Assembly (NCBI GenBank): GCA_025055235.1 | Contig: JANWYN010000120.1 | Span: 1 to 64,000, forward strand | Reading direction: 5' to 3' | DNA length: 64,000 nucleotides | DNA from: Candidatus Roseilinea sp. | Lineage (GTDB): Bacteria > Chloroflexota > Anaerolineae > J036 > Brachytrichaceae | Shown: in pieces, positions 1 to 64,000 of the stretch | Layout of the letters: the number at the start of each line of letters is the position of its first letter | How positions within the stretch are numbered: position 1 is the first letter of the stretch | Notes under the pieces: generated by a model | The model's database searches: none | The model's input: the letters and a program-made list of their open reading frames with translations, nothing else | Told to the model about the DNA's origin: nothing | Program-made: the position numbers and the translations under genes

Positions 1-1631
1 GCCTGATCATGGCCATCGTCACCGTGCCGGGCGACTTGGCCAACGGTCTGCTGGCCGGCGTCAGCCCGGTGCATGGCTTGTATTCGCTCATCGGCGGCAC
101 GGCCGTCGCTGCGTTGTTCACCGGGTCGGTCATCATGAACGTGGACTCGACCAGCGCCTCGGCGCTGGCCACAGCCGAAGTGGTGAAGGGCTTTTCAGCG
201 GATCGGCACTTCACCGTGCTCGTCACGCTGGGCTTGCTCGTCGGCGCGTTCCAACTGTTGTTCGGCCTGCTCAAGCTGGGCAGCCTGATCAACTTCATCT
301 CCAACGCTGTGATGACTGGCTTCCTCACCGGCATCGCGACGCTGACGATACTGGGCCAGGTCGGCGATCTGACCCGCTACGCCAGCGACGCGCCGAACAA
401 GGTGTTCAGGGCGATTGACACGCTGCTCCATCCCGGGCAGATTGACTTGCCGACGCTCGCCATCGGTCTGCTCACGATGCTGTTGGTCTTCGTCGTTGGA
501 CGTATGAAAGCGCTCGGGCGATTTTCGTATGCCGTCGCGCTGGCTGTCGCATCGTTGGTCGTGCCGTTGCTGGGGTTGCAATCGGTCACGCTCGTAGGCG
601 ACACGACCGAAATTCCGCGCCAGTTGTTCAACGTGCACCTGCCCGACTTGTCCTTGCTGCCAACCTTGTTCGGGCCTGCGCTGGCTATTGCCGTCATCAC
701 GCTCGTGCAAGCCGCCGGCGTCGGCCAGGCCATCCCCAACCCGGATGGCCGTTACCCCGACCCCAACCAGGACTTTCGCGGGCAGGGCATGGCCAACTTC
801 GCCAGCGGCGTACTGGGCGGCATCCCGGTCGGCGGGTCGCTTTCGGGCACGACGCTGATCAGGTCGTGCGGCGGCGCCGGGCGCTGGTCGAACATCTTTA
901 CCGCGCTGTTCGGCGCGCTGGCGGTGCTGTTGCTGGCCAGCGTGCTCGAGCGACTGCCGTTGCCCGCGCTCGCCGGGCTGCTGGTCATGGTCGGCATCGA
1001 GATGTTCAACCCGCGCCGGATTGCGACCACGCTGCGCACCAGCGGTGTATCGGCCTTCGTCATGCTGTTGACCTTCGTCGCCACGCTGTTCCTGCCCATT
1101 CAGTCCGCTGTTGCGATCGGGGTCGTACTGCACTTCTTTGTGCACATCTACCAATCCGCCAAACGCGTTCGCATCGAGCAATATGTGCTCAATCCTGACG
1201 GCAGCATAGACGAAATCGAAGCGCCACCCTTGCGCTTGGCCTCGAACGATGTCACTCTTCTGCACCCAGTAGGCAGCCTGTTCTTCGCCGGCGCGGCTGA
1301 GTTTGAATCGAAGCTGCCCGAGATCGGGCAAGCCGAGCGACCGGTGGTCATCATCGAGCTGCGCGACCGAGATGAACTGGGCAGCACCTTCATCCGCGTG
1401 CTGGAACGCTATGCGCACGCGCTGCAGCGCAATGGCGGCGCGCTGATGTTGTCGGGCGTGAACGATCGTGTGCTCGAACAACTGCGCGACACGGACTTGC
1501 TGCAGATCATCGGCAGCGATCACGTCTTCATGCAGCGTGCGCGCGTCGGCGGCGCGCTGCTAGAAGCCAATGCCAAAGCGCGCGCGTGGCTGTCGCACGC
1601 ACAATCACCTTCGAGGGAGAAGCCGTCATGA
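1..1631 (+). CDS. SulP-family anion transporter, 5' truncated by window edge
   Basis: SulP/SLC26-type inner-membrane transporter for sulfate, bicarbonate or another anion. The frame is already open at base 3, and the first Met (base 9) lies inside the conserved first membrane region (PGDLANGLLAGVSPVHGLYS), so the real start is upstream of the window. Hydrophobic helices continue to about residue 390 of the visible part. They are followed by a cytoplasmic STAS domain (about 410-520) beginning near LLHPVGSLFFAGAAEFES. The stop codon overlaps the next start as ATGA, indicating translational coupling to the channel-like gene. The substrate cannot be told from sequence alone. Confidence 0.9.
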   Translation, partial: LIMAIVTVPGDLANGLLAGVSPVHGLYSLIGGTAVAALFTGSVIMNVDSTSASALATAEVVKGFSADRHFTVLVTLGLLVGAFQLLFGLLKLGSLINFISNAVMTGFLTGIATLTILGQVGDLTRYASDAPNKVFRAIDTLLHPGQIDLPTLAIGLLTMLLVFVVGRMKALGRFSYAVALAVASLVVPLLGLQSVTLVGDTTEIPRQLFNVHLPDLSLLPTLFGPALAIAVITLVQAAGVGQAIPNPDGRYPDPNQDFRGQGMANFASGVLGGIPVGGSLSGTTLIRSCGGAGRWSNIFTALFGALAVLLLASVLERLPLPALAGLLVMVGIEMFNPRRIATTLRTSGVSAFVMLLTFVATLFLPIQSAVAIGVVLHFFVHIYQSAKRVRIEQYVLNPDGSIDEIEAPPLRLASNDVTLLHPVGSLFFAGAAEFESKLPEIGQAERPVVIIELRDRDELGSTFIRVLERYAHALQRNGGALMLSGVNDRVLEQLRDTDLLQIIGSDHVFMQRARVGGALLEANAKARAWLSHAQSPSREKPS

Positions 1632-2440
1632 TTCCGGGGATTGAAGGCGCGCGGCGGACGCCGGCCAATGCTGCATATGATCTGTTCATCACCGCCGCCT
1701 CTATGCTGGCGATTGCCAACGTCGCCCTGATCGCGTTGGTGCGCAGCGAAGTCGTGGACAGCGTCATCTTCATCATCGAGTTGTTCTTGAGCGCGGTGTT
1801 CTTCCTTGACTTTTTGCGCCGGCTGCGCAGCGCCGTGTCTGCCGCCGATTACTTTCTGCGGGGGTTCGGCTGGGCGGATCTGTTGAGCAGCGTGCCCTTC
1901 CCGCTGTTCAATCTGTTCCGCCTATTCTTCCTCGCTCGGGCAGTGCGCGTCTTGCGAGCGTATGGCCTGCAGCGGCTGCAGGCCGATTCCATGAAGTATC
2001 GCGCCACCAGCACGCTGCTGATCGTCTTCGTGGCCATCCTGCTGCTGATGGAATTTGGCGGCATGGCCATCGTCATCGCCGAGCGCGACGCGCCCAACGC
2101 CAATATCAAGACCGGCGCCGACGCGATCTGGTGGATCATGGTGACGATCGCGACCGTGGGCTATGGCGACCGCTATCCGGTCACGCTGGCCGGCCGACTG
2201 ATCGGTATGGCCGTGATGATCGCAGGGGTGGGCGTGTTTGGTGCGTTTTCGGGCTTTCTGGCCAACTTCTTTCTGTCGCCGCGTCTGCCCGCCAACATCA
2301 TCGGCGACGCGACTCCGAACGACAGCGAGCGCCTCCAGACGTTAGCTGAGGTTCAACGCCTGCTTGAGGAGCATGAAAAGTCCCTGGCGACGTTGAAGGC
2401 AAAGTTGGCCGACCTCCGCGATCTCGAGCGCGATGGATGA
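1628..2440 (+). CDS. Voltage-gated-type K+ channel (ion transport family)
   Basis: Predicted 270-residue membrane protein with about five or six hydrophobic segments, an Arg-rich region resembling a voltage sensor (about residues 60-110, RAVRVLRAYGLQRLQ) and a pore loop with the K+ selectivity filter TVGYGD (about residues 176-181). A pore-lining helix follows, then a short cytoplasmic tail rich in charged heptads (about 235-270) that could oligomerise. Start ATG 1628 was chosen because it overlaps the upstream SulP stop and has GGGAGA about 7 bases before it. The gene sits between two SulP genes with overlaps on both sides. Potassium selectivity is inferred from the filter. Confidence 0.88.
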   Translation: MIPGIEGARRTPANAAYDLFITAASMLAIANVALIALVRSEVVDSVIFIIELFLSAVFFLDFLRRLRSAVSAADYFLRGFGWADLLSSVPFPLFNLFRLFFLARAVRVLRAYGLQRLQADSMKYRATSTLLIVFVAILLLMEFGGMAIVIAERDAPNANIKTGADAIWWIMVTIATVGYGDRYPVTLAGRLIGMAVMIAGVGVFGAFSGFLANFFLSPRLPANIIGDATPNDSERLQTLAEVQRLLEEHEKSLATLKAKLADLRDLERDG

Positions 2441-4286
2441 CCATTGCCGGAACGAATCGCTCGTGCCAATGAAACACTCTATGCCTGAGCCATCACCAAC
2501 TGCGGTGCGGAGCTTGTCCCAGCGCATCACAAAGTATGTGCCGGTGCTCGATTGGGCGCGCCGCTATCAGCGCGCGTGGCTGGCCAACGACCTGATCGCC
2601 GGAGCCACCACCTGGGGCGTGATGACGCCGTCGGCCATGGCCTATGCCCAACTGGCCGGCCTGCCGGCGCAACACGGCTTGTATGCCGCGATGATGGCGC
2701 TGATCGCTTATGCGATCTTCGGCACATCGCGCCACGTCAAGGTCACTGCCAGCTCGACCGTGGCGGTGATGTCGGCCAGCGTGCTGGCGTCGTTCGCCAT
2801 CGCCGACCCTGGCAAGTATCTGCTCCTGTCGTCGGCGTTGGCGCTGGCCGTCGGCATCGGGCTGGTGGCCGCGGGCGCGATCAAGCTGGGCTTCATCGCC
2901 GACTTCCTGTCCAAGCCGATCATCGCTGGCTTCATCTTCGGCGTCGCGATCACCATCATCATCGGCCAATTGCCGAAGGTGTTCGGCCTGCCCGGCGGCA
3001 GCGGCACGATCTTCGAGCAGATCGTCCAATTCATCACCCGGCTGCCACAGACTAACCTATACGCGCTCGGCATCAGCATCGGCGCCATCGTCGTGATGAC
3101 GTTGATGCGCCAGCGCCTCCCGCGCATCCCGGCCGGGCTGGTGGTCTTGGTGCTCTCCATCGCCGTCGTGTCGCTGTTCAACCTCGACCAGCGGGGCGTG
3201 AGCATCGTCGGCAACGTGCCGCAGGGACTGCCGGAGTTCAGGTTGCCCCTGGTGTCACTTGGCGAGTTGGCGGGGATCGTCGCCAGCGCAGCGGGCATCA
3301 TCTTCCTGGCAGCGGGCGAATCACTGGGCACGGCGCGCGCCTACGCCACACAGCACCGCGAGTCGCTAGATGCCGATCAGGAGTTGATCGCGCTCGGCGC
3401 GTCGAACATCGCCAGCGGCCTGGCGCAGGGGTTCGCGGTGGACGTCAGCCTGTCCACCACAGCTACTTCGGAGAACGCCGGTGCGCGCACGCAGATGTCG
3501 GGAGTGGTGACGGCCGGGCTGGTGGCCATCACGCTGTTGTTCCTCTCGCCGCTGTTCGCCAACCTGCCGAACGCCGTGCTGGGCGCGCTGGTCATCCTGT
3601 CGGTGGTGGGCCTGCTCGACGTGCCACGCCTGATGGCCATCTACCGTGCCCGTCGCGCCGACTTCCTGTTGGCCATCGCCGCGCTAGCCGGCGTGCTGCT
3701 GTCAGACGTGTTGACCGGCTTGGTGATCGCCGTGCTGCTGGCGCTGGTGCAGGTGTTGTATCGCGCCAGCCGGCCGTATCTGGCACAGTTGGGCGAAATC
3801 CCCGGCTCGCCCGGCGCCTATGGCGATATCGCCCGCGCGCCGGACAACCAACAAGTGCCCGGCCTGTTGATCGTGCGGCTGGATGCGCCGCTGTATTACT
3901 TCAACGCTAACCAGGCGACCCGGCAGATTCGCGATTTGGTAGCCAGCAGTAAGGACTCCGTGCGGGCGGTGCTGCTCGACTTGGGCGCGACGGCCGACCT
4001 GGACATCACCAGCGCCGATGCGTTGCAGGATCTGATGCGCGACATGCGCGAAGAGAACATCCGGGTGATGTTCGTGCACCTGCGCGGCGGCGTGCGCGAG
4101 CGGCTGGCGCGCATGGGCAAGCTGGCAGACTTCGGCGCGGCCAACGTGTATCCCAGCATTGACGCAGCGGTGCGCGACTTCAAAGGCGCGTGGATCACGC
4201 CGGACGAGGCGCCCGTGACGGTGGCAGAAGCGACGGCGGATGGCGAGCCGGAATCGCCAGTCAACGCTAAGCTAGGCGCTCAGTGA
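2433..4286 (+). CDS. SulP-family anion transporter with STAS domain
   Basis: Full-length 617-residue SulP transporter. The N-terminal membrane domain starts near residue 30 (DLIAGATTWGVMTPSAMAYAQL, split around the conserved Ala/Leu-rich segment) and runs to about 440; a C-terminal STAS domain spans about 465-590 (GLLIVRLDAPLYYFNANQAT). The start at 2433 overlaps the channel-gene stop (ATGGATGA). ATG 2469 is an alternative that would remove 12 residues before the conserved region. It is closer to classical SulP sequences than the first copy, so the two are probably not a recent duplication. It is likely cotranscribed with the two genes before it. The substrate is unknown. Confidence 0.92.
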   Translation: MDDHCRNESLVPMKHSMPEPSPTAVRSLSQRITKYVPVLDWARRYQRAWLANDLIAGATTWGVMTPSAMAYAQLAGLPAQHGLYAAMMALIAYAIFGTSRHVKVTASSTVAVMSASVLASFAIADPGKYLLLSSALALAVGIGLVAAGAIKLGFIADFLSKPIIAGFIFGVAITIIIGQLPKVFGLPGGSGTIFEQIVQFITRLPQTNLYALGISIGAIVVMTLMRQRLPRIPAGLVVLVLSIAVVSLFNLDQRGVSIVGNVPQGLPEFRLPLVSLGELAGIVASAAGIIFLAAGESLGTARAYATQHRESLDADQELIALGASNIASGLAQGFAVDVSLSTTATSENAGARTQMSGVVTAGLVAITLLFLSPLFANLPNAVLGALVILSVVGLLDVPRLMAIYRARRADFLLAIAALAGVLLSDVLTGLVIAVLLALVQVLYRASRPYLAQLGEIPGSPGAYGDIARAPDNQQVPGLLIVRLDAPLYYFNANQATRQIRDLVASSKDSVRAVLLDLGATADLDITSADALQDLMRDMREENIRVMFVHLRGGVRERLARMGKLADFGAANVYPSIDAAVRDFKGAWITPDEAPVTVAEATADGEPESPVNAKLGAQ

Positions 4287-4560
4287 GCGAGACCACGGGC
4301 AGCGCTCCCACTGCCAGCGCTGCGCCGCCGCTACGTCCTTCAGGTAGAGGGTCTTAGTCGCCTGCGCCAGGTGCTGGGTGGCGTGATACCTGTCCGCAAT
4401 CTCAACCGCGTCGGGGAAGTAGCCGGCCACCCGATTCCAGATCCACTCCGCCCCATCCGTGATGACCGACAGCTCGGCGGCCTGGGGCATCTGCCATGTC
4501 GGCGAGCGGTTCGACCGCTAACGCCCACAAGGCCGGGGCGAACTCTCGAGCCCAGCCTGC
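4272..4560 (-). pseudogene. Decayed ISKra4-like transposase fragment
   Basis: The minus strand encodes a piece resembling ISKra4-type DDE transposases: ELSVITDGAEWIWNRVAGYF and then DAVEIADRYHATQHLAQATK (4272-4490). Upstream sequence of the same protein (REFAPALWALAVEP) continues in another frame around 4500-4560, with an in-frame TAG, so at least one frameshift and one stop separate the parts. No inverted ends were recognised. The 3' end runs into the tail of the SulP gene on the other strand, and the 5' end abuts a heptamer array. Inactive remnant. Confidence 0.65.
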
Positions 4561-4561
4561 T

Positions 4562-4633
4562 ATCGTCCTGCGTGTTGCGTCCTGCGTCTTGCGTCCCACG
4601 TCTTACGCTTCACGTTTTGCACTTCACGAGTTC
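4562..4633. repeat. Heptamer array (TGCGTCT-type units)
   Basis: About ten degenerate 7-bp units (TGCGTGT, TGCGTCC, TGCGTCT, TGCGTCC, CACGTCT, TACGCTT, CACGTTT and so on). The rest of the 4287-4780 gap holds only the transposase remnant and an AT-rich stretch (about 4680-4740) that is likely the promoter region of the IclR gene. Confidence 0.85.
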
Positions 4634-4780
4634 CGTCTCGGTTCAGGCAAACGATGAGGCGGGGCAGCGAGTGGCCGAGTTGCAAAATACGCGATTGGAT
4701 TTACCATACTGGAAATATAGTTTAGTTATCTGAACGCACAAGTCAGCCAAGTTACACGCGAGATCAATCGGAGAGCAAAG

Positions 4781-5623
4781 ATGGGCCAAACGCAAACTCT
4801 GGCACGAGAGATGGCCGAGGAGGATGATCGGCCGACCGGTATTCTGCTATCCCTCCGGCGCGGCTTGCGCGTGCTCGAAGCGATTGCTACAAGCAACGGC
4901 GCAGCGACGGCGAAATGGCTGAGCCAGGAGACCGGCATCAAGATCGGCACGTGCTACCACATCCTGCGCACGCTGGAAGACGAAGGATATGTGGTGCGGC
5001 TACCGGGTAGCCGGTTCGGGCTGGGGAGCCGCGTTGCGTTTCTACACGACAACTTTCGCGCCCATCTGGCGCCGCCGCAAGAGCTGCTGGACATTCTCTC
5101 GCAGTTGCACGCCGAGGTGGGCGAGACGACGTACATCTCCGGCTGGTATGGCGACAACATCGTGCTGCAGCGCTATCTGGAGGGCGTGAACGCGGTGCAC
5201 GTGCGCTCGCTGGAGATTGGCTACGCCGGCTTCGCTCACGCGCGTGCGTCGGGCAAGGCGATCCTGGCCTTTTTGCCGGAGGGGCGCGTGCGCGCCTACC
5301 TGGCCACGCATCCGCTCACCCGCCGCACGGCCAACACCATCACCGACGCCGACCAGTTCATCGAACACCTCAGACACACCGCGAATCAAGGCTACGCCGT
5401 GGACCGCGAAGAATTCGCCGACGGCGTATGCTGCGTTTCAGCCGCCATCTTCGACCGCAGCGGGTTTCCGGTCGGCGCCTACACCATCTCGCTCCCGGCC
5501 AACCGCTTCGAGGAGAAGGTGGAGGCACTGGCCGGCGCGACGAAGCGAGCGGCGATCCAGGCGTCCGTGGCGCTGGGGTTCTTGGGCACATACCCGCCTC
5601 AGTCGCCGCTGCTGAAGCGCTGA
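4781..5623 (+). CDS. IclR-family transcriptional regulator
   Basis: Predicted 280-residue DNA-binding regulator. A winged helix-turn-helix spans about residues 22-85 (GLRVLEAIATSNGAATAKWLS ... YHILRTLEDEGYVVRL), and the C-terminal IclR effector domain spans about 95-270 (TYISGWYGDNIVLQRYLEG; HARASGKAILAFLPE). ATG 4781 is preceded by GGAGAG at about 4770. It lies just upstream of a sugar ABC importer and an enolase-superfamily dehydratase, so it most likely controls that cluster in response to a sugar acid or its breakdown product. An operator could lie in the AT-rich segment upstream, but I cannot define one. Confidence 0.93.
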   Translation: MGQTQTLAREMAEEDDRPTGILLSLRRGLRVLEAIATSNGAATAKWLSQETGIKIGTCYHILRTLEDEGYVVRLPGSRFGLGSRVAFLHDNFRAHLAPPQELLDILSQLHAEVGETTYISGWYGDNIVLQRYLEGVNAVHVRSLEIGYAGFAHARASGKAILAFLPEGRVRAYLATHPLTRRTANTITDADQFIEHLRHTANQGYAVDREEFADGVCCVSAAIFDRSGFPVGAYTISLPANRFEEKVEALAGATKRAAIQASVALGFLGTYPPQSPLLKR

Positions 5624-5644
5624 GACTGAACCAGTCCACATTCG

Positions 5645-5656
5645 AAGGAGGTGATC
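5645..5656 (+). promoter_or_regulatory. SD-like leader element AAGGAGGTGATC
   Basis: The 12-base element AAGGAGGTGATC, complementary to the 16S rRNA 3' end, lies 90 bases before the real start of the solute-binding gene, which has its own SD (GGAGG, about 5736-5740). Closely similar elements occur at the same relative place before the two other binding-protein genes (21359, 36899). Confidence 0.5.
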
Positions 5657-5745
5657 CACGCGAACGAATGCCCGACACGTCCGATTCCCTGACGCTTTCT
5701 CAGATTCGCTGCTCTCTTCATTCGAATCCATTTCGGAGGTTTACC

Positions 5746-7137
5746 ATGTTCCGTGAACGCACTCATGCTTCGAGCAAATGCGCTGTGGCCGTCGTGGCCG
5801 CATCCACAGTCATCATTGCGGCCTGCGCTGCCCCTGCTACCACGCGCGTCATCGAGGTGACCAAAGAAGTCGTCGTAACCGCAGCGCCCGGCGCCGGCGC
5901 GATAGATCCCAACGCCAAGTTTCAGCTCACCTATCTGAACATCTGCTTCCCGTCGTCCATGGCCGTGACCGACCTGATGCTCGCGGCTTTCGGCGCCAAA
6001 TACCCGAACGTAGACGTCAAAGTGGACTGCGCGCAGGGCGACTACGCTGAAGGTGTCTTCGCGCAGGCTGCTGCAGGCAACCTGCCCGATGTGATCTTTT
6101 CGGCAGACCTGTTCACCGTGCCGTTCGTGAACGCCGGCGTGCTGCTCGACCTGGAGCAATTCGACAAGGCCGACGACTCGTTCAGCTTCGACGACATCTA
6201 CCCGAACATCCTCGCGCTTGGCCAAGTGCCCGGCAAGCCCGGCACATACATGATCCCGGCGTCATGGGACAGCGTGCAGATGTACTACAACAAGGACCTG
6301 TTCGAGAAGTCGGGTGCGCCCGTGCCAACCGACGAGTGGACCTGGGACGACCTGATCGCGGCCTGCAAGATCGTGCAGGAGAAGAACCCCGGCGTGTACT
6401 GCGTCGCCAACGGCGGCACCGAGGGCTGGGATTGGTGGGCCTACTTCATCCCCTGGATCGTTGGCCACGGCGGTTATCCGGTGAGCGAGGACTTCAAGAC
6501 CTCGACGTTCAGCTCGCCCGAGTCGCTCGCCGGCATCCAAGCCTACGTGGACTTGTGGACCAAGCACAAGGTGACCATCCCCATCGGCGAGCAATTGCCG
6601 AGCGGGCGCGATGGCTGCTTCATCGCCGGCAAGTGCGCCACCTACTTCATGATCCCCGGCTTGATGAAGACCTTCCGCGAGAAGATCACCGACTTCACCT
6701 GGGATGTAGTGCAGATGCCTGCGTTGCCCAAGAAGCGCGTTACCGGCATGGGCACGTATGGCTACGGCATCAGCAAGGACAGCAAGAACCCGCAGGCAGC
6801 CTGGGAGCTGATCAAGTTCCTGGCTTCACCGACCGGCCAGCGCCTGAGCCTAACGAACTACATCGGCGTGCCGTTCCTCAAGTCCATGGCGAACGACCCG
6901 GTGTATGAGCGCCTGCAACCGCCGCCGCAGAACATCCAGGCCTTCCTCAAGGGTGGTGAAATCGGCATCTTCCCGCCCAACGGCTACCCGCCCAAGTGTG
7001 GCAGCCTATACGCCGGCTTGATCAACCAGACCATCCGGACGGCGCTCGAAGAGTCTATCCGCGGCGTCAAGACGGTCGAACAAGCCTTCAAAGATGCCGA
7101 CGCGGAAATCCAGTCCTGCCTAGATACGGCGCAGTAG
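5746..7137 (+). CDS. Sugar ABC transporter substrate-binding lipoprotein (family 1)
   Basis: Predicted 463-residue extracellular sugar-binding protein anchored as a lipoprotein. The signal peptide ends in the lipobox IIAAC (Cys about 28), followed by the linker TRVIEVTKEVVVTAAP, then a MalE/UgpB-like two-lobe domain. ATG 5746 was chosen because of GGAGG six bases upstream and because it gives a proper signal peptide; the open frame extends back to 5428, and ATG 5668 would hide the signal. It is first in an operon with two permeases, downstream of an IclR gene. There is no ATPase gene nearby, so a shared MsmX/MalK-type ATPase elsewhere is assumed. The sugar is unknown. Confidence 0.92.
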   Translation: MFRERTHASSKCAVAVVAASTVIIAACAAPATTRVIEVTKEVVVTAAPGAGAIDPNAKFQLTYLNICFPSSMAVTDLMLAAFGAKYPNVDVKVDCAQGDYAEGVFAQAAAGNLPDVIFSADLFTVPFVNAGVLLDLEQFDKADDSFSFDDIYPNILALGQVPGKPGTYMIPASWDSVQMYYNKDLFEKSGAPVPTDEWTWDDLIAACKIVQEKNPGVYCVANGGTEGWDWWAYFIPWIVGHGGYPVSEDFKTSTFSSPESLAGIQAYVDLWTKHKVTIPIGEQLPSGRDGCFIAGKCATYFMIPGLMKTFREKITDFTWDVVQMPALPKKRVTGMGTYGYGISKDSKNPQAAWELIKFLASPTGQRLSLTNYIGVPFLKSMANDPVYERLQPPPQNIQAFLKGGEIGIFPPNGYPPKCGSLYAGLINQTIRTALEESIRGVKTVEQAFKDADAEIQSCLDTAQ

Positions 7138-7148
7138 CATTTGCTTTT

Positions 7149-7181
7149 AGCCCTCACAGGGTTGCGAACCCTGTGAGGGCT
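7149..7181 (+). terminator. Perfect 15-bp intercistronic hairpin after binding-protein gene
   Basis: AGCCCTCACAGGGTT (7149-7163) and its exact reverse complement (7167-7181) are separated by GCG. It lies 11 bases after the binding-protein stop and 15 bases before the permease start. No U-tract follows, so partial termination or 3'-end protection that keeps binding-protein mRNA in excess over permease mRNA is more likely than full termination. Confidence 0.8.
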
Positions 7182-7196
7182 TAATGCGAAGGAACC

Positions 7197-8129
7197 ATGG
7201 TCACACAACCGATGACGACGCGCCCACGCCAGATGCGCCACAGCAGGCTTTACTGGCACGAGACGATTCAGGGCTACGCATTCATCATGCCGGTCGTGCT
7301 CGGCCTGATCCTGTTCGTCTTCGGGCCGATGATTGCCTCGCTATACATCAGCTTTACCGAATACAGCATTCTGCAGGCGCCCGTCTGGGTCGGCTTGCGC
7401 AACTACGTGGACATGTTCACGCGCGCGCCGCTGCGGGTGATGCATTCGCTGTGGGTGACGGTCATCTACGCCGCATGCTCCGTGCCGCTCATCTTGGTGA
7501 CTGCGCTGGGCGCAGCCCTGCTGCTGAACCAAAAGCTGCGCGGCATGCGCTACTTCCGCACTGCTTTGTATATCCCCACCGTCGTGCCGCTCGTCGCCAC
7601 GGTGTTCGTCTGGGGCTGGTTGCTGAATCCGTCGCTCGGCCTGGTCAACGCCACGCTCAAGCTGCTCGGCTTACCGCCCGGCACATGGCTCTCCGAGCCG
7701 AACACGGCTCTGCCGACGTTGATCCTCCTAAGCGTCTGGGGGATCGGCGGATCTATGGTGGTCTTCCTGGCCGGCCTGCAGGGCATTCCCGAATCGCTCT
7801 ACGAAGCCGCCAAAATTGACGGCGCCAACGAGTGGCGCACCTTCTGGTACATCACCCTGCCCCAGCTTTCGCCAACGATTTTCTTCTTGCTCATCACCGG
7901 CATCATCTCGGCGTTCCAGTACTTCGCGCCGGCGTTCATCCTCACCCGGGGCGGCCCGTTGTTCGCAACGTATTTCTACAACCTAAATCTCTATGAGAAA
8001 GCGTTCCGCTGGCAGTTCATGGGCTTGGCCTCGGCTATGGCCTGGCTGCTGTTCATCATCATCATTGCGCTCACCTACATCTTGTTCCGGTCATCCGATG
8101 CCTGGGTGCACTATGAGGTGAAACGATGA
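7197..8129 (+). CDS. Sugar ABC transporter permease (MalF type)
   Basis: Predicted 310-residue inner-membrane permease with six hydrophobic segments. The EAA loop that docks on the ATPase reads EAAKIDGANEWRTFWYITLP (about residues 200-220). It is the first permease of the IclR-linked importer, and its stop overlaps the next start (ATGA). The upstream spacer carries a strong hairpin. ATG 7197 follows GAAGGAACC, a weak ribosome-binding site. Confidence 0.93.
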   Translation: MVTQPMTTRPRQMRHSRLYWHETIQGYAFIMPVVLGLILFVFGPMIASLYISFTEYSILQAPVWVGLRNYVDMFTRAPLRVMHSLWVTVIYAACSVPLILVTALGAALLLNQKLRGMRYFRTALYIPTVVPLVATVFVWGWLLNPSLGLVNATLKLLGLPPGTWLSEPNTALPTLILLSVWGIGGSMVVFLAGLQGIPESLYEAAKIDGANEWRTFWYITLPQLSPTIFFLLITGIISAFQYFAPAFILTRGGPLFATYFYNLNLYEKAFRWQFMGLASAMAWLLFIIIIALTYILFRSSDAWVHYEVKR

Positions 8130-9031
8130 CGGTGATGCACGAGCCGATGCATGCAATGGCGCGCTCCAGCGCTGCATCCTACGCGCGACGCCGCAGACTG
8201 TTTCGCGGCCTACGCGCCGTTTTCGTCTACGTCACGCTCACGTTGATGTCGTTCATATTTCTGCTGCCGCTGGCGTGGATGATGCTGACAGCGATCAAGA
8301 CGCCACAGGAAGCGATGCAATTCCCGCCGACCATCATCCCACAGACGCTGCGGCTGGACAACTTCATCAAGGCGTGGAACTACCCCGGCATGCAGTTCAC
8401 GCGCTGGACGCTCAACACGCTGTGGATTTCGCTCACCGTCGTCACCGGCGTCGTGCTCACATCGTCGCTGTGCGCATACGGCTTCGCGCGCATTCGCTTC
8501 CCCGGGCGAAGATTCTGGTTTGCGGCCACGCTAGCCTCGGTCATGCTGCCGCCGCAGGTCACGCTCATCCCCCTCTACATCCTCTTCTATCGCATCGGTT
8601 GGCTCAACACGTTCAACCCACTGATCATCCCGGCCTGGTTCGGCGGCGGCGCGCTCAACATCTTCCTGCTGCGCCAGTTCTTCATGGGCATCCCGGCCGA
8701 GCTGGAAGACGCTGCCTACATGGATGGCGCGAGCCGGTTGCAGATTTGGTATCGCATCTTCCTGCCGTTGTCCATGCCGGCGCTGCTCACCGTGGGCATC
8801 TTCACGTTCCAAGCGACCTGGAATGATTTCTACGCGCCACTGATCTACCTCACCGGCCGTGAAAACTACACACTCGCGCTGGGCATTAACTTGTTCAACA
8901 GCCAGTTCGGATCGGAAATTCAATACATGATGGCCATCGCCTTCCTGATGACGATTCCGATGATCATCGTGTTCTTCGTCGCCCAACGCTATTTCGTCCA
9001 GGGCATCACCCTCACCGGCATCAACCGCTAG
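8126..9031 (+). CDS. Sugar ABC transporter permease (MalG type)
   Basis: Predicted 301-residue partner permease. It has an N-terminal cytoplasmic Arg-rich segment, six membrane helices and the EAA loop (DAAYMDGASRLQIWYRIFLP, about residues 195-215). It ends with the typical AQRYFVQGITLTGINR tail of this family. It is translationally coupled to the preceding permease by a 4-base overlap. A 7-bp inverted repeat (GTGCGAG 9047-9053 / CTCGCAC 9065-9071) follows the stop and may be a weak terminator. Confidence 0.93.
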   Translation: MTVMHEPMHAMARSSAASYARRRRLFRGLRAVFVYVTLTLMSFIFLLPLAWMMLTAIKTPQEAMQFPPTIIPQTLRLDNFIKAWNYPGMQFTRWTLNTLWISLTVVTGVVLTSSLCAYGFARIRFPGRRFWFAATLASVMLPPQVTLIPLYILFYRIGWLNTFNPLIIPAWFGGGALNIFLLRQFFMGIPAELEDAAYMDGASRLQIWYRIFLPLSMPALLTVGIFTFQATWNDFYAPLIYLTGRENYTLALGINLFNSQFGSEIQYMMAIAFLMTIPMIIVFFVAQRYFVQGITLTGINR

Positions 9032-9140
9032 ATTCGCCTATCGTCGGTGCGAGCCATCCCCCTACTCGCACTTGCAGGGGCGCGCTCGAGATGATCGGGC
9101 GCGCTCCTGCGCCTTTCTGGGTTTGGCACAAAATAGCCCC

Positions 9141-10235
9141 ATGCCTTGCATCGAATCGCTGGACGCCTTTCGCGTCGTCGTCCCGCTGCCCGAGCCGCTG
9201 TTCGTGTGGGGCAAGGTGATCACGGAGCGCGAGTTCGTCTTCGCCTGCGCGCACGCCGGCGGGCAGACCGGCATCGGCTACGGCCTCGGTCGCGTCGCCG
9301 GCATCGTCGAGATCATCGAACGCCACCTCAAGCCGCTCGTCGTCGGCCGGCCGGCGCACGCCATACGCCCGGCCTGGGACGCGGCGCGGCGCGCCATGCG
9401 CATGGTCGGCGAGGATGGCGCATTCGCCCGCGCGCTGTCGGTCGTGGACCTCGCCCTGTGGGACTTGCACGCCAAGCTGCTGGGCACACCGATGTGGAAG
9501 CTACTCGGCGGCGACCGGCGCGACGTGCCGTGCATCGCCATCGCCGGCTACTACCGGCCCGACGATCCGCTCGGCAAGGTGCGCCGCGATGCCGAGGCGC
9601 TGGCTGCTGCCGGCTACACTCGCTTCAAGATGCCGATCGGCGAAGACCGCGACCTGGACGTGCAACGCGTGCGCGCCATGCGCGAGGTGGTAGGCAAAGA
9701 TGCCCTGATCGGCGTGGACGCTTCCGGCGCGTTCGACTCGGTCAAACAGGCGCTCGATGCCTGGCGGGCAATCGAGCGATTCGACATCGCGTTTCTGGAA
9801 GATCCCTTCCCTGCCGGCAGTTGGCAACTGGCGATCGCGCTGGCGCAACGCGGCGATATGCGCGTTGCATTTGGCGAGTCGCTCTCCGCGCCCGGCGCGA
9901 TTCAGGCCCTCGGATCGCCCGACGGCATGGACATCGTGCGTCCCGACGCGACGCACCAGATGGGCCTGACCGGCTATCTGCAGGCCATCGCGCCCGCGCT
10001 CGAAAGCCGCAAGACGATCTTCCCGCACTACTTCCCCGACGTGCACGCGCCGCTGGTCGCGGCCCTGGGAGGCGCGTGGATCGAAGAGTCGCCGGCGGAG
10101 GCGGATACGGTCGGCTTTCGACTGCTGCGTGCGGAACAGCCGGTCATCCGGTCCGGCGTATGGCACGTTGGCGAACGACCCGGCTTCGGGATCGTCTGGG
10201 ACGAAGAGGCGCTGCAGCGTTTTCGCCGGCTCTAA
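9141..10235 (+). CDS. Enolase-superfamily (mandelate racemase/MLE-type) protein
   Basis: Predicted 364-residue TIM-barrel enzyme acting on an alpha-hydroxy or sugar acid carboxylate. The N-terminal capping domain covers about 1-125. Metal ligands appear as Asp in LIGVDASGAF (about 192), Glu in AFLEDPF (about 218) and Glu in VAFGESL (about 244), and there is a His-rich FPHYFPDVHAPL near the C-terminus. The usual KxK motif reads FKMPIG, so only the first Lys (163) is present, which is unusual. ATG 9141 was chosen because CAAAAT lies six bases upstream with no SD. It follows the sugar importer and probably acts on the imported compound as a dehydratase; the substrate is not identified. Confidence 0.8.
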   Translation: MPCIESLDAFRVVVPLPEPLFVWGKVITEREFVFACAHAGGQTGIGYGLGRVAGIVEIIERHLKPLVVGRPAHAIRPAWDAARRAMRMVGEDGAFARALSVVDLALWDLHAKLLGTPMWKLLGGDRRDVPCIAIAGYYRPDDPLGKVRRDAEALAAAGYTRFKMPIGEDRDLDVQRVRAMREVVGKDALIGVDASGAFDSVKQALDAWRAIERFDIAFLEDPFPAGSWQLAIALAQRGDMRVAFGESLSAPGAIQALGSPDGMDIVRPDATHQMGLTGYLQAIAPALESRKTIFPHYFPDVHAPLVAALGGAWIEESPAEADTVGFRLLRAEQPVIRSGVWHVGERPGFGIVWDEEALQRFRRL

Positions 10236-10241
10236 CACCTC

Positions 10242-12044
<1,803 letters not shown>

Positions 12045-12162
12045 ACCGCCGACTCTACGTCTGAACCGGGCGCGGTGTCAATCGCAGCGGCGGACTTTGC
12101 CGAAGCGGCATTTGCGCCCGGAGGCGGGGAATGATAGAACGGGCGACTACGGAACTGACATC

Positions 12163-13089
12163 ATGACCGAATTCACTTCCCAGCCGCTCTACGGCGGCAT
12201 CGAGGCCGGCGGCACCAAGTTTAACTGCATCATCGCCGGTGGCCCCGATCACGTCGTCGCCGAGGCGCGCTTTCCCACCACCACGCCGCAAGAGACGCTC
12301 GCCCAGGTGATCGCCTTCTTCGCGCGCGCCCCATCGCCGCCGAAGGCGATCGGCATCGCCTCGTTTGGGCCGGTTGACCCCGACCCGGCATCGCCGACCT
12401 TCGGCTACATCACCAGCACACCGAAGCTCGTTTGGCAGAATACCGATTTCGCCGGCGCCGTCCGGCGCGCGTTGAACGTCCCGATCGCCTTCGACACCGA
12501 CGTGAACGCGGCGGCGTTTGGCGAATACACGTGGGGCGCAGCGCGCGGGCTGCGCACCTTCGTCTACTACACCATCGGCACCGGCATCGGCGGCGGCGGC
12601 ATGGTCGAGGGCCGGCTGATGCACGGCCTAATCCACCCCGAGATGGGCCACATGCGCCTGCCGCACGACTGGGCGCACGATCCATTCGCCGGCGTATGCC
12701 CCTTCCACGGCGATTGCTTCGAGGGCCTGGCCAGCGGGCCGGCCATCGCCCAGCGCTGGAACGCCGATCCGAAGACGCTGCCGCTGGAGCACGCAGCCTG
12801 GCAGCTCGAAGCGCGCTACATCGCGCTGGCGATGGTCAACACTATCTGTGTGCTGTCGCCGCAGCGCATCATCCTGGGCGGCGGCGTGATGGAACAGGCG
12901 TTTCTCTTCCCGATGATCCGGCGCGAGGTGCAGCGCCTGCTCAACGGCTACATCGTGCACGAGGCCATCCTGGAACACATAGACGACTACATCGTGCCGC
13001 CGGCATTGGGTGGGCGCGCCGGCGTGTTCGGCGCGATCGCGCTGGCGCGCCACTTGGACGCCTCGACAAACGCACAGGAGACACGATGA
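12163..13089 (+). CDS. ROK-family sugar kinase (fructokinase-like)
   Basis: Predicted 308-residue cytoplasmic kinase with the ROK/actin-like ATPase fold. The phosphate-binding start [13 protein letters not shown] is at about 6-18, the catalytic-base region [13 protein letters not shown] at about 106-118 and the second phosphate loop [15 protein letters not shown] at about 133-147. A Zn site is likely ([11 protein letters not shown] ... [15 protein letters not shown]), as in fructokinases of the GmuE/ScrK type. ATG 12163 fits the family N-terminus; the frame is open upstream. It overlaps the following isomerase gene by ATGA, suggesting a sugar isomerase-kinase pair. Confidence 0.88.
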
Positions 13090-13937
13090 CCGACAAACCC
13101 ACTCCCCGGCTGTCCGCCTCCTCGTGGAGCTTGCATCGCAGCTTGGGCGCGCCGGGCATCTACGGCCCGGGCGCCGACATCCCGCGCGAGTCGCATGGCC
13201 GCGGCGCAATCAGCCTGCTGGAAGCGCCGGCGTTGCTCGCCGGACTCGGCATCCGCACCATGGAGATCTGCCACTTTCACCTGCCCAGCCGCGCGCCCGA
13301 CTACCTGAATCGCCTGCGTGACGCGCTGGAGACGCACGGCGTCGAACTCTGGTCGGTGCTGGTGGACGCCGGCGACCTCACGCATGAGGCGCACGGCCGG
13401 CGCGACGAGGCATGGATCGCCGACTGGCTGGACGACGCGCAGCGACTAGGCACCAAGCGCGTGCGCGTCATCGCCGGCAAAGGTGCGCCGACCGAAGCTA
13501 ACCTGGCGCGCAGCCGCGCCGCGCTGTTGCGGCTGGCCGGCGCCGCCGAAGCGCGCGGGCTGCGGCTGATGACCGAGAACTGGTTCGACCTGCTGAGCAC
13601 CCCTGCTGCCGTGCATGCGCTGATGGATGGCCTCGACGGCCGGATCGGCCTGTGCCTCGACTTCGGCAACTGGCGCGGGGCGACGAAGTACGATGACCTG
13701 CGCGCGATCGCCGGCTACGCCGAAAGCTGCCATGCCAAGCCCCAGTTCGATGCGCACGGTGCGATCGAGCGCGAAGACTTCGCGCGGTGCGTGCGGATCA
13801 CCCGCGCGACCGGCTTCAGCGGGCCTTATACGCTGATCTACGACGGGCCGAATCCCGATGAGCGCGCCGGATTAGCCGCGCTCATCGAAGCGCTGACCGA
13901 AGCGTGGGCGACGGCGGGCAGCGCTTTGGAGCTTTAA
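13086..13937 (+). CDS. Sugar phosphate isomerase/epimerase (xylose-isomerase-like TIM barrel)
   Basis: Predicted 283-residue TIM-barrel protein of the AP-endonuclease-2/xylose-isomerase-like superfamily. Metal-binding acids are suggested by MTENWFDLL (about 160-168), [11 protein letters not shown] (about 185-195) and the C-terminal [16 protein letters not shown] (about 250). ATG 13086 overlaps the stop of the ROK kinase gene, so the two are likely one operon. The exact sugar is unknown; the family covers ketose epimerases, hexulose isomerases and inositol enzymes. Confidence 0.8.
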
Positions 13938-13962
13938 CGACCCTTCGCGTGGAGTGCATGCG

Positions 13963-15375
13963 ATGGAATCGCGATCCTGTGCCCTTCTCCTCCTCGTCGC
14001 AGCGCTGACTGCGTGCAGCCTGCCGCCGGCACCGCCTCCTGCAACCGGCGCGACGCCACAGGCCACTGCTACCGCCGCACCTGCGATGCCTCGCCCCACA
14101 CCCTCGCCACAGGCCGACGTTGTGACCGTGCGCATCAACCCCGATGTTACGCACCAGACGATGGACGGCTTCGGCGCAAACTGCTGGACGTTTCCCTACG
14201 CCAACGACCTCGGCTGGGAGTGGGAGAAGGTGAAATTCGTCTTCGACGAACTAGACATTCGCTACCTGCGGCTGGCGCCCTGGCTGGGCTGGTGGGAGAC
14301 GGCCAACGACAACGACGATCCCTACACCATCAACTGGGCCGGCTTCGGCACGGTCTACGACATCATCAACCAGCACGACGTGCCGTTCGGCCAATACGTC
14401 GCCGCGCGGGGGATCGAATTGGCCGTCGGCGTGTGGAACTTCGGCGGCGTCTTGGATCAATGCCCCACGTGCACCGACTGGTTGGCCGGCGGCCAGCCAC
14501 GTCGCATCCCGCCCGAGCTATATCCGGAGATGGGCGAATCCATCGCGTCCTATATCCTGCACATGCAGAAGCACAGCGCGCCGATCCGCTTCGCCGAAGT
14601 GCAAAATGAGCCGGACATCCAGGCCGCCATCCAATACCCCAGCCCTGAAGCGCTGCGCGACGCCGGCCGAGTGCTCATCCAGATGCTCGACCACTACGGC
14701 CTCTCCGACGTGCTGTTGCACGCACCCAACCTGCACTCGCCGAACGACAACCTGCGGTGGATCGAAGCGTGGTTCGCCGACGAGACGCTGCGCAATCGCA
14801 CCGCCGCCGTCTCCTACCACACCTGGTGGAGCGAAGATCGCCGCAGCTACGAGGCGATCCGCGATGCCGCGCGGCGCTTCGGCAAACCGGTCTGGGCGAC
14901 CGAGGCCGGCTACTCCGGCTCGGCCACGGATATTGACCCGACGCGCTGGCTGACGGCCTTTGGCTTCGCCGAGGCGTATTACCGCGCCATCGCGTGGAGC
15001 GACGCGACGCGCGTGTATCACTGGTCGCTGCTGGGCTTCGACGGCGCAGTGGGCAAGCGAGGCGAGCGCTATCCAATGTTTTACGCGCTCAAGCACTTCG
15101 CGAACTTCATCCCACCCGGCGCAGTGCGGCTGGAGGCGGAATCGAACGACCCGCGCATCTGGGCGCTGGCCTTTCGCCGGCCGGACGGCGCGCACAACTT
15201 GATCGTGCTGAATCGTAACCGCGCCGCGCGGACGATCCGGCCGGATGGCTTGGCCGGCGAGATCAACCAAGCGGTCGTCAGCAGCGACGGCAACTACGAA
15301 GTAAGCATCACACTCAGCCCCGACGGTGCGCTCGCATTGCCGCCGCTCAGCATCACGAGCCTAGTGGTCGAGTGA
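13963..15375 (+). CDS. Secreted GH30-like glycoside hydrolase lipoprotein
   Basis: Predicted 470-residue lipoprotein glycosidase. The signal peptide has the lipobox LTAC (Cys about 18), then a Pro/Thr/Ala-rich linker to about 50. The catalytic TIM barrel follows, starting TMDGFGANCWTFPYANDLGW, which is typical of GH30 and related clan-A enzymes. The likely acid/base Glu is in FAEVQNEPD (about residue 216) and the nucleophile Glu in VWATEAGYSG (about 314). A C-terminal beta-sandwich covers about 375-470. ATG 13963 has GGAG eight bases upstream; GTG 13954 is a poorer alternative. It presumably releases sugars for the upstream kinase/isomerase pair. Confidence 0.78.
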   Translation: MESRSCALLLLVAALTACSLPPAPPPATGATPQATATAAPAMPRPTPSPQADVVTVRINPDVTHQTMDGFGANCWTFPYANDLGWEWEKVKFVFDELDIRYLRLAPWLGWWETANDNDDPYTINWAGFGTVYDIINQHDVPFGQYVAARGIELAVGVWNFGGVLDQCPTCTDWLAGGQPRRIPPELYPEMGESIASYILHMQKHSAPIRFAEVQNEPDIQAAIQYPSPEALRDAGRVLIQMLDHYGLSDVLLHAPNLHSPNDNLRWIEAWFADETLRNRTAAVSYHTWWSEDRRSYEAIRDAARRFGKPVWATEAGYSGSATDIDPTRWLTAFGFAEAYYRAIAWSDATRVYHWSLLGFDGAVGKRGERYPMFYALKHFANFIPPGAVRLEAESNDPRIWALAFRRPDGAHNLIVLNRNRAARTIRPDGLAGEINQAVVSSDGNYEVSITLSPDGALALPPLSITSLVVE

Positions 15376-15420
15376 GGCTTTCAGCGCCCAACGCGCTCGG
15401 AGCGCGCTAAGCACCAGAGG

Positions 15421-15686
15421 GGGTGCATTTCAAAATGGCGGAACGCGAATCGGCTAGCAGCGGTATTCGCTTCAGTCGCTGGGATAAATCCCAGCGCTGG
15501 GCATACGGGCAAGCCGCGCGCATCCCGCCCCTTTCAGTCCAGGCGTTTACGCCGGGGCGGGTCTGCAAGGGTGTATTCGCGCACAGGAGCAAAATTTACA
15601 ACGGTGGGGCGTGGACTCCGTTTCGCGCCCATACGTGCCGCGAATAAGGCAGATTCATACGTCTGCCCCCGTTAGCGAATGCGCCC
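15421..15686. repeat. MITE-like dispersed repeat region
   Basis: This 15376-15720 gap has no gene. It starts with GGGTGCATTTC (15421), contains an internal GGGTGTATTCGC (15569-15580) and ends with GCGAATGCGCCC (15675-15686). These are variants of the terminal sequences seen at 33174, 47850, 49980 and 63094. It may be two nested copies. No clear target duplication is visible. Confidence 0.6.
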
Positions 15687-15720
15687 ACGTGGTGGCCGGC
15701 AGTACGGTATCCTCGCGTCC

Positions 15721-17219
15721 GTGCCGATCATCCACTGGTTTCGCCGCGACCTGCGGATCGCCGACAACACCGCCTTGAACGCTGGCGTGCGCGACGGCGG
15801 CGGCGCCGTCGTCCCTGTCTTCGTGCTGGATGACAAGCTGCTGAAAGGCCGTGACATTGCGCCGGTGCGCGTGCAGTTCATGCTGGAGAGCCTGCGCGCG
15901 CTCGACGAAGGGCTGCGCCAACGCGGAGCGCAACTGGTCGTGTTGCGTGGTGATCCGGCGGCTGAGCTGGTGCGATTGGCGCAGGCGACCGGCGCCGACG
16001 CCGTGTATTTCAACCGCGACTACACGCCGGCCGCCCGCCGGCGCGACAAGCGCGTCACCCAAGCGCTGCAATCCGCCGGCGTGCGCGTCGAGTCGTTCAA
16101 AGACCTGGTGATCTTCGAGGAAGACGAGTTGCTCACCACCGCCGGCCAGCCCTACACTGTGTTCACGCCCTACAAGAAGGCCTGGCTCTCGCGCATCACG
16201 CCGATCGCGCCGGAGATTGGGGATTGGAAATTGGCACCCCTCCCCAATCTCCAATCCCTAATCTCCAATCTCCAATCTCTCGTCCCTCATCTTCCTTCCG
16301 CAACCGACCTTGGCTTCACCAACACGCAGGACGGCCCGAAAGGCGGCGAGCCGGAAGCGATGCGCCTGCTCAAGCGGTTCAGGGACAGCGGCGCGCTGAA
16401 AGCGTATTCCACCCAGCGCGACTTCCCCGGCATCGAGGGCACGTCGCGCTTGTCGCCGCACTTGCGCTTCGGCACGATCTCGCCGCGCCAGTGCTATGCC
16501 GCCGCCGTCTCGACGCTCAGCTACGCCTTCCCGGCCAAGCGCAGCTTCTCGCCGGCGGCCAGCGATGCGAAGAAGGAAGGTGCCGATGCGTGGATCAGCG
16601 AGCTGATCTGGCGCGAGTTCTATATGCAGATCTTGTATCACTTCCCCCACGCCAACCACGCCAACTTCAACCGCGCCTACGATGCGGTGCGCTGGGGCAG
16701 CGGCGACGCCGCGCTCGACGAGGAACGCTTCGCCGCGTGGTGTGAAGGGCGCACCGGCTATCCGATCGTGGACGCAGCGATGCGCCAGCTCAACCAGACC
16801 GGCTGGATGCACAACCGCACCCGCATGATCGTGGCGTCTTTCCTGACCAAAGACCTGCTCTTAGATTGGCGGCTGGGCGAGAGTTACTTCATGCGCAAGC
16901 TGGCCGATGGCGACCCGGCGTCCAACAACGGCGGCTGGCAGTGGGCGGCCAGCACCGGCACCGACGCCCAGCCCTACTTCCGCATCTTCAACCCCAAGCT
17001 GCAGAGCGAGCGCTTCGACCCCGACGGCGCGTACATCAAACGCTGGGTGCCGGAGCTTGCGCGCGTGCCGGTCGAATACATCCATGAGCCGGCCGCTATG
17101 CCACCGCTGGTCCAGGCGCAAGCCGGCTGCATCATCGGCCGGGACTACCCCGCGCCGATCGTGGATCACGCCGAGCAGAAGGAAGAGATCCTGCGCCGCT
17201 TCAGGGCGGTCAAGGCCGG

Positions 17220-17223
<4 letters not shown>
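15721..17223 (+). CDS. phr: Deoxyribodipyrimidine photolyase (cryptochrome/photolyase family)
   Basis: Predicted 500-residue light-dependent DNA-repair flavoprotein. The N-terminal alpha/beta antenna domain begins [16 protein letters not shown] (about 3-18). The FAD-binding helical domain carries [46 protein letters not shown] and [15 protein letters not shown]. The window shows an in-frame heptamer array at 16213-16281 that encodes the linker between the two domains ([20 protein letters not shown]). GTG 15721 was chosen because the conserved N-terminus starts there; ATG 15679 in the same frame would add 14 residues. Its 3' end overlaps carB on the other strand by four bases. Confidence 0.94.
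16213..16281. repeat. Two-armed heptamer array inside phr
   Basis: GAGATTG, GGGATTG, GAAATTG, then a short spacer, then CCCCAAT, CTCCAAT, CCCTAAT, CTCCAAT, CTCCAAT. The second arm is close to the reverse complement of the first, so it can fold as a hairpin, and it is translated in frame. Confidence 0.9.
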
Positions 17224-20702
<3,479 letters not shown>

Positions 20703-21327
20703 GTCGGGATGCAATGTTAAACGATGGCAGCGTGGCGACCAAGCCGAACCGCCGCCCCTGCTTACGCATGCGCTCGAATCTCGTCTGCGTCTAATTGCTC
20801 AATCAAAGGCAGCGCGGCCATGAAGGGAATGGGCCGCGCTGAAAGAGGGGGCGATGGGCAATCCGTGCGGTAGCCGCCGGCTTCACGCCTGTGGCCGGTG
20901 GGATGACCATCGCGCCGGGCTTCGACAAGCTCAGCCCGCGGAAGCCTGTCGAAGCCCGCCTGTCCCCTTAGCCCGGTGGTTTGGCGCCGGGCTTCCTTCC
21001 GAGCACAGAGGTGCTGTGCAACAAACAGCGCGCAAGCGGGCATCCAGAGACCATGCATGGCTAGATTCCCGCTCCCCGCCTTCGCGAGGACAAGCTTCGC
21101 GGGAATGACATGCGTATGTCGTTTGGAGGCGAATTAGCCCACATTGGTTACGGCCACGCAATTGGTATGAGCTGAACCGTTGCGCGCAGAAACTGGAAGA
21201 ACACGCACCGGCATGCGTTTCAGGCGTTGCCTTTTCAACTTGGCGCACTCTGCTGTTCACATCCTTGAAAGGAACTTTTCTAGTTTGAAATCAGAGTTTG
21301 CCCAGCCGATTTGCGCAATCGAAGGCT
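20703..21327. other. Gene-free intergenic region with palindromic repeats
   Basis: No convincing gene in about 620 bases. It holds an 11-bp inverted repeat GGGCTTCGACA / TGTCGAAGCCC (20917-20927 and 20947-20957) of the type common as extragenic palindromes. There is also ATTCCCGC / GCGGGAAT (21065-21072 and 21099-21106) around CCTTCGCGAGG, and a small GCACAG...CTGTGC hairpin near 21002. The right edge carries the promoter of the next operon. Confidence 0.7.
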
Positions 21328-21370
21328 TTGAACAAAAATCTAGCTTACTCTACATACAGAGGAGGTGGTT
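21328..21370 (+). promoter_or_regulatory. Sigma70-like promoter with GAGGAGGTGGTT start-region element
   Basis: TTGAAC (21328-21333), 17-base spacer, TACATA (21351-21356), followed two bases later by GAGGAGGTGGTT (21359-21370), where transcription would be expected to begin. It lies 126 bases before the start codon of the binding-protein gene, which has its own SD. Confidence 0.55.
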
Positions 21371-21495
21371 GCTGCTGCGCTAAGCAAAGGCGATTCGACC
21401 ACAGGTCAGTCACATCATTTGCATCTCGTCGTGGTTCGATAGAGATTCAACTCATTCAATCCCAATCAGCCATCAAACCAGGAGGATTAGCTAAG

Positions 21496-23385
21496 ATGAA
21501 CAAGCAAGGGACGGTTCTCAGCCGCCGTCAGATGCTGAAGTTGTTGGGCATGGGTGCAGGTGGCGCGCTCTTAGCTGCGTGTGCGCCCGCTACACCTGCT
21601 ACGCCGGCGGCGCCCGCAGCGACGGAAGCGCCTGCTGCGCCGGCCGCCACCGAGGCACCCGCTGCGCCCGCACCTACTGAAGCGCCGGCGCCCACCCCGG
21701 CACCTACTGCGACCACCGGTCCACGGGTCAACAGCGTGGGCAAGGTTCTGCCGGAAGATGCTGCGCCGCCGGAGCTGCAGGTGTACGTCACCGCCGGTCA
21801 GGGCAACCCCGGCCAGTTCATGGACATCAGCGCCAACGTCTACAACCGTGGCTCGTTGTCCGACTTGTACGGCGTGCCGCTCACGAGCATCAATAAGGAC
21901 TTCGAGCTGGTGCCCGGCGCCGCTAAGGAATGGAAGGTGTCCGAAGATGGCTTGACGTGGACGTTCATCCTGCGCGATGACATCATGTGGAGCGACGACA
22001 CGCCGCTCACCGCCGACGACTTTGTGGCCACCTTCCGCTACATGGCCGACCCGAAGAGCGCCTACGACTTCACCTGGTACTACAGCAAGGGCTCCGGCAA
22101 CATCAAGAACTTCGACGAAGTCGTCGCCGGCAAGGTGCCGGTCGAAGAGCTGGGCGTGCGCAAGGGCGCCAACGACTACGAGCTGATCATCGAGACCAGC
22201 GAGATCACGCCGTATTTGCCGCGCCTGTTCATGTTCGCCATGCCGCTGCAGGCCAAGGCGCTGGCCGCTCACGGCCCGGCCTACAACTCCAACCCGGCGA
22301 CGTGCGTCTCGTGCGGCCCGTTCATCGTCAAGGAGTTCAGCCCGACCCGCGTCGAAGTGGTCGCCAACCCGAAGGCCGCCGACGACATCAAACCCTTCCT
22401 CGAGCGCATGATCGCTGTGCCGTTCCCCGATGCCTTCCAGGCGTATCAGGCCGGCCAAGTGGACTTTACCAGCATCGGCAACGCCGCACAGGTGGACGCC
22501 GTGCTGAACGATCCACAACTGAGCGCGCAGGCCACGCCGGACGTGGGCGACTTCCGCACCGACTACTTCTTCTTCGACGTCACCAAGCCGCCGTTCGACA
22601 ACCTGAAGTTCCGCCAGGCGCTCTCGCATCTGCTCGACCGCGATAGCATTGTCAAATTCATCACCAAGCCGTTGCTGGCGCGACCGGCCTACTCCTTCCT
22701 GGCGCCGGGCTTCCCTGCGGCCAACGGCGAAGCGCTGAAGGAAATCCAGCGCTACGATCCGGAGCTGGCCAAGCAGCTCTATGCCGAGTCCGGCGTCAAG
22801 GTGGACAAACTGCTGCTGCAGATGCGCGGCGACCTGGAAGGCTACTTCGGCAAGGAGATCGCGCAAGCCTACGCCGACTCGATCAAGCAGCACCTCGGCA
22901 TCGAAGTCGAAGTGAAGTCCGTGCCGCAGAAGGACTACATGGCCGACCTGCTCAAGCGCACGCCCGACGGCAAGCCGGACACGACGATTGACTTCGGCTA
23001 CATCTCCTACGGCATGGACTACCTCGACCCATCAAACATGCTGGCAGTCATGAAGGGCAGCGACCTAGGCGGCCGCCATACCTGGAACAACAAGGAATAC
23101 CAGGACTTGCTGGCCAAGGCCGGCCCGATGACCGACTTGGAGGAGCGCACCAAGCTGTATCAGCAGGCCGAGAAGCTGATGGTCGAGGAGTGCGCCTTCA
23201 TCTGGTGCATCCATCGCACGCCGGTGAACCTGTGGAAGCCTTACATCAAGGGCGCGCCGATGGAGCCGGGCAAGATCAACATCAACCGCGGCGTCGCTTG
23301 GCCGGGTGTCAGCGCGATGAACGGCGCTGCATCGCAGATCTACATCGCCAACAACGTCCTCGAATACCGCAAGAGCATCCCGTAA
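21496..23385 (+). CDS. ABC transporter substrate-binding protein, family 5 (oligopeptide/oligosaccharide type)
   Basis: Predicted 629-residue extracellular binding lipoprotein. The N-terminus carries a twin-arginine-like SRRQMLKLLGMGAGG and the lipobox LLAAC (Cys about 34). A low-complexity linker of Ala/Pro/Thr/Glu repeats (APAATEAPAAPAATEAPA) runs to about 75, then the DppA/OppA fold begins. ATG 21496 has AGGAGG seven to eight bases upstream. The open frame extends back to 21298 but would hide the signal. It heads an operon with two permeases. In thermophiles and Chloroflexota this family often binds cello- or xylo-oligosaccharides rather than peptides, so the substrate is left open. Confidence 0.93.
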   Translation: MNKQGTVLSRRQMLKLLGMGAGGALLAACAPATPATPAAPAATEAPAAPAATEAPAAPAPTEAPAPTPAPTATTGPRVNSVGKVLPEDAAPPELQVYVTAGQGNPGQFMDISANVYNRGSLSDLYGVPLTSINKDFELVPGAAKEWKVSEDGLTWTFILRDDIMWSDDTPLTADDFVATFRYMADPKSAYDFTWYYSKGSGNIKNFDEVVAGKVPVEELGVRKGANDYELIIETSEITPYLPRLFMFAMPLQAKALAAHGPAYNSNPATCVSCGPFIVKEFSPTRVEVVANPKAADDIKPFLERMIAVPFPDAFQAYQAGQVDFTSIGNAAQVDAVLNDPQLSAQATPDVGDFRTDYFFFDVTKPPFDNLKFRQALSHLLDRDSIVKFITKPLLARPAYSFLAPGFPAANGEALKEIQRYDPELAKQLYAESGVKVDKLLLQMRGDLEGYFGKEIAQAYADSIKQHLGIEVEVKSVPQKDYMADLLKRTPDGKPDTTIDFGYISYGMDYLDPSNMLAVMKGSDLGGRHTWNNKEYQDLLAKAGPMTDLEERTKLYQQAEKLMVEECAFIWCIHRTPVNLWKPYIKGAPMEPGKININRGVAWPGVSAMNGAASQIYIANNVLEYRKSIP

Positions 23386-23410
23386 TCCGGCGCACGCGAG
23401 TCGCAAGGCA

Positions 23411-23450
23411 TCAGAACCTAAGGTTCTGCGCGAAGAACCTTAGGTTCTGA
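23411..23450 (+). terminator. Perfect 17-bp intercistronic hairpin after binding-protein gene
   Basis: TCAGAACCTAAGGTTCT (23411-23427) and its exact reverse complement (23434-23450) around the loop GCGCGA. It lies in the 75-base gap between the binding-protein stop and the first permease. The position matches the hairpins at 7149 and 38456. Confidence 0.85.
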
Positions 23451-23460
23451 TTCGTATCGT

Positions 23461-24405
23461 ATGGCGAGATATATCTTGGGCCGTCTGGCCGGGCTGGTGT
23501 TCGTGTTGCTCACCGTCTCGTTTCTGACGTTCTTTTTGATGTACAACACGCCCGGCGGCCCGTTTGACGAACTCAACCAGCCCTTGTCGCCCGAAGCCAA
23601 GGCCAACATGATGCGCAAATACGGGCTGGACCAGCCGTTCTATGTGAACTGGTGGAACTGGATCACCAAGGCCGTGCAGGGCGACTTCGGCATGTCTTAC
23701 TATTACCCCAATACGCGGGTGATTGACTTGTTCTCCAAGTATTGGGGATCGAGCTTGATGCTAGGCTTCCTGTCAGTGGCATGGAGCTTTCCGCTCGGCG
23801 CCGTGCTCGGCGTGATCGCGGCGCTCAAACGCAACACGATCGTGGATCAGATCATCACCACGGTCGCGCTGGTCACCGTCACCGTGCCGATCATCTCGCT
23901 GATCTTCTTCGGCATCGCCATCTTCATCATCGGGCTGAAGTGGTTCGGCTTCAACAACGGCCAGCCGCTGTATCATCAGCCGCCCAACGCGTGGGTGCTG
24001 CCGGCGTTCATCTTTGGCCTGGGCACGGTCGGCGCGCTCGCCCGCTACACGCGCTCCGGCATGCTGGACGTGCTGGGCCAGGACTACATCCGCACCGCCC
24101 GAGCCAAGGGGCTGAGCCGCGCCGTCGTCATCATGAAGCACGCGATGCGCAACATGCTCATCCCCCTAGTCACCGTCTTCGGCCCGGTGCTGGCCAACGC
24201 GATCACCGGCTCGACGTTCGTCGAAATCACCTTTGCCATCCCGGGCATCGGGCGCTTCTTCCTAGAGAGCATCTACACCCGCGACTACCCGGTCATCATC
24301 TTCACGGTGATCATCGCTGCAACGATGCTAACGATCACGAATTTGTTGATAGACATCGCCTACACGCTGATTGACCCGCGCGTCCGGTTGGGAGGAGGAC
24401 ACTAA
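23461..24405 (+). CDS. ABC transporter permease (OppB/DppB type)
   Basis: Predicted 314-residue membrane permease. It begins ARYILGRLAGLVFVLLTVSFLTFFLMY, the usual first helix of DppB proteins, and has six helices. The EAA-type loop is RTARAKGLSRAVVIMKHAMR (about 210-230), and the C-terminus ends in DPRVRLG. No SD is obvious before ATG 23461; the start lies ten bases after the hairpin. It is paired with the next gene. No OppD/OppF ATPase genes follow. Confidence 0.94.
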   Translation: MARYILGRLAGLVFVLLTVSFLTFFLMYNTPGGPFDELNQPLSPEAKANMMRKYGLDQPFYVNWWNWITKAVQGDFGMSYYYPNTRVIDLFSKYWGSSLMLGFLSVAWSFPLGAVLGVIAALKRNTIVDQIITTVALVTVTVPIISLIFFGIAIFIIGLKWFGFNNGQPLYHQPPNAWVLPAFIFGLGTVGALARYTRSGMLDVLGQDYIRTARAKGLSRAVVIMKHAMRNMLIPLVTVFGPVLANAITGSTFVEITFAIPGIGRFFLESIYTRDYPVIIFTVIIAATMLTITNLLIDIAYTLIDPRVRLGGGH

Positions 24406-24408
24406 CGG

Positions 24409-25353
24409 GTGGCCACACAGAACTTGCCGGTTCAAGGCACACCGTCTGCCCGCACAGCCGCCAAGAGCGCGGCAATCGCGGAGTACAAGCCGCTCTCGCC
24501 GGCGCAACTGGCCTGGCGGCGATTCCGGCGCAACCGGCTGGCCATCGTCGGCCTGTTCATCGTGCTGGTGTTCATCTTTGCGGGCGTGTTCGCGCCGGTC
24601 ATCTCACCCTTTCCCTACGACAAGACCAACCTGTTCAAGACCTGGCTGCCGCCCGGTCGCGACCCGGCACACGTGCTGGGGACCGACGAGCTGGGGCGCG
24701 ACATCCTCAGCCGGCTGATCTGGGGCGCGCGCGTCAGCCTGATCGTCTCGCTCGCCGCCACCGGCATCGTCGTGTCGCTCGCTTTGTTGTTCGGCTTTCT
24801 CTCGGGCTATTTCGGCGGCGCGTGGGACTACGCGCTCAATCGCATGTTCGAGGTGATCGGCGCGCTGCCGGGCCTGCTCTTCCAGATCCTGCTGATGCTG
24901 TTGATCGGCAACGGCATCTTGCAAGTTACGATTGCCATCTCCATCCTGGGCTGGCCGGGATTGGCGCGCCTGGTGCGCGCGCAGGTGCTGGCCTACAAGG
25001 AGCGCGACTTCGTCAGCGCGGCGCGCAGCCTGGGCGCGACGACGCCGTTCATCATGACGCGGCACCTGCTACCCAACATCATCAACCCGCTGATCGTGGC
25101 GGTCAGCTTCGCCATCCCGGGCTTCATCGGTGCCGAGGCCGGCCTGAGCTTCCTCGGCTATGGCATCAACGACCCGCTGCCGAGCTGGGGCAAAATGGTC
25201 GGCGCGATCGGCCGCTACCTCTCCAGCCCGAATTACCTCTACGTCGGCATCATTCCCACCGTCGCGCTGGCGCTGCTGGTGCTGGGGTTCTCCTTCCTCG
25301 GCGACGGCCTGCGCGACGCGCTCGATCCCTCGTCCGACCGGGCGCGATTGTAG
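24409..25353 (+). CDS. ABC transporter permease (OppC/DppC type)
   Basis: Predicted 314-residue permease. It has a long cytoplasmic N-terminus with the family-typical LAWRRFRRNRLAIVGLFIV, six helices and the EAA-type loop SAARSLGATTPFIMTRHLLP (about 205-225). It ends GDGLRDALDPSSDRARL. It starts with GTG at 24409, three bases after the previous stop and ten bases after a GGAGGAGG. ATPase genes are absent downstream: the following 220 bases are non-coding and the next gene is on the other strand. Confidence 0.93.
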   Translation: MATQNLPVQGTPSARTAAKSAAIAEYKPLSPAQLAWRRFRRNRLAIVGLFIVLVFIFAGVFAPVISPFPYDKTNLFKTWLPPGRDPAHVLGTDELGRDILSRLIWGARVSLIVSLAATGIVVSLALLFGFLSGYFGGAWDYALNRMFEVIGALPGLLFQILLMLLIGNGILQVTIAISILGWPGLARLVRAQVLAYKERDFVSAARSLGATTPFIMTRHLLPNIINPLIVAVSFAIPGFIGAEAGLSFLGYGINDPLPSWGKMVGAIGRYLSSPNYLYVGIIPTVALALLVLGFSFLGDGLRDALDPSSDRARL

Positions 25354-25576
25354 TTCCCTGCCGGCGCGCTGCAGCGAGCGCGCCCTACAGCGCGTCAAAT
25401 ATCTTTTGGACACGCGTGTGGCAAATCATCCAGACCTTGCACGGATTGCGGGTCGTGACTCCGGGAGAGCGTCCCGGGATTCTGGACTACGAGCACGTCA
25501 TGCCCGCGAATGTCCCGTGATCCTTCGGCCCGTGGCCTTCCCACGTCAAAACATTCGGCAACTAACTTAGGGTCTG

Positions 25577-26086
25577 TTATCGCACCACCAGCACGCCGTT
25601 CATCGTGTTGTAGTAGCCGGGGAAGGTGCAGATGAAGGGATACTCGCCCGGCGGCGGCGCATCGAAGGTGATGGTGTCGCTCTCGCCGGCGGCGACCAAC
25701 CGGGTGTAAGCAATCACGTTCGGATCGTTGGGCTTGACGTAGCTGGTCTCGGGCGAACCTTCGGATTGGCCGTCGCTCACCACGCGGAGTTGCGTGTTCG
25801 GCTTCACCAGCACCCAGTTGAACATGCGGCTCGATCCCGGATCGGCCGTGTTTTTGAAAGTCAAGGTGATGCGCGAGCCGGCCTTGGCTTCCAACCGCTC
25901 CTGGTCGTAGAACGGCGTGCTGCCTTTCGACGCCAGCGAAAGCGAGACTTCGCCCCCGGAGCCGGCAGGTGGCGCAGTGGGCTGCGCCTGCTGGCCTGAA
26001 TCGCCGCACGCGGCCAGCGCCGCGCCGGCAGCGAGGCTCAAACCCATGAGTGCGAAGAATCGTCTGCGTGAAATATCTTTCGTCAT
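25577..26086 (-). CDS. Azurin/auracyanin-like cupredoxin lipoprotein lacking both His copper ligands
   Basis: Predicted 169-residue surface lipoprotein. It has a Tat-like signal SRRRFFALMGL and lipobox LAAC (Cys 27), a Gln/Pro/Gly linker and a plastocyanin/azurin-fold domain from about 46. The metal-loop spacing matches azurin (Cys to Met nine residues apart: C153 and M162), but the His that should follow CTFPG is Tyr 158. The first His of the HNWVL motif is Phe 89 (MFNWVLV). The Cys and Met remain. It may therefore be copper-free or bind another ligand. GAGGG lies about six bases before the start. It is convergent with the ABC operon. Confidence 0.85.
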   Translation of the reverse strand: MTKDISRRRFFALMGLSLAAGAALAACGDSGQQAQPTAPPAGSGGEVSLSLASKGSTPFYDQERLEAKAGSRITLTFKNTADPGSSRMFNWVLVKPNTQLRVVSDGQSEGSPETSYVKPNDPNVIAYTRLVAAGESDTITFDAPPPGEYPFICTFPGYYNTMNGVLVVR

Positions 26087-26127
26087 TGCACACCCTCGAT
26101 CGAACTGTCAAGCGACTGAACCGAATT

Positions 26128-26961
26128 CTACGTAAGCTTCTCCACCAGCGCACGCAAAATGACCTTCTGGCCCTCCAACGAAGGGTGAAGGCCATCATCT
26201 AGTAGGTATTCGGCAGGCGGCGGCAAACCGAAGGCAGCCTGTAAATCCACGACCGGATCGGGCTGGCGTTTCATGGCGTCAGCGATCGCAATCAGGTCGG
26301 CATTGCGCCACCCCAACTGCTGTTGTCGGCCAAGAAACCAGTGCCGGGCGATCGCTTCCTCGATCACCGTCGGCGGGGTCATCCACACCCAGCGCGCTCG
26401 TGGCGCTTGCGTCGCTGCGAAGTTGCGCAGCGCGGCCAAGTTGCTCGCCGTTTCCTCGACGCTCACCAACGTCTTGATCGGCTTTAGGCCATGCAGCCGC
26501 GCGTCGTTGGTGCCGGCCAGGCAGATCACCCAGTCGGGGTCGAGCTGCGCTACGCCGAGGAAGCGCGCCAATATCTGCGCCGTTGTATCGCCGGAGACGC
26601 CGGCGTTCACCAGCCGGATCTCATCACGCGGGCGGCGCAGCATCAGCACGTGTCGCAAGATCTCCAGCCACGACTGCCAGTCGTCGGTGATGCTGTCGCC
26701 CAACCCGACCACGACCGCGCCCTTCTCGAACGGCAGGTGACCGACGCGCTCAGCGAACGCATTATCGGCCAGCAGCGCTTCCGCCGCCTCGCGCGCATTC
26801 GCTGCAAACGTAGCTTCGATGCGCCGGTATTCATCGGCGCCGATGCCGTAGATGGCGGCGAGGTTGGCCACGTCCTGCGCGCCGGGCCATTCAGCCACCT
26901 TCTTGCCGATGTGAGAGAACTGCAGGCGATAGGCGAATCGTTCAGGCGTCATATACATCAT
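26128..26961 (-). CDS. SGNH/GDSL-type hydrolase
   Basis: Predicted 277-residue esterase-like protein. SGNH blocks are visible: GLGDSITDDW (Ser about 90), NAGVSGDTT (Gly), LAGTNDA (Asn) and DDGLHPSLEG (Asp and His) near the C-terminus. An N-terminal extension of about 80 residues precedes the catalytic domain. There is no signal peptide, so a cytoplasmic carbohydrate or acyl esterase is likely. The start ATG directly follows the stop of the isomerase gene (TGAATG), so the genes are cotranscribed. The first three Met codons (26961, 26958, 26952) are all possible starts. Confidence 0.85.
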   Translation of the reverse strand: MMYMTPERFAYRLQFSHIGKKVAEWPGAQDVANLAAIYGIGADEYRRIEATFAANAREAAEALLADNAFAERVGHLPFEKGAVVVGLGDSITDDWQSWLEILRHVLMLRRPRDEIRLVNAGVSGDTTAQILARFLGVAQLDPDWVICLAGTNDARLHGLKPIKTLVSVEETASNLAALRNFAATQAPRARWVWMTPPTVIEEAIARHWFLGRQQQLGWRNADLIAIADAMKRQPDPVVDLQAAFGLPPPAEYLLDDGLHPSLEGQKVILRALVEKLT

Positions 26962-27852
26962 TCAACACTCCAAGGGAATGTCATGATGATGCGCCACTGC
27001 CTGGACGAAATCGCGCGCTTGCGGCACGAGCGCGTTCGGCAGGTGCTCGACGATGAAGTAGCCGTCCGGGCAGGCTGCCTGGAAGCGGCGCATGAACAGC
27101 GCGTAGTCCAGCACGCCGGTGCCGGGCACGACCTCTTCGATGTGCACGACGAGCTGGTCGGCCAGACGGCAATCCTTGGCGTGCGCCACCACGATGTCGC
27201 GCCCAAGCAGGTCGTAAAGCTCGTTCAGCACGCTCGCCGTGTCGTGCACCTGCTTCACCGTGCCCACGAAGTTGACCGGGTCACAGTTGAACTTGAGCGC
27301 CGGCGAACCGACGGCGTCGAGCAGATCGCGCACGCGCTGCGGCGTGTCGAGCGCGGAGAGCACATGCCCCTCCACGGCCACCGTCACGCCTTCGTCCTGC
27401 GCCGTGGCGCACACCCGGCGCAGGCTGTCCACGATGTTGTCGAACGTGCGCGCGGAGTGATTCTCCGGATGCGCATACCAGTGGCCGTTCGGGTTGTGCC
27501 CGCCCGGCCGCACATAGACGCTGGGCGCATTCACCATTCGGCCGATGCGCACCAGCGCCTGCATGCCGCGCACGCCTGCGGCGCGCACTGCATCATCGTA
27601 GCTGCACAGCGGCTCGTACCAGCCGTTCACCTGCGCCACCTCGAGGCCGGCTGCATCGAAGGCGCGCTTCACCCGTCGCACGTCGTCGAGGTCGGCCTCC
27701 AGCGGACGATGGATGAATAACTGCGCACCGCGAAAGCCGGCTTGGCGCACGCGCCGCGCCGCTGCTACGTCAATCGTCCGCCAGTCCGGTGGCAGGAGCA
27801 CCGCGTTGGGTTCGTCGGGGTGGGCCAGTTGGCCTGCGACGCCGAGCTTCAT
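26962..27852 (-). CDS. Sugar phosphate isomerase/epimerase (TIM barrel)
   Basis: Predicted 296-residue xylose-isomerase-like TIM-barrel protein. Likely metal ligands are Glu in VTVAVEGHVLSAL (about 161), Asp in LKFNCDPVNFVG (about 191) and Glu in FIVEHLPN near 277, with His in VVAHAKDCRLAD. It lies in a minus-strand operon, SDR then isomerase then SGNH esterase. This context suggests conversion of a cyclitol or ketose, but the substrate is not recognisable. Confidence 0.8.
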   Translation of the reverse strand: MKLGVAGQLAHPDEPNAVLLPPDWRTIDVAAARRVRQAGFRGAQLFIHRPLEADLDDVRRVKRAFDAAGLEVAQVNGWYEPLCSYDDAVRAAGVRGMQALVRIGRMVNAPSVYVRPGGHNPNGHWYAHPENHSARTFDNIVDSLRRVCATAQDEGVTVAVEGHVLSALDTPQRVRDLLDAVGSPALKFNCDPVNFVGTVKQVHDTASVLNELYDLLGRDIVVAHAKDCRLADQLVVHIEEVVPGTGVLDYALFMRRFQAACPDGYFIVEHLPNALVPQARDFVQAVAHHHDIPLEC

Positions 27853-27861
27853 GCGGCCCTC

Positions 27862-28578
27862 CTAACGTGTCTGGATCATGCCGCGCACGTAGTCGGCGTC
27901 GTCGCTGGCCAGCCAGGCGAGGATGCGCCCGACGCCAGCCGGCTCGCCGAGGGTGAGTTGTTGTTGCTCACCGCCCGGGCCGAATCGCTCACGCTCGGCG
28001 GCGATGACCAACCGCTTCATCGCCGTGTCAATGTTGCCCGGCATCACGACGTTGACGCGGATGTTGTCGGCGGCCAGCTTGTTTGCCAGCGTGATGCCCA
28101 GCGCGTTCACGCCGCCCTTGCTCGCGCCATACGCGTATGACGAGCTGCCGCCGATCGCCGCGCCCGACGACACGAGCACGATCACGCCCTTGCCTGCCTT
28201 TTTGAGTAACGGGACGGCGTATTTGGCGCACAAAAAGCTGCCGATCAGATTCACGTCCACTACAGACCGGAAGGTGGCGAGGTCGAATTCCTCGAGCGGT
28301 ACGAACGCGCCGCGCAAGATACCGGCGGTCTGGATCAGCGCGTCGAGCCGGCCGTACTGAGCGGCGACGCCGGCAAACGCGGCCGCGACCGAGGCTTCAT
28401 CGGCGACGTTGATGGAGAAGAAAGAACCGCCAACGGCGGACGCAGTCGCACGTCCTTCGGCTTCGTTGAGGTCGGCGACGATCACGGTGGCGCCGGCGGC
28501 AGCGCAGATTTCAGCCGTCGCCTTGCCGATGCCCGTCGCGCCACCGACGATGGCGACGATTTTGTTCTGAAGATTCAT
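27862..28578 (-). CDS. Short-chain dehydrogenase/reductase
   Basis: Predicted 238-residue NAD(P)-dependent SDR. The cofactor motif GGATGIGKA is at about 10-18, Asp 36 region VIVADLNEAEG suggests NAD preference, the catalytic Ser is in VLVSSGAAIGGSS and the YxxxK pair in YGASKGGVNAL. ATG 28578 was chosen because the Rossmann strand starts immediately after it; the open frame reaches 28611. It is the first gene of the minus-strand operon with the isomerase (nine-base gap) and the esterase, divergent from the BtpA-like gene. Confidence 0.88.
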   Translation of the reverse strand: MNLQNKIVAIVGGATGIGKATAEICAAAGATVIVADLNEAEGRATASAVGGSFFSINVADEASVAAAFAGVAAQYGRLDALIQTAGILRGAFVPLEEFDLATFRSVVDVNLIGSFLCAKYAVPLLKKAGKGVIVLVSSGAAIGGSSSYAYGASKGGVNALGITLANKLAADNIRVNVVMPGNIDTAMKRLVIAAERERFGPGGEQQQLTLGEPAGVGRILAWLASDDADYVRGMIQTR

Positions 28579-28734
28579 GGCAGCGGGCATATATCGCACA
28601 GGCTGCGCCAAACGTCAATTTCCTCACCGGCGCGGGCTTCCGAAGTTCTGCCTTGCGAATACCCGACTACCTTACAATCTACCTACACAAGGTTACAACC
28701 TGCACGAGATTACAACGTTCAAACCATCAAGTTA

Positions 28735-29550
28735 ATGAATACCCTTCTCGCTGATCTCTTTCACGTCCCCAAGCCCGTGATCGCCATGGTGCACTTTCCA
28801 CCGCTGCCGGGGACGCCGCTCTACGACGAAAAGCGCGGCGTCGAAGGCATCCTCGAAAGCGTCCGGCGCGATCTCCGCGTGCTTCTGGATGGTGGCGTGG
28901 ATGGTCTGCTGTTCTGCAACGAAGGCGACCGTCCCTATGCCCTGCAGGCCGATTTCGAGGCGATCGCCGTCATGACGCGTGTGATCACCGAGACGGCACC
29001 GCGGGATCGTCCCTTCGGCGTGGATTTTCTGTGGGATCCCAAGGCGCCGCTGGCGATCGCTTTGGCCACAGGAGCCGCTTTCGTGCGCGAAGTGTTCACC
29101 GGCGTATACGAGAGCGACATGGGCCTATGGAACACCAATCCCGCAGCAATGCTGCGTTACCGCCGCAATATCGGGGCAAGTCACATCAAGGTCTTCTACA
29201 ACATCACGCCGGAGTTCGCTTCGCCCATCGGACGCCGATCTGTGGGGCAGGTCGCGCGCAGTGCGGTAGTGTCCTCACTGGCCGATGCCTTGCTCGTCTC
29301 CGGCCCAATGGCCGGCGCCGAACCAGACCTCAACCAGCTGCGCGAAGCTAAAGAGGCGACCGGCGGACAAGTGCCGGTGCTCCTCAACACCGGCGCACGC
29401 GCAGAAAACATCCGCCGGTTCTTCAGCGTTGCCGATGGCGTGATCGTGGGCTCCGGCCTGAAAGTGGACGGCTATACGTGGAACCCGGTAGACCCTGCGC
29501 GCGTGAAGGCATTCATGGAAGTCGTGCGCGACATTCGCAGAAATCTCTAA
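28735..29550 (+). CDS. BtpA/SgcQ-family TIM-barrel protein
   Basis: Predicted 271-residue protein of the BtpA/SgcQ family. Family blocks are visible: PVIAMVHFPPLPGTPLYD (about 14-31), DGLLFCNEGDRPY (about 56-68), FGVDFLWDPKAPLAIA (about 94), ADALLVSGPMAGAEPD (about 184) and VIVGSGLKVDGYTWNPVD (about 236). BtpA was linked to photosystem I stability in cyanobacteria, while SgcQ relatives lie in sugar operons as putative nucleosidases or phosphosugar enzymes; the reaction is not settled. The start directly follows an AT-richer leader with repeated TTACAA motifs. Divergent from the SDR operon. Confidence 0.85.
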   Translation: MNTLLADLFHVPKPVIAMVHFPPLPGTPLYDEKRGVEGILESVRRDLRVLLDGGVDGLLFCNEGDRPYALQADFEAIAVMTRVITETAPRDRPFGVDFLWDPKAPLAIALATGAAFVREVFTGVYESDMGLWNTNPAAMLRYRRNIGASHIKVFYNITPEFASPIGRRSVGQVARSAVVSSLADALLVSGPMAGAEPDLNQLREAKEATGGQVPVLLNTGARAENIRRFFSVADGVIVGSGLKVDGYTWNPVDPARVKAFMEVVRDIRRNL

Positions 29551-29562
29551 ACCGTCGCTTCC

Positions 29563-30306
<744 letters not shown>

Positions 30307-30321
30307 AGACAACCTACAACC

Positions 30322-30996
30322 ATGCACGCCGCCGTACGCCAAATCGCCGCCATCGTCCGCAAAGACATCCTGCTGGAGTTGCGCACGCGCGAATCCATCA
30401 CCGCCATGGTCGTGTTCGCGGTGATGGCCATCGTCATGTTCAACTTCGCGCTGCGGCTGCGGGTGGACACGTTTCGCCCGCTCACGCCCGGCGTGCTGTG
30501 GGTGACGCTGGTGTTCGCCGGAACGTTGGGGCTTTCGCGCTCGATGTCGTCCGAGCAAATCAACCAGTGCATGGACGGCCTGCTGCTGGCGCCATGCGAC
30601 CGCAGCGTGATCTTCGCCGGCAAAGCCATCACCAACGTCATCTTCACCTTGGCCGTGGCGCTGGTGGTCACGCCGATTATGGCTATCCTGTTCGACGAGA
30701 CGCTCTTGCAACCCGGCGTGTGGCTGGTGGTGGTGCTCGGCGTGGTCGGCTACGCCGGCACCGGCACATTGATCGCGACGATGGCCGCCAGCACCCGCGC
30801 GCGCGAGGTGTTCCTGCCCATTTTGCTCTTCCCGCTTGCATTGCCGCTGCTGGTCGCGGCCGTCATCGCCACGTCGGGCTTTCTCGACCGGCTGCCGCTC
30901 GATGAATTCGCAGCGTGGATCGGCGTCGAGCTTGCTTTCATCGTCATCTTCTGGACGGCGGGCACGTTGCTGTTCGAGTATCTGGTAGAGGGATGA
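30322..30996 (+). CDS. ccmB: Heme exporter permease CcmB
   Basis: Predicted 224-residue integral membrane protein with six hydrophobic helices. It starts with the CcmB-typical IAAIVRKDILLELRTRESI and contains GVLWVTLVFAGTLGLSRSMSSEQ (about 55-77) and DGLLLAPCDRSVIFAGKAI. It partners with CcmA, encoded 15 bases upstream. The other cytochrome-c maturation genes (ccmC, ccmE, ccmF, ccmG, ccmH) are not in the window; a repeat region and an oxidoreductase gene follow instead. Confidence 0.9.
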   Translation: MHAAVRQIAAIVRKDILLELRTRESITAMVVFAVMAIVMFNFALRLRVDTFRPLTPGVLWVTLVFAGTLGLSRSMSSEQINQCMDGLLLAPCDRSVIFAGKAITNVIFTLAVALVVTPIMAILFDETLLQPGVWLVVVLGVVGYAGTGTLIATMAASTRAREVFLPILLFPLALPLLVAAVIATSGFLDRLPLDEFAAWIGVELAFIVIFWTAGTLLFEYLVEG

Positions 30997-31144
30997 GGCT
31001 GCTGCAGGCAAAGTCCCCTCTGCGGACTGGGTCGCCGGTCGCCGAGAGGCGACTTCGCGCTGTGTAGCGCGAAGTGCATTGCCGCGCAACTGCCCCTACG
31101 AGAAATGCGCCCATCACGGCTCACTTCCGCGATAATCCTCGGCG

Positions 31145-32434
31145 ATGAAAGAGCATTCATTCTGGTCGGACACGGTTGCTGCTTTCTCACCTGCGCCGCA
31201 CGAGTTGCCTCCGCGCGTGGATGTCGCCATTGTCGGTGGAGGCTATACAGGGCTATCGGCAGCGCGCGAACTGGCGCGCCGCGGCGCCCGCGTCGCCGTG
31301 CTCGAAGCGAACACGATCGGCTGGGGCGCCAGTTCCCGCAACGGTGGCATGGTGCTCACCGGGCTCAAGGCCGGCGTCGGCAAATTGGTCAAGCAGTTCG
31401 GGGTGGAGACGGCGCGCGCGCTGTTCTGCACGTCGCTCGACGCGATCAACTACGTCGAGCAGGTCGTCGGTGAAGAAAGCATTGCATGCGACTTCCGCCG
31501 GTTCGGCCATATCGAGCTGGCCTACAAACCCGGCCACTTCACCGGCTTCATCCACGAGGCGGAATTGCTGCAGAAACACTTCCAGCACCCGGTGCGCCTG
31601 GTGGACAAGGCGCATCTGAGCGACGAGATCGAGAGCGAGCTATACCACGGCGGCCTAATAGACGAAGCGAGCGCCGGCGTGAACCCGGCGCAGTATGCCG
31701 CCGGCCTGGCGCGTGCTGCCGAACGCGCCGGCGCTTGGCTATTCGCGCACACGCGCGTCGTGCACATCGAGCGAGGCGCCGCCAACGGCCAGGGCTTCAA
31801 TGTCGCCACCTCGCGGGGCAAGCTACGCGCAGATCAGGTCATGATCGCGACGAACGGCTATACCGAGCGGCTCGTCCCCTGGCTGCAACGCCGCATCATC
31901 CCGATTGGCTCCTACATTATCGCCACCGAGCCGCTGCCGCCGGAACTCGCGCAGCGGGTCAACCCACGCCGGCGCATGATGTTCGACTCGAAGAACTTCC
32001 TCTACTACTTCCGCCTCTCGGCAGACAATCGCATGATCTTCGGCGGACGCGCCGGCTTCGTGCCGCCTAACGCCGACACCCTGCGCCGAAGCGCCGCGAT
32101 CTTACAGCGCGGCATGCTGGAGGTTTACCCGCAGTTGAAGGGCATCACGGTCGAATATGCCTGGGGCGGCACGCTCGGATTCACGTTCGATTTGTTGCCC
32201 CATGCTGGGACGACTCCGGACGGCGTGCATTACGCGCTCGGATGCGGCGGCCACGGCGTGGCGCTGCTCTCCTATCTGGGCGCGTGCGTCGCGCGACGCA
32301 TCGCCGGCGAGCGCGTCGAAAATCCGCTGTTCAACCTGCCTTTCCCCACCGCGCCGGCCAACCTCTACAACGGCAATCCATGGTTCTTGCCGCTAGCCGG
32401 GCTGTATTACCGGCTGCTCGATGCGATCAGCTAG
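31145..32434 (+). CDS. FAD-dependent oxidoreductase (DAO / gamma-glutamylputrescine oxidase-like)
   Basis: Predicted 429-residue flavoprotein of the D-amino-acid-oxidase superfamily. The FAD-binding Rossmann motif VAIVGGGYTGLSAAREL is at about 28-44, the GASSRNGGMV stretch that follows is typical of PuuB/glycine-oxidase-like enzymes, and the C-terminal FAD motif is ALGCGGHGVALLSYLG. The likely reaction is oxidation of a secondary amine or amino acid with O2; the substrate is unknown. No SD is seen. GATAAT (31131-31136) sits eight bases before ATG 31145, suggesting a leaderless mRNA. Upstream (30997-31144) is repeat-like DNA. Confidence 0.87.
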   Translation: MKEHSFWSDTVAAFSPAPHELPPRVDVAIVGGGYTGLSAARELARRGARVAVLEANTIGWGASSRNGGMVLTGLKAGVGKLVKQFGVETARALFCTSLDAINYVEQVVGEESIACDFRRFGHIELAYKPGHFTGFIHEAELLQKHFQHPVRLVDKAHLSDEIESELYHGGLIDEASAGVNPAQYAAGLARAAERAGAWLFAHTRVVHIERGAANGQGFNVATSRGKLRADQVMIATNGYTERLVPWLQRRIIPIGSYIIATEPLPPELAQRVNPRRRMMFDSKNFLYYFRLSADNRMIFGGRAGFVPPNADTLRRSAAILQRGMLEVYPQLKGITVEYAWGGTLGFTFDLLPHAGTTPDGVHYALGCGGHGVALLSYLGACVARRIAGERVENPLFNLPFPTAPANLYNGNPWFLPLAGLYYRLLDAIS

Positions 32435-32648
32435 CGCTTCCAACTTCACGCTTCGACGCAGCGAGGGCGGATGCTGGTGAAGCTCGCCTCTTCCATGGGC
32501 TTCACCGGCTTGGGGTAAAGCCGGCGTCACTTGATCGCGCCGCTGCGCTTCGAGCTAGACACAGGTGCATTCGCGTATAGGGACAGAGGTGTCGCGCGTA
32601 GGGCGCGGACGCCGTTCCGCGCCGATGAGGCGCCAGGCCGGATCGGCG
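32435..32648. other. Intergenic region with dispersed-repeat fragments
   Basis: Convergent gap between the oxidoreductase and greA. It contains a GGTGCATTCGC end-like motif (about 32560) and a palindromic GGCGCGGACGCCGTTCCGCGCC-like core split around 32604-32624, related to parts of the MITE-like elements. No gene seen. Confidence 0.5.
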
Positions 32649-33134
32649 TCATTCGATAGCCAGGATCTTGAAGACAGTCACGCCAGCGGGCGTCACCACG
32701 CGCACCTTTGCCCCCACGCGCTTGCCGATCAGTGCCTGGCCTAGGGGCGAGGCGTTCGAGATCTTGCCGTTCATCGGATCGGCCTCTGCGACGCCGACGA
32801 TCTGGAAGGTTTCCTGATCGTCGAAGCCGTCTTCGACCACCGTGACGCGGCTGCCCATGCGCACTTCCCCCTGGTCGTTCGTCGTTTCGTCGAGGATGAT
32901 GCTGTCGGCCAGCATGCGTTCGAGGGCCAGGATGCGCCCCTCTAGGAATCCCTGCTCCTCTTTCGCTGCCACATAGTCCGCATTCTCCGACAAGTCGCCT
33001 TGTTGAATGGCGAAACGCAGGCGCTCCGCCAGCTCGGGGCGCTTCACATCGCGCAGATACGCCAGCTCGTCGCGCAGCTTTTGCGCACCTTCGGGAGTGA
33101 GATAGATCTTGTTCGCATCGTGCGGGCTCGACAT
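32649..33134 (-). CDS. greA: Transcription elongation factor GreA
   Basis: Predicted 161-residue factor that rescues backtracked RNA polymerase by stimulating transcript cleavage. The N-terminal coiled-coil begins YLTPEGAQKLRDELAYL and has the acidic tip GDLSENADY (about 46-54). The C-terminal FKBP-like domain has VGVAEADPMNGKISNASPLGQAL (about 108-130). ATG 33134 was chosen over a TTG two codons earlier. TAAAAT lies seven bases upstream with no SD, so the transcript may be leaderless. Confidence 0.95.
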   Translation of the reverse strand: MSSPHDANKIYLTPEGAQKLRDELAYLRDVKRPELAERLRFAIQQGDLSENADYVAAKEEQGFLEGRILALERMLADSIILDETTNDQGEVRMGSRVTVVEDGFDDQETFQIVGVAEADPMNGKISNASPLGQALIGKRVGAKVRVVTPAGVTVFKILAIE

Positions 33135-33173
33135 GCGCAAAATTTTACCTGACCAAGACCATACGACGTGATG

Positions 33174-33341
33174 GGGTACATTCGCCGGCAGGGTAACGCG
33201 CAGGCTCGGGTAGGGCGCGCTCTGAATGGCCCGGCGAATAGGCTACCGCGGCGCGCCATCGCCGGTGCGTCATTGGCGCGGAACGGCGTCCGCGCCCTGC
33301 GCGACGTTTTGGCCTCATTTGCCTCTTCTGCGCGAAGGCAC
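33174..33341. repeat. MITE-like dispersed repeat upstream of SDR gene
   Basis: Starts GGGTACATTCGC (33174-33185) and ends near GCGAAGGCAC (33332-33341), an imperfect inverted match. The interior shares the CGGCGTCCGCGCC core with 32604 and 63177. It fills the divergent greA/SDR gap and may supply part of the SDR promoter. Confidence 0.55.
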
Positions 33342-33363
33342 TTTGTGGTACACAATCGCGGAA

Positions 33364-34095
33364 ATGGAAATCGCAGGATCAGTCGTCCTCATCACCGGCG
33401 CCGCGCAGCGTGTCGGTCGTGCTGTGGCGCTCGACCTAGCGGCGCATGGCGCGCACATCGCGTTCAGCTACTACCTCGCAAGCGAGCCGTGGCGAGACAC
33501 GGCAGACGCGATCGAGCGCTACGGCGTGCACAGCCTGGCCATGCAGGCGGACGTGACCCGAGCCGGCGACGTGCGCGCATTGGCACATGCTGCGCTGCAG
33601 CGCTTCGGGCGCGTGGACGTTCTCATCAACAACGCATCCGTTTGGCTGAAGAAACCGGCCCTCGAGATCAGCGAGGCAGAATGGGACGCAGAGATGAACC
33701 TGAACGCTAAAGCAGCGTTCATGATGGCGCAGGCTGTCGCGCCGCACATGATCGCGCAAGGCCACGGCCTGATCATCAACATCACCGACCTGTCGGCGTT
33801 TCAGACCTGGCCGGGCTACGCGCATCACTCGGCCAGCAAGGCCGCGCTGGTCGCGCTCACCAGGGTGCTGGCGCTGGAGTGGGCGCCGCAGGTGCGCGTG
33901 AACGCGATCGCGCCCGGCACCGTGCTGCTGCCGGATGACGCCGACGATGCCAAACGCCGGTGGGCTATCGAAAGGTCGGCCCTCAAGCGCATCGGCACGC
34001 CGGAGGACGTCGCGCGCACGGTGCGTTACCTGATCGAAGAGGACTTCGCCACCGGCGCGGTGTATTTCGTGGACGGCGGGCGGTCGTTGGTGTGA
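33364..34095 (+). CDS. SDR oxidoreductase, pteridine-reductase-like, with His in place of catalytic Tyr
   Basis: Predicted 243-residue SDR. The cofactor loop reads VLITGAAQRVGRAVA (about 8-22); Arg in place of a Gly (TGxxxRxG) is typical of pteridine reductases and FolM. NNASVW (about 91) and the Ser-containing INITDLSAF region are present. The usual YxxxK reads HHSASKAAL, so the Tyr position is His. The C-terminal VYFVDGGRSL is standard. ATG 33364 has no SD; CACAAT lies seven bases upstream. A reduced-pterin or other reductase role is possible, and activity is uncertain because of the replaced residue. Confidence 0.8.
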   Translation: MEIAGSVVLITGAAQRVGRAVALDLAAHGAHIAFSYYLASEPWRDTADAIERYGVHSLAMQADVTRAGDVRALAHAALQRFGRVDVLINNASVWLKKPALEISEAEWDAEMNLNAKAAFMMAQAVAPHMIAQGHGLIINITDLSAFQTWPGYAHHSASKAALVALTRVLALEWAPQVRVNAIAPGTVLLPDDADDAKRRWAIERSALKRIGTPEDVARTVRYLIEEDFATGAVYFVDGGRSLV

Positions 34096-34097
34096 AC

Positions 34098-34160
34098 GTC
34101 TGCGTCTTTCGTCTTGCGTCCTGCGTCTTTCGTCTTTCGTCTTGCGTCTCGCGTCGTGAC
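34098..34160. repeat. Heptamer array (TGCGTCT / TTCGTCT units)
   Basis: About nine units such as TGCGTCT, TTCGTCT, TGCGTCC and CGCGTCG directly after the SDR stop, upstream of the ROK regulator promoter. Single-armed. Confidence 0.85.
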
Positions 34161-34189
34161 GGGCGAGCGCGGCAAGCCTGGAATCGGTG

Positions 34190-34246
34190 TTGACATTTGC
34201 GGCCCGCACCCTTACAATTCAAATTAATTTCTCAAGTTGAGAAATT
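34190..34246 (+). promoter_or_regulatory. Promoter and palindromic operator of the ROK regulator operon
   Basis: TTGACA (34190-34195), 17-base spacer, TACAAT (34213-34218): a near-consensus sigma70 promoter. Just after the -10 lies a perfect palindrome, AATTTCTCAA (34226-34235), G, TTGAGAAATT (34237-34246), covering the expected transcription start. Its position suits autorepression by the ROK protein encoded at 34261. Confidence 0.85.
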
Positions 34247-34260
34247 ATTGAGATGCCGCC

Positions 34261-35520
34261 ATGTCCAAGCCGACATTCGCCGGGAGCAACGCCAGCTTAG
34301 TGCGAGCACACAACCTGCGCGCTGTGCTCAATCACTTCCTCAACGAAGGCAGCGTCTCGCGCGCCCAGCTTGCCGAACGCACCGCGCTCTCCAACACCAC
34401 CATCACCAATCTGATAGACGACTTGCTCACGCAGGGCATCGTCGTCGAAGACGACACTGAGACAGCACGCGCCCGGGCTTCGAGCGACGGCAGCCGGCGC
34501 GTCGGGCGGCCGCGCACCGGCCTGCGGCTCAACCCCAACGCCCGCTACGCTGCCGGCGTGCACATCGGCATCGGCATCCTGCGCGTCGCCGTCGTCAACC
34601 TGCACGCCGAGATCATCCAGAACACCATCGCCAACTTCGACGTCGCTGCACCGGCGGAACATGTCCTAAACCAGATTGCGCGTTTGGTGAAACAAACCAT
34701 CGCCGGCAGCCGCATCGAGACCGATCGCCTGATCGGGCTGGGCATCGGCGCGTCGGGACTGGTGGACTATGGGACCGGCGTTAACGTGTTCGCGCCCAAC
34801 CTGGGCTGGCGCGATGTGCCGCTGCGCGATTGGATGCAAGACCGGCTCGGCCTGCCCACAGCGGTAGACAACAACGTCCGCGCAATGGCGCTGGGCGAGG
34901 CGCTGTTCGGCGCCGGGCGCAACGTAGGTGTGCTGGCGTTCGTCTATGGTCGCGTGGGCGTAGGCGCGGGCTTCGTGGTCAACGGGCGGGCATTCCGCGG
35001 CAGCGGCGCCGGCGCCGGCGAGATCGGCCACACGGTGATGATCCCCGACGGTGGCGACCTATGCGGGTGTGGCCAGCGCGGCTGCCTGGAGACGCTGGTG
35101 TCCGAGCCGGTGATCGTCCGCGAAGCAGAGCGACTGGCGCGGCGGCGCCCGCACAGCGCGCTAGCACGTTGCCTAGCACAGAACGGCCAGACGAAGCCGA
35201 TCGAACGCATCTTCGCCGCTGCCCGCGAAGGCGACGCCGCCACGCTCAGGCTGCTCGAGGGTCGCGCGCGCTATTTGGGCATCGCCCTGGCCAATCTGGT
35301 GAACGTGCTCAACCCGGAGTTGATCCTGTTGGGCGGCATGTTTGCACAGGGCAGTGAGTTCTTCCTGCCGATGGCCGAGCGCACGATGCGCGAACGCGCG
35401 TTTGCCGGCCTGGGCGATCGCGTGCGCGTGCAACCCACACAGTTCGGCTGGCGCGCCGGCGTGATCGGCGCGGCCTCGCTGGCGCTGAGCACCTTCTTCT
35501 ACCAACTGGAGGACGCATGA
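34261..35520 (+). CDS. ROK-family transcriptional repressor (NagC/XylR type)
   Basis: Predicted 419-residue regulator. An N-terminal winged helix-turn-helix covers about 15-80 (VSRAQLAERTALSNTTITNLIDDL), followed by a ROK sugar-binding domain with VHIGIGILRVAVVNL, DNNVRAMALGEALFGAGR, GAGEIGHTVM and the Zn-binding CGCGQRGCLETLVS (about 261-274). ATG 34261 is 15 bases after a palindromic operator. It is first in a presumed operon with a sugar isomerase, ABC importer, aldolase and aldehyde dehydrogenase, and likely represses it until a sugar is present. Confidence 0.93.
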   Translation: MSKPTFAGSNASLVRAHNLRAVLNHFLNEGSVSRAQLAERTALSNTTITNLIDDLLTQGIVVEDDTETARARASSDGSRRVGRPRTGLRLNPNARYAAGVHIGIGILRVAVVNLHAEIIQNTIANFDVAAPAEHVLNQIARLVKQTIAGSRIETDRLIGLGIGASGLVDYGTGVNVFAPNLGWRDVPLRDWMQDRLGLPTAVDNNVRAMALGEALFGAGRNVGVLAFVYGRVGVGAGFVVNGRAFRGSGAGAGEIGHTVMIPDGGDLCGCGQRGCLETLVSEPVIVREAERLARRRPHSALARCLAQNGQTKPIERIFAAAREGDAATLRLLEGRARYLGIALANLVNVLNPELILLGGMFAQGSEFFLPMAERTMRERAFAGLGDRVRVQPTQFGWRAGVIGAASLALSTFFYQLEDA

Positions 35521-36875
35521 CCGAGGCGCACCGCGCGATAAGCCAACTGCGCGCCGGCTTCGTCGCCCTGGCCCGCACCACGTTCGACGTTGCGCTGGCC
35601 GATGACGTCATGCGCGCCGCGCGCGCTGCGCTCGAACGCGCCGGGTTCGCGCTGATCGGCGATGCGCGCCTGGCGACCGACCTGGATGAGTTGGACGCGA
35701 TCGCGCGTGCCTTTGTCGGCGAGCCGCTCGATGTGCTGATCGCCCTTCAGGCCACCTTCACCGACAGTTCGTTCGCCGTGCGCTTGGCCGAGCGCTGCGA
35801 TGCGCCGCTGCTGATGTGGGCCGTGCCCGAAGCGCGCACCGGCGGGCGGTTGCGGCTGAATTCGCTGTGCGGCATCAACCTAGCCGGGCACGCGCTCAAG
35901 CTGCGCGGGGTGAACTACCACTGGCTCTACGCGCCGCCCGACGATGCACAAGCCGTTGCACAAGTCACAGCCATTGCCAAAGCCGGCCGCGCGCGGCGGC
36001 GGCTGCGAAGGGCGCGGCTGGGCGTGATCGGCCAGCACCCCGCCGGCTTCGACAGTTGCCACCTCGACGCCGAGCGTTTGTGCCGGCAACTGGGCGTGGA
36101 CGTAGTGCGCTTCGACTTATCTACCGTCTTCGAGCGTGCCCGCGCCGTGAACGGACACATCGGTGCGCTGCGCGAGCAACTCGGCGCGCGCATCGGCAAC
36201 CTGGACACGCTCGCGCGCGAACCAGTGAACGGCACGCTGGCGGTCTATGTCGCGCTCAAGCAGCTCGCCGAGGAATCGCGCTGCGATGCGCTGGCCGTGC
36301 GCTGTTGGCCGGAATTCTTCACCGACCTGGGCTGCGCCGCATGCGGCGCGATGGCGTTGCTGAACACCGATGGCCTGCCGTGCGGATGCGAGGCCGATGC
36401 GAACGGCGCGCTCACCCAGCTCATCCTGCAGTGGATTAGCGGCGAGCCGGCCTTCGGGACCGACCTGGTCGAGTGCAACGCGCAGGAAGACAGCGCCGTC
36501 GTCTGGCACTGTGGGCAAGCGCCGTTGACGATGGCCGATCCGCGCGGCGGCGTGCAAGGCGGCCTGCACTCCAACCGCCGGCTGCCGCTGGTGATGGAGT
36601 TCGCCTTGAAGCCGGGCCGGGTGACGATCGCGCGGCTGAGCCGGTCAGGAGGCGACCTGCGCCTGATCATCGGCGGCGGCGAGATGCTGGCTGCGCCGCC
36701 TAGCTTCAGCGGCACGTCGGGGGTGTTGCGGTTCGACCGGCCGGTGCGCGACGTGCTCGCCACGATCATGGAAGAAGGTCTGGAACACCACATCGCTCTC
36801 ACCTATGGCGATCACACAGCGGCGCTGTATGCCCTGGCCAAGATGCTGGGCATGCCGGTGCTCTCGCTGTGTTGA
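35517..36875 (+). CDS. L-fucose/L-arabinose isomerase-family protein
   Basis: Predicted 452-residue aldose-ketose isomerase-like protein of the FucI/AraA superfamily (COG2407 type). Features are GVNYHWLYAPPDD (about 138), GQHPAGFDSC (about 171), CWPEFFTDLG with a likely metal Glu (about 263), CEADANGALTQLIL (about 289) and VWHCGQAP (about 330). It overlaps the ROK regulator stop by ATGA. The gene starts a set with ABC importer, transaldolase-like aldolase and aldehyde dehydrogenase and no sugar kinase. Sulfoquinovose isomerases of transaldolase-type sulfoglycolysis are, from memory, in this superfamily; fucose, arabinose or another 6-deoxy sugar is equally possible. Confidence 0.8.
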   Translation: MTEAHRAISQLRAGFVALARTTFDVALADDVMRAARAALERAGFALIGDARLATDLDELDAIARAFVGEPLDVLIALQATFTDSSFAVRLAERCDAPLLMWAVPEARTGGRLRLNSLCGINLAGHALKLRGVNYHWLYAPPDDAQAVAQVTAIAKAGRARRRLRRARLGVIGQHPAGFDSCHLDAERLCRQLGVDVVRFDLSTVFERARAVNGHIGALREQLGARIGNLDTLAREPVNGTLAVYVALKQLAEESRCDALAVRCWPEFFTDLGCAACGAMALLNTDGLPCGCEADANGALTQLILQWISGEPAFGTDLVECNAQEDSAVVWHCGQAPLTMADPRGGVQGGLHSNRRLPLVMEFALKPGRVTIARLSRSGGDLRLIIGGGEMLAAPPSFSGTSGVLRFDRPVRDVLATIMEEGLEHHIALTYGDHTAALYALAKMLGMPVLSLC

Positions 36876-36910
36876 CCGAGATGGCAGAAGATGCTACCGA
36901 GGAGGTGATC
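36872..36910 (+). promoter_or_regulatory. Possible internal promoter and GAGGAGGTGATC leader element
   Basis: TTGACC (36872-36877, overlapping the isomerase stop), 17-base spacer, TACCGA (36895-36900, a poor -10), immediately followed by GGAGGTGATC (to 36910). It mirrors the arrangement at 21328-21370 and lies 105 bases before the binding-protein start. The -10 is weak, so promoter activity is uncertain. Confidence 0.4.
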
Positions 36911-37014
36911 ATTCGAGAAGAACCCTGTTCACCTGCACACCTGCGTTCGATCCTGATCGTGTGTTTGACCGATTCGCTAACCGCTCAAGCGATGAGTTTC
37001 CAGGAGGAAAGGAC

Positions 37015-38439
37015 ATGAACCAAAAGAAGACCACGTCCGTCAGAATTTCACGCCGGCGCTTCCTCGTTTTGGGTGCACAAGGCGCGGGATTGGCCGCACT
37101 GGCTGCGTGCGCCGCGCCGCCCGCCATGCCGGCCGCACAGCCCCCTGCTCAAGCGCCGTCGCAACCCGAAGCCGCGCCGACCACTGCGCCCGCTGCCGCG
37201 CCTGCCACAGTTGACTTCCTGGCCTGGGGCGACAACGCCGACATCCCGGCCTGGGAAGCGCTGGTGAAGCGCTACAAGGAGATCGCGCCCAACGTGACCG
37301 TGAACGTCACGCCGGTCGCCGAACCCAATGCGAACTTCTATCCCAAGCTGCAGACCACCATCGCCGGTGGCACGCCGCCCGGCGTGTCCTCGTTCCAGGG
37401 ATGGGAGTGGCAGCCCTACGCCGATCAAGATGTGCTGGCGCCGATTGACGAGTTCGTCAACGCCAACCCCTACTTCAAAGACGTGTATCCCGAAGGCGTC
37501 GCGAGCATCGAGGGCACGACGATGCGCAACGGCAAGCGCTATCTCATCCCGCTGCAGCGCGCTGCGATGCTGATGTTCTACGCGCGCAAGCCGTTCGAAG
37601 AGGCCGGGCTGGAGTTCCCCACCGACGACTGGACGTTCGACCAGTTCATGGAGCTGGCGACCAAGTTGACGAACCCCGAGAAGAAGATGTACGGCTTGCA
37701 GGCCAACGGCAACTGGTTCCGCGACATCGGCTGGATCCGGCTGACCGGCAAGCAGGAATTCGACCAGCTCTACGATCCGAAGAAGGCGATGTTCAACCAG
37801 CCGGAGATCGTGGACATCGTGCAGAAGATGGCGTCGGACGTGTACTACAAGATGAAGATCGCGCCGACGCCGGCCGACCTGCAGGGCGGCGCGAACACCA
37901 TCCAGACCGGCAACGTCGCGATGAAGTACGAGGGCCCGTGGTTCTTCCCCGCGCTCAACAGCCCGAAACTGCGCGAGGACAAGAAGAACGTGCCCTTCGA
38001 CGTCGTGCTCATGCCGAAGATCACCGAAGGCAAGCGCCGGCATCGCGGCTGGACCGAAGGCGTCGCGCTGCTCAAAGGCGACCAACTGCAAGCGTCGTGG
38101 GAGTTCGCCTCGTTCATGGCCGGCGAGGAGGGCAACAAGATCTATTCCGAGATCACCGGCCGCATCCCCAACACCAGCGCGTTGATCGAGAACTTCTGGC
38201 TGCCGGTGGTCACCGAGCGCTTCGAGGTGAAGAACGGCAAGGCGCTGCTGGAGGCCTTCAACCTCTCCGAGGTGGACGTCGTGGGCGGCATCCCACGCTC
38301 GAAGATGTGGAGCGAGGTGGTCAAGCCGGTCGGCTGGGATCCGCTCATCGGCGGCAGCGCCACGGCTGCAGAAGTGCTGCCCAAGGTGGACGAAGGCCTG
38401 CAGGCCATGCTGGACGAGTATTGGAAGTCGAAGCAGTAG
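37015..38439 (+). CDS. Sugar ABC transporter substrate-binding lipoprotein (family 1)
   Basis: Predicted 474-residue extracellular sugar-binding protein. It has a Tat-type signal SRRRFLVLGAQGAGLAAL and lipobox LAAC, an Ala/Pro/Gln linker to about 60, then a MalE-like two-lobe fold (ATVDFLAWGDNADIPAWEAL). ATG 37015 has AGGAGGAAAGG upstream, the strongest SD in the window. The open frame extends back into the isomerase end but is not used. It is part of the ROK-controlled catabolic island and is followed by a long hairpin and two permeases. Confidence 0.93.
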   Translation: MNQKKTTSVRISRRRFLVLGAQGAGLAALAACAAPPAMPAAQPPAQAPSQPEAAPTTAPAAAPATVDFLAWGDNADIPAWEALVKRYKEIAPNVTVNVTPVAEPNANFYPKLQTTIAGGTPPGVSSFQGWEWQPYADQDVLAPIDEFVNANPYFKDVYPEGVASIEGTTMRNGKRYLIPLQRAAMLMFYARKPFEEAGLEFPTDDWTFDQFMELATKLTNPEKKMYGLQANGNWFRDIGWIRLTGKQEFDQLYDPKKAMFNQPEIVDIVQKMASDVYYKMKIAPTPADLQGGANTIQTGNVAMKYEGPWFFPALNSPKLREDKKNVPFDVVLMPKITEGKRRHRGWTEGVALLKGDQLQASWEFASFMAGEEGNKIYSEITGRIPNTSALIENFWLPVVTERFEVKNGKALLEAFNLSEVDVVGGIPRSKMWSEVVKPVGWDPLIGGSATAAEVLPKVDEGLQAMLDEYWKSKQ

Positions 38440-38443
38440 GAAT

Positions 38444-38535
38444 TCGCGTTACGTTTTGCGTATTGCGTATCACGCATCGCGTGTTGGCACGTGATGCGTG
38501 GTACGCGATACGCGACACTTGACACGTGGCACTTG
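38444..38535 (+). terminator. 28-bp intercistronic hairpin built from heptamer repeats
   Basis: Arms 38456-38483 and 38488-38515 pair over 28 positions (a few G-U pairs) around the loop TTGG; the core is GCGTATCACGCATCGCGTG. It lies inside a TTGCGTA/GACACGT heptamer array filling the gap between binding-protein and permease genes, in the same place as the hairpins of the other two importers. Confidence 0.85.
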
Positions 38536-38569
38536 ACACGTGACGCAGCGCACACGACCGGAGGGTGCG

Positions 38570-39493
38570 ATGGCAGCGATTACGCAGGCGCAGACGAATA
38601 CAGCCGCGCGGCGCGTCGGGCGCGCCAGGCTGCGCGATTGGCTGGATGGCTACTTGTTCACTTCGCCGTTCATCATCGGATTCCTGGTCTTCACGGCGTT
38701 TCCGATGCTGTATGCCATCTGGCTGTCGTTTCACAAGTGGAATCTGATCGGCGCGCCGACGTTCGTCGGCCTGGACAACTACATCAAGGCGCTCACCCAC
38801 CCGACGGCGCAGCTCAGCCTATACAACAGCGCGTTCTACACGATCTTCGCCGTGCCGATCCAACTCATCATCTCGTTCACGTTGGCGTTGGCGTTGACGC
38901 AGGCGATTCGCTTGCGCGACCTGTATCGCGCCGGCTTCTACTTGCCGATCATCGTGCCGCTGGTCGCCAGCGCCGTGGTGTGGCAACGCGTGTTCCATCC
39001 TGAATTCGGCATCTTGAACGAGGCGCTGGGCTGGTTCGGCATCCCCCCGGCCAAATGGCTCTTCGACCCCAATCTGGCCAAGCCGGCGTTCATCATCATG
39101 TCGTTCTGGATGATCGGCCGGCAGATGGTGATCTTCATCGCCGGCCTGGGCAACATCCCGCAATCACTGCTGGAAGCAGCGAGCATTGACGGCGCCGGGC
39201 CGGTGCGCCGTCTGTTCAGCATCGTCATCCCGTTGATGACGCCGCTGATCTTCTACAACTGCGTGATCGCCATCATCAACTCGTTCCAGATCTTCGTGCC
39301 GGCGCTGATCATGACCGACGGCGGCCCGCAGAACGCCACGCTGTTCGCCGTGCTCAACATCTACCGCGAAGGCTTCCAGTTCTTCAACATGGGCTACGCC
39401 GCGGCGCTGTCGTGGGAGTTGTTCGTCATCGTCATCGGCTTTACGATTGCCCAGTTCGCCATTTCGCAGCGCTGGGTGTATTACTCGGACTAA
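38570..39493 (+). CDS. Sugar ABC transporter permease (MalF type)
   Basis: Predicted 307-residue permease with six helices. The N-terminal RLRDWLDGYLFTSPFIIGFLVF is typical, and the EAA loop reads EAASIDGAGPVRRLFSIVIP (about 203-222). ATG 38570 follows GGAGGG six bases upstream. Its stop overlaps the next start (TAATG), so it is coupled to the partner permease. Confidence 0.93.
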   Translation: MAAITQAQTNTAARRVGRARLRDWLDGYLFTSPFIIGFLVFTAFPMLYAIWLSFHKWNLIGAPTFVGLDNYIKALTHPTAQLSLYNSAFYTIFAVPIQLIISFTLALALTQAIRLRDLYRAGFYLPIIVPLVASAVVWQRVFHPEFGILNEALGWFGIPPAKWLFDPNLAKPAFIIMSFWMIGRQMVIFIAGLGNIPQSLLEAASIDGAGPVRRLFSIVIPLMTPLIFYNCVIAIINSFQIFVPALIMTDGGPQNATLFAVLNIYREGFQFFNMGYAAALSWELFVIVIGFTIAQFAISQRWVYYSD

Positions 39494-40383
39494 TGGCCAC
39501 ACAAACCATGACGCCCTCGCTGGCGGCAACCGGGCAGCACGGCAGCCGGCGGATGACGCGCATCGCCGGCTTAGTCCTCCTGCAGATCGTGATGACCGCA
39601 TGCCTGATCACCTTCCTCGCGCCGACGTTTTGGATGGTATCGTCGTCGCTCAAAGCCTCGACCGAGGTCTTCCGGCACCCGATCGTGTGGATTCCGGAGT
39701 CGCCGCAGTGGAGCAACTACGCCAAGGTGTTCGAGACGCTGCCGTTTGCGAAGTTCGCCTGGAACACGTTCGTCGTCGTCACGCTGGCGGTGATCGGCAC
39801 GGTGCTCTCGACGGCGCTCGTCGCCTATGGGCTGGCGCGCGTGGATTTCCCCGGCCGGCGCATCGTCTTCGCGCTAATGGTGGCGACGATCATGTTGCCG
39901 GAGATCGTCACGCTCATCCCGCGTTTCATCATGTTCCGCACCTTCCGTTGGATTGACACGTTCGCGCCGCTCACCGTGCCGTTTTGGTTCGCGCTTACCA
40001 CGCTCTACGTCTTCCTGATGTATCAGTTCCTGCGCGGCATCCCGAAGGAGCTGGATGAAGCCGCGACGATTGACGGCGCCAATCGCTGGCAGATCCTGTG
40101 GCACGTGATCCTGCCGCTGTGCAAGCCGGTGATCGCTACCATCGCCGTGTTCGCGCTCATTCAGCACTACAACGAATTCCTCACCCCATTGATCTACTTG
40201 AATAAGCTCGACAACTGGACGCTGGCGCTCGGCGTGCGCGCGCTGAACGACTCTAACGTGGCCAACTGGGAGCTGGTCTTCGCCGCCAGCACGCTGATGT
40301 TGATCCCGGTGCTGACTTTGTTCATCATCGCCCAGCGCTACTTCGTGCAGGGTATCGCGCTGACGGGGTTCGGGGGCAGGTGA
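39493..40383 (+). CDS. Sugar ABC transporter permease (MalG type)
   Basis: Predicted 296-residue permease with six helices and EAA loop EAATIDGANRWQILWHVILP (about 193-212), ending RYFVQGIALTGFGG. ATG 39493 shares one base with the upstream stop. The open frame extends upstream but overlaps the other permease fully, so this start is favoured. No ATPase gene follows. Confidence 0.93.
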   Translation: MATQTMTPSLAATGQHGSRRMTRIAGLVLLQIVMTACLITFLAPTFWMVSSSLKASTEVFRHPIVWIPESPQWSNYAKVFETLPFAKFAWNTFVVVTLAVIGTVLSTALVAYGLARVDFPGRRIVFALMVATIMLPEIVTLIPRFIMFRTFRWIDTFAPLTVPFWFALTTLYVFLMYQFLRGIPKELDEAATIDGANRWQILWHVILPLCKPVIATIAVFALIQHYNEFLTPLIYLNKLDNWTLALGVRALNDSNVANWELVFAASTLMLIPVLTLFIIAQRYFVQGIALTGFGGR

Positions 40384-40468
40384 CGTATTGCGTATTCCGT
40401 TTCTTTGGACGCACAAGCGCGCTGCTTAAAAGCACCGATGACCTTCAATCAACGGACCAGGTGAGCAC

Positions 40469-41131
40469 ATGAAGTTCTTTCTCGATAGCGCCATCGTAGA
40501 TGAAATCGCCTACGCGCTCGACATGTGGGACATTGACGGCGTGACGACCAATCCGCGCCACGTGCAGGCGTCGGGCAAGCCGATGCTGCAGGTGATCCGC
40601 GAGATCGGCAAGCTGGTCGAGGGCACGGACAAGACCGTGTCGGTCGAGGTCAACCCGCACTACAAGACTGTGGACGAGTTCGTGCGCGAAGGTCGCAAGC
40701 TGGCATCCATCCACCCGAACTTCGTGATCAAGCTGCACTGCATCGAGCCGGCGTTCAAAGCCATCCCCATCCTGGCCAAAGACGGCATCCGCGTGAACGT
40801 CACGCTGGTCTTCAACGCCGTGCAGGCGCTGGCCGCCATGCGCGCCGGCGCATACTACGTCTCGCCGTTCATCGGCTGGAAGGAAGCCAACGCCGAAGAG
40901 ACGCGCGACCTGATTGCCGACATCGTCGAGATCCGCGACAACTACGGCTTCGGCACCGAGGTGCTGGTCGCTGCCGTGCGCAACGGCCGGCAGATCGCCG
41001 ATGCCGCGGTCGCCGGCGCGGATATTGTCACCGCTGCGCTGGCCGTGTATAAAGATGCATTCGACCATCCCTACACGCGCGATGGCCTGGCCAAGTTTCA
41101 GGAGTTCTGGGACAAGAGCAAATACGAGTGA
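40469..41131 (+). CDS. Transaldolase/fructose-6-phosphate-aldolase-like protein
   Basis: Predicted 220-residue class I aldolase of the small transaldolase (TalC/FSA) group. FFLDSAIVDEI and DGVTTNPRHV open the barrel, the Schiff-base Lys is 88 in NFVIKLHC, and NVTLVFNAVQALAAMRAGAYYVSPFIG follows. The phosphate-site region after Lys differs from ordinary TalC: KLHCIEP replaces the usual KIPMTPEG, so substrate choice may differ. It would split or transfer a ketose carbon unit made by the upstream isomerase. ATG 40469 follows CAGGTGAGCAC, a weak SD. It is part of the ROK-linked island. Confidence 0.87.
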   Translation: MKFFLDSAIVDEIAYALDMWDIDGVTTNPRHVQASGKPMLQVIREIGKLVEGTDKTVSVEVNPHYKTVDEFVREGRKLASIHPNFVIKLHCIEPAFKAIPILAKDGIRVNVTLVFNAVQALAAMRAGAYYVSPFIGWKEANAEETRDLIADIVEIRDNYGFGTEVLVAAVRNGRQIADAAVAGADIVTAALAVYKDAFDHPYTRDGLAKFQEFWDKSKYE

Positions 41132-41137
41132 AGCGTC

Positions 41138-41245
41138 CAATCTTTCATCTTTCATTTCTCATTGATCACAATGACCAATGACCAATTACCAGTTACCAAT
41201 TACAAATGACGAATGACAGATGAAAGATCAAAGATGACAAATCCT
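41138..41245. repeat. Two-armed heptamer array
   Basis: TTTCATC / TTTCTCA units, then GACCAAT, TACCAGT and TTACCAA units, then GAATGAC, AGATGAA and AGATCAA units. The right arm partly reverses the left. Fills the gap before the aldehyde dehydrogenase gene. Confidence 0.85.
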
Positions 41246-41253
41246 AAAGCGTC

Positions 41254-42681
41254 ATGAGCGATCCAAAAAAGTTCCTCATCGGCGGCCAGTGGCGCGCCGG
41301 AAATAAGACATTCGAATTGAAGTTCCCGTTCACCGGTGAAGTCGTCGCCGAGATTTGCGTCCCGAGCGACGATGACCTCGAAGCGGCCGTGCAAGCCGCA
41401 CAGCGCGGCGCGCGGATCATGCGCAAGCTGCCGGCGCACGAGCGTTCGGCCATCCTGCGTCGCCTACACGCGCAGATGGAAGCGCGCACCGAGGAGTTGG
41501 TGAACGTGCTGGTGATGGAGGGTGGCAAAACGAAGAAGGCCGCGCGTGGCGAGGTCGCGCGCGCCAAGCAGACCGTCTTCGTTGCCTCTGAGGAAGCGCG
41601 GCGCATCCCCGGCGAGGTCATCAACATGGACTGGACGAAGGACGGCGAGAACCGCATCGGCATCGTGCGGCGCTTCCCGCTAGGCGTCATCCTGTGCATT
41701 GCGCCGTTCAACTATCCGCTCAACCTAGCCTGCCACAAGGTGGCGCCGGCGCTGGCAGCCGGCAACGCCTTCATCCTCAAGCCAGCCAGTGCCACGCCGC
41801 TCTCGGCGCTCTTGCTGGGCGAGATGCTGCTGGAGGCCGGCGCACCGCCCGAGGCCGTCAACGTCGTGACGTGCAGCGGCGCGCAAGCCGAAAAGCTGGT
41901 GCGCGACGAGCGCATCGCCATGTTCTCCTTCACCGGCAGCAGCGAGGTCGGCTGGCACCTCAAAAGCGTATGCGGGCGCAAGCGCAGCGCGCTGGAGCTG
42001 GGCGGCAACGCCGCGGCCATCGTGCACGAGGACGCCAACATCGGCTATGCCGCCAAGCGCATCGCCTTCGGCGGGTTCACCAACGCCGGCCAGAACTGCA
42101 TCAGCGTGCAGCGCGTGCTCATCCATCGCCCAATCTACAATGAGGCGGTCGAGACGCTGCTCGACGAAATCAACGCGCTGAAGGTGGGCGATCCACGATT
42201 GGAGGAAACCGACGTCGGCCCGATGATCACCGAGCGTGCCGCAATGCAGGCCGAGGCGTGGGTGGAAGAGGCGTTGGCCCAAGGCGCGCGCAAGCTGTTG
42301 GGCAACGGCCGCCAGGGCGCCCTGCTCCATCCCACCGTGCTGAGCGACGTGACCCGCGAGATGAAGGTGAGCTGCCAGGAGGTGTTCGCGCCGGTGCTCA
42401 CCGTCAGTCCCTACGACACGTTCGAGGAAGCCATCGAGCTGGCCAACAGCACCGACTACGGCCTGCAAGGCGGCGTGTTCACGCGCGACGTGGGGCGCAT
42501 CATGAAAGCCTACGACGAGATCGAGGTGGGTGGCCTGCAGGTGAACGATGTGTCTACCTTCCGCATAGATCACATGCCCTACGGCGGCGTGAAGGCCAGT
42601 GGCATGGGCCGCGAAGGCGTCAAGTACGCCATCGAAGAGATGACCGAGCCGAAGCTGATGGTGATCAATTTGAATGCGTGA
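41254..42681 (+). CDS. Aldehyde dehydrogenase (lactaldehyde/sulfolactaldehyde/GabD-like)
   Basis: Predicted 475-residue NAD(P)-dependent aldehyde dehydrogenase. The catalytic Cys is about 282 in NAGQNCISVQRV, the general base Glu about 248 in LELGGNAA, and the cofactor motif FSFTGSSEVGWHL about 225. The best-looking relatives by eye are lactaldehyde and succinate-semialdehyde-type enzymes. Within this island it could oxidise a three-carbon aldehyde from the aldolase step, such as lactaldehyde, glyceraldehyde or sulfolactaldehyde. No good SD precedes ATG 41254; a repeat array does. Confidence 0.9.
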   Translation: MSDPKKFLIGGQWRAGNKTFELKFPFTGEVVAEICVPSDDDLEAAVQAAQRGARIMRKLPAHERSAILRRLHAQMEARTEELVNVLVMEGGKTKKAARGEVARAKQTVFVASEEARRIPGEVINMDWTKDGENRIGIVRRFPLGVILCIAPFNYPLNLACHKVAPALAAGNAFILKPASATPLSALLLGEMLLEAGAPPEAVNVVTCSGAQAEKLVRDERIAMFSFTGSSEVGWHLKSVCGRKRSALELGGNAAAIVHEDANIGYAAKRIAFGGFTNAGQNCISVQRVLIHRPIYNEAVETLLDEINALKVGDPRLEETDVGPMITERAAMQAEAWVEEALAQGARKLLGNGRQGALLHPTVLSDVTREMKVSCQEVFAPVLTVSPYDTFEEAIELANSTDYGLQGGVFTRDVGRIMKAYDEIEVGGLQVNDVSTFRIDHMPYGGVKASGMGREGVKYAIEEMTEPKLMVINLNA

Positions 42682-42683
42682 GA

Positions 42684-42860
42684 TGTTGCATGTCGCACGT
42701 TACACGTTACACGTTGCAAGTTGCAAGTTGCAGGTGCAGGTTTCACGTTTTGCGTCTTGCGTCTCACGTCCGGCATCGCGCGTCTTCCGTCGCATGACAC
42801 GCGACACGTGACACCCTACACCTGACACCTGATCCCTGACCCCTGCCCCCTGACTGCCGA
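42684..42860. repeat. Long composite heptamer array
   Basis: About 25 units: ACACGTT, GCAAGTT, GCAGGTG, TGCGTCT, GACACGC, GACACCT, GATCCCT and GACCCCT families in succession up to nine bases before thrC. Left and right parts are partly inverted. Confidence 0.85.
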
Positions 42861-42868
42861 AACGCCTC

Positions 42869-44092
42869 ATGCGTTCCTACCTCTCCCACCTCGAGTGCTC
42901 ATACTGCGGCGCAACCTACTCCGCCGATGAGATTCACACTACGTGCCCGAAGTGCGGCAAGGTGCTGCTCGCGCGCTACGACTTGCACGCCGCGCGCCAA
43001 CGCTTGACGCCGGAGATCGTCCGCCGGCGGCCGATGAACATGTGGCGGTGGTTCGAGATCATGCCGGTGCGCGACCCGGTCAACGTGGTCACGCTGGGCG
43101 AGGGCTGCACCCCGTTGCTGCCGGCAGGCCGGCTGGGCGAACAGCTCGGCACAGAGCAACTCTGGATCAAAGACGAGGGCCTGAACCCGACCGGCAGCTT
43201 CAAGGCGCGCGGGCTCTCGGCAGCAGTGTCGAAAGCAAAGGAGCTGGGGGTCAAGGCGATGGCCATCCCCTCGGCAGGCAATGCAGCTTCGGCGCTGGCA
43301 GCCTACGGCGCACGCGCCGGCATCACCGTGTATCAGTTCATGCCGCAGGACGTGCCGGAGATGATGCGCAAGGAGAGCCACCAATACGGCGCGCGCGCCT
43401 ACCTGGTGAAAGGGCTGATCAACGACGCCGGCAGGCTGGTGCGCGAGGGCGCCAAGCGCAAGGGCTGGTTCGACGTCTCCACGCTGCGCGAGCCATACCG
43501 GCAAGAGGGCAAGAAGACGATGGGGCTGGAGCTGGCCGAACACTTCGACTGGACGTTGCCCGATGCGATCATCTACCCGACCGGCGGCGGCACCGGCATC
43601 GTCGGCATGTGGAAGGCGTTCGACGAACTGGAGCAGCTCGGCTGGATCGGCCCCAAGCGTCCGAAGATGATCGTCGTGCAGGCCGAAGGGTGCGCGCCGA
43701 TCGTCCGCGCGTTCGAGGCCGGCCAGCGCCACGCCGAGCTATTCTCGGACGCGCACACGATCGCGCCGGGCATCCGCGTGCCGGTCGCCATCGGCGACTA
43801 TTTGATCCTGGACGCGGTGAGGCAGAGCGGCGGCACGGCGATCACGGTGAGCGACGAAGAGATCATCCGCGACATGCGTGAGATGGCGCGGCTGGCCGGC
43901 GTGTTCGCCTCGCCGGAGGGTGCGGCCACATTGTCGGCCTACAAGAAGCTGCGCGCGATCGGCTTTCTCTCGCCGAGCGACAAGACCGTCCTGTTCAGTT
44001 GCGGCAGCGCCTTCAAAAACGCCGAGCTGATCACGCCGGAGCCGTTGCCGATGCTCGACCCGAATCATCCGGATGCACTGGAGAGGGTATGA
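42869..44092 (+). CDS. thrC: Threonine synthase
   Basis: Predicted 407-residue PLP enzyme converting O-phosphohomoserine to threonine. It has an N-terminal zinc-ribbon-like CSYCGATYS ... CPKCGK (about 10-32), PLP-binding Lys in NPTGSFKARGLS (about 115), the substrate loop PSAGNAASALAAYG and the phosphate-binding glycine loop PTGGGTGIVGMW. It matches the archaeal/Chloroflexota-type short threonine synthase. It lies directly after a heptamer array, within the catabolic island but probably unrelated to it. Confidence 0.92.
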   Translation: MRSYLSHLECSYCGATYSADEIHTTCPKCGKVLLARYDLHAARQRLTPEIVRRRPMNMWRWFEIMPVRDPVNVVTLGEGCTPLLPAGRLGEQLGTEQLWIKDEGLNPTGSFKARGLSAAVSKAKELGVKAMAIPSAGNAASALAAYGARAGITVYQFMPQDVPEMMRKESHQYGARAYLVKGLINDAGRLVREGAKRKGWFDVSTLREPYRQEGKKTMGLELAEHFDWTLPDAIIYPTGGGTGIVGMWKAFDELEQLGWIGPKRPKMIVVQAEGCAPIVRAFEAGQRHAELFSDAHTIAPGIRVPVAIGDYLILDAVRQSGGTAITVSDEEIIRDMREMARLAGVFASPEGAATLSAYKKLRAIGFLSPSDKTVLFSCGSAFKNAELITPEPLPMLDPNHPDALERV

Positions 44093-44194
44093 AGCGGGGC
44101 ATGGTCATTCCTGCGAAAGTCGCGTGATCTCCTGCGATCCCAACCCGCAGCCAGGCGCAAGCGGCACGGGATCAACACCATCAGGTTTGCAACT

Positions 44195-44247
44195 GAGCAA
44201 ACAATAATCAGCAACCAGCGACCAACGACCAGCGACTAACAACCACA
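44195..44247. repeat. Heptamer array (CAACGAC / CAGCGAC units)
   Basis: CAGCAAC, CAGCGAC, CAACGAC, CAGCGAC, TAACAAC units ending at the start codon of the next gene. Confidence 0.75.
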
Positions 44248-45372
44248 ATGAATATCGAACGCATCGAACTCTTCCACATCCGCATTCCCCTCGTCGCTCC
44301 GTTCGAGACCAGCTTCGGTGTGACGACCGAGCGCGAGAGCATCCTAGCGCGCATCATCGCCGATGGTGTTGCCGGCTGGGGCGAGAGCGTGGCCGACGCC
44401 GACCCCGGCTACTCCTACGAGACCGTCACGACCAACTGGCACGTGATGACCGGCTACCTCATCCCTGCCTTGCTCGGCGCGCCCATCGGCGACCCGCGCG
44501 AGGCGCCGGCGCGCTTTAGCCGGGTGCGCGGCCACAATATGGCTAAGGCCACGCTAGAAGCTGCGCTGTGGGACATCGCTGCGCAGCAAGCCGGCCTCAG
44601 CCTGCGCGACTACATCGGCAAGGTGACCGGCCGGCAGATGAAAGATCGCGTTGTCGTCGGCGTGAGCATCGGCATCCAGCCGACGACCGAGAAGCTGCTC
44701 GAGCGAATCGAGAGCTTCCTGCAATACGGCTACCTGCGCATCAAGATGAAGATCAAGCCGGGGCGCGACCTGCAGGACGTGCGCGCTGCGCGGGCCGCCT
44801 TTCCCGACCGCATGCTGATGGTGGATGCCAACAGCGCCTACACGCTGCAGGACGCTGAGCTGTTCAAGCAGATGGATGACTTGAACTTGCTGATGATCGA
44901 ACAGCCGCTAGGCTACGATGATATTTACGAGCACAGCAAGCTGCAGCCACAGCTCAAGACGCCGATCTGCCTGGACGAGAGCATCCATACGCCCGACCAC
45001 GCGCGCATGGCCATCGAGCTGGGCGCGTGCAAGATCATCAACATCAAGCAGGGGCGCGTGGGTGGGCTAACGCACGCCATCGCCGTGCATGACATCTGCG
45101 AGGCGCACGGCGTGCCGGTTTGGTGTGGCGGCATGCTCGAGACCGGTATCGGCCGTGCGCTGAACTTGGCGCTGGCCGCGCTGCCAAACTTCACGCTCCC
45201 CAGCGACCTGAGCGCAAGCAACCGCTACTACGACCCAGACGTGATCGAGCCGCCCTTCGCAATCAACAGCGATGGGACGCTCAGCGTGCCGGCCGGCCCA
45301 GGTTTAGGCGTCAACGTTGTGCCGGAGCGGCTGCGCAAGATCACGCTGCGCCACGAGGTGTTCAAGCAATAG
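44248..45372 (+). CDS. MenC-like enolase-superfamily enzyme (o-succinylbenzoate synthase / N-acylamino-acid racemase type)
   Basis: Predicted 374-residue TIM-barrel enzyme. It has a capping domain (about 1-125), KxK motif RIKMKIKPG (Lys about 165 and 167), metal ligands in LMVDANSAY, MIEQPLG and CLDESIH, and the second acid/base Lys in IINIKQGRVGG (about 266). This set and the C-terminal CGGMLETGIGRALNLALA match the MenC/NSAR subfamily. It could make o-succinylbenzoate for menaquinone or racemise N-acyl amino acids; no other men gene is nearby, so racemase or promiscuous activity is plausible. A repeat array touches its start. Confidence 0.85.
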   Translation: MNIERIELFHIRIPLVAPFETSFGVTTERESILARIIADGVAGWGESVADADPGYSYETVTTNWHVMTGYLIPALLGAPIGDPREAPARFSRVRGHNMAKATLEAALWDIAAQQAGLSLRDYIGKVTGRQMKDRVVVGVSIGIQPTTEKLLERIESFLQYGYLRIKMKIKPGRDLQDVRAARAAFPDRMLMVDANSAYTLQDAELFKQMDDLNLLMIEQPLGYDDIYEHSKLQPQLKTPICLDESIHTPDHARMAIELGACKIINIKQGRVGGLTHAIAVHDICEAHGVPVWCGGMLETGIGRALNLALAALPNFTLPSDLSASNRYYDPDVIEPPFAINSDGTLSVPAGPGLGVNVVPERLRKITLRHEVFKQ

Positions 45373-45414
45373 TGCGTGAAACGCAAGCGTAAACGGAAGG
45401 GGCGAATACGGCGT

Positions 45415-45470
45415 ACCCAACTTCCGCTTTACGTATTGCGTATTGCGTCCTTCGTATCGCGCAATGCGTC
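45415..45470. repeat. Short heptamer array (TTGCGTA units)
   Basis: TTTACGT, ATTGCGT, ATTGCGT, CCTTCGT and similar units in the convergent gap after the MenC-like gene. Confidence 0.7.
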
Positions 45471-45473
45471 GCC

Positions 45474-45890
45474 TCACTCCGGCTTGGCTTCGCTCGCGCC
45501 GACCGGCTCACCGTTCGCCGTTTGCTGAGCCGGTGCTTCGTCCGGTCGCACTTCCTGCGCCGGCTGGGTGCGCTTGGCGATCTCCTCGTTCAACCTGCGC
45601 AGCGTATCGGCGAGCCCTGCCTGCAGCTCGTTCAGGATCTGCGGGCCATGCGCAGTCTCCCAGGCCTCCTTCACGCTTTGCTTGAGGTTGGTCGCCACCT
45701 TATCGGCGCGCACCTTCTCGACGACTTCGCTCATGCGCGCGTTCAGCCGCTCCAGATTGACCGTCACTTCGCGCTCGATGCTCTTGCGCTCTTCCGACTC
45801 CCATATCGCGCGGAAGAGGTTGCTCAGGTTCTCGCCGAGCCTATTGAGTTCGCGCTCGATCGAGGACTGTTGGGTATTCTGCTCAGACAT
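45474..45890 (-). CDS. Uncharacterised helical protein
   Basis: Predicted 138-residue soluble protein that I do not recognise. Residues 10-105 look all-helical with coiled-coil potential (IERELNRLGENLSNLFRAIW; VTVNLERLNARMSEVVEKVR), and the last 30 residues are Pro/Gln/Glu-rich and probably disordered. No signal peptide or membrane segment. AGGAGG sits eight bases before ATG 45890, a strong SD for this window, suggesting good expression. It may be a membrane- or granule-associated helper protein; no function is claimed. Confidence 0.75.
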   Translation of the reverse strand: MSEQNTQQSSIERELNRLGENLSNLFRAIWESEERKSIEREVTVNLERLNARMSEVVEKVRADKVATNLKQSVKEAWETAHGPQILNELQAGLADTLRRLNEEIAKRTQPAQEVRPDEAPAQQTANGEPVGASEAKPE

Positions 45891-45970
45891 TCGAATTACC
45901 TCCTGTCCGGAATCGTATCTTTACGGAGCGATCATGCCTGACATTTATTTGATTTTTGCAAGCGATCCGG

Positions 45971-46336
45971 TCACGTCTGCATCCACTTTGGCTTTTCGAC
46001 TTTGACGTAGACCATGCCGTCCACCACCTGCACGGGGTAGATGCGCAGAGGCGACTCGCCGGCCGGCCAGACGCATTCGCCCGTGTTCACGTCGAAGCGA
46101 TAGCCGTGCACCGGGCATTCCACCTGACCGCCGTAGACCGCGCCATACGACAAATCGCCCATCGCATGCGGGCAGATCGGCGTGAACGCCGAAACCTTCT
46201 GCTCGCCGCCGGCCTCCGTTAAGGCGACGACGACATAGCCGTTTGCAGTCTTTACGCGCCGAGGACGGTTAAGTTGCAGGTCATCAAGGCTGACGGCGGG
46301 TAGGAAGCCGTCAAGCGCCGGTTCGGATTGGCTCAT
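45971..46336 (-). CDS. Rieske [2Fe-2S] domain protein
   Basis: Predicted 121-residue ferredoxin-like Rieske protein. Cluster ligands appear in the two standard boxes, CPHAMGDLSYG (about 55-65) and CPVHGYRFD (about 74-82). It resembles the small ferredoxin subunits of dioxygenases or NirD-type proteins and lacks a membrane anchor. Its start lies inside the 3' end of the upstream hydrolase gene (26-base overlap), so the two are likely cotranscribed. Redox partner unknown. Confidence 0.9.
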   Translation of the reverse strand: MSQSEPALDGFLPAVSLDDLQLNRPRRVKTANGYVVVALTEAGGEQKVSAFTPICPHAMGDLSYGAVYGGQVECPVHGYRFDVNTGECVWPAGESPLRIYPVQVVDGMVYVKVEKPKWMQT

Positions 46337-47270
46337 AGCTTGGGGAGGTTACCAGCTTTGCCGCCAGCCAATCGGCCATCTGCTTCATCTCCTTGTCGAA
46401 GAGGATGACGCTGAGGTGAGTGGCTTGCGAGACGAGGAGCAGTTCTCGTTCTGGCTCGGACGCCTCGTATAGCCACTTGGCGTTGATGGGCGGCACAGCC
46501 ACGTCGCACTTGCCGTGCAAGAACATCTTGGGGCGCCGGCCAATCGCGCGGACGGCGTTCAATGTGTCGAAGCGCGCGATCATCTCATACAAGCTCTCGC
46601 CGAACCACGCGCCGTTCATGCTCCGCCATTCGGCCCACATCTTGGGCAGCGACTGGTAGCGCAGCAAGGTGAGATTGCGCGGCAAGCATACCAGCCCGAG
46701 CGATTCGCGGGCGATCGTCATGCGCGTGACCGGTGGGAGCTTGACCGGCGTGGAGATCGTGACGAGCGCGGCCACACGCTCGTCGTACGCTGCGAGATCG
46801 GCCACCTGATTGCCGCCGAAGCTGATGCCAATGGCGCCGACGCGCCGCACGCCGGGTTGGTTGCACAGCCAGTCGAGCGCCGCGCGCGCCGCGCAGCGCG
46901 CGTTGTCCACTGTGCAGGGCACGGACGTGAATTCGCCGTGTCCGGGCGGATCCACCGTCAGCACGGCAATGTTGCGTTCGATGAGCCGGCGGAAGAGCAG
47001 CCACTTGAACGCATGCCGGTTGTCCCCGGCGCCGCATACGAGCAGCACGACTGCGCCGCTCCACGTGTGCGGCTGCAGCCACGTGCCCGGCTGACGCGCG
47101 TCTGCCGCCTGGTGCTGTAACTGCTCAGCCCGCTCAGGCGGTATTTTGAATTGCTGGATGAGCGCGCTTGGCACTTCTAGCCGCGCCGGTGGAATATAAA
47201 CGGTGCGAACCGAATAGGGCGCTTCTTCCGACGGCGCGAGGAAGCGCTGCGTAAGCGTGACGACCGACAT
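46311..47270 (-). CDS. Alpha/beta hydrolase (possible acyl or polyester esterase)
   Basis: Predicted 319-residue alpha/beta-hydrolase. It has the oxyanion region VVLLVCGAGDNRHAFKW (about 75), VDPPGHGEF (about 107), nucleophile elbow GISFGGNQ (Ser about 144), the acid after FLHGKCDVAVPP (about 267) and a C-terminal His in SQATHLSVIL (about 296). ATG 47270 was chosen; the frame is open further upstream but would run into the tRNA-Ile gene 57 bases away. It probably forms an operon with the Rieske gene. Substrate unknown. Confidence 0.85.
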   Translation of the reverse strand: MSVVTLTQRFLAPSEEAPYSVRTVYIPPARLEVPSALIQQFKIPPERAEQLQHQAADARQPGTWLQPHTWSGAVVLLVCGAGDNRHAFKWLLFRRLIERNIAVLTVDPPGHGEFTSVPCTVDNARCAARAALDWLCNQPGVRRVGAIGISFGGNQVADLAAYDERVAALVTISTPVKLPPVTRMTIARESLGLVCLPRNLTLLRYQSLPKMWAEWRSMNGAWFGESLYEMIARFDTLNAVRAIGRRPKMFLHGKCDVAVPPINAKWLYEASEPERELLLVSQATHLSVILFDKEMKQMADWLAAKLVTSPSYEPIRTGA

Positions 47271-47366
47271 GGACTCGCAAGGGCGAGCACCATGACCTCG
47301 ACCGGCCATGACGGCTCGCCCCAGAATGGGCCCGGCTGGATTCGAACCAGCGACCAATCGGTTATG

Positions 47367-47779
47367 CGCACCACTACGACTTTCGCCGCCCCTTTCGGGT
47401 TCGTGGTCCGGACTATCTCTTCGCCCGCTGATAGCACTGGGCGCCTGCCGTATAGTCTCTACACCTTCCTTGCTACAGCAGCAAGGCTTGGCTCGGGATT
47501 ACCATGACGACGGGTCGTTTTAGGCTTCCCCGAATTTGACAGGTATCACCCGCAGCTTTCGCTGCGGACAGCCCATCGCATTAGGACATATCAAGACTAG
47601 AATTGCTCACAGTGACAGCGCGCACATGATGCCTTATCTGCGGTTCTGGGCTTCATGAGAGCTTTGTCCAATCGCAACTTCGCTGAGGTGATGAAAGAAC
47701 TTGACAAGTGCATCTTGGTGTGTGCTAACTGTCATGCCGAAATTCACAATTCTGATCTTGACTTAGACCTCCTGCTTCA
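47367..47779 (-). ncRNA. Group I self-splicing intron in the tRNA anticodon loop
   Basis: A 413-nt intron. Core elements on the minus strand: P/Q region GGTAATCCCGAGCC (within 47485-47505), R element GAGACTATACGGCAG (47445-47459) and S element GAAGAGATAGTCC (within 47409-47423). P7 pairs GACTAT with ATAGTC. Hairpins with GAAA tetraloops are at 47550-47567 (CCGCAGC/GCTGCGG) and 47390-47399 (CCC/GGG), and a CCTTGC/GCAAGG hairpin lies near 47466-47486. The last intron base is G. The 5' half carries an HNH endonuclease remnant on the opposite strand. Confidence 0.88.
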
Positions 47780-47801
47780 AGCCGACTGCTCTCACCGCTG
47801 A
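47655..47801 (+). pseudogene. HNH homing-endonuclease fragment antisense to the group I intron
   Basis: A 48-codon frame encodes LSNRNFAEVMKELDKCILVC and then ANCHAEIHNSDLDL, the C-terminal half of a small HNH nuclease (the CANCHAEIH box). The N-terminal HH part and first Cys pair are not found; the frame is blocked by TGA at 47613, 14 codons upstream of the ATG. It lies on the strand opposite to the tRNA and intron and runs into the 5' exon. It is likely a decayed homing endonuclease that once mobilised the intron. Confidence 0.7.
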
Positions 47802-47849
47802 GCTACAGGCCCTTGCACAATTGATGATACCAAAATTATTGACGCTGTT

Positions 47850-48040
47850 GGGCGCATTCGTGCGTTCGTGCATTGGGGCAAAACGCTGCGGTTATGGCGC
47901 ATCGGCAAGGGCGCGCTGCAGACTTGTGCCTCGAATGTCCCCGATCCCTTTTCCCGTTCCGCTTCTCGGAACGGGGAGCACGGGAGGGTAGAGCGCGCCC
48001 TACCCAACGTGCACGTTAGCCTCTGCGGGCGAATGTACCC
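47850..48040. repeat. MITE-like element upstream of the tRNA gene, with diverged 9-bp flanking repeats
   Basis: Ends GGGCGCATTCG (47850-47860) and GCGAATGTACCC (48029-48040). Flanking bases GACGCTGTT (47841-47849) and GACACTATT (48041-48049) match at seven of nine positions, consistent with an old target-site duplication. No coding capacity. Confidence 0.65.
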
Positions 48041-48044
48041 GACA

Positions 48045-49970
48045 CTATTCACCTAATCCGTCCTTGATCGCCTCGGCCACAGGTCGCGGCACTACTTTGG
48101 CCAACTCCTCCACGCTGGCCGCTCGAATCGCCTCGATCGAACCAAAGGTCGTGAGCAGCTTCTTCCGGCGCGCCGGGCCGACACCCTGCAGCGCATCGAG
48201 CTGCGAGGCCAGGCCGATCTTCTCGCGTTGCCGGCGGTGGCCGGTGAGGCCGAAGCGATGTGCCTCATCGCGGATGCGCTGCACCAGGAAGAAGCTCTGC
48301 GCGTTGCGCGGTAGCAAGATCGCGTCGGCCTTGCCCGGCATGAAGATCTCCTCGTTCTGCTTGGCCAGCGACACGACCGGCACGATGTGCGCCAGGTCGA
48401 ACTCGCGCAACACCTCGACCGCGACGCCAAGCTGCCCTTTGCCGCCGTCAATGATGACCAGGTCGGGTAGCAAAGCCCATGTTGGGTCTTCCTTCCGGCC
48501 AGGGGCCAGGGGTCGGGGTTCGGGGGCCAGTTCACTGATCCCTGCCCCCTGATCCCTGACCCCCAACTGGGAATCTTTCCATCGCTGAAACCGTCGGCGC
48601 AGCATCTGGCGCAGGCTTTCGAAGTCGTTCGGGCCGGCGATGCCCTTGATGTTGAATCGGCGATAGTCGCTCTTCTTCGGCACGCCATGCACGAACACCA
48701 CCATGCTGCCGACGATGGCCGCGCCCTGCGTGTTGCTGATGTCGTAGCACTCGATGCGCACCGGCAGCCGCGGCAGGTCGAGCGCCTCCTGCAGTTCCTT
48801 CAGCACTGCCTCCTGGCGTACGCTGTCCTCACGCCACTGCGCCTTCAGCGTTGCGAGCTGCTCCTGCGCGTTTTGCCGCGCCAGCTCGATCAGGCTGGCG
48901 TCGGCGCCGGCCTGCGGCGTACGAATCTTCACCGCGGTGCCACGCTTCTGCTTCAGCCAGTTCTCGATGATGTTGGCCTCTTCGACCTGTTCGGGCAACA
49001 ACACCTCCGGCGGCACATAGGCCGCTTCGTCGTAGAAGCGCTTGAGGAAGGCATCGAGCACGCTCTGGTCGTCCTCACCCTCTGCACCGTCCAGCACGAA
49101 GTACTCCTGCCCGAGCAACTTGCCGCCGCGGATGAACAGCACTTGCACGCACGTCTCGCCTTCGTCGCGGGCGAACGCGATCACGTCCTGATCGGTCCCT
49201 GCCGAGCTGACGATGCGCTGCTTTTCGATGACATGCTCGAGCGCCTTGAGCTGATCGCGATACTCGGCCGCCTTCTCGAACTGATAGGCGTTCGCCGCGC
49301 GCTCCATGCGCGCCCGCACGTCGGCGATCACCTGTTCGCTCTTGCCCTCCAGGAAGTCGCACAAGCGCTGGATGTTGGCGCGATATTCCGCCCGGCTGAT
49401 GGCGCCGATGCACGGGCCGCTGCACAGCTTGATATCGTAGTACATGCAGGCGCGCGTGTCGTGGCCGGTGATCACGCGGTCGCAGTTCAAGAAGGGGAAC
49501 ATCCGGCGCAACGCATCGCGCGTGGCATACACTGCTTTGGCGCTGGAGTACGGCCCGTAGTAGCGCGCGCCGTCGCGCTCGATCCGCCGCGTGACCGTGA
49601 CGGTCGGGAAGTCGTCCTGCCAGGTCACCTTGAGATACGGATAGCGCTTGTCGTCCTTGAGCCGGATGTTGTAGCGCGGGCGATGCTTCTTGATCAGCTC
49701 GGCTTCCTGGATCAGCGCTTCCAGATCGCTGCCGCGCACCACAAACTCGATGCGCGCGATCTCCTTGACCATGCGGCCGGTCTTAGGGTAGGCGGCCCAG
49801 GTGTTGGGGTTGAAATAGGAGCGCACGCGGCTGCGCAAATTCACCGCCTTGCCGACGTAGATCACCTCGCCCCGGCTGTCATAGAACAAGTAGCAACCAG
49901 GCAACGCCGGCAGATTCTTGACGGTCGCCTCGAGATGTTCGGGCACGGACACATGTTCTATTTTAGCCAT
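48045..49970 (-). CDS. uvrC: Excinuclease ABC subunit C, with repeat-encoded insertion
   Basis: Predicted 641-residue nucleotide-excision-repair nuclease. The GIY-YIG domain is N-terminal (LPGCYLFYDSRGEVIYVGKA, about 20-40), the UVR helix pair RANAYQFEKAAEYRDQL-like is at about 215, and the RNase-H-type 5' nuclease domain has YDISNTQGAAIVGSMVVF. A C-terminal helix-hairpin-helix pair reads LQGVGPARRKKLL. A heptamer array at 48497-48572 encodes roughly 25 extra residues (QLGVRDQGAGISELAPEPRP) before PDLVIIDGGKGQL. ATG 49970 fits the family start; a MITE-like element lies immediately upstream. Confidence 0.95.
   Translation of the reverse strand: MAKIEHVSVPEHLEATVKNLPALPGCYLFYDSRGEVIYVGKAVNLRSRVRSYFNPNTWAAYPKTGRMVKEIARIEFVVRGSDLEALIQEAELIKKHRPRYNIRLKDDKRYPYLKVTWQDDFPTVTVTRRIERDGARYYGPYSSAKAVYATRDALRRMFPFLNCDRVITGHDTRACMYYDIKLCSGPCIGAISRAEYRANIQRLCDFLEGKSEQVIADVRARMERAANAYQFEKAAEYRDQLKALEHVIEKQRIVSSAGTDQDVIAFARDEGETCVQVLFIRGGKLLGQEYFVLDGAEGEDDQSVLDAFLKRFYDEAAYVPPEVLLPEQVEEANIIENWLKQKRGTAVKIRTPQAGADASLIELARQNAQEQLATLKAQWREDSVRQEAVLKELQEALDLPRLPVRIECYDISNTQGAAIVGSMVVFVHGVPKKSDYRRFNIKGIAGPNDFESLRQMLRRRFQRWKDSQLGVRDQGAGISELAPEPRPLAPGRKEDPTWALLPDLVIIDGGKGQLGVAVEVLREFDLAHIVPVVSLAKQNEEIFMPGKADAILLPRNAQSFFLVQRIRDEAHRFGLTGHRRQREKIGLASQLDALQGVGPARRKKLLTTFGSIEAIRAASVEELAKVVPRPVAEAIKDGLGE
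48497..48572. repeat. Two-armed heptamer array inside uvrC
   Basis: CCAGGGG, CCAGGGG, TCGGGGT, TCGGGGG, CCAGTTC, then CTGATCC, CTGCCCC, CTGATCC, CTGACCC: G-rich arm followed by a C-rich arm, translated in frame. Confidence 0.9.
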
Positions 49971-50129
49971 CCTGTTGATGGGTGTATTTCCTGCAAAATG
50001 CCCGGCGTCTGAAGTCGCAGGCAATTTGCGGAGAAGACGGCGTGCGCCGGCTTTGCCATGCGTTGCGTGCGGATTCATCCGCTGCGCAAATCCGCGCAAT
50101 GCCCCGTTAGAAAGTGCACCCCTGTTGAT
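49971..50129. mobile_element. MITE-like element with perfect 9-bp target-site duplication
   Basis: Element about 49980-50120, starting GGGTGTATTTC and ending GAAAGTGCACC. It is flanked by the direct repeat CCTGTTGAT at 49971-49979 and 50121-50129 (the match extends by G, two bases further). No transposase. It separates uvrC (-) from the enolase-superfamily gene (+), one base away from the uvrC start codon. Confidence 0.75.
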
Positions 50130-50183
50130 GGCCGGCAGCGCACGACTTTCCGCTTTTCTTCAAGGCGTAGCACAATCCCCGAT

Positions 50184-51383
50184 ATGAAGATCACCGACCT
50201 CCGCTGCGCTGTGATCGGCGACAACCCGGTCGTGCGCATTCTGACCGACGAGGGCATAGACGGCCTGGGACAGGCTGAGGATAGCAAGCCCTATCTCAAG
50301 CCCTACGTGTTGTTCTACAGGAAGTATCTGCTCGGCGAAGACCCGACCGACGTCGAGCGCTGCATGCTGAAGATTCGCCGGCTCGGCGGCTTCAAACCCT
50401 GGGGTGCGGCCGTCAGCGCGATCGAATTTGCGCTGTGGGACATCGCCGGCAAAGCCGCCGGCGTGCCGGTCTACAAGTTGCTCGGCGGCAAAGTGCGCGA
50501 CCAAGTGCGCGTCTATAACGGCGGCGTGCGCTTCCACATGGGCGGCAGCGAACCCGAGCACTACGCCAAGGTCATGCAGCAGATGAAAGACCGGCCCGAA
50601 GGCTTCTCCATCATCAAGCAGGGCATCGCCTTCCACAGCCCAATGCCCGTCGAGGTGCCGGACTTCAGCTACGGCACGTTGCAGTCCGGCCCGCCCCACC
50701 CCAACCGTGGCCCACTCACCGAGAAGGGTCTCAAGCACATCATCGCCTGCGTCGAAGCGATGAAGAGCGTGACGGGTGACGAAGTCGGTCTAGCGCTGGA
50801 TTGCGGCCCCGGCTTCACCGTGCCCGACGCCATCCGGCTGGCCAAGGCGCTCGAACCCTACAACCTGATGTGGCTGGAAGACATGATCACCGGCGACTAC
50901 ACGCCCTACGTCATGGCCGACCTATATCGTGAGGTCACGCGCGCCACCTCGACGCCGATCCACACCGGCGAGCAAATCTACCTGCGCCAGAACTTCCGCG
51001 AGCTGATCGAGACCAAAGCGGTGAACATCATCGGCCCCGACCCGGCCGACGTCGGCGGCATTGCCGAGCTGAAATGGGTGGCCGAATACGCCGACTTGCA
51101 CGGCATCCTGATCGCGCCGCACGGCACGATTGACGGCGTGATCGGCCTAGCTGCGCACGTGCACTGCGCCGCTGCGCTGCCCCACAACTACATCGCGCTG
51201 GAATACCCCTATGCGCGCCATGCGTGGTGGTATGAGATCGTGGAGGGGTTGCCCGATCCCATCGTGAAGAACAGCATGATTGACGTGGCGGCGTTCAACC
51301 GGCCCGGCCTGGGCGTGAAGTTCAACGTGGACAAGGCCGAGAAATATCTGCGGGAGGAAGACAAGGGATTCTTCGACGATTGA
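50184..51383 (+). CDS. Enolase-superfamily sugar-acid dehydratase-like protein (DgoD/mandelate racemase type)
   Basis: Predicted 399-residue enzyme. The capping domain is at about 1-120. The barrel shows LALDCGPGFTVPDA (metal Asp about 202), WLEDMITGDYTPY (Glu about 234), IHTGEQIYLR (Glu about 261) and the His of IAPHGTIDG (about 312) that acts as a base in this subgroup. The Lys motif reads SIIKQGIAF. By layout it resembles galactonate/gluconate-type dehydratases. ATG 50184 has CACAAT seven bases upstream and no SD. It lies next to trpF and a GH5 gene without an obvious pathway. Confidence 0.85.
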   Translation: MKITDLRCAVIGDNPVVRILTDEGIDGLGQAEDSKPYLKPYVLFYRKYLLGEDPTDVERCMLKIRRLGGFKPWGAAVSAIEFALWDIAGKAAGVPVYKLLGGKVRDQVRVYNGGVRFHMGGSEPEHYAKVMQQMKDRPEGFSIIKQGIAFHSPMPVEVPDFSYGTLQSGPPHPNRGPLTEKGLKHIIACVEAMKSVTGDEVGLALDCGPGFTVPDAIRLAKALEPYNLMWLEDMITGDYTPYVMADLYREVTRATSTPIHTGEQIYLRQNFRELIETKAVNIIGPDPADVGGIAELKWVAEYADLHGILIAPHGTIDGVIGLAAHVHCAAALPHNYIALEYPYARHAWWYEIVEGLPDPIVKNSMIDVAAFNRPGLGVKFNVDKAEKYLREEDKGFFDD

Positions 51384-51449
51384 CATCACGCGCGCCATTC
51401 GCAGCCCCGAAGGGTCTTGCAGACTTTAGGGTCGCATGCCCGTTACCCT

Positions 51450-52130
51450 ATGACCATCGTCAAAATCTGTGGCATCACCAACCTAGACGACGCGCTCTGC
51501 GCAATTGACGCGGGCGCAGACCTGCTCGGCTTCATCTTCTACGCGAAGAGTCCGCGCGCAGTGACGCCGGACGCAGCACGTGAGATCGTCGCCGGCATTA
51601 GAGGATGGCATGCCAAAGTAGAAAGGCTGGGATTGGGAAGTGGAGAGTTGGGAGTGAAGTGCGTCGGTGTGTTCGTGAACGAGTCGCCGGCCCACATGCT
51701 GCGCGTGCTGGACGACGTCGGCCTGGACTACGCGCAGTTGAGCGGCGACGAGTCGCCCGATGACCTCGCAGCGATGGGCGGCCGCGCCTACAAGGCCATC
51801 CGCGCGTGGAGCGACGCGTGCGCTGCATTCGCCCAGGTACCACTTACCACTCGCCACCTACCCGATCTCCTGCTCGACGCCAACCACGCCACGCTCTACG
51901 GCGGCAGCGGCCAGCGCGCCGACGAGTCGCTGGCCACTCGCTTGGCCCGGCGCTACCGGCTGTTGCTCGCCGGCGGCCTTACGCCCGACAACGTCGCCGA
52001 TGCCATTCGCACGATCCGGCCGTGGGGCGTGGATGTCGCCAGCGGCGTCGAGGCATCGCCCGGCAAGAAAGACCACGCCAAAGTGCGCGCGTTCATCGCC
52101 GCAGCGAAAGCGGCACTGCGGGTCGAGTGA
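51450..52130 (+). CDS. trpF: Phosphoribosylanthranilate isomerase, with repeat-encoded insertion
   Basis: Predicted 226-residue TIM-barrel enzyme of tryptophan synthesis. Motifs: KICGITNLDDALCAIDAGAD (Cys 7 is the usual catalytic base), GFIFYAKSPRAVTPDAAREI, VGVFVNES, YAQLSGDESPDD, LLLDANHATLYGGSG (Asp) and LLAGGLTPDNVADAI with GVDVASGVEASPGKKD. A short heptamer array (51621-51657) encodes RLGLGSGELGVK between helix 2 and strand 3, making it about 15-20 residues longer than usual. ATG 51450 fits the family. No other trp genes are adjacent. Confidence 0.94.
   Translation: MTIVKICGITNLDDALCAIDAGADLLGFIFYAKSPRAVTPDAAREIVAGIRGWHAKVERLGLGSGELGVKCVGVFVNESPAHMLRVLDDVGLDYAQLSGDESPDDLAAMGGRAYKAIRAWSDACAAFAQVPLTTRHLPDLLLDANHATLYGGSGQRADESLATRLARRYRLLLAGGLTPDNVADAIRTIRPWGVDVASGVEASPGKKDHAKVRAFIAAAKAALRVE
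51621..51657. repeat. Short heptamer array inside trpF
   Basis: Units GGCTGGG, ATTGGGA, AGTGGAG, AGTTGGG, AGTGAAG; single-armed and in frame. Confidence 0.7.
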
Positions 52131-52148
52131 TGTGTAGGAGCGCGGCGA

Positions 52149-53234
52149 TCACTGCTTCGGGATGAGCGCGTTCAAGATCGGCTCGTTCCACTGCTTCCGC
52201 GCGCGGTCATACACGCCGAAGCCGGCGCCGAACTCCCAGTAGGCCCATGAGATGCCGCGCGCTTCGGCTGCGCGCGCCACGTAGCGCGTCCACCGTTCGC
52301 GCGACTCGATGTCGGCGTATTTGCCGTAGCTGCCGAACTCGCCCATCCACAGCGGGATGTTGTTGTCCTTGGCCCAGCGCGCCACCTGGTCGAGGTCCCA
52401 GTCCACGCTGGCTTTCTGGTTGCCGTTGCCCTTCCACGTCGTGCCGATCCAGGCATTGCTGCCGTCCACCCACTCTGCGCCTTGATGGGTGAATGCGAAG
52501 GGCAAGTAGTAGTGGAAAGTGGCGATCAGGTGTGGATCGTCCGGGCGCTTCATGCCGCGCAGGCTATCCGCCCCGCCCCAGTTCGCGCCGGTGAAGATCA
52601 CGTTGCGCTGCGGGTTGGTCTTGCGGATCACCGCCAGCACATCCTCGAACAAGCGCTGCCATAGGCCGGGCGTGAGCATGCCGTGCGGCTCGTTCAGTGG
52701 CTCGAATATCACGTCGGCCGGCAGATTCCGGTAGCGCGTCGCGATTTGATCCCATAGCGCTATGAATCGCTCACGCTCGCCGCTGACATCTCGGAACAGC
52801 TCTTCGTAGTGATGCATGTTGATCACCACGTTGAGATCGTTCTTCAGTGCGTTCTCGATCACCCAGTCCACGCGCTGGAAGAAAGCCGGCGCGATGGTGT
52901 AGGGCGGCTCGCGCAGAGCATGCGCCGACCAGCGAATCGGCACGCGCACGGTGTCGAAGCCGGCTTCGCGAATGAGTGGAAAGAATTCTTCCTGCAAGAC
53001 CATGCCCCACTCGCCCTCGCGCGGCGCTTCGAGCGCGTTGCCCAAGTTCACGCCGCGCCCGAGCTGGCGATTTTGCTCAAAAGGGTCGAGCGGTTCGAAG
53101 GAACGGCCCGGTATCTCGAAGGTGGTCGGTGTGTTCATGGAAGTCGGTTGAGCCGGCGACGTGGCTCGTGGGGGCGGCGCGGCGCACGCCACGATGACAA
53201 TCGCCATGACGATAATACACGTTATCCTTTTCAT
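52149..53234 (-). CDS. GH5-family endoglucanase-like lipoprotein
   Basis: Predicted 361-residue secreted glycoside hydrolase. The short signal has lipobox IVAC (Cys about 16) and a Pro/Thr linker. The GH5 TIM barrel follows: LGRGVNLGNALEAP, TVRVPIRWSAH, VVINMHHYEE (conserved His pair), acid/base Glu in IFEPLNEPHG (about 190) and nucleophile Glu in LWMGEFGSYG (about 303). It is a likely beta-glucanase or cellulase. ATG 53234 gives a clean signal peptide, and TATAAC lies nine bases upstream without an SD. Convergent with trpF. Confidence 0.92.
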   Translation of the reverse strand: MKRITCIIVMAIVIVACAAPPPRATSPAQPTSMNTPTTFEIPGRSFEPLDPFEQNRQLGRGVNLGNALEAPREGEWGMVLQEEFFPLIREAGFDTVRVPIRWSAHALREPPYTIAPAFFQRVDWVIENALKNDLNVVINMHHYEELFRDVSGERERFIALWDQIATRYRNLPADVIFEPLNEPHGMLTPGLWQRLFEDVLAVIRKTNPQRNVIFTGANWGGADSLRGMKRPDDPHLIATFHYYLPFAFTHQGAEWVDGSNAWIGTTWKGNGNQKASVDWDLDQVARWAKDNNIPLWMGEFGSYGKYADIESRERWTRYVARAAEARGISWAYWEFGAGFGVYDRARKQWNEPILNALIPKQ

Positions 53235-53328
53235 CGTTGCTGTGTTATACGCCACCGTTTTACATGCGTCCGGCGTTCTTCAACTGAACGCCAGCACCCA
53301 TTGCAACCATACCATGTAGAATGTACGC

Positions 53329-54072
53329 GTGCAGTTGGAATCACGGCGCGAATTGACCGAGCGCCAACTCAAGCCTTACTTTTCAGCGGAGCAAGCGTCG
53401 GTGCTGGCCCAGGTCATCACCGACGCCTACCAAGACCTGGTCAAGACCAGCGACTTCAACGAGCTGAAGGCAATCGTGCGCGAACTGGCCGAGGCACAGA
53501 AGCGCACCGAACAGCGGGTAGATACGCTGGCCATGCGTATGGAAGAGCTGGCCGAGGCGCAGAAGCGCACCGAGCAGCGGGTAGACACGCTGGCCATGCG
53601 CATGGAAGAGCTGGCCGAGGCACAGAAGCAAACGGCCGACGAAATCCGCATCCTGGCCCGCGGCCTGAACGACACCCGCACCGAACTAGGCGGGCTGTCG
53701 CGCAGCTTCGGCTACGCGCTGGAGAACGAGGCGTATCACATGTTGCCGGCGTTTCTGGCAGACAAATATGGCTTGAGCGTGAGCGAGCGCCTGATACGCA
53801 CCGAGATCGGGGGTGAAGAGATCAACCTGTTCGGCCGGGCAAAGCGCGACGGCCAAGAGGTGCTGATCGTGGGGGAGGCCAAGCTGCAATTGGCGAATCC
53901 GCAGCGGGAGGAAGAGACGCTGGCGCAACTGGCAGACAAAGTGGCGGTTGTCAGAAAGGCCATGCCGCAAATAGAGGTTGTGCCGCTGCTGATCACCCAC
54001 TACGCGCGGCCGGCGTTTTTGGCCCGTGCCAAAGCCCAGGGCATCATCGTCGCACAGAGCTATGAGTGGTAG
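53329..54072 (+). CDS. Coiled-coil protein with PD-(D/E)XK nuclease-like C-terminus
   Basis: Predicted 247-residue protein of the DUF3782-like group. Residues 40-110 form a coiled coil made of a tandem repeat: a 21-residue unit ([20 protein letters not shown] plus Q) occurs twice, nearly identical at DNA level. The C-terminal domain (about 120-247) has a restriction-endonuclease-like core: Glu in [19 protein letters not shown] and the GEAK triad in [11 protein letters not shown]. Starts with GTG; TAGAAT lies six bases upstream. Proteins of this group are common in Chloroflexota and cyanobacteria, and their role is unknown. Overlaps the next gene by 11 bases. Confidence 0.78.
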
Positions 54073-54886
54073 CCAGTTGGTGTCCGATTTCGTCTTGGCC
54101 AACGGCCTGCGCCTGCATTACTACCGCCACAAGGCCGACCAACCTACCCTTCTACTCTTGCATGGCATCACCGACAACGGGCTGTGCTGGACACCGGTGA
54201 TCGAAGCGCTCGGTGACGACTTCGACATCATCGCGCCCGACGCGCGAGGCCACGGCCTCTCCGACGCGCCGGCGCATGGTTACGCGGCGGCCGATCACGC
54301 TGCCGACGTCGCCGAGTTCATCCGCGCGCTTGGGCTGAATCGGCCCGTCGTGGTCGGGCATTCGATGGGCGGCATGGTGGCGACGCTGGTTGCTGCCTAT
54401 CATCCCGACCTCGTTCGCGCTGCGATCTTCGAAGACCCGGCCTGGTTCGACGCTGCACAACAGCCGCCAGAGTTCCGCAGACAGCGTGCTGCCGAATGGC
54501 GCGCCGATCTGCTGGCCAATCACCAACTCTCGCAGGATGCGCTCATCGCCAAAGGTCGCGCCAACAACCCATCCTGGTCGGATGCAGAGCTGCAACCGTG
54601 GTCGGTTGCCAAGCAGCAAGTGCGCCCGCAGGTGCTGGAGTACATCGAGCATGAAGCGGCGGATTGGCGCGCGGCGGTGCGCGCGCTGCGTGTGCCGGCG
54701 CTGCTGATCACCGGCGATGTGTCGCGCGGCGTGATCATCTCGCCGGAGCAGGCAAAGGAGGCGCAAGCGCTCAACGCGCTGCTCTCCATTGCGCACGTCC
54801 CCGACGCCGGCCACAGCATCCGCCGCGACAACTTCGTCGGCTACATGGCCGCCGTGCGCAGCTTCCTCGCCGGCTTGGCCCGTTAA
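54062..54886 (+). CDS. Alpha/beta hydrolase
   Basis: Predicted 274-residue soluble hydrolase. HGITDNGLCWTPV (oxyanion loop, about 32), DARGHGLSDAP (about 61), nucleophile GHSMGGMVA (Ser about 102), acid in LLITGDVSRGVI (about 222) and catalytic His in VPDAGHSIRRDN (about 252). The usual lid helices lie at about 130-190. ATG 54062 overlaps the upstream gene and is favoured over the 54026 frame opening. Substrate unknown. Confidence 0.88.
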   Translation: MSGSQLVSDFVLANGLRLHYYRHKADQPTLLLLHGITDNGLCWTPVIEALGDDFDIIAPDARGHGLSDAPAHGYAAADHAADVAEFIRALGLNRPVVVGHSMGGMVATLVAAYHPDLVRAAIFEDPAWFDAAQQPPEFRRQRAAEWRADLLANHQLSQDALIAKGRANNPSWSDAELQPWSVAKQQVRPQVLEYIEHEAADWRAAVRALRVPALLITGDVSRGVIISPEQAKEAQALNALLSIAHVPDAGHSIRRDNFVGYMAAVRSFLAGLAR

Positions 54887-54891
54887 TTCAC

Positions 54892-54963
54892 TCACCACGA
54901 GGGCGCGAAGACACGAAGAACGCCTTGTCTACTCCTGCGTGTTCTTCGCGACCTTCGTGGTGA
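54892..54963. terminator. Bidirectional hairpin between convergent genes
   Basis: TCACCACGAGGGCGCGAAG (54892-54910) pairs with CTTCGCGACCTTCGTGGTGA (54944-54963) with two mismatches, located six bases after one stop and eight bases before the other gene's end. It is of the CACCACGAAGG type seen as dispersed palindromes in many genomes. Confidence 0.7.
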
Positions 54964-54970
54964 CAACTCC

Positions 54971-56224
54971 CTACGCCGGCTCGAGCGCATTGATCTCATC
55001 GAGCGTGCGCTCATAGACCTCGAAGTGCTCCCCCTCACACTCCTCGGGGTCTACATACTTCATCCACATCGCTTGTTCTGGATGGTTCCCGCTGAGGACG
55101 CGGCGCGAGGCGCGCACTGTGCCGCTCGGATCGTGCCATTTCACCTCGCCCATTTGCAGCAGGATGTATTCGCCGGTGTAACGCCGAATGAAATCCTCGC
55201 GGTGGCCGCGGTAATACAGCCCCTGCTCGGCGGTAGTCTTGCGCCAACTGTGCACGATCTCCGGCGAATCGGTGATCTTGGCGAAGAACGGCTTGTCGCC
55301 CACCGGTGCGGTCACCTCGCTGGCGAAATCCATCTCGTCCAGGTTGACTGTGCCGAAGCCGCTCTCGGCCGCGATGCGCAGCGCGTTGCGATCGCGGTGG
55401 AACGGCTCGGTCTTCCAGTCACCATGCGCAGGGTCGTGGCCCATCAGATACGCGCCGACGGCGTCGGTCGCCACGACGTGATCGCCGGCGATGAGCGTGT
55501 TGGCGATGCGCATCTCCTCGCCCTTGCCCCACTCTTCGCCGGCCTGGCACACCAAGCCGTCAATGATGTTGAGCGCGGGGTTGTAGAGCCGGCCGAGGTC
55601 GGCCAGCACGTAGGGCATGCGCACGAGGTGGTGGTAGTAGGTGCGCGGCCGGCCCAGCGGTTCGGTTGGCATCAAACCGAAGAGGTTCTTCATGCACAGC
55701 GTCACGCCCATGAAGGCATGATTCTTGAGCTTCTGCACGCTCACCCAGGCGTCCATGTCGGCGAACTCGCGCGTCACCGGATAGCGATCGAACATCAAGC
55801 CACCGCCGGGCACGGACGTCCAGACCACATCCACGTTGCCGTCAATGTAGGTCACGTCGAACTCGCGCAACACGTGGCGCAGTTGCGTGGTGTCCTCGTC
55901 TTTGGCCTGCGGCACATATTTGCGGTAGAAGCTGACGTCCACGCAATACAGCTCGGCCGACGTTTGCTCGCGCAGCAGGCGCAACGTCGCCCGCGCTACG
56001 CAGTCGCTCACAAGCTGCACGCGATGATGATGGAAGGTGACGTGGTTGCGGGCCTCTTTGTCCTGGTTGAACTTGATGGCAATGCGCTTGGCGTTGCGCA
56101 GCCTATCCCAAGCGCGCGCCAACGGCTGCGTCGCGCGCTTGAGGGCTTGATAGACCGTCTCATCATCGGCGCGCCAGTCGCAATGCATCGCCCGAACTAC
56201 AGGTTGTTGTATTGAAGTTGTCAT
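54971..56224 (-). CDS. DUF362-domain protein
   Basis: Predicted 417-residue protein with the DUF362 signature: KFNQDKEARNHVTFHHHRVQ near the N-terminus, VQKLKNHAFMGVTLCMKNLFGLMP (about 166-189), NIIDGLVCQAGEEWGKGE (about 223) and ADTLIAGDHVVATDAV-like text (NTLIAGDHVVATDAVGAYLMG). DUF362 proteins are uncharacterised and some carry ferredoxin domains; none is seen here. ATG 56224 starts four bases after the SDR stop, so they form an operon. A longer TTG-initiated frame exists but is unlikely. Confidence 0.85.
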   Translation of the reverse strand: MTTSIQQPVVRAMHCDWRADDETVYQALKRATQPLARAWDRLRNAKRIAIKFNQDKEARNHVTFHHHRVQLVSDCVARATLRLLREQTSAELYCVDVSFYRKYVPQAKDEDTTQLRHVLREFDVTYIDGNVDVVWTSVPGGGLMFDRYPVTREFADMDAWVSVQKLKNHAFMGVTLCMKNLFGLMPTEPLGRPRTYYHHLVRMPYVLADLGRLYNPALNIIDGLVCQAGEEWGKGEEMRIANTLIAGDHVVATDAVGAYLMGHDPAHGDWKTEPFHRDRNALRIAAESGFGTVNLDEMDFASEVTAPVGDKPFFAKITDSPEIVHSWRKTTAEQGLYYRGHREDFIRRYTGEYILLQMGEVKWHDPSGTVRASRRVLSGNHPEQAMWMKYVDPEECEGEHFEVYERTLDEINALEPA

Positions 56225-56228
56225 GTCA

Positions 56229-57014
56229 TCACTCGTCCAGGCGCGTTTCGTAGAGCGCGCTGATGCCGCCGTCAATCAAGATCGGCACGCCGTTCAGGAA
56301 GCCGTTCTCACCACTCAGGATGTGCACGATGGTGGCAGCGATCTCCTCAGGCCGGCCGCCGCGTTTGAGCGGATACACGCCCTCGCTGCGATAACGCGCT
56401 GCCGCCGGATCGGGGAACTTGTTGAAATATTCAATTGCCAGGTTGGTCAGGATCAGGCCGGGCTGGATGGCGACCGACCGGATGTTGTCCTTGCCCCACT
56501 CGAGCGCGATGGACTTGGTGAGCGCGACGAGCATGGCCTTGGCGACGTTGTAGGGGAACACGCCCGGCAGCGTACGCTCGGCGTTGATCGAAGACAGGTT
56601 GACGATGACACCGCCACCGGCCGCCTTGAGGTGCGGATAGGCTTCCTGGCTCAACGCCCAAGCATGATAGAAGTTGACCCGAAAGCAATTGTCCAGGTCC
56701 TCGAACGTCGAAGTCAGCACGCCATGCCACGTGTTCGCGCCGGCGTTGTTGACCAGACCGTCCAGCCCACCGAGGAAGGCGATGGCTTCGCGCGCGAACT
56801 GCCGTGCGGCGTCCAGGTCGCGCAGGTCAACGACTTTGAAAAACGCCCGCCGGCCGGCGGCTTCGATTGCGCGAATCGTCTCATCGGCGCCCTGCTCGGT
56901 CAACCCGCAGAACGCCACATCGGCGCCTTCTTTGGCCGCGCGCATGGCTACGGCCTGCCCAATGCCCATCGTCGCGCCGGTGACGATGATGCGTTTGTTC
57001 GTCAAAATGCCCAT
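56229..57014 (-). CDS. Short-chain dehydrogenase/reductase
   Basis: Predicted 261-residue SDR. Motifs: VTGATMGIGQAV (about 11-22), DLRDLDAA, NNAGANTWHG (about 90-99), Ser in VNLSSINAERT and YNVAK (catalytic Tyr and Lys), then PGLILTN and the C-terminal ILIDGGISAL. ATG 57014 has AAGGAC upstream and matches the family start. It forms a unit with the DUF362 gene downstream. Substrate unknown. Confidence 0.9.
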   Translation of the reverse strand: MGILTNKRIIVTGATMGIGQAVAMRAAKEGADVAFCGLTEQGADETIRAIEAAGRRAFFKVVDLRDLDAARQFAREAIAFLGGLDGLVNNAGANTWHGVLTSTFEDLDNCFRVNFYHAWALSQEAYPHLKAAGGGVIVNLSSINAERTLPGVFPYNVAKAMLVALTKSIALEWGKDNIRSVAIQPGLILTNLAIEYFNKFPDPAAARYRSEGVYPLKRGGRPEEIAATIVHILSGENGFLNGVPILIDGGISALYETRLDE

Positions 57015-57045
57015 GATGTCGTCCTTCGTTTTAGGCTGCGCCGGC

Positions 57046-57477
57046 TCATCCAAGTTGCAGACGATCGAGCACAGCGCGAATGTAGCTTTCAACGTCACTC
57101 AACGACGTGTGAATCGCCTCATACACCCGCGAGTTATCCACGCGCCAGTAGAGATGAACGAGCAAACTGCAGAAGCGCGCCATCTGGCGCAATCGAAGCG
57201 ACAAATCGTCGTCTATCAGGCCAAGATCGGCCAGAGCAGTGAAGCAATCGGCGTAGCTTTCAGGTGCCCGGCTGCCCTGACGCGCCACGATGTGATTGCA
57301 CAAATCAATCGCTGCCTCCGTCGCAACGATGAACAGGTACTTAGCGCTTTCTGTATTGCGGAAGTCGGCCAGGAACTCCGCCTCCGGCGTCGCCCCTAGT
57401 TCGCGGAGCCGGCGGAGAGCATCGGTCATCGCGCCGACCAGTTCGCGTACACGGATGGGGTCAACTTCGATCGGCAT
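57046..57477 (-). CDS. hepT: HepT-like toxin (DUF86, HEPN ribonuclease family)
   Basis: Predicted 143-residue all-helical HEPN protein. The RNase motif Rx4-6HxY reads R101-FCSLLV-H108-L-Y110. It overlaps the upstream MntA-like gene by 17 bases in the usual antitoxin-then-toxin order. In the characterised pair, MntA adenylylates the HepT Tyr to silence it; the Tyr is present here. Likely a type VII toxin-antitoxin system on the chromosome. Confidence 0.88.
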   Translation of the reverse strand: MPIEVDPIRVRELVGAMTDALRRLRELGATPEAEFLADFRNTESAKYLFIVATEAAIDLCNHIVARQGSRAPESYADCFTALADLGLIDDDLSLRLRQMARFCSLLVHLYWRVDNSRVYEAIHTSLSDVESYIRAVLDRLQLG

Positions 57478-57907
57478 GGCTCGGGGCGGTGCGCAGATAT
57501 TCCAAATACTTCATCGCGACCGGCTCGAAGTCGAGATACTCATCCCACGTCCGGCTGAGGAAGTCGGCTAACACCGCCGGATCGCGCGCGAAGATCGGCT
57601 GACCCCGGCTGATGTTGTAACGAAAAGGCAACGGCGCGTCATTGATGAGGCGCACATCAACGGGGTAAGGGATGCACTGCTCCAGCGCATCCGCCAGCCT
57701 GAAGACGTATGCGTAGCGATCCCGGCCGGCCAGTTGTGATTCGTCCACATACACGGCCACGTCCACGTCGCGGAAAGGCCGGCCTTCGGCAGCCGAGCCG
57801 TAGAGGATTGCAAATTCAATCTCGGGCCAGCCGGAGAGGTGATCAGCCAGCGCACGCTTTAGGTCGGCAATGGCTTCTTCGGATGCAGCAAATGGCCGCG
57901 AGGACAT
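57461..57907 (-). CDS. mntA: MntA-like minimal nucleotidyltransferase antitoxin
   Basis: Predicted 148-residue nucleotidyltransferase. The GSx10DxD motif is GS37-38 ... D47-V-D49 in YGSAAEGRPFRDVDVAVYV, followed by VDVRLIND with the third acid (about 86). It would transfer AMP groups to the partner HepT. TATAAT (57914-57919) lies six bases before ATG 57907, so a leaderless transcript is likely. A spare C-terminal helix region (about 115-148) is normal for the family. Confidence 0.88.
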   Translation of the reverse strand: MSSRPFAASEEAIADLKRALADHLSGWPEIEFAILYGSAAEGRPFRDVDVAVYVDESQLAGRDRYAYVFRLADALEQCIPYPVDVRLINDAPLPFRYNISRGQPIFARDPAVLADFLSRTWDEYLDFEPVAMKYLEYLRTAPSHADRS

Positions 57908-57937
57908 ACGGAGATTATAGAGTCGCTTGGCTATCGC

Positions 57938-58963
57938 TCACGGCTTGATGATCGCCTTGATGTCGTTGCCCTGAGCAGCCAGCATGCGCCGGAAGGCCTC
58001 GACACCGCGATCGAGCGGGAAGACCTCCGGCCAACTGCTCACGTCCACCTTGCCGGCAGCCACCAGGTCGAGCGCAGTTTGCATCTCTTCGAGCTTAGCG
58101 GCGTAGGTGCCAAACACGCGCTTCTCCGGCAGCGTCACGTCATAGGTGTCGAACGCAGTAATGGTGTTCTCGTGCAGGCCGATCCACACCGCAGCGCCGC
58201 CCGGCCGAGCGGCCTGCACCGCTTGCTTCTTGGTCACGCCTGCGCCAACTGCATCAATCACCACGTCCACGCCCTCGCCGCCGGTCAGGTCGCGCACCGC
58301 CTGAACCACGTCCACGTCGCGCGGGTTGAACACCTGCGCCGCGCCTACACGACGCGCAACGGCCAAACGCGCATCGCTCAAGTCCGCCGCATACGTTGTT
58401 GCACCCAGCAGCGCTTGAAAGGCCTGCTGCGCCAGCAGGCCGATCGGCCCTGCGCCGATGACGAGCACCGTGCCCGGCCTGAGGTCTTTGACCAGATTGA
58501 CCATGTGCACGCCGTTGCCGAGCGGCTCGGCCAGCGCCGCATGCTCCGCCGGCATGCCGGCAGGCCATGGGATGAGCGCACGGGTTGGCACGTTGACGTA
58601 TTCGGCAAAGGCGCCGGGGCGGTGCATGCCGAAGATCTGGCGCCGGGCGCACAAGTGTGGGTCGCCACGCTTGCAGCGGACGCATTCGCCACACGGCACG
58701 AGCGCATTGCAGACGACCTTGTCGCCGGCGCGCCAGCCGGCGTTCGATACGCTTGGATGCAGCGCGACGATCTCGCCGCAGAACTCGTGGCCCATGATGA
58801 GCGGCGGCGTGCGGCGCGGGTTGTGATGGCGAAAGGCTTCCAGTTCGCTGCCGCACACGCCAACTGCGGCGACTTTGACCAACACTTCGCCCTCGGCCGG
58901 AACCGGCATCGGCTGCTCAGCGATCTCCAGCTCGTCCCAGGCGGGGTAGAGAAGGCATTTCAT
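57938..58963 (-). CDS. Zinc-type medium-chain dehydrogenase (sorbitol/galactitol-phosphate type)
   Basis: Predicted 341-residue MDR. Catalytic zinc ligands: Cys in VGVCGSE (about 37), His and Glu in MGHEFCGEI (about 58-59). The structural zinc lobe is VPCGECVRCKRGDPHLC (about 88-104). The Rossmann motif VLVIGAGPIGLLAQQ is at about 165-179 with Asp (YAADLSDARL) suggesting NAD. It resembles galactitol-1-phosphate or threonine dehydrogenases. It lies 50 bases upstream of the second MDR gene's end, in the same direction. Confidence 0.9.
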   Translation of the reverse strand: MKCLLYPAWDELEIAEQPMPVPAEGEVLVKVAAVGVCGSELEAFRHHNPRRTPPLIMGHEFCGEIVALHPSVSNAGWRAGDKVVCNALVPCGECVRCKRGDPHLCARRQIFGMHRPGAFAEYVNVPTRALIPWPAGMPAEHAALAEPLGNGVHMVNLVKDLRPGTVLVIGAGPIGLLAQQAFQALLGATTYAADLSDARLAVARRVGAAQVFNPRDVDVVQAVRDLTGGEGVDVVIDAVGAGVTKKQAVQAARPGGAAVWIGLHENTITAFDTYDVTLPEKRVFGTYAAKLEEMQTALDLVAAGKVDVSSWPEVFPLDRGVEAFRRMLAAQGNDIKAIIKP

Positions 58964-58977
58964 GTTGAATCTGCTCA

Positions 58978-59013
58978 GAAGAGATTAGAGATTGTCGATT
59001 CCAATCTTCCATT
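58978..59013. repeat. Short heptamer-like repeat
   Basis: AGAAGAGATTAGAGATTGTCG and CAATCTTCC blocks, a reduced two-armed array, fill the gap between the two dehydrogenase genes. Confidence 0.55.
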
Positions 59014-60047
59014 CACCACCGCAACGCCACAGCGTGATAGTGCTCCTTGTCGTTGAGCAAACCATCGTACATTGCCTTGGCCTGATGGGCGTGCGCGAAG
59101 TGCGAGACGATCTCATCCAGCTTGAGCCGCCCGCTCTCCAACAGCGCGATGAGCAGGCGCATTGCGCGCGGTACGGTGTAGGGGAACTTTTCGCGCGGCT
59201 CCCAACCGATTGCGCTGCCGTGCGCGCCGATCAGTGTGATCGAGCGGCCGTGCAGGTCCCAGTAGAAGTCCACTTCACCGGCGATGCCGCGCGGGCTGCC
59301 CACCATCACTACGCGCCCACCATCGGTGACGATGTTCATCGCCGTCTTCACCGCGTTCGGGAAGCCGGTCGCATCCACCACGATGTCGGGTAACTGGCCG
59401 GAGTTGGCCGCGCGCAGCTTGTCCTTGAGCTGTGGATCATCCGGCGCGAAGGTGACGACGCCGTGTACCTTCTCCGCCAGCGTGCGCCGATTGCTCACAC
59501 CGTCTATGCCGATGAGCGGGTGCGCGCCGGCGGCGGCGTAGAGCCGCATCGCGATCTGGCCGATCGTCCCCAGGCCCATGACGGCAACACACTGGCCGAT
59601 GATCTGTTCGCTCTGCACGAGCGCGGCCAATGGGAAGCGCGCCAACACCGTGAAGGCGGCGACCTGCGCCGGCACGTGCTCGGCAATGGGAAAGACCAAT
59701 GCGTCTGGCTGCTCCACATCTACGACGGCGTGCGTCTCATGCCGGCTGGGCCAGACCACGCGATCGCCGACTTTGAAGCGCGTCACGCCTTCGCCGACGG
59801 CGACGATCCGCCCTACTCCGCTATAACCCGGCGTGAACGGCCACTTCGGCCATGACCGTGTTGGGTCGTGTAGCCACTGATGCACGCCGGTGTAAACGGC
59901 CAGTTCGGTGCCGGCGCTGATTGCGCTGGCTTCGCATTCGATCAGCACTTGGCCGTGCGCCGGCGGCGGCACGTCGTATGTCTCGATAGTAATCGTATAG
60001 GGCGCGGGCATCACCACCCGCGTTCCCTGGGTTGAGATAGGCGTCAT
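59013..60047 (-). CDS. Zinc-binding-type alcohol dehydrogenase-like protein (MDR)
   Basis: Predicted 344-residue MDR oxidoreductase without the structural-zinc Cys lobe. GroES-like N-terminus: AHGQVLIECEASAISAGTELAVYTG, where the catalytic Cys position is Ser, so a BchC/Bacteriochlorophyllide-type or non-metal MDR is possible. Rossmann motif AVMGLGTIGQIAMRL (about 150-164). ATG 60047 was chosen; the longer frame to 60107 reads through heptamer-array DNA and would add 20 odd residues (CQLPVTNYQT). Substrate unknown. Confidence 0.82.
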   Translation of the reverse strand: MTPISTQGTRVVMPAPYTITIETYDVPPPAHGQVLIECEASAISAGTELAVYTGVHQWLHDPTRSWPKWPFTPGYSGVGRIVAVGEGVTRFKVGDRVVWPSRHETHAVVDVEQPDALVFPIAEHVPAQVAAFTVLARFPLAALVQSEQIIGQCVAVMGLGTIGQIAMRLYAAAGAHPLIGIDGVSNRRTLAEKVHGVVTFAPDDPQLKDKLRAANSGQLPDIVVDATGFPNAVKTAMNIVTDGGRVVMVGSPRGIAGEVDFYWDLHGRSITLIGAHGSAIGWEPREKFPYTVPRAMRLLIALLESGRLKLDEIVSHFAHAHQAKAMYDGLLNDKEHYHAVALRW

Positions 60048-60057
60048 GGACAGCGGA

Positions 60058-60175
60058 TCAGTTTGGTAATTGGTAACTGGTAACTGGCAATTGATATTCG
60101 TCAGCAATCACTAGTCAACAGTTACCAATTACCAGTTACCACTTACCATTTACGAGTTACTAGTCACCGGTTACA
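60058..60175. repeat. Two-armed heptamer array (GGTAACT / AGTTACC)
   Basis: GGTAATT, GGTAACT, GGTAACT, GGCAATT, a 32-base spacer, then AGTTACC, AATTACC, AGTTACC, ACTTACC, ATTTACG, AGTTACT. Clear inverted arms between the dehydrogenase and isomerase genes. Confidence 0.9.
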
Positions 60176-61178
60176 AAGCAACCAGATCGGCCAGCTCCGT
60201 CTTGAGGTAACGCACCGTGCGCTCGAATTGGTCGCGCTCGTAGCGTTCACATTCGTCCGCGGATGCGCCGCGTTCCCACGGCGTCTGCCACGGCGCATCG
60301 GCCGGCTGTATGTGCCGGGCGAGGAAGCGGAACAGCGGCAGCATGGCGCGGATGTCGCGCGGCGGATAGCCCCGCCACCACTGATCCTCGTACAGCCGGA
60401 TATGGCGCGCATTCAACGCCGCCAGCTCGATATGCCACGTCGCGCCCGGGGCGATCTCGCGCAGCAGCGCCAACATGGCGCGCCAGTCAATGCAACCCTC
60501 GCCGATGCCCGCCCGCACCAGGTTATAGCCACTGGGCGTCGGATGGATGGTGTAGTCCTTGATGTGGACGTTGAAGATGCGCGCGCCCAGACGGCGCGCA
60601 AACTCATACGGCTCCTCGGCCACCGCCAGCGGATTCACCACATCGAGCGTGACGCCAACGCGCGGCCCACCGGCCTGGCACAGCACCACCAGATCGTCGG
60701 AGTTGACGTCCTGATGATTCTCGATGGCCAGCACCATATCCAGCTCGTCGAGCAGCGGGTATACGGCCAGCAGCTTGGCGATCATCTCGCGCATGTGGGC
60801 GTTCCAATCCGGCGCATAGATGGCGCGCGCGCCCTCGAGAAAGTCGCTGACCATGCAACGCACCACGCGCGCACCGGCGCGCTTGGCCAGCGGCAGCCAG
60901 GCGCGCGCTTGTTCCACATCCAGCACCGGTAGGTCGAGCACATAGGTCATGCCCTTCGATCGCAGAAGCTCGCCGAAGCGATCCATGCCGGCTTCGCTGT
61001 GGTCGGGAAGGATGTCGAGCGGAAACTCGACGCTGGTCATGCCGTGCTGCGCTGCTAATTCGACGAGGTCGAGGCCGTTCATGGGGTTTGGACAAGCGCA
61101 CCGGCCCCCACGTTTCAGGAATCCACAAGTAAACGGGAAGGTATAGCAGGAGAGTCCAAAGGCAACCTTGGCGTTCAC
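60171..61178 (-). CDS. Sugar phosphate isomerase/epimerase (TIM barrel)
   Basis: Predicted 335-residue xylose-isomerase-like protein. Starts near KVAFGLSCYTFPFTCGF; GTG 61178 is preferred, but ATG 61082 further in and a TTG at 61217 are possible. Likely metal ligands: Glu in MVLAIENHQDVNSDD (about 163), Asp in GVTLDVVNPLA (about 193) and His in IFNVHIKDYTIHP (about 217). WHIELAALNARH lies near 276. It is in line with the two MDR genes and may share a polyol or cyclitol pathway with them. Confidence 0.78.
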   Translation of the reverse strand: MNAKVAFGLSCYTFPFTCGFLKRGGRCACPNPMNGLDLVELAAQHGMTSVEFPLDILPDHSEAGMDRFGELLRSKGMTYVLDLPVLDVEQARAWLPLAKRAGARVVRCMVSDFLEGARAIYAPDWNAHMREMIAKLLAVYPLLDELDMVLAIENHQDVNSDDLVVLCQAGGPRVGVTLDVVNPLAVAEEPYEFARRLGARIFNVHIKDYTIHPTPSGYNLVRAGIGEGCIDWRAMLALLREIAPGATWHIELAALNARHIRLYEDQWWRGYPPRDIRAMLPLFRFLARHIQPADAPWQTPWERGASADECERYERDQFERTVRYLKTELADLVAL

Positions 61179-61247
61179 AGCGAGAGCCAATATTAGCCCG
61201 GTGCGAGCGAAAGTCAAAACGAAGCGTTTTGCCTACAATTCGAACCG

Positions 61248-61910
61248 ATGAAACTCGCCCCTTCGATCTACACAGCGGACTTCGCGCGGCTGGGCGAACA
61301 GGTTAAGGCCGCAGAGGAAGCCGGCGCCGACTGGATTCACCTCGACGTGATGGATGGCATGCTCGTGCCCAACATCACATTTGGGCCGGCCGTCTGTGAG
61401 GCCGTGCGGCGGAGCACATCGCTGCCCTGCGAGGCGCACCTGATGGTGCAGGCACCGGAGCGCTTCTTTCAGGATTACAAGGACGCCGGCATGCAACGCA
61501 TCATCGTGCACGTCGAGGCCTGCCCACACTTGTATTCGACGATCCAGGCGCTGCGCAAGCTCGATCTGCAAGTCGGCATCACGCTCAACCCGCTCACGCC
61601 GCTTAGCGCGATCGAAGAGGCGCTGCCGCTGGTAGACCTGGTGCTGATCATGTCGGTCGAGCCGGGCTTCGGTGGCCAGGCCTATATCCCAGGCTCGACT
61701 CAGCGCATCCGGCGCATGCGCGAGATGCTGAACGCGGTCAACCCGAACGCCGAGCTGGAAGTAGATGGGGGCGTGAACGTGCACACCATCCGCGAAGTGC
61801 GCGACGCTGGCGCGAGCATCGCCGTCGTCGGCTCTGCGGTGTATTCGCCCAAGCACAGTGTGGCCGAAGGCATGGCAGCGTTGCGCAGGGCGCTGGGCTG
61901 TGAGCAGTGA
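61248..61910 (+). CDS. rpe: Ribulose-phosphate 3-epimerase
   Basis: Predicted 220-residue TIM-barrel enzyme interconverting ribulose-5-phosphate and xylulose-5-phosphate. Motifs: APSIYTADFARLGEQV, WIHLDVMDGMLVPNITFGP (metal His and Asp), CEAHLMVQAP, VLIMSVEPGFGGQAYIPG and EVDGGVNVHTI. TACAAT (61234-61239) ends eight bases before ATG and there is no SD, so the mRNA is probably leaderless. Divergent from the isomerase gene; followed by a heptamer array reaching into glk on the other strand. Confidence 0.95.
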   Translation: MKLAPSIYTADFARLGEQVKAAEEAGADWIHLDVMDGMLVPNITFGPAVCEAVRRSTSLPCEAHLMVQAPERFFQDYKDAGMQRIIVHVEACPHLYSTIQALRKLDLQVGITLNPLTPLSAIEEALPLVDLVLIMSVEPGFGGQAYIPGSTQRIRRMREMLNAVNPNAELEVDGGVNVHTIREVRDAGASIAVVGSAVYSPKHSVAEGMAALRRALGCEQ

Positions 61911-62041
61911 GCTGTGAGCTATGAGCTGCGAGCTGTGAGTTTTGAGTTCTGAGTTCTGACTTCTGAGTTCTGACTTCTGACTTCTGAAGTCTGGCTTTCT
62001 CAATTCTCAATTCTCAATTCTCAATTCTCAATTTTCAATTC
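61903..62041. repeat. Long heptamer array between rpe and glk
   Basis: GTGAGCT, ATGAGCT, GCGAGCT, GTGAGTT, TTGAGTT, CTGAGTT and CTGACTT families, then TTCTGAA, then five or so CTCAATT units. The right end supplies the last codons of glk (minus strand). Confidence 0.9.
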
Positions 62042-63017
62042 CCACAGCCACGCGCGCTGCGCCCAGCAAGCCGGCCTTGCTGTTCATGATCACGCGCACC
62101 GGAATGCGCTCCATCAACCCGGACAGGCGCCCCTTGTAGCGAAAGGTGTTCATGAACGATTCGCGCTGCAGGAGCGGCAGGATGCGCGGTGGGATGCCGC
62201 CGCCCAGGTAGATGCCGCCGGTCGCGATCACCGTCAGCGCCAGGTTGCCGGCCTTGGCCGCCAGCACCGAGGTGAAGATGTCCATCACGCGCGCACATAG
62301 CGGGTCGGGTGTCTCGGTCAGCGCGTTGGTCACGATCACCGGCGTGGGGTCTTTGGATGCAGCCAGCTGCTCGGCCACCCAGGGCGATTCTTGGATGTAG
62401 GCGCAATCGCGCAGGAATTGATACACGTTTGGGATGCCGATGCCGGAGCACACGCGTTCATAGCTGGCCCGGCCGAATTTGCGCTGCAGGTAGCGTAGCA
62501 GCTCACTCTCAAGTTCATTGCTGGGAGCGAAGTCATTGTGGCCGCCTTCCGAGGGGAAGGCACGATAACCGCCATTCACCCACAACAAGAACGCTTCGCC
62601 CAGCCCCGTGCCCGGCGCAATCACGCCGATAGCGCCTTGGGGCGCCGGCTGCACGTCGTTCAACGGCACCAGATCGTCTGCCTCCAACACAGGCACGGCG
62701 TTGGCGATGGCTTCGAGGTCGTTGATCAGCTTCACGCTTCGCATTCCCAACGCTTCGCTCAACTTCGCTTCCTCCATCACCCAGGGCAGGTTAGTGATGC
62801 GCGCCACGCCGTTCAGCACCGGGCCGGCTACGCCGAAGGCAGCCTGCTCCACGCGCAAATCAGTTTTGTGCAGAAACTCCCTGATGATGGATTCGAGGTC
62901 AGGATAGTTGGCGCTGACGAACGTTGCTTCGGCAACCGGATCATGCAGCCCCTGCGCGCGTGAGAAGATCGCCAGGATAGTCTTGGTGCCGCCGACGTCA
63001 CCGGCTAGGATGTTCAT
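62028..63017 (-). CDS. glk: Glucokinase (Glk/hexokinase-A type)
   Basis: Predicted 329-residue ATP-glucose phosphotransferase of the non-ROK Glk family. MNILAGDVGGTKTILAIF (phosphate 1), FGVAGPVLNGVARITNLPW (substrate), LINDLEAIANAVP (catalytic Asp about 95), APGTGLGEAFL (phosphate 2), SEGGHNDFAP and TGGIYLGGGIPPRI. ATG 63017 was chosen because GGAG lies six bases upstream; an in-frame ATG four codons earlier is possible. Its stop codon lies inside a heptamer array. A MITE-like element lies upstream. Confidence 0.93.
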   Translation of the reverse strand: MNILAGDVGGTKTILAIFSRAQGLHDPVAEATFVSANYPDLESIIREFLHKTDLRVEQAAFGVAGPVLNGVARITNLPWVMEEAKLSEALGMRSVKLINDLEAIANAVPVLEADDLVPLNDVQPAPQGAIGVIAPGTGLGEAFLLWVNGGYRAFPSEGGHNDFAPSNELESELLRYLQRKFGRASYERVCSGIGIPNVYQFLRDCAYIQESPWVAEQLAASKDPTPVIVTNALTETPDPLCARVMDIFTSVLAAKAGNLALTVIATGGIYLGGGIPPRILPLLQRESFMNTFRYKGRLSGLMERIPVRVIMNSKAGLLGAARVAVGIEN

Positions 63018-63093
63018 GGCTTGCTCCATGTGCTTCTTCACGACGATGATTGGACATAGCTTATCGCCCACCACCAGAATGCGCAATTCGATC

Positions 63094-63256
63094 GGGTGCA
63101 TTCGCCAGCGGGAGCTGTCGGGCGCGCTCCGAATGGCCCGCACGGGCTACCGCAGCGCGCCGTTGGCAGCGCACCCGGGCACGGAACGGCGTCTGGGCAC
63201 GGAACGGAGCCCGTGCCCTACCGTGCGATGGTTTGCCCCTATCCGCGAATGCACCC
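63094..63256. mobile_element. MITE-like element with perfect 12-bp terminal inverted repeats
   Basis: GGGTGCATTCGC (63094-63105) and its exact reverse complement GCGAATGCACCC (63245-63256) bound a 163-bp element with no coding capacity. Flanks AATTCGAT and CATCCGAT match at six of eight positions. It sits in the divergent glk/flippase promoter region. Confidence 0.75.
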
Positions 63257-63290
63257 ATCCGATTGTCCGCAAACGTATAATCGCGATACG

Positions 63291-64000
63291 ATGCAGGAGT
63301 CTTCGACGCAGATCCCCACTGTAGCCCGGCTCGACGAAGCTTCAGCAACAGGCACAACGCTCGTCAGTTGGTCATCGCTGGGATTGCAACGCTCGAAGAT
63401 CATCCTGTCGGTCATCGCGCTATTGCTGCTGCTGATTGCCCTAGTTGCAGTTATACAGTCGGTCTCATTCGAGGCGCTCTGGGCATCTATCCGCACTGCG
63501 CATATCGAGTGGATCATCATGACCATCCTGCTCGTTTGTACCGGCCAACTGCTACGCATCGTGCGCTTCAAGCGCTTGCTGGAATGGGATCGAGCGGTGG
63601 GCGCGCGCGCCGCCGGCCAGGCCACCTTGATCGGGCAAGTGATCAACTGGCTATCGCCGATTCGCGTGGGCGATATCTGGCGCATCTGGCGCGCAGCACA
63701 GAACCGGCCGGGCTCACTGCTGTGGACAACGAGCGCCGTGGTCGTCGAGAAAAGCGCCGACTCGCTCGTCCTCGCGGCTTTCGCCGGCGCTTTGTTGCTG
63801 GCGCCGTTGCCCGAAGGATTCTCCCCGCCGGTCGTCCGGCTGCTGGTCACGGCGCTGGCCGGCGCGCTGCTGGTCAGCGGACTGAGCGCGCTGAGCTCAG
63901 CCGGATTCCGCCGGCGTCTACTCAAATTCATGCCGAAGGTCGAAGTTTGGCTCGACATCGCCAACGCGACATCGCCTTCCGATTTAGTGTGGAAGGGTCG
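63291..64000 (+). CDS. Flippase-like / lysylphosphatidylglycerol synthase-type membrane protein, 3' truncated by window edge
   Basis: An open frame of 236 codons with no stop before the window end. After a 35-residue hydrophilic start come membrane helices (SKIILSVIALLLLLIALVAV; WIIMTILLVCTGQLLRIVRF). The family signature is NWLSPIRVGDIWRIWRAAQ, then VVVEKSADSLVLAAFAG, as in the LPG_synthase_TM (UPF0104, AglD-like) family of lipid-handling membrane proteins. TATAAT (63276-63281) lies nine bases before ATG 63291 and no SD is present, so the mRNA is probably leaderless. Confidence 0.85.
   Translation, partial: MQESSTQIPTVARLDEASATGTTLVSWSSLGLQRSKIILSVIALLLLLIALVAVIQSVSFEALWASIRTAHIEWIIMTILLVCTGQLLRIVRFKRLLEWDRAVGARAAGQATLIGQVINWLSPIRVGDIWRIWRAAQNRPGSLLWTTSAVVVEKSADSLVLAAFAGALLLAPLPEGFSPPVVRLLVTALAGALLVSGLSALSSAGFRRRLLKFMPKVEVWLDIANATSPSDLVWKG

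Follow-up and report, generated by a model that had tools for sequence, protein, structure and literature searches.

The period-7 arrays of this Candidatus Roseilinea genome are best read, in our tentative and almost evenly poised judgement, as degenerate dispersed heptanucleotide repeats, unusually active in one clade of the genus and produced when DNA is copied in a register of seven bases. The genomes display an excess of period 7, inverted arms, an arm order that is fixed in several families, joint replacement of both arms at some sites and, in the array-rich clade, arrays that are kept up without a change in length. The interpretation given in the initial annotation, a spreading or locally templated hairpin-forming element, is partly supported.

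Heptamer arrays in the window and in related genomes

We scanned the window, i.e. the whole stretch of 64,000 nucleotides, for merged lag-7 runs (at least 15 matches in 21) and used 50 triplet-block shuffles as control. The scan returned 18 runs, against a shuffle mean of 0.86 and a maximum of 3. The arrays seen in the initial annotation, at least 18 by its count, are real; one of the 18 runs (46872-46902) is plain GC-rich coding sequence and not an array. Tandem Repeats Finder reported period 7, 14 or 21 at most places with lag-7 runs, and along single arrays the units shade gradually into one another. A palindrome scan gave 8 hairpins, at 16212, 18569, 29892, 38445, 41140, 48509, 60066 and 61883, the last being weak (22 mismatches in 64). 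Six runs lie inside genes, namely those for photolyase, CarB (three), an ABC-transporter ATPase and UvrC; the seven arrays initially placed in open frames are a fair count if arms are counted.

Table 1. Period-7 arrays of the window and the analyses that define them.
Feature	Position	Strand	Basis
CGTCYTG array, intergenic	4563..4628	.	Tandem Repeats Finder, lag-7 scan
Mixed array, period 8 (TGACGACC) to period 7 (ATGATTG)	11963..12048	.	Repeat scans, congener comparison
GAGATTG / CAATCTC two-armed hairpin within photolyase gene (15679-17223, +)	16212..16292	.	Lag-7, palindrome scan, congener comparison
GAATTGA / TCAATTC two-armed hairpin within carB (17220-20714, -)	18566..18644	.	Congener and arm comparison
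AATTGAG array, then drifting CCGACTC / CTGACCT array, within carB	19268..19423	.	Lag-7, congener comparison
(TTGAGAA)4 within carB	20152..20197	.	Lag-7, congener comparison
GAGATTG two-armed hairpin within ABC-transporter ATPase gene (29563-30306, +)	29888..29948	.	Gene family, filled/empty site comparison
CGTCTTG array, intergenic	34098..34160	.	Tandem Repeats Finder, lag-7
Drifting GCGTATT / CACGTGA hairpin between two ORFs	38442..38547	.	Lag-7, palindrome scan
Hairpin with outer arms ATCTTTC (pyrimidine arm first) and inner units CAATGAC / CAGTTAC	41135..41243	.	Lag-7, palindrome scan
Array drifting from GTTGCAC to CGTCTTG, then TGACACC array, between two ORFs	42681..42861	.	Tandem Repeats Finder, lag-7
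CAGCGAC array directly upstream of ORF start (44248)	44199..44246	.	Tandem Repeats Finder, lag-7
GCGTATT array	45420..45457	.	Lag-7
GGGGTCG / CTGACCC two-armed hairpin within uvrC (48045-50099, -)	48494..48568	.	Lag-7, palindrome scan
TTGGTAA / TTACCAA two-armed hairpin	60058..60171	.	Lag-7, palindrome scan
Array drifting GAGCTGT, GAGTTCT, GACTTCT, TTCTCAA; weak hairpin	61882..62062	.	Tandem Repeats Finder, lag-7, palindrome scan

The excess of period 7 expected for the whole genome was confirmed. Over 831 kb of the source genome (G000) we found 272 arrays per Mb, covering 1.46% of bases, the stretches outside the window being contigs from hit lists with many CCAATCT-array hits, a family that is perhaps over-sampled. 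Neighbouring periods were far rarer (1 per Mb for period 5, 24 per Mb for period 8), and the first 464 kb held 261 arrays per Mb against 6.5 after shuffling. The congener G006 reaches 148 per Mb in a sample whose first 20 stretches were evenly spaced and whose other 8 are orthologues of array-rich G000 stretches; as this genome is a single 4.67-Mb contig, an assembly artefact is an unlikely source of the arrays. GC skew across the 20 spaced stretches indicated no clear replication origin. G000 and G006 are array-rich, G002 and G005 array-poor, and no array was seen in the 40 kb scanned of each of G011, G016 and G027; most other relatives were small samples of 20 to 100 kb. Arrays are depleted in coding sequence: at most 108 of 226 in G000 fall in a greedy ORF versus 89% of random intervals, and 33 of 81 in G006 versus 85%.

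It had been proposed that the arrays share nothing but period and layout. This proved wrong, as the 226 arrays of G000 use 91 of the 1172 possible circular heptamer classes, some of them 10 to 20 times. G006 has 50 classes, and 24 of these are found in G000 as well, with 4.7 expected. The units come from a limited repertoire common to relatives, not from unrelated sequences. An apparent phase-locking of array ends (TTCTCAA is the starting point of 13 of the 23 runs in its family) was discarded, since variant positions within units mimic this effect.

Inverted arms and their order

An inverted partner was found for about 40% of the arrays. The two-armed inverted design described at the outset is above control in G000 (47/121 vs 11/121) and in G006 (22/54 vs 4), and is not in G001 (3/11 vs 4). 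In several families the order of the arms is fixed, with counts of 20:0 for GAGATTG, 18:0 for GAATTGA, 7:0 for GTCAGGG and 0:7 for GATGAAA, whereas it is mixed in GTCGGGA (6:17), GTAACGT and GGTAATT; one family was counted per locus, and orthologous sites are repeated in the all-species counts and not in those of G000. A general rule placing the G-rich arm first is ruled out by GATGAAA and GTCGGGA. This family-specific order is new here: a search of titles and abstract openings, with subscription papers mostly outside its scope, returned nothing on arm order by family and no paper on repeats in Roseilinea. At one locus (L129:18472-18605) the order of families is mirrored from arm to arm.

In line with the initial interpretation, the same arms recur at sites where loops and flanks are unrelated. 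Such copies share no conserved element body, unlike those of a MITE. The two arms of one hairpin resemble each other more than do arms taken from different members of a family. For GAATTGA p is 0.0002 and for all eleven groups together 0.001, 10 of the 11 groups being non-significant singly. Of 10 hairpin sites compared between G000 and G006, 3 had both arms exchanged jointly, and at 3 of 10 chimaeric arms pair slightly better than the true arms.

Orthologous sites

Arrays within core genes stay in frame. All 47 orthologous comparisons in genes gave length differences that are multiples of three; two others were left out, at 46872 (no array and a difference of 0) and at 61882 (-54, with doubtful coding status). 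The question whether inserts measure multiples of 21, or at least of three, is therefore answered yes for three and no for 21, which fits 4 of the 36 non-zero differences; multiples of 7 likewise fit 4 of 36.

Between species, some sites swap heptamers in both arms together; others keep the same length throughout, with perfect units in array-rich species and degenerate units in species poor in arrays. The first behaviour is seen at the carB hairpin beginning at 18566, where G006 carries other heptamers in both arms. The second is seen at carB 20152, of equal length across congeners and degenerate in five: by manual count, mismatches to the 28 bases of (TTGAGAA)4 number 0 in G000 and G006, 5 in G002 and G003, 8 in G001 and G008 and 10 in G005. 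At L130:6412-6485 G006 differs at 1 of 74 positions and G002 at 17 (also counted manually). Other sites change in length. The array at 12010 is one heptamer shorter in G006 than in G000, the carB segment from 19268 is 78 bases shorter in G003, and in G001, G002, G005 and G008 it is 96 bases shorter and its array is absent. In the ABC-transporter gene the whole two-armed hairpin is absent in 5 of 8 congeners, and no target-site duplication was recognised between filled and empty sites, the latter being diverged. At L115:7097, the corresponding position in G001 and G008 is occupied by a hairpin not made of heptamers.

Possible origins of the arrays

Mutation by copying between hairpin arms is known as template switching at quasi-palindromes. 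We propose that DNA copying in register with the seven-base unit would create and maintain the arrays: slippage would proceed by whole units, one hairpin arm would be copied onto the other by such template switching, and array stretches would occasionally be copied to new sites. Units would drift between families through point mutation and, in genes, only frame-neutral products would survive. Replication or repair polymerases would presumably suffice for this copying, with no dedicated enzyme. We favour this model because period 7 stands far above its neighbours, units grade into one another, one site changed by a single unit and inverted partners exceed control in G000 and G006. Arm likeness within hairpins, joint arm replacement, constant-length upkeep and recurrence of arms with unrelated loops point the same way. 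On the other hand, slippage and template switching alone do not predict a fixed arm order, and no donor was found for the copying between sites that the shared repertoire suggests. Slippage changes length, yet carB 20152 and L130:6407 are kept up without any such change, and multiples of 7 account for only 4 of the 36 non-zero gene differences. Both the non-significance of most single groups and the better pairing of some chimaeric arms also count against the model.

One could assume that each site slipped independently, that nothing was copied between sites and that shared heptamers merely reflect mutational bias. Heptamer arrays in distant phyla and the local drift of units agree with this, but the overlap of the G006 and G000 classes, the inverted pairing with its fixed order and the presence or absence of a whole hairpin at one gene site make it unlikely. 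Just as unlikely, in our view, is selection of the hairpins for a structural role in RNA or DNA (termination, mRNA stability, protein binding), with any sequence tolerated provided that the arms pair. Such selection would fit the depletion in ORFs, the joint change of both arms at some sites and the non-heptamer hairpin at L115:7097. Yet more than half of the arrays lack an inverted partner by the test used, arrays sit inside carB, uvrC and photolyase, pairing is quickly lost in congeners, and free sequence predicts neither period 7 nor a shared repertoire.

We give a marginally smaller chance to a dedicated machinery that writes and rewrites the heptamer repertoire as oriented inverted pairs. 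It would set arm order by family, replace both arms of existing hairpins and homogenise arrays at constant length, even in core genes; if true, DNA would be written in a register of seven bases, a process distinct from mere slippage and from transposition. As array drivers, RVT_1 reverse transcriptase, Ku and Y1 transposase were all set aside on their presence and absence and on the content of the Y1 loci. REP-like palindromes moved by IS200-type (RAYT) Y1 transposases seem very improbable. The Y1_Tnp domain occurs in array-rich G000 (2) and G006 (4) and has no match in G002, G005 or G007, but it is also found in G011, G016 and G027, array-free over 40 kb each. Moreover, GC-rich, non-periodic palindromes surround the gene at 5 of the 7 Y1 loci read, while heptamer arrays occur at 2 of 7 (L264, L266), more than 700 bases from the gene and at about the density expected; loops are unrelated and no target rule was seen. 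Most doubtful of all is a telomerase-like templated addition of a heptamer to the two 3' ends of a break, which would then be joined to give X, loop and reverse complement of X. Such a scheme predicts family-fixed arm order, unrelated loops and whole-hairpin arrival but is opposed by the absence of RVT_1 matches in array-rich G006 and in G001 and G008, by that of Ku matches in all 31 genomes, by the mirrored family order at L129 and by the families of mixed arm order.

Comparison with known heptamer and palindrome systems

Short heptamer tandem repeats (STRR) are known in cyanobacteria, and the likeness initially pointed out is borne out. Like these STRR, or long SSR, the Roseilinea arrays have units of exactly seven bases and are degenerate, dispersed and mostly intergenic. 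In 350 kb of a Trichormus plasmid the density is 43 period-7 runs per Mb, one pair of these runs forming a two-armed hairpin, and 50 kb of a Gloeothece plasmid also contains heptamer arrays. In contrast, Roseilinea is six times denser than the Trichormus plasmid and many of its arrays lie inside core genes. Few exact unit classes seem to be shared with cyanobacteria (2 of 13, 0.8 expected, p=0.17). Of six published heptamer forms, which are not independent, 3 occur exactly in the G000 set, as do 7.8% of all classes.

Nostoc PCC 7120 has GGGGA(C/T)T repeats (PMC4692102). Many bacteria show an excess of heptamer repeats, the published guess for seven being the DNA stretch held by the polymerase (PMC4692102, PMC4679880). 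Xanthomonas GGGAATC arrays form convergent pairs (70 among 186 arrays in X. campestris, 75 among 183 in X. axonopodis) and differ in length and sequence between close relatives (PMC4692102). As there, in Roseilinea two arrays of one family face each other in fixed order for GAGATTG, GAATTGA and GTCAGGG, other families being mixed or reversed; unlike Xanthomonas with its one G-rich family, Roseilinea has at least 10 families, and in some of them the pyrimidine arm leads. The P6b stem-loop of the Nostoc tRNA-Leu(UAA) intron is built from TDNGATT or NNTGAGT motifs, and its whole stem was several times exchanged for the other motif class (PMC4476775). Hairpins of seven-base motifs are common to both, but P6b is a single functional RNA site and the Roseilinea arrays are genome-wide. 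Dispersed heptamer arrays of single families are described for Beggiatoaceae (TAACTGA, one inverted case; PMC4679880) and, in the same phylum, for Chloroflexus aurantiacus ((GATAGRA)n satellites; PMC6749651).

Dispersed inverted pairs also recall REP and BIME elements with their RAYT transposases. REP-like palindromes occur in these genomes too, but they are GC-rich and non-periodic, and the heptamer arrays have no conserved body. Because synteny is shared between the array-rich and array-poor members of the genus, single sites can be followed through gain, decay, upkeep and replacement. Any mechanism has to account for the family-fixed arm order, a constraint open to testing in a laboratory host. 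The Roseilinea arrays are repeats of a kind known in bacteria, here dense, present even in core genes and with an arm order fixed in several families.

Abundance and distribution of the arrays

The window contains 18 period-7 runs, against a mean of 0.86 in shuffled sequence, one of the 18 being GC-rich coding sequence. It takes up the opening 64 kb of one contig, 90.8 kb long, in a draft genome (G000; 3.99 Mb, 151 contigs). The excess that the initial annotation expected outside the window was found: 831 kb sampled from G000 contain 226 arrays, which make up 1.46% of the bases at a density of 272 per Mb. Periods 5, 6, 8 and 9 gave 1, 29, 24 and 53 per Mb in these 831 kb, period 8 being a raw count and periods 6 and 9 being probably raised by codons. 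Among the congeners, density was 148 per Mb in G006 (n = 81), 57 in G001 (n = 12), 26 in G008 (n = 5), 20 in G005 (n = 3) and 9 in G002 (n = 1), with small samples giving 50 in G004 (3 in 60 kb) and 100 in G007 (2 in 20 kb); the stretches sampled from G003 held none. In other genera, arrays occurred in G014 (75 per Mb, n = 6), G015 (75, n = 3) and G009 (200; 4 in 20 kb) and were absent from 20 to 100 kb each of G010, G011, G012, G013, G016 and G027. Arrays lying more than 80% inside an ORF numbered 108 of 226 in G000, against 89% of random intervals, and 33 of 81 in G006, against 85%, with a greedily chosen ORF set (at least 100 aa) that is crude and overstates coding.

In the best segments, CarB of G000 shares 86 to 93% identity with its counterparts in the eight congeners. 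Trees of two stretches gave the topology ((G000,G006),(G003,((G001,G008),(G002,G005)))), on which the array-rich G000 and G006 form one clade; a third, from carB loci with unmatched flanks, placed G001 and G008 poorly.

Arrays and related features (L115 and L130, stretches of G000 outside the window; L249, a stretch of G009)
Location	Feature	Observation
window 11963-12018	period-8 array (TGACGACC)	adjoins period-7 array
window 12010	array	seven bases (one unit) shorter in G006
window 18563	carB hairpin	true arms clearly better paired
window 20152	carB array	perfect or near-perfect in G000 and G006; degenerate, equal length, in congeners
window 20152-20197	orthologue in G006 carB (L010 / L154-L155)	48-bp GC-rich palindrome in frame within TTGAGAA array
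window 29888-29948	ABC-transporter hairpin	present in G000, G001, G008; absent from G002, G003, G005, G006, G007; unrelated insertion in G004
window 42681-42777	array	unit drift
window 53485-53629	63-bp tandem repeat	2.3 copies, 93% matches; probably within coding sequence
window 61882-62049	array	unit drift
L115:4523	hairpin	true arms clearly better paired
L115:7968-8053	array	non-repetitive, equal length, in G003 and G006
L115:8774-8815	array site (orthologue L172, L174)	G006 and G008 identical over 72 bases
L115:19517-19611	repeat (region L115:19456-19660)	related to palindromes at Y1_Tnp loci
L130:968	hairpin	true arms clearly better paired
L130:6407	array	as window 20152
L249:1936-2057	hairpin	52-bp arms of GGGATTA / GGGATTG units

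Hairpins and the order of their arms

For 47 of 121 G000 arrays and 22 of 54 G006 arrays, an inverted partner lay within 130 bp, whereas the flanks of other arrays, used as control, gave 11 and 4; G001 showed no excess (3 of 11, control 4). Hairpins detected by a palindrome scan numbered 35 in G000 (464 kb scanned), 19 in G006 (400 kb) and 2 in G001 (100 kb).

Arm order was counted at 104 loci, each arm being matched separately to its family, with one family per locus. The written strand came first, rather than second, in GAGATTG (20:0), GAATTGA (18:0), GTCAGGG (7:0), GACGCAA (3:0) and GAGCTGT (6:1); order was mixed in GGTAATT (3:2), GTAACGT (4:7) and GTCGGGA (6:17), and reversed in GATGAAA (0:7). 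GATGATT gave 3:0 here but 3:5 when the families were listed differently and hairpins were selected for complementary arms, and its order is therefore unsettled. Order differs between families in G000 alone (65 loci; p = 0.00005, label permutation), and GAGATTG is 4:0 in G014, from another genus. Twenty places in G006 matching three G000 hairpins comprised 18 hairpins of the same arm kind and order, with unrelated loops and flanks, and two that were not hairpins; picked by similarity, these places are unfit as a test of arm order. Same-orientation neighbours within 70 bp were absent for GAGATTG, GAATTGA, GATGAAA and GGTAATT, and the remaining six families had 16 between them; inverted pairs, double counts still included, numbered 114.

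Arms were more alike within than between hairpins in GAATTGA (p = 0.0002); the remaining ten groups were not significant singly, and all groups combined gave p = 0.001 (Fisher). At ten hairpin sites common to G000 and G006, true arms paired clearly better than chimaeric ones at three, where the heptamer differs between the two genomes, modestly better at three, equally at one and slightly worse at three. Over all 19 species pairs, true arms were better in 12 and worse in 4.

Site histories

Since G006 is a closer relative of G000 than G001 is, the ABC-transporter hairpin requires transfer between species or repeated loss. The 72-base identity of G006 and G008, genomes more than 10% different elsewhere, suggests recent transfer between species. 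Window 20152 and L130:6407 represent upkeep or decay, selection on these stretches being another possibility, and L115:7968-8053 a conversion that may have run in either direction. The perfect or near-perfect state of the first two in G000 and G006 contrasts with an 11% difference between these genomes over the whole of carB. The initial annotation asked whether insert lengths in genes are multiples of 21, or at least of three: at 11 sites in genes, those of L115 and L130 being counted as coding on long ORFs rather than homologues, all 47 differences were multiples of three (11 were zero), and 4 of the 36 non-zero ones were multiples of 21.

Candidate machinery and interpretation

Ku was found in none of 31 genomes. 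RVT_1 had two matches in G000 and none in G006, G001 or G008. Y1_Tnp, an IS200-like (RAYT-type) transposase domain, had two matches in G000, four in G006, a single weak one in each of G001, G003 and G008, and none in G002, G005 or G007; it also occurs in relatives without arrays. Of seven Y1 loci (L264-L269, L272), two (L264, L266) carry heptamer arrays, roughly as array density predicts. GC-rich palindromes surround the Y1 gene at five (L264-L268, from G000 and G006); they are REP-like, with a related repeat in L115 and close to the Y1 gene in L267, and seem to form a REP system of their own within the genus.

The data are consistent with a type of repeat that is old, widespread and here active, its arrays arising by slippage of seven bases together with hairpin-mediated copying. 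Two facts that deserve tests are left unexplained by this reading: arm order is fixed in several families, and arrays are kept up without a change in length.

Comparison with other repeats

The 226 arrays use 91 of 1172 circular heptamer classes, most often CGTCTTG (20 times), TCTCAAT (18), CATCAAT (16) and CCAATCT (11). A period-8 array beside one of period 7 (Table) shows that the register is not always seven. G006 shares 24 of its 50 classes with G000 (4.7 expected from letter shuffles; 24 reached in 0 of 2000), and seven other relatives share 12 of 27 (2.5 expected). Two of 13 cyanobacterial classes are common with G000 (0.8 expected, p = 0.17). The GGGATTA / GGGATTG units of G009, from another genus, resemble the GGGGATT repeats reported for Nostoc.
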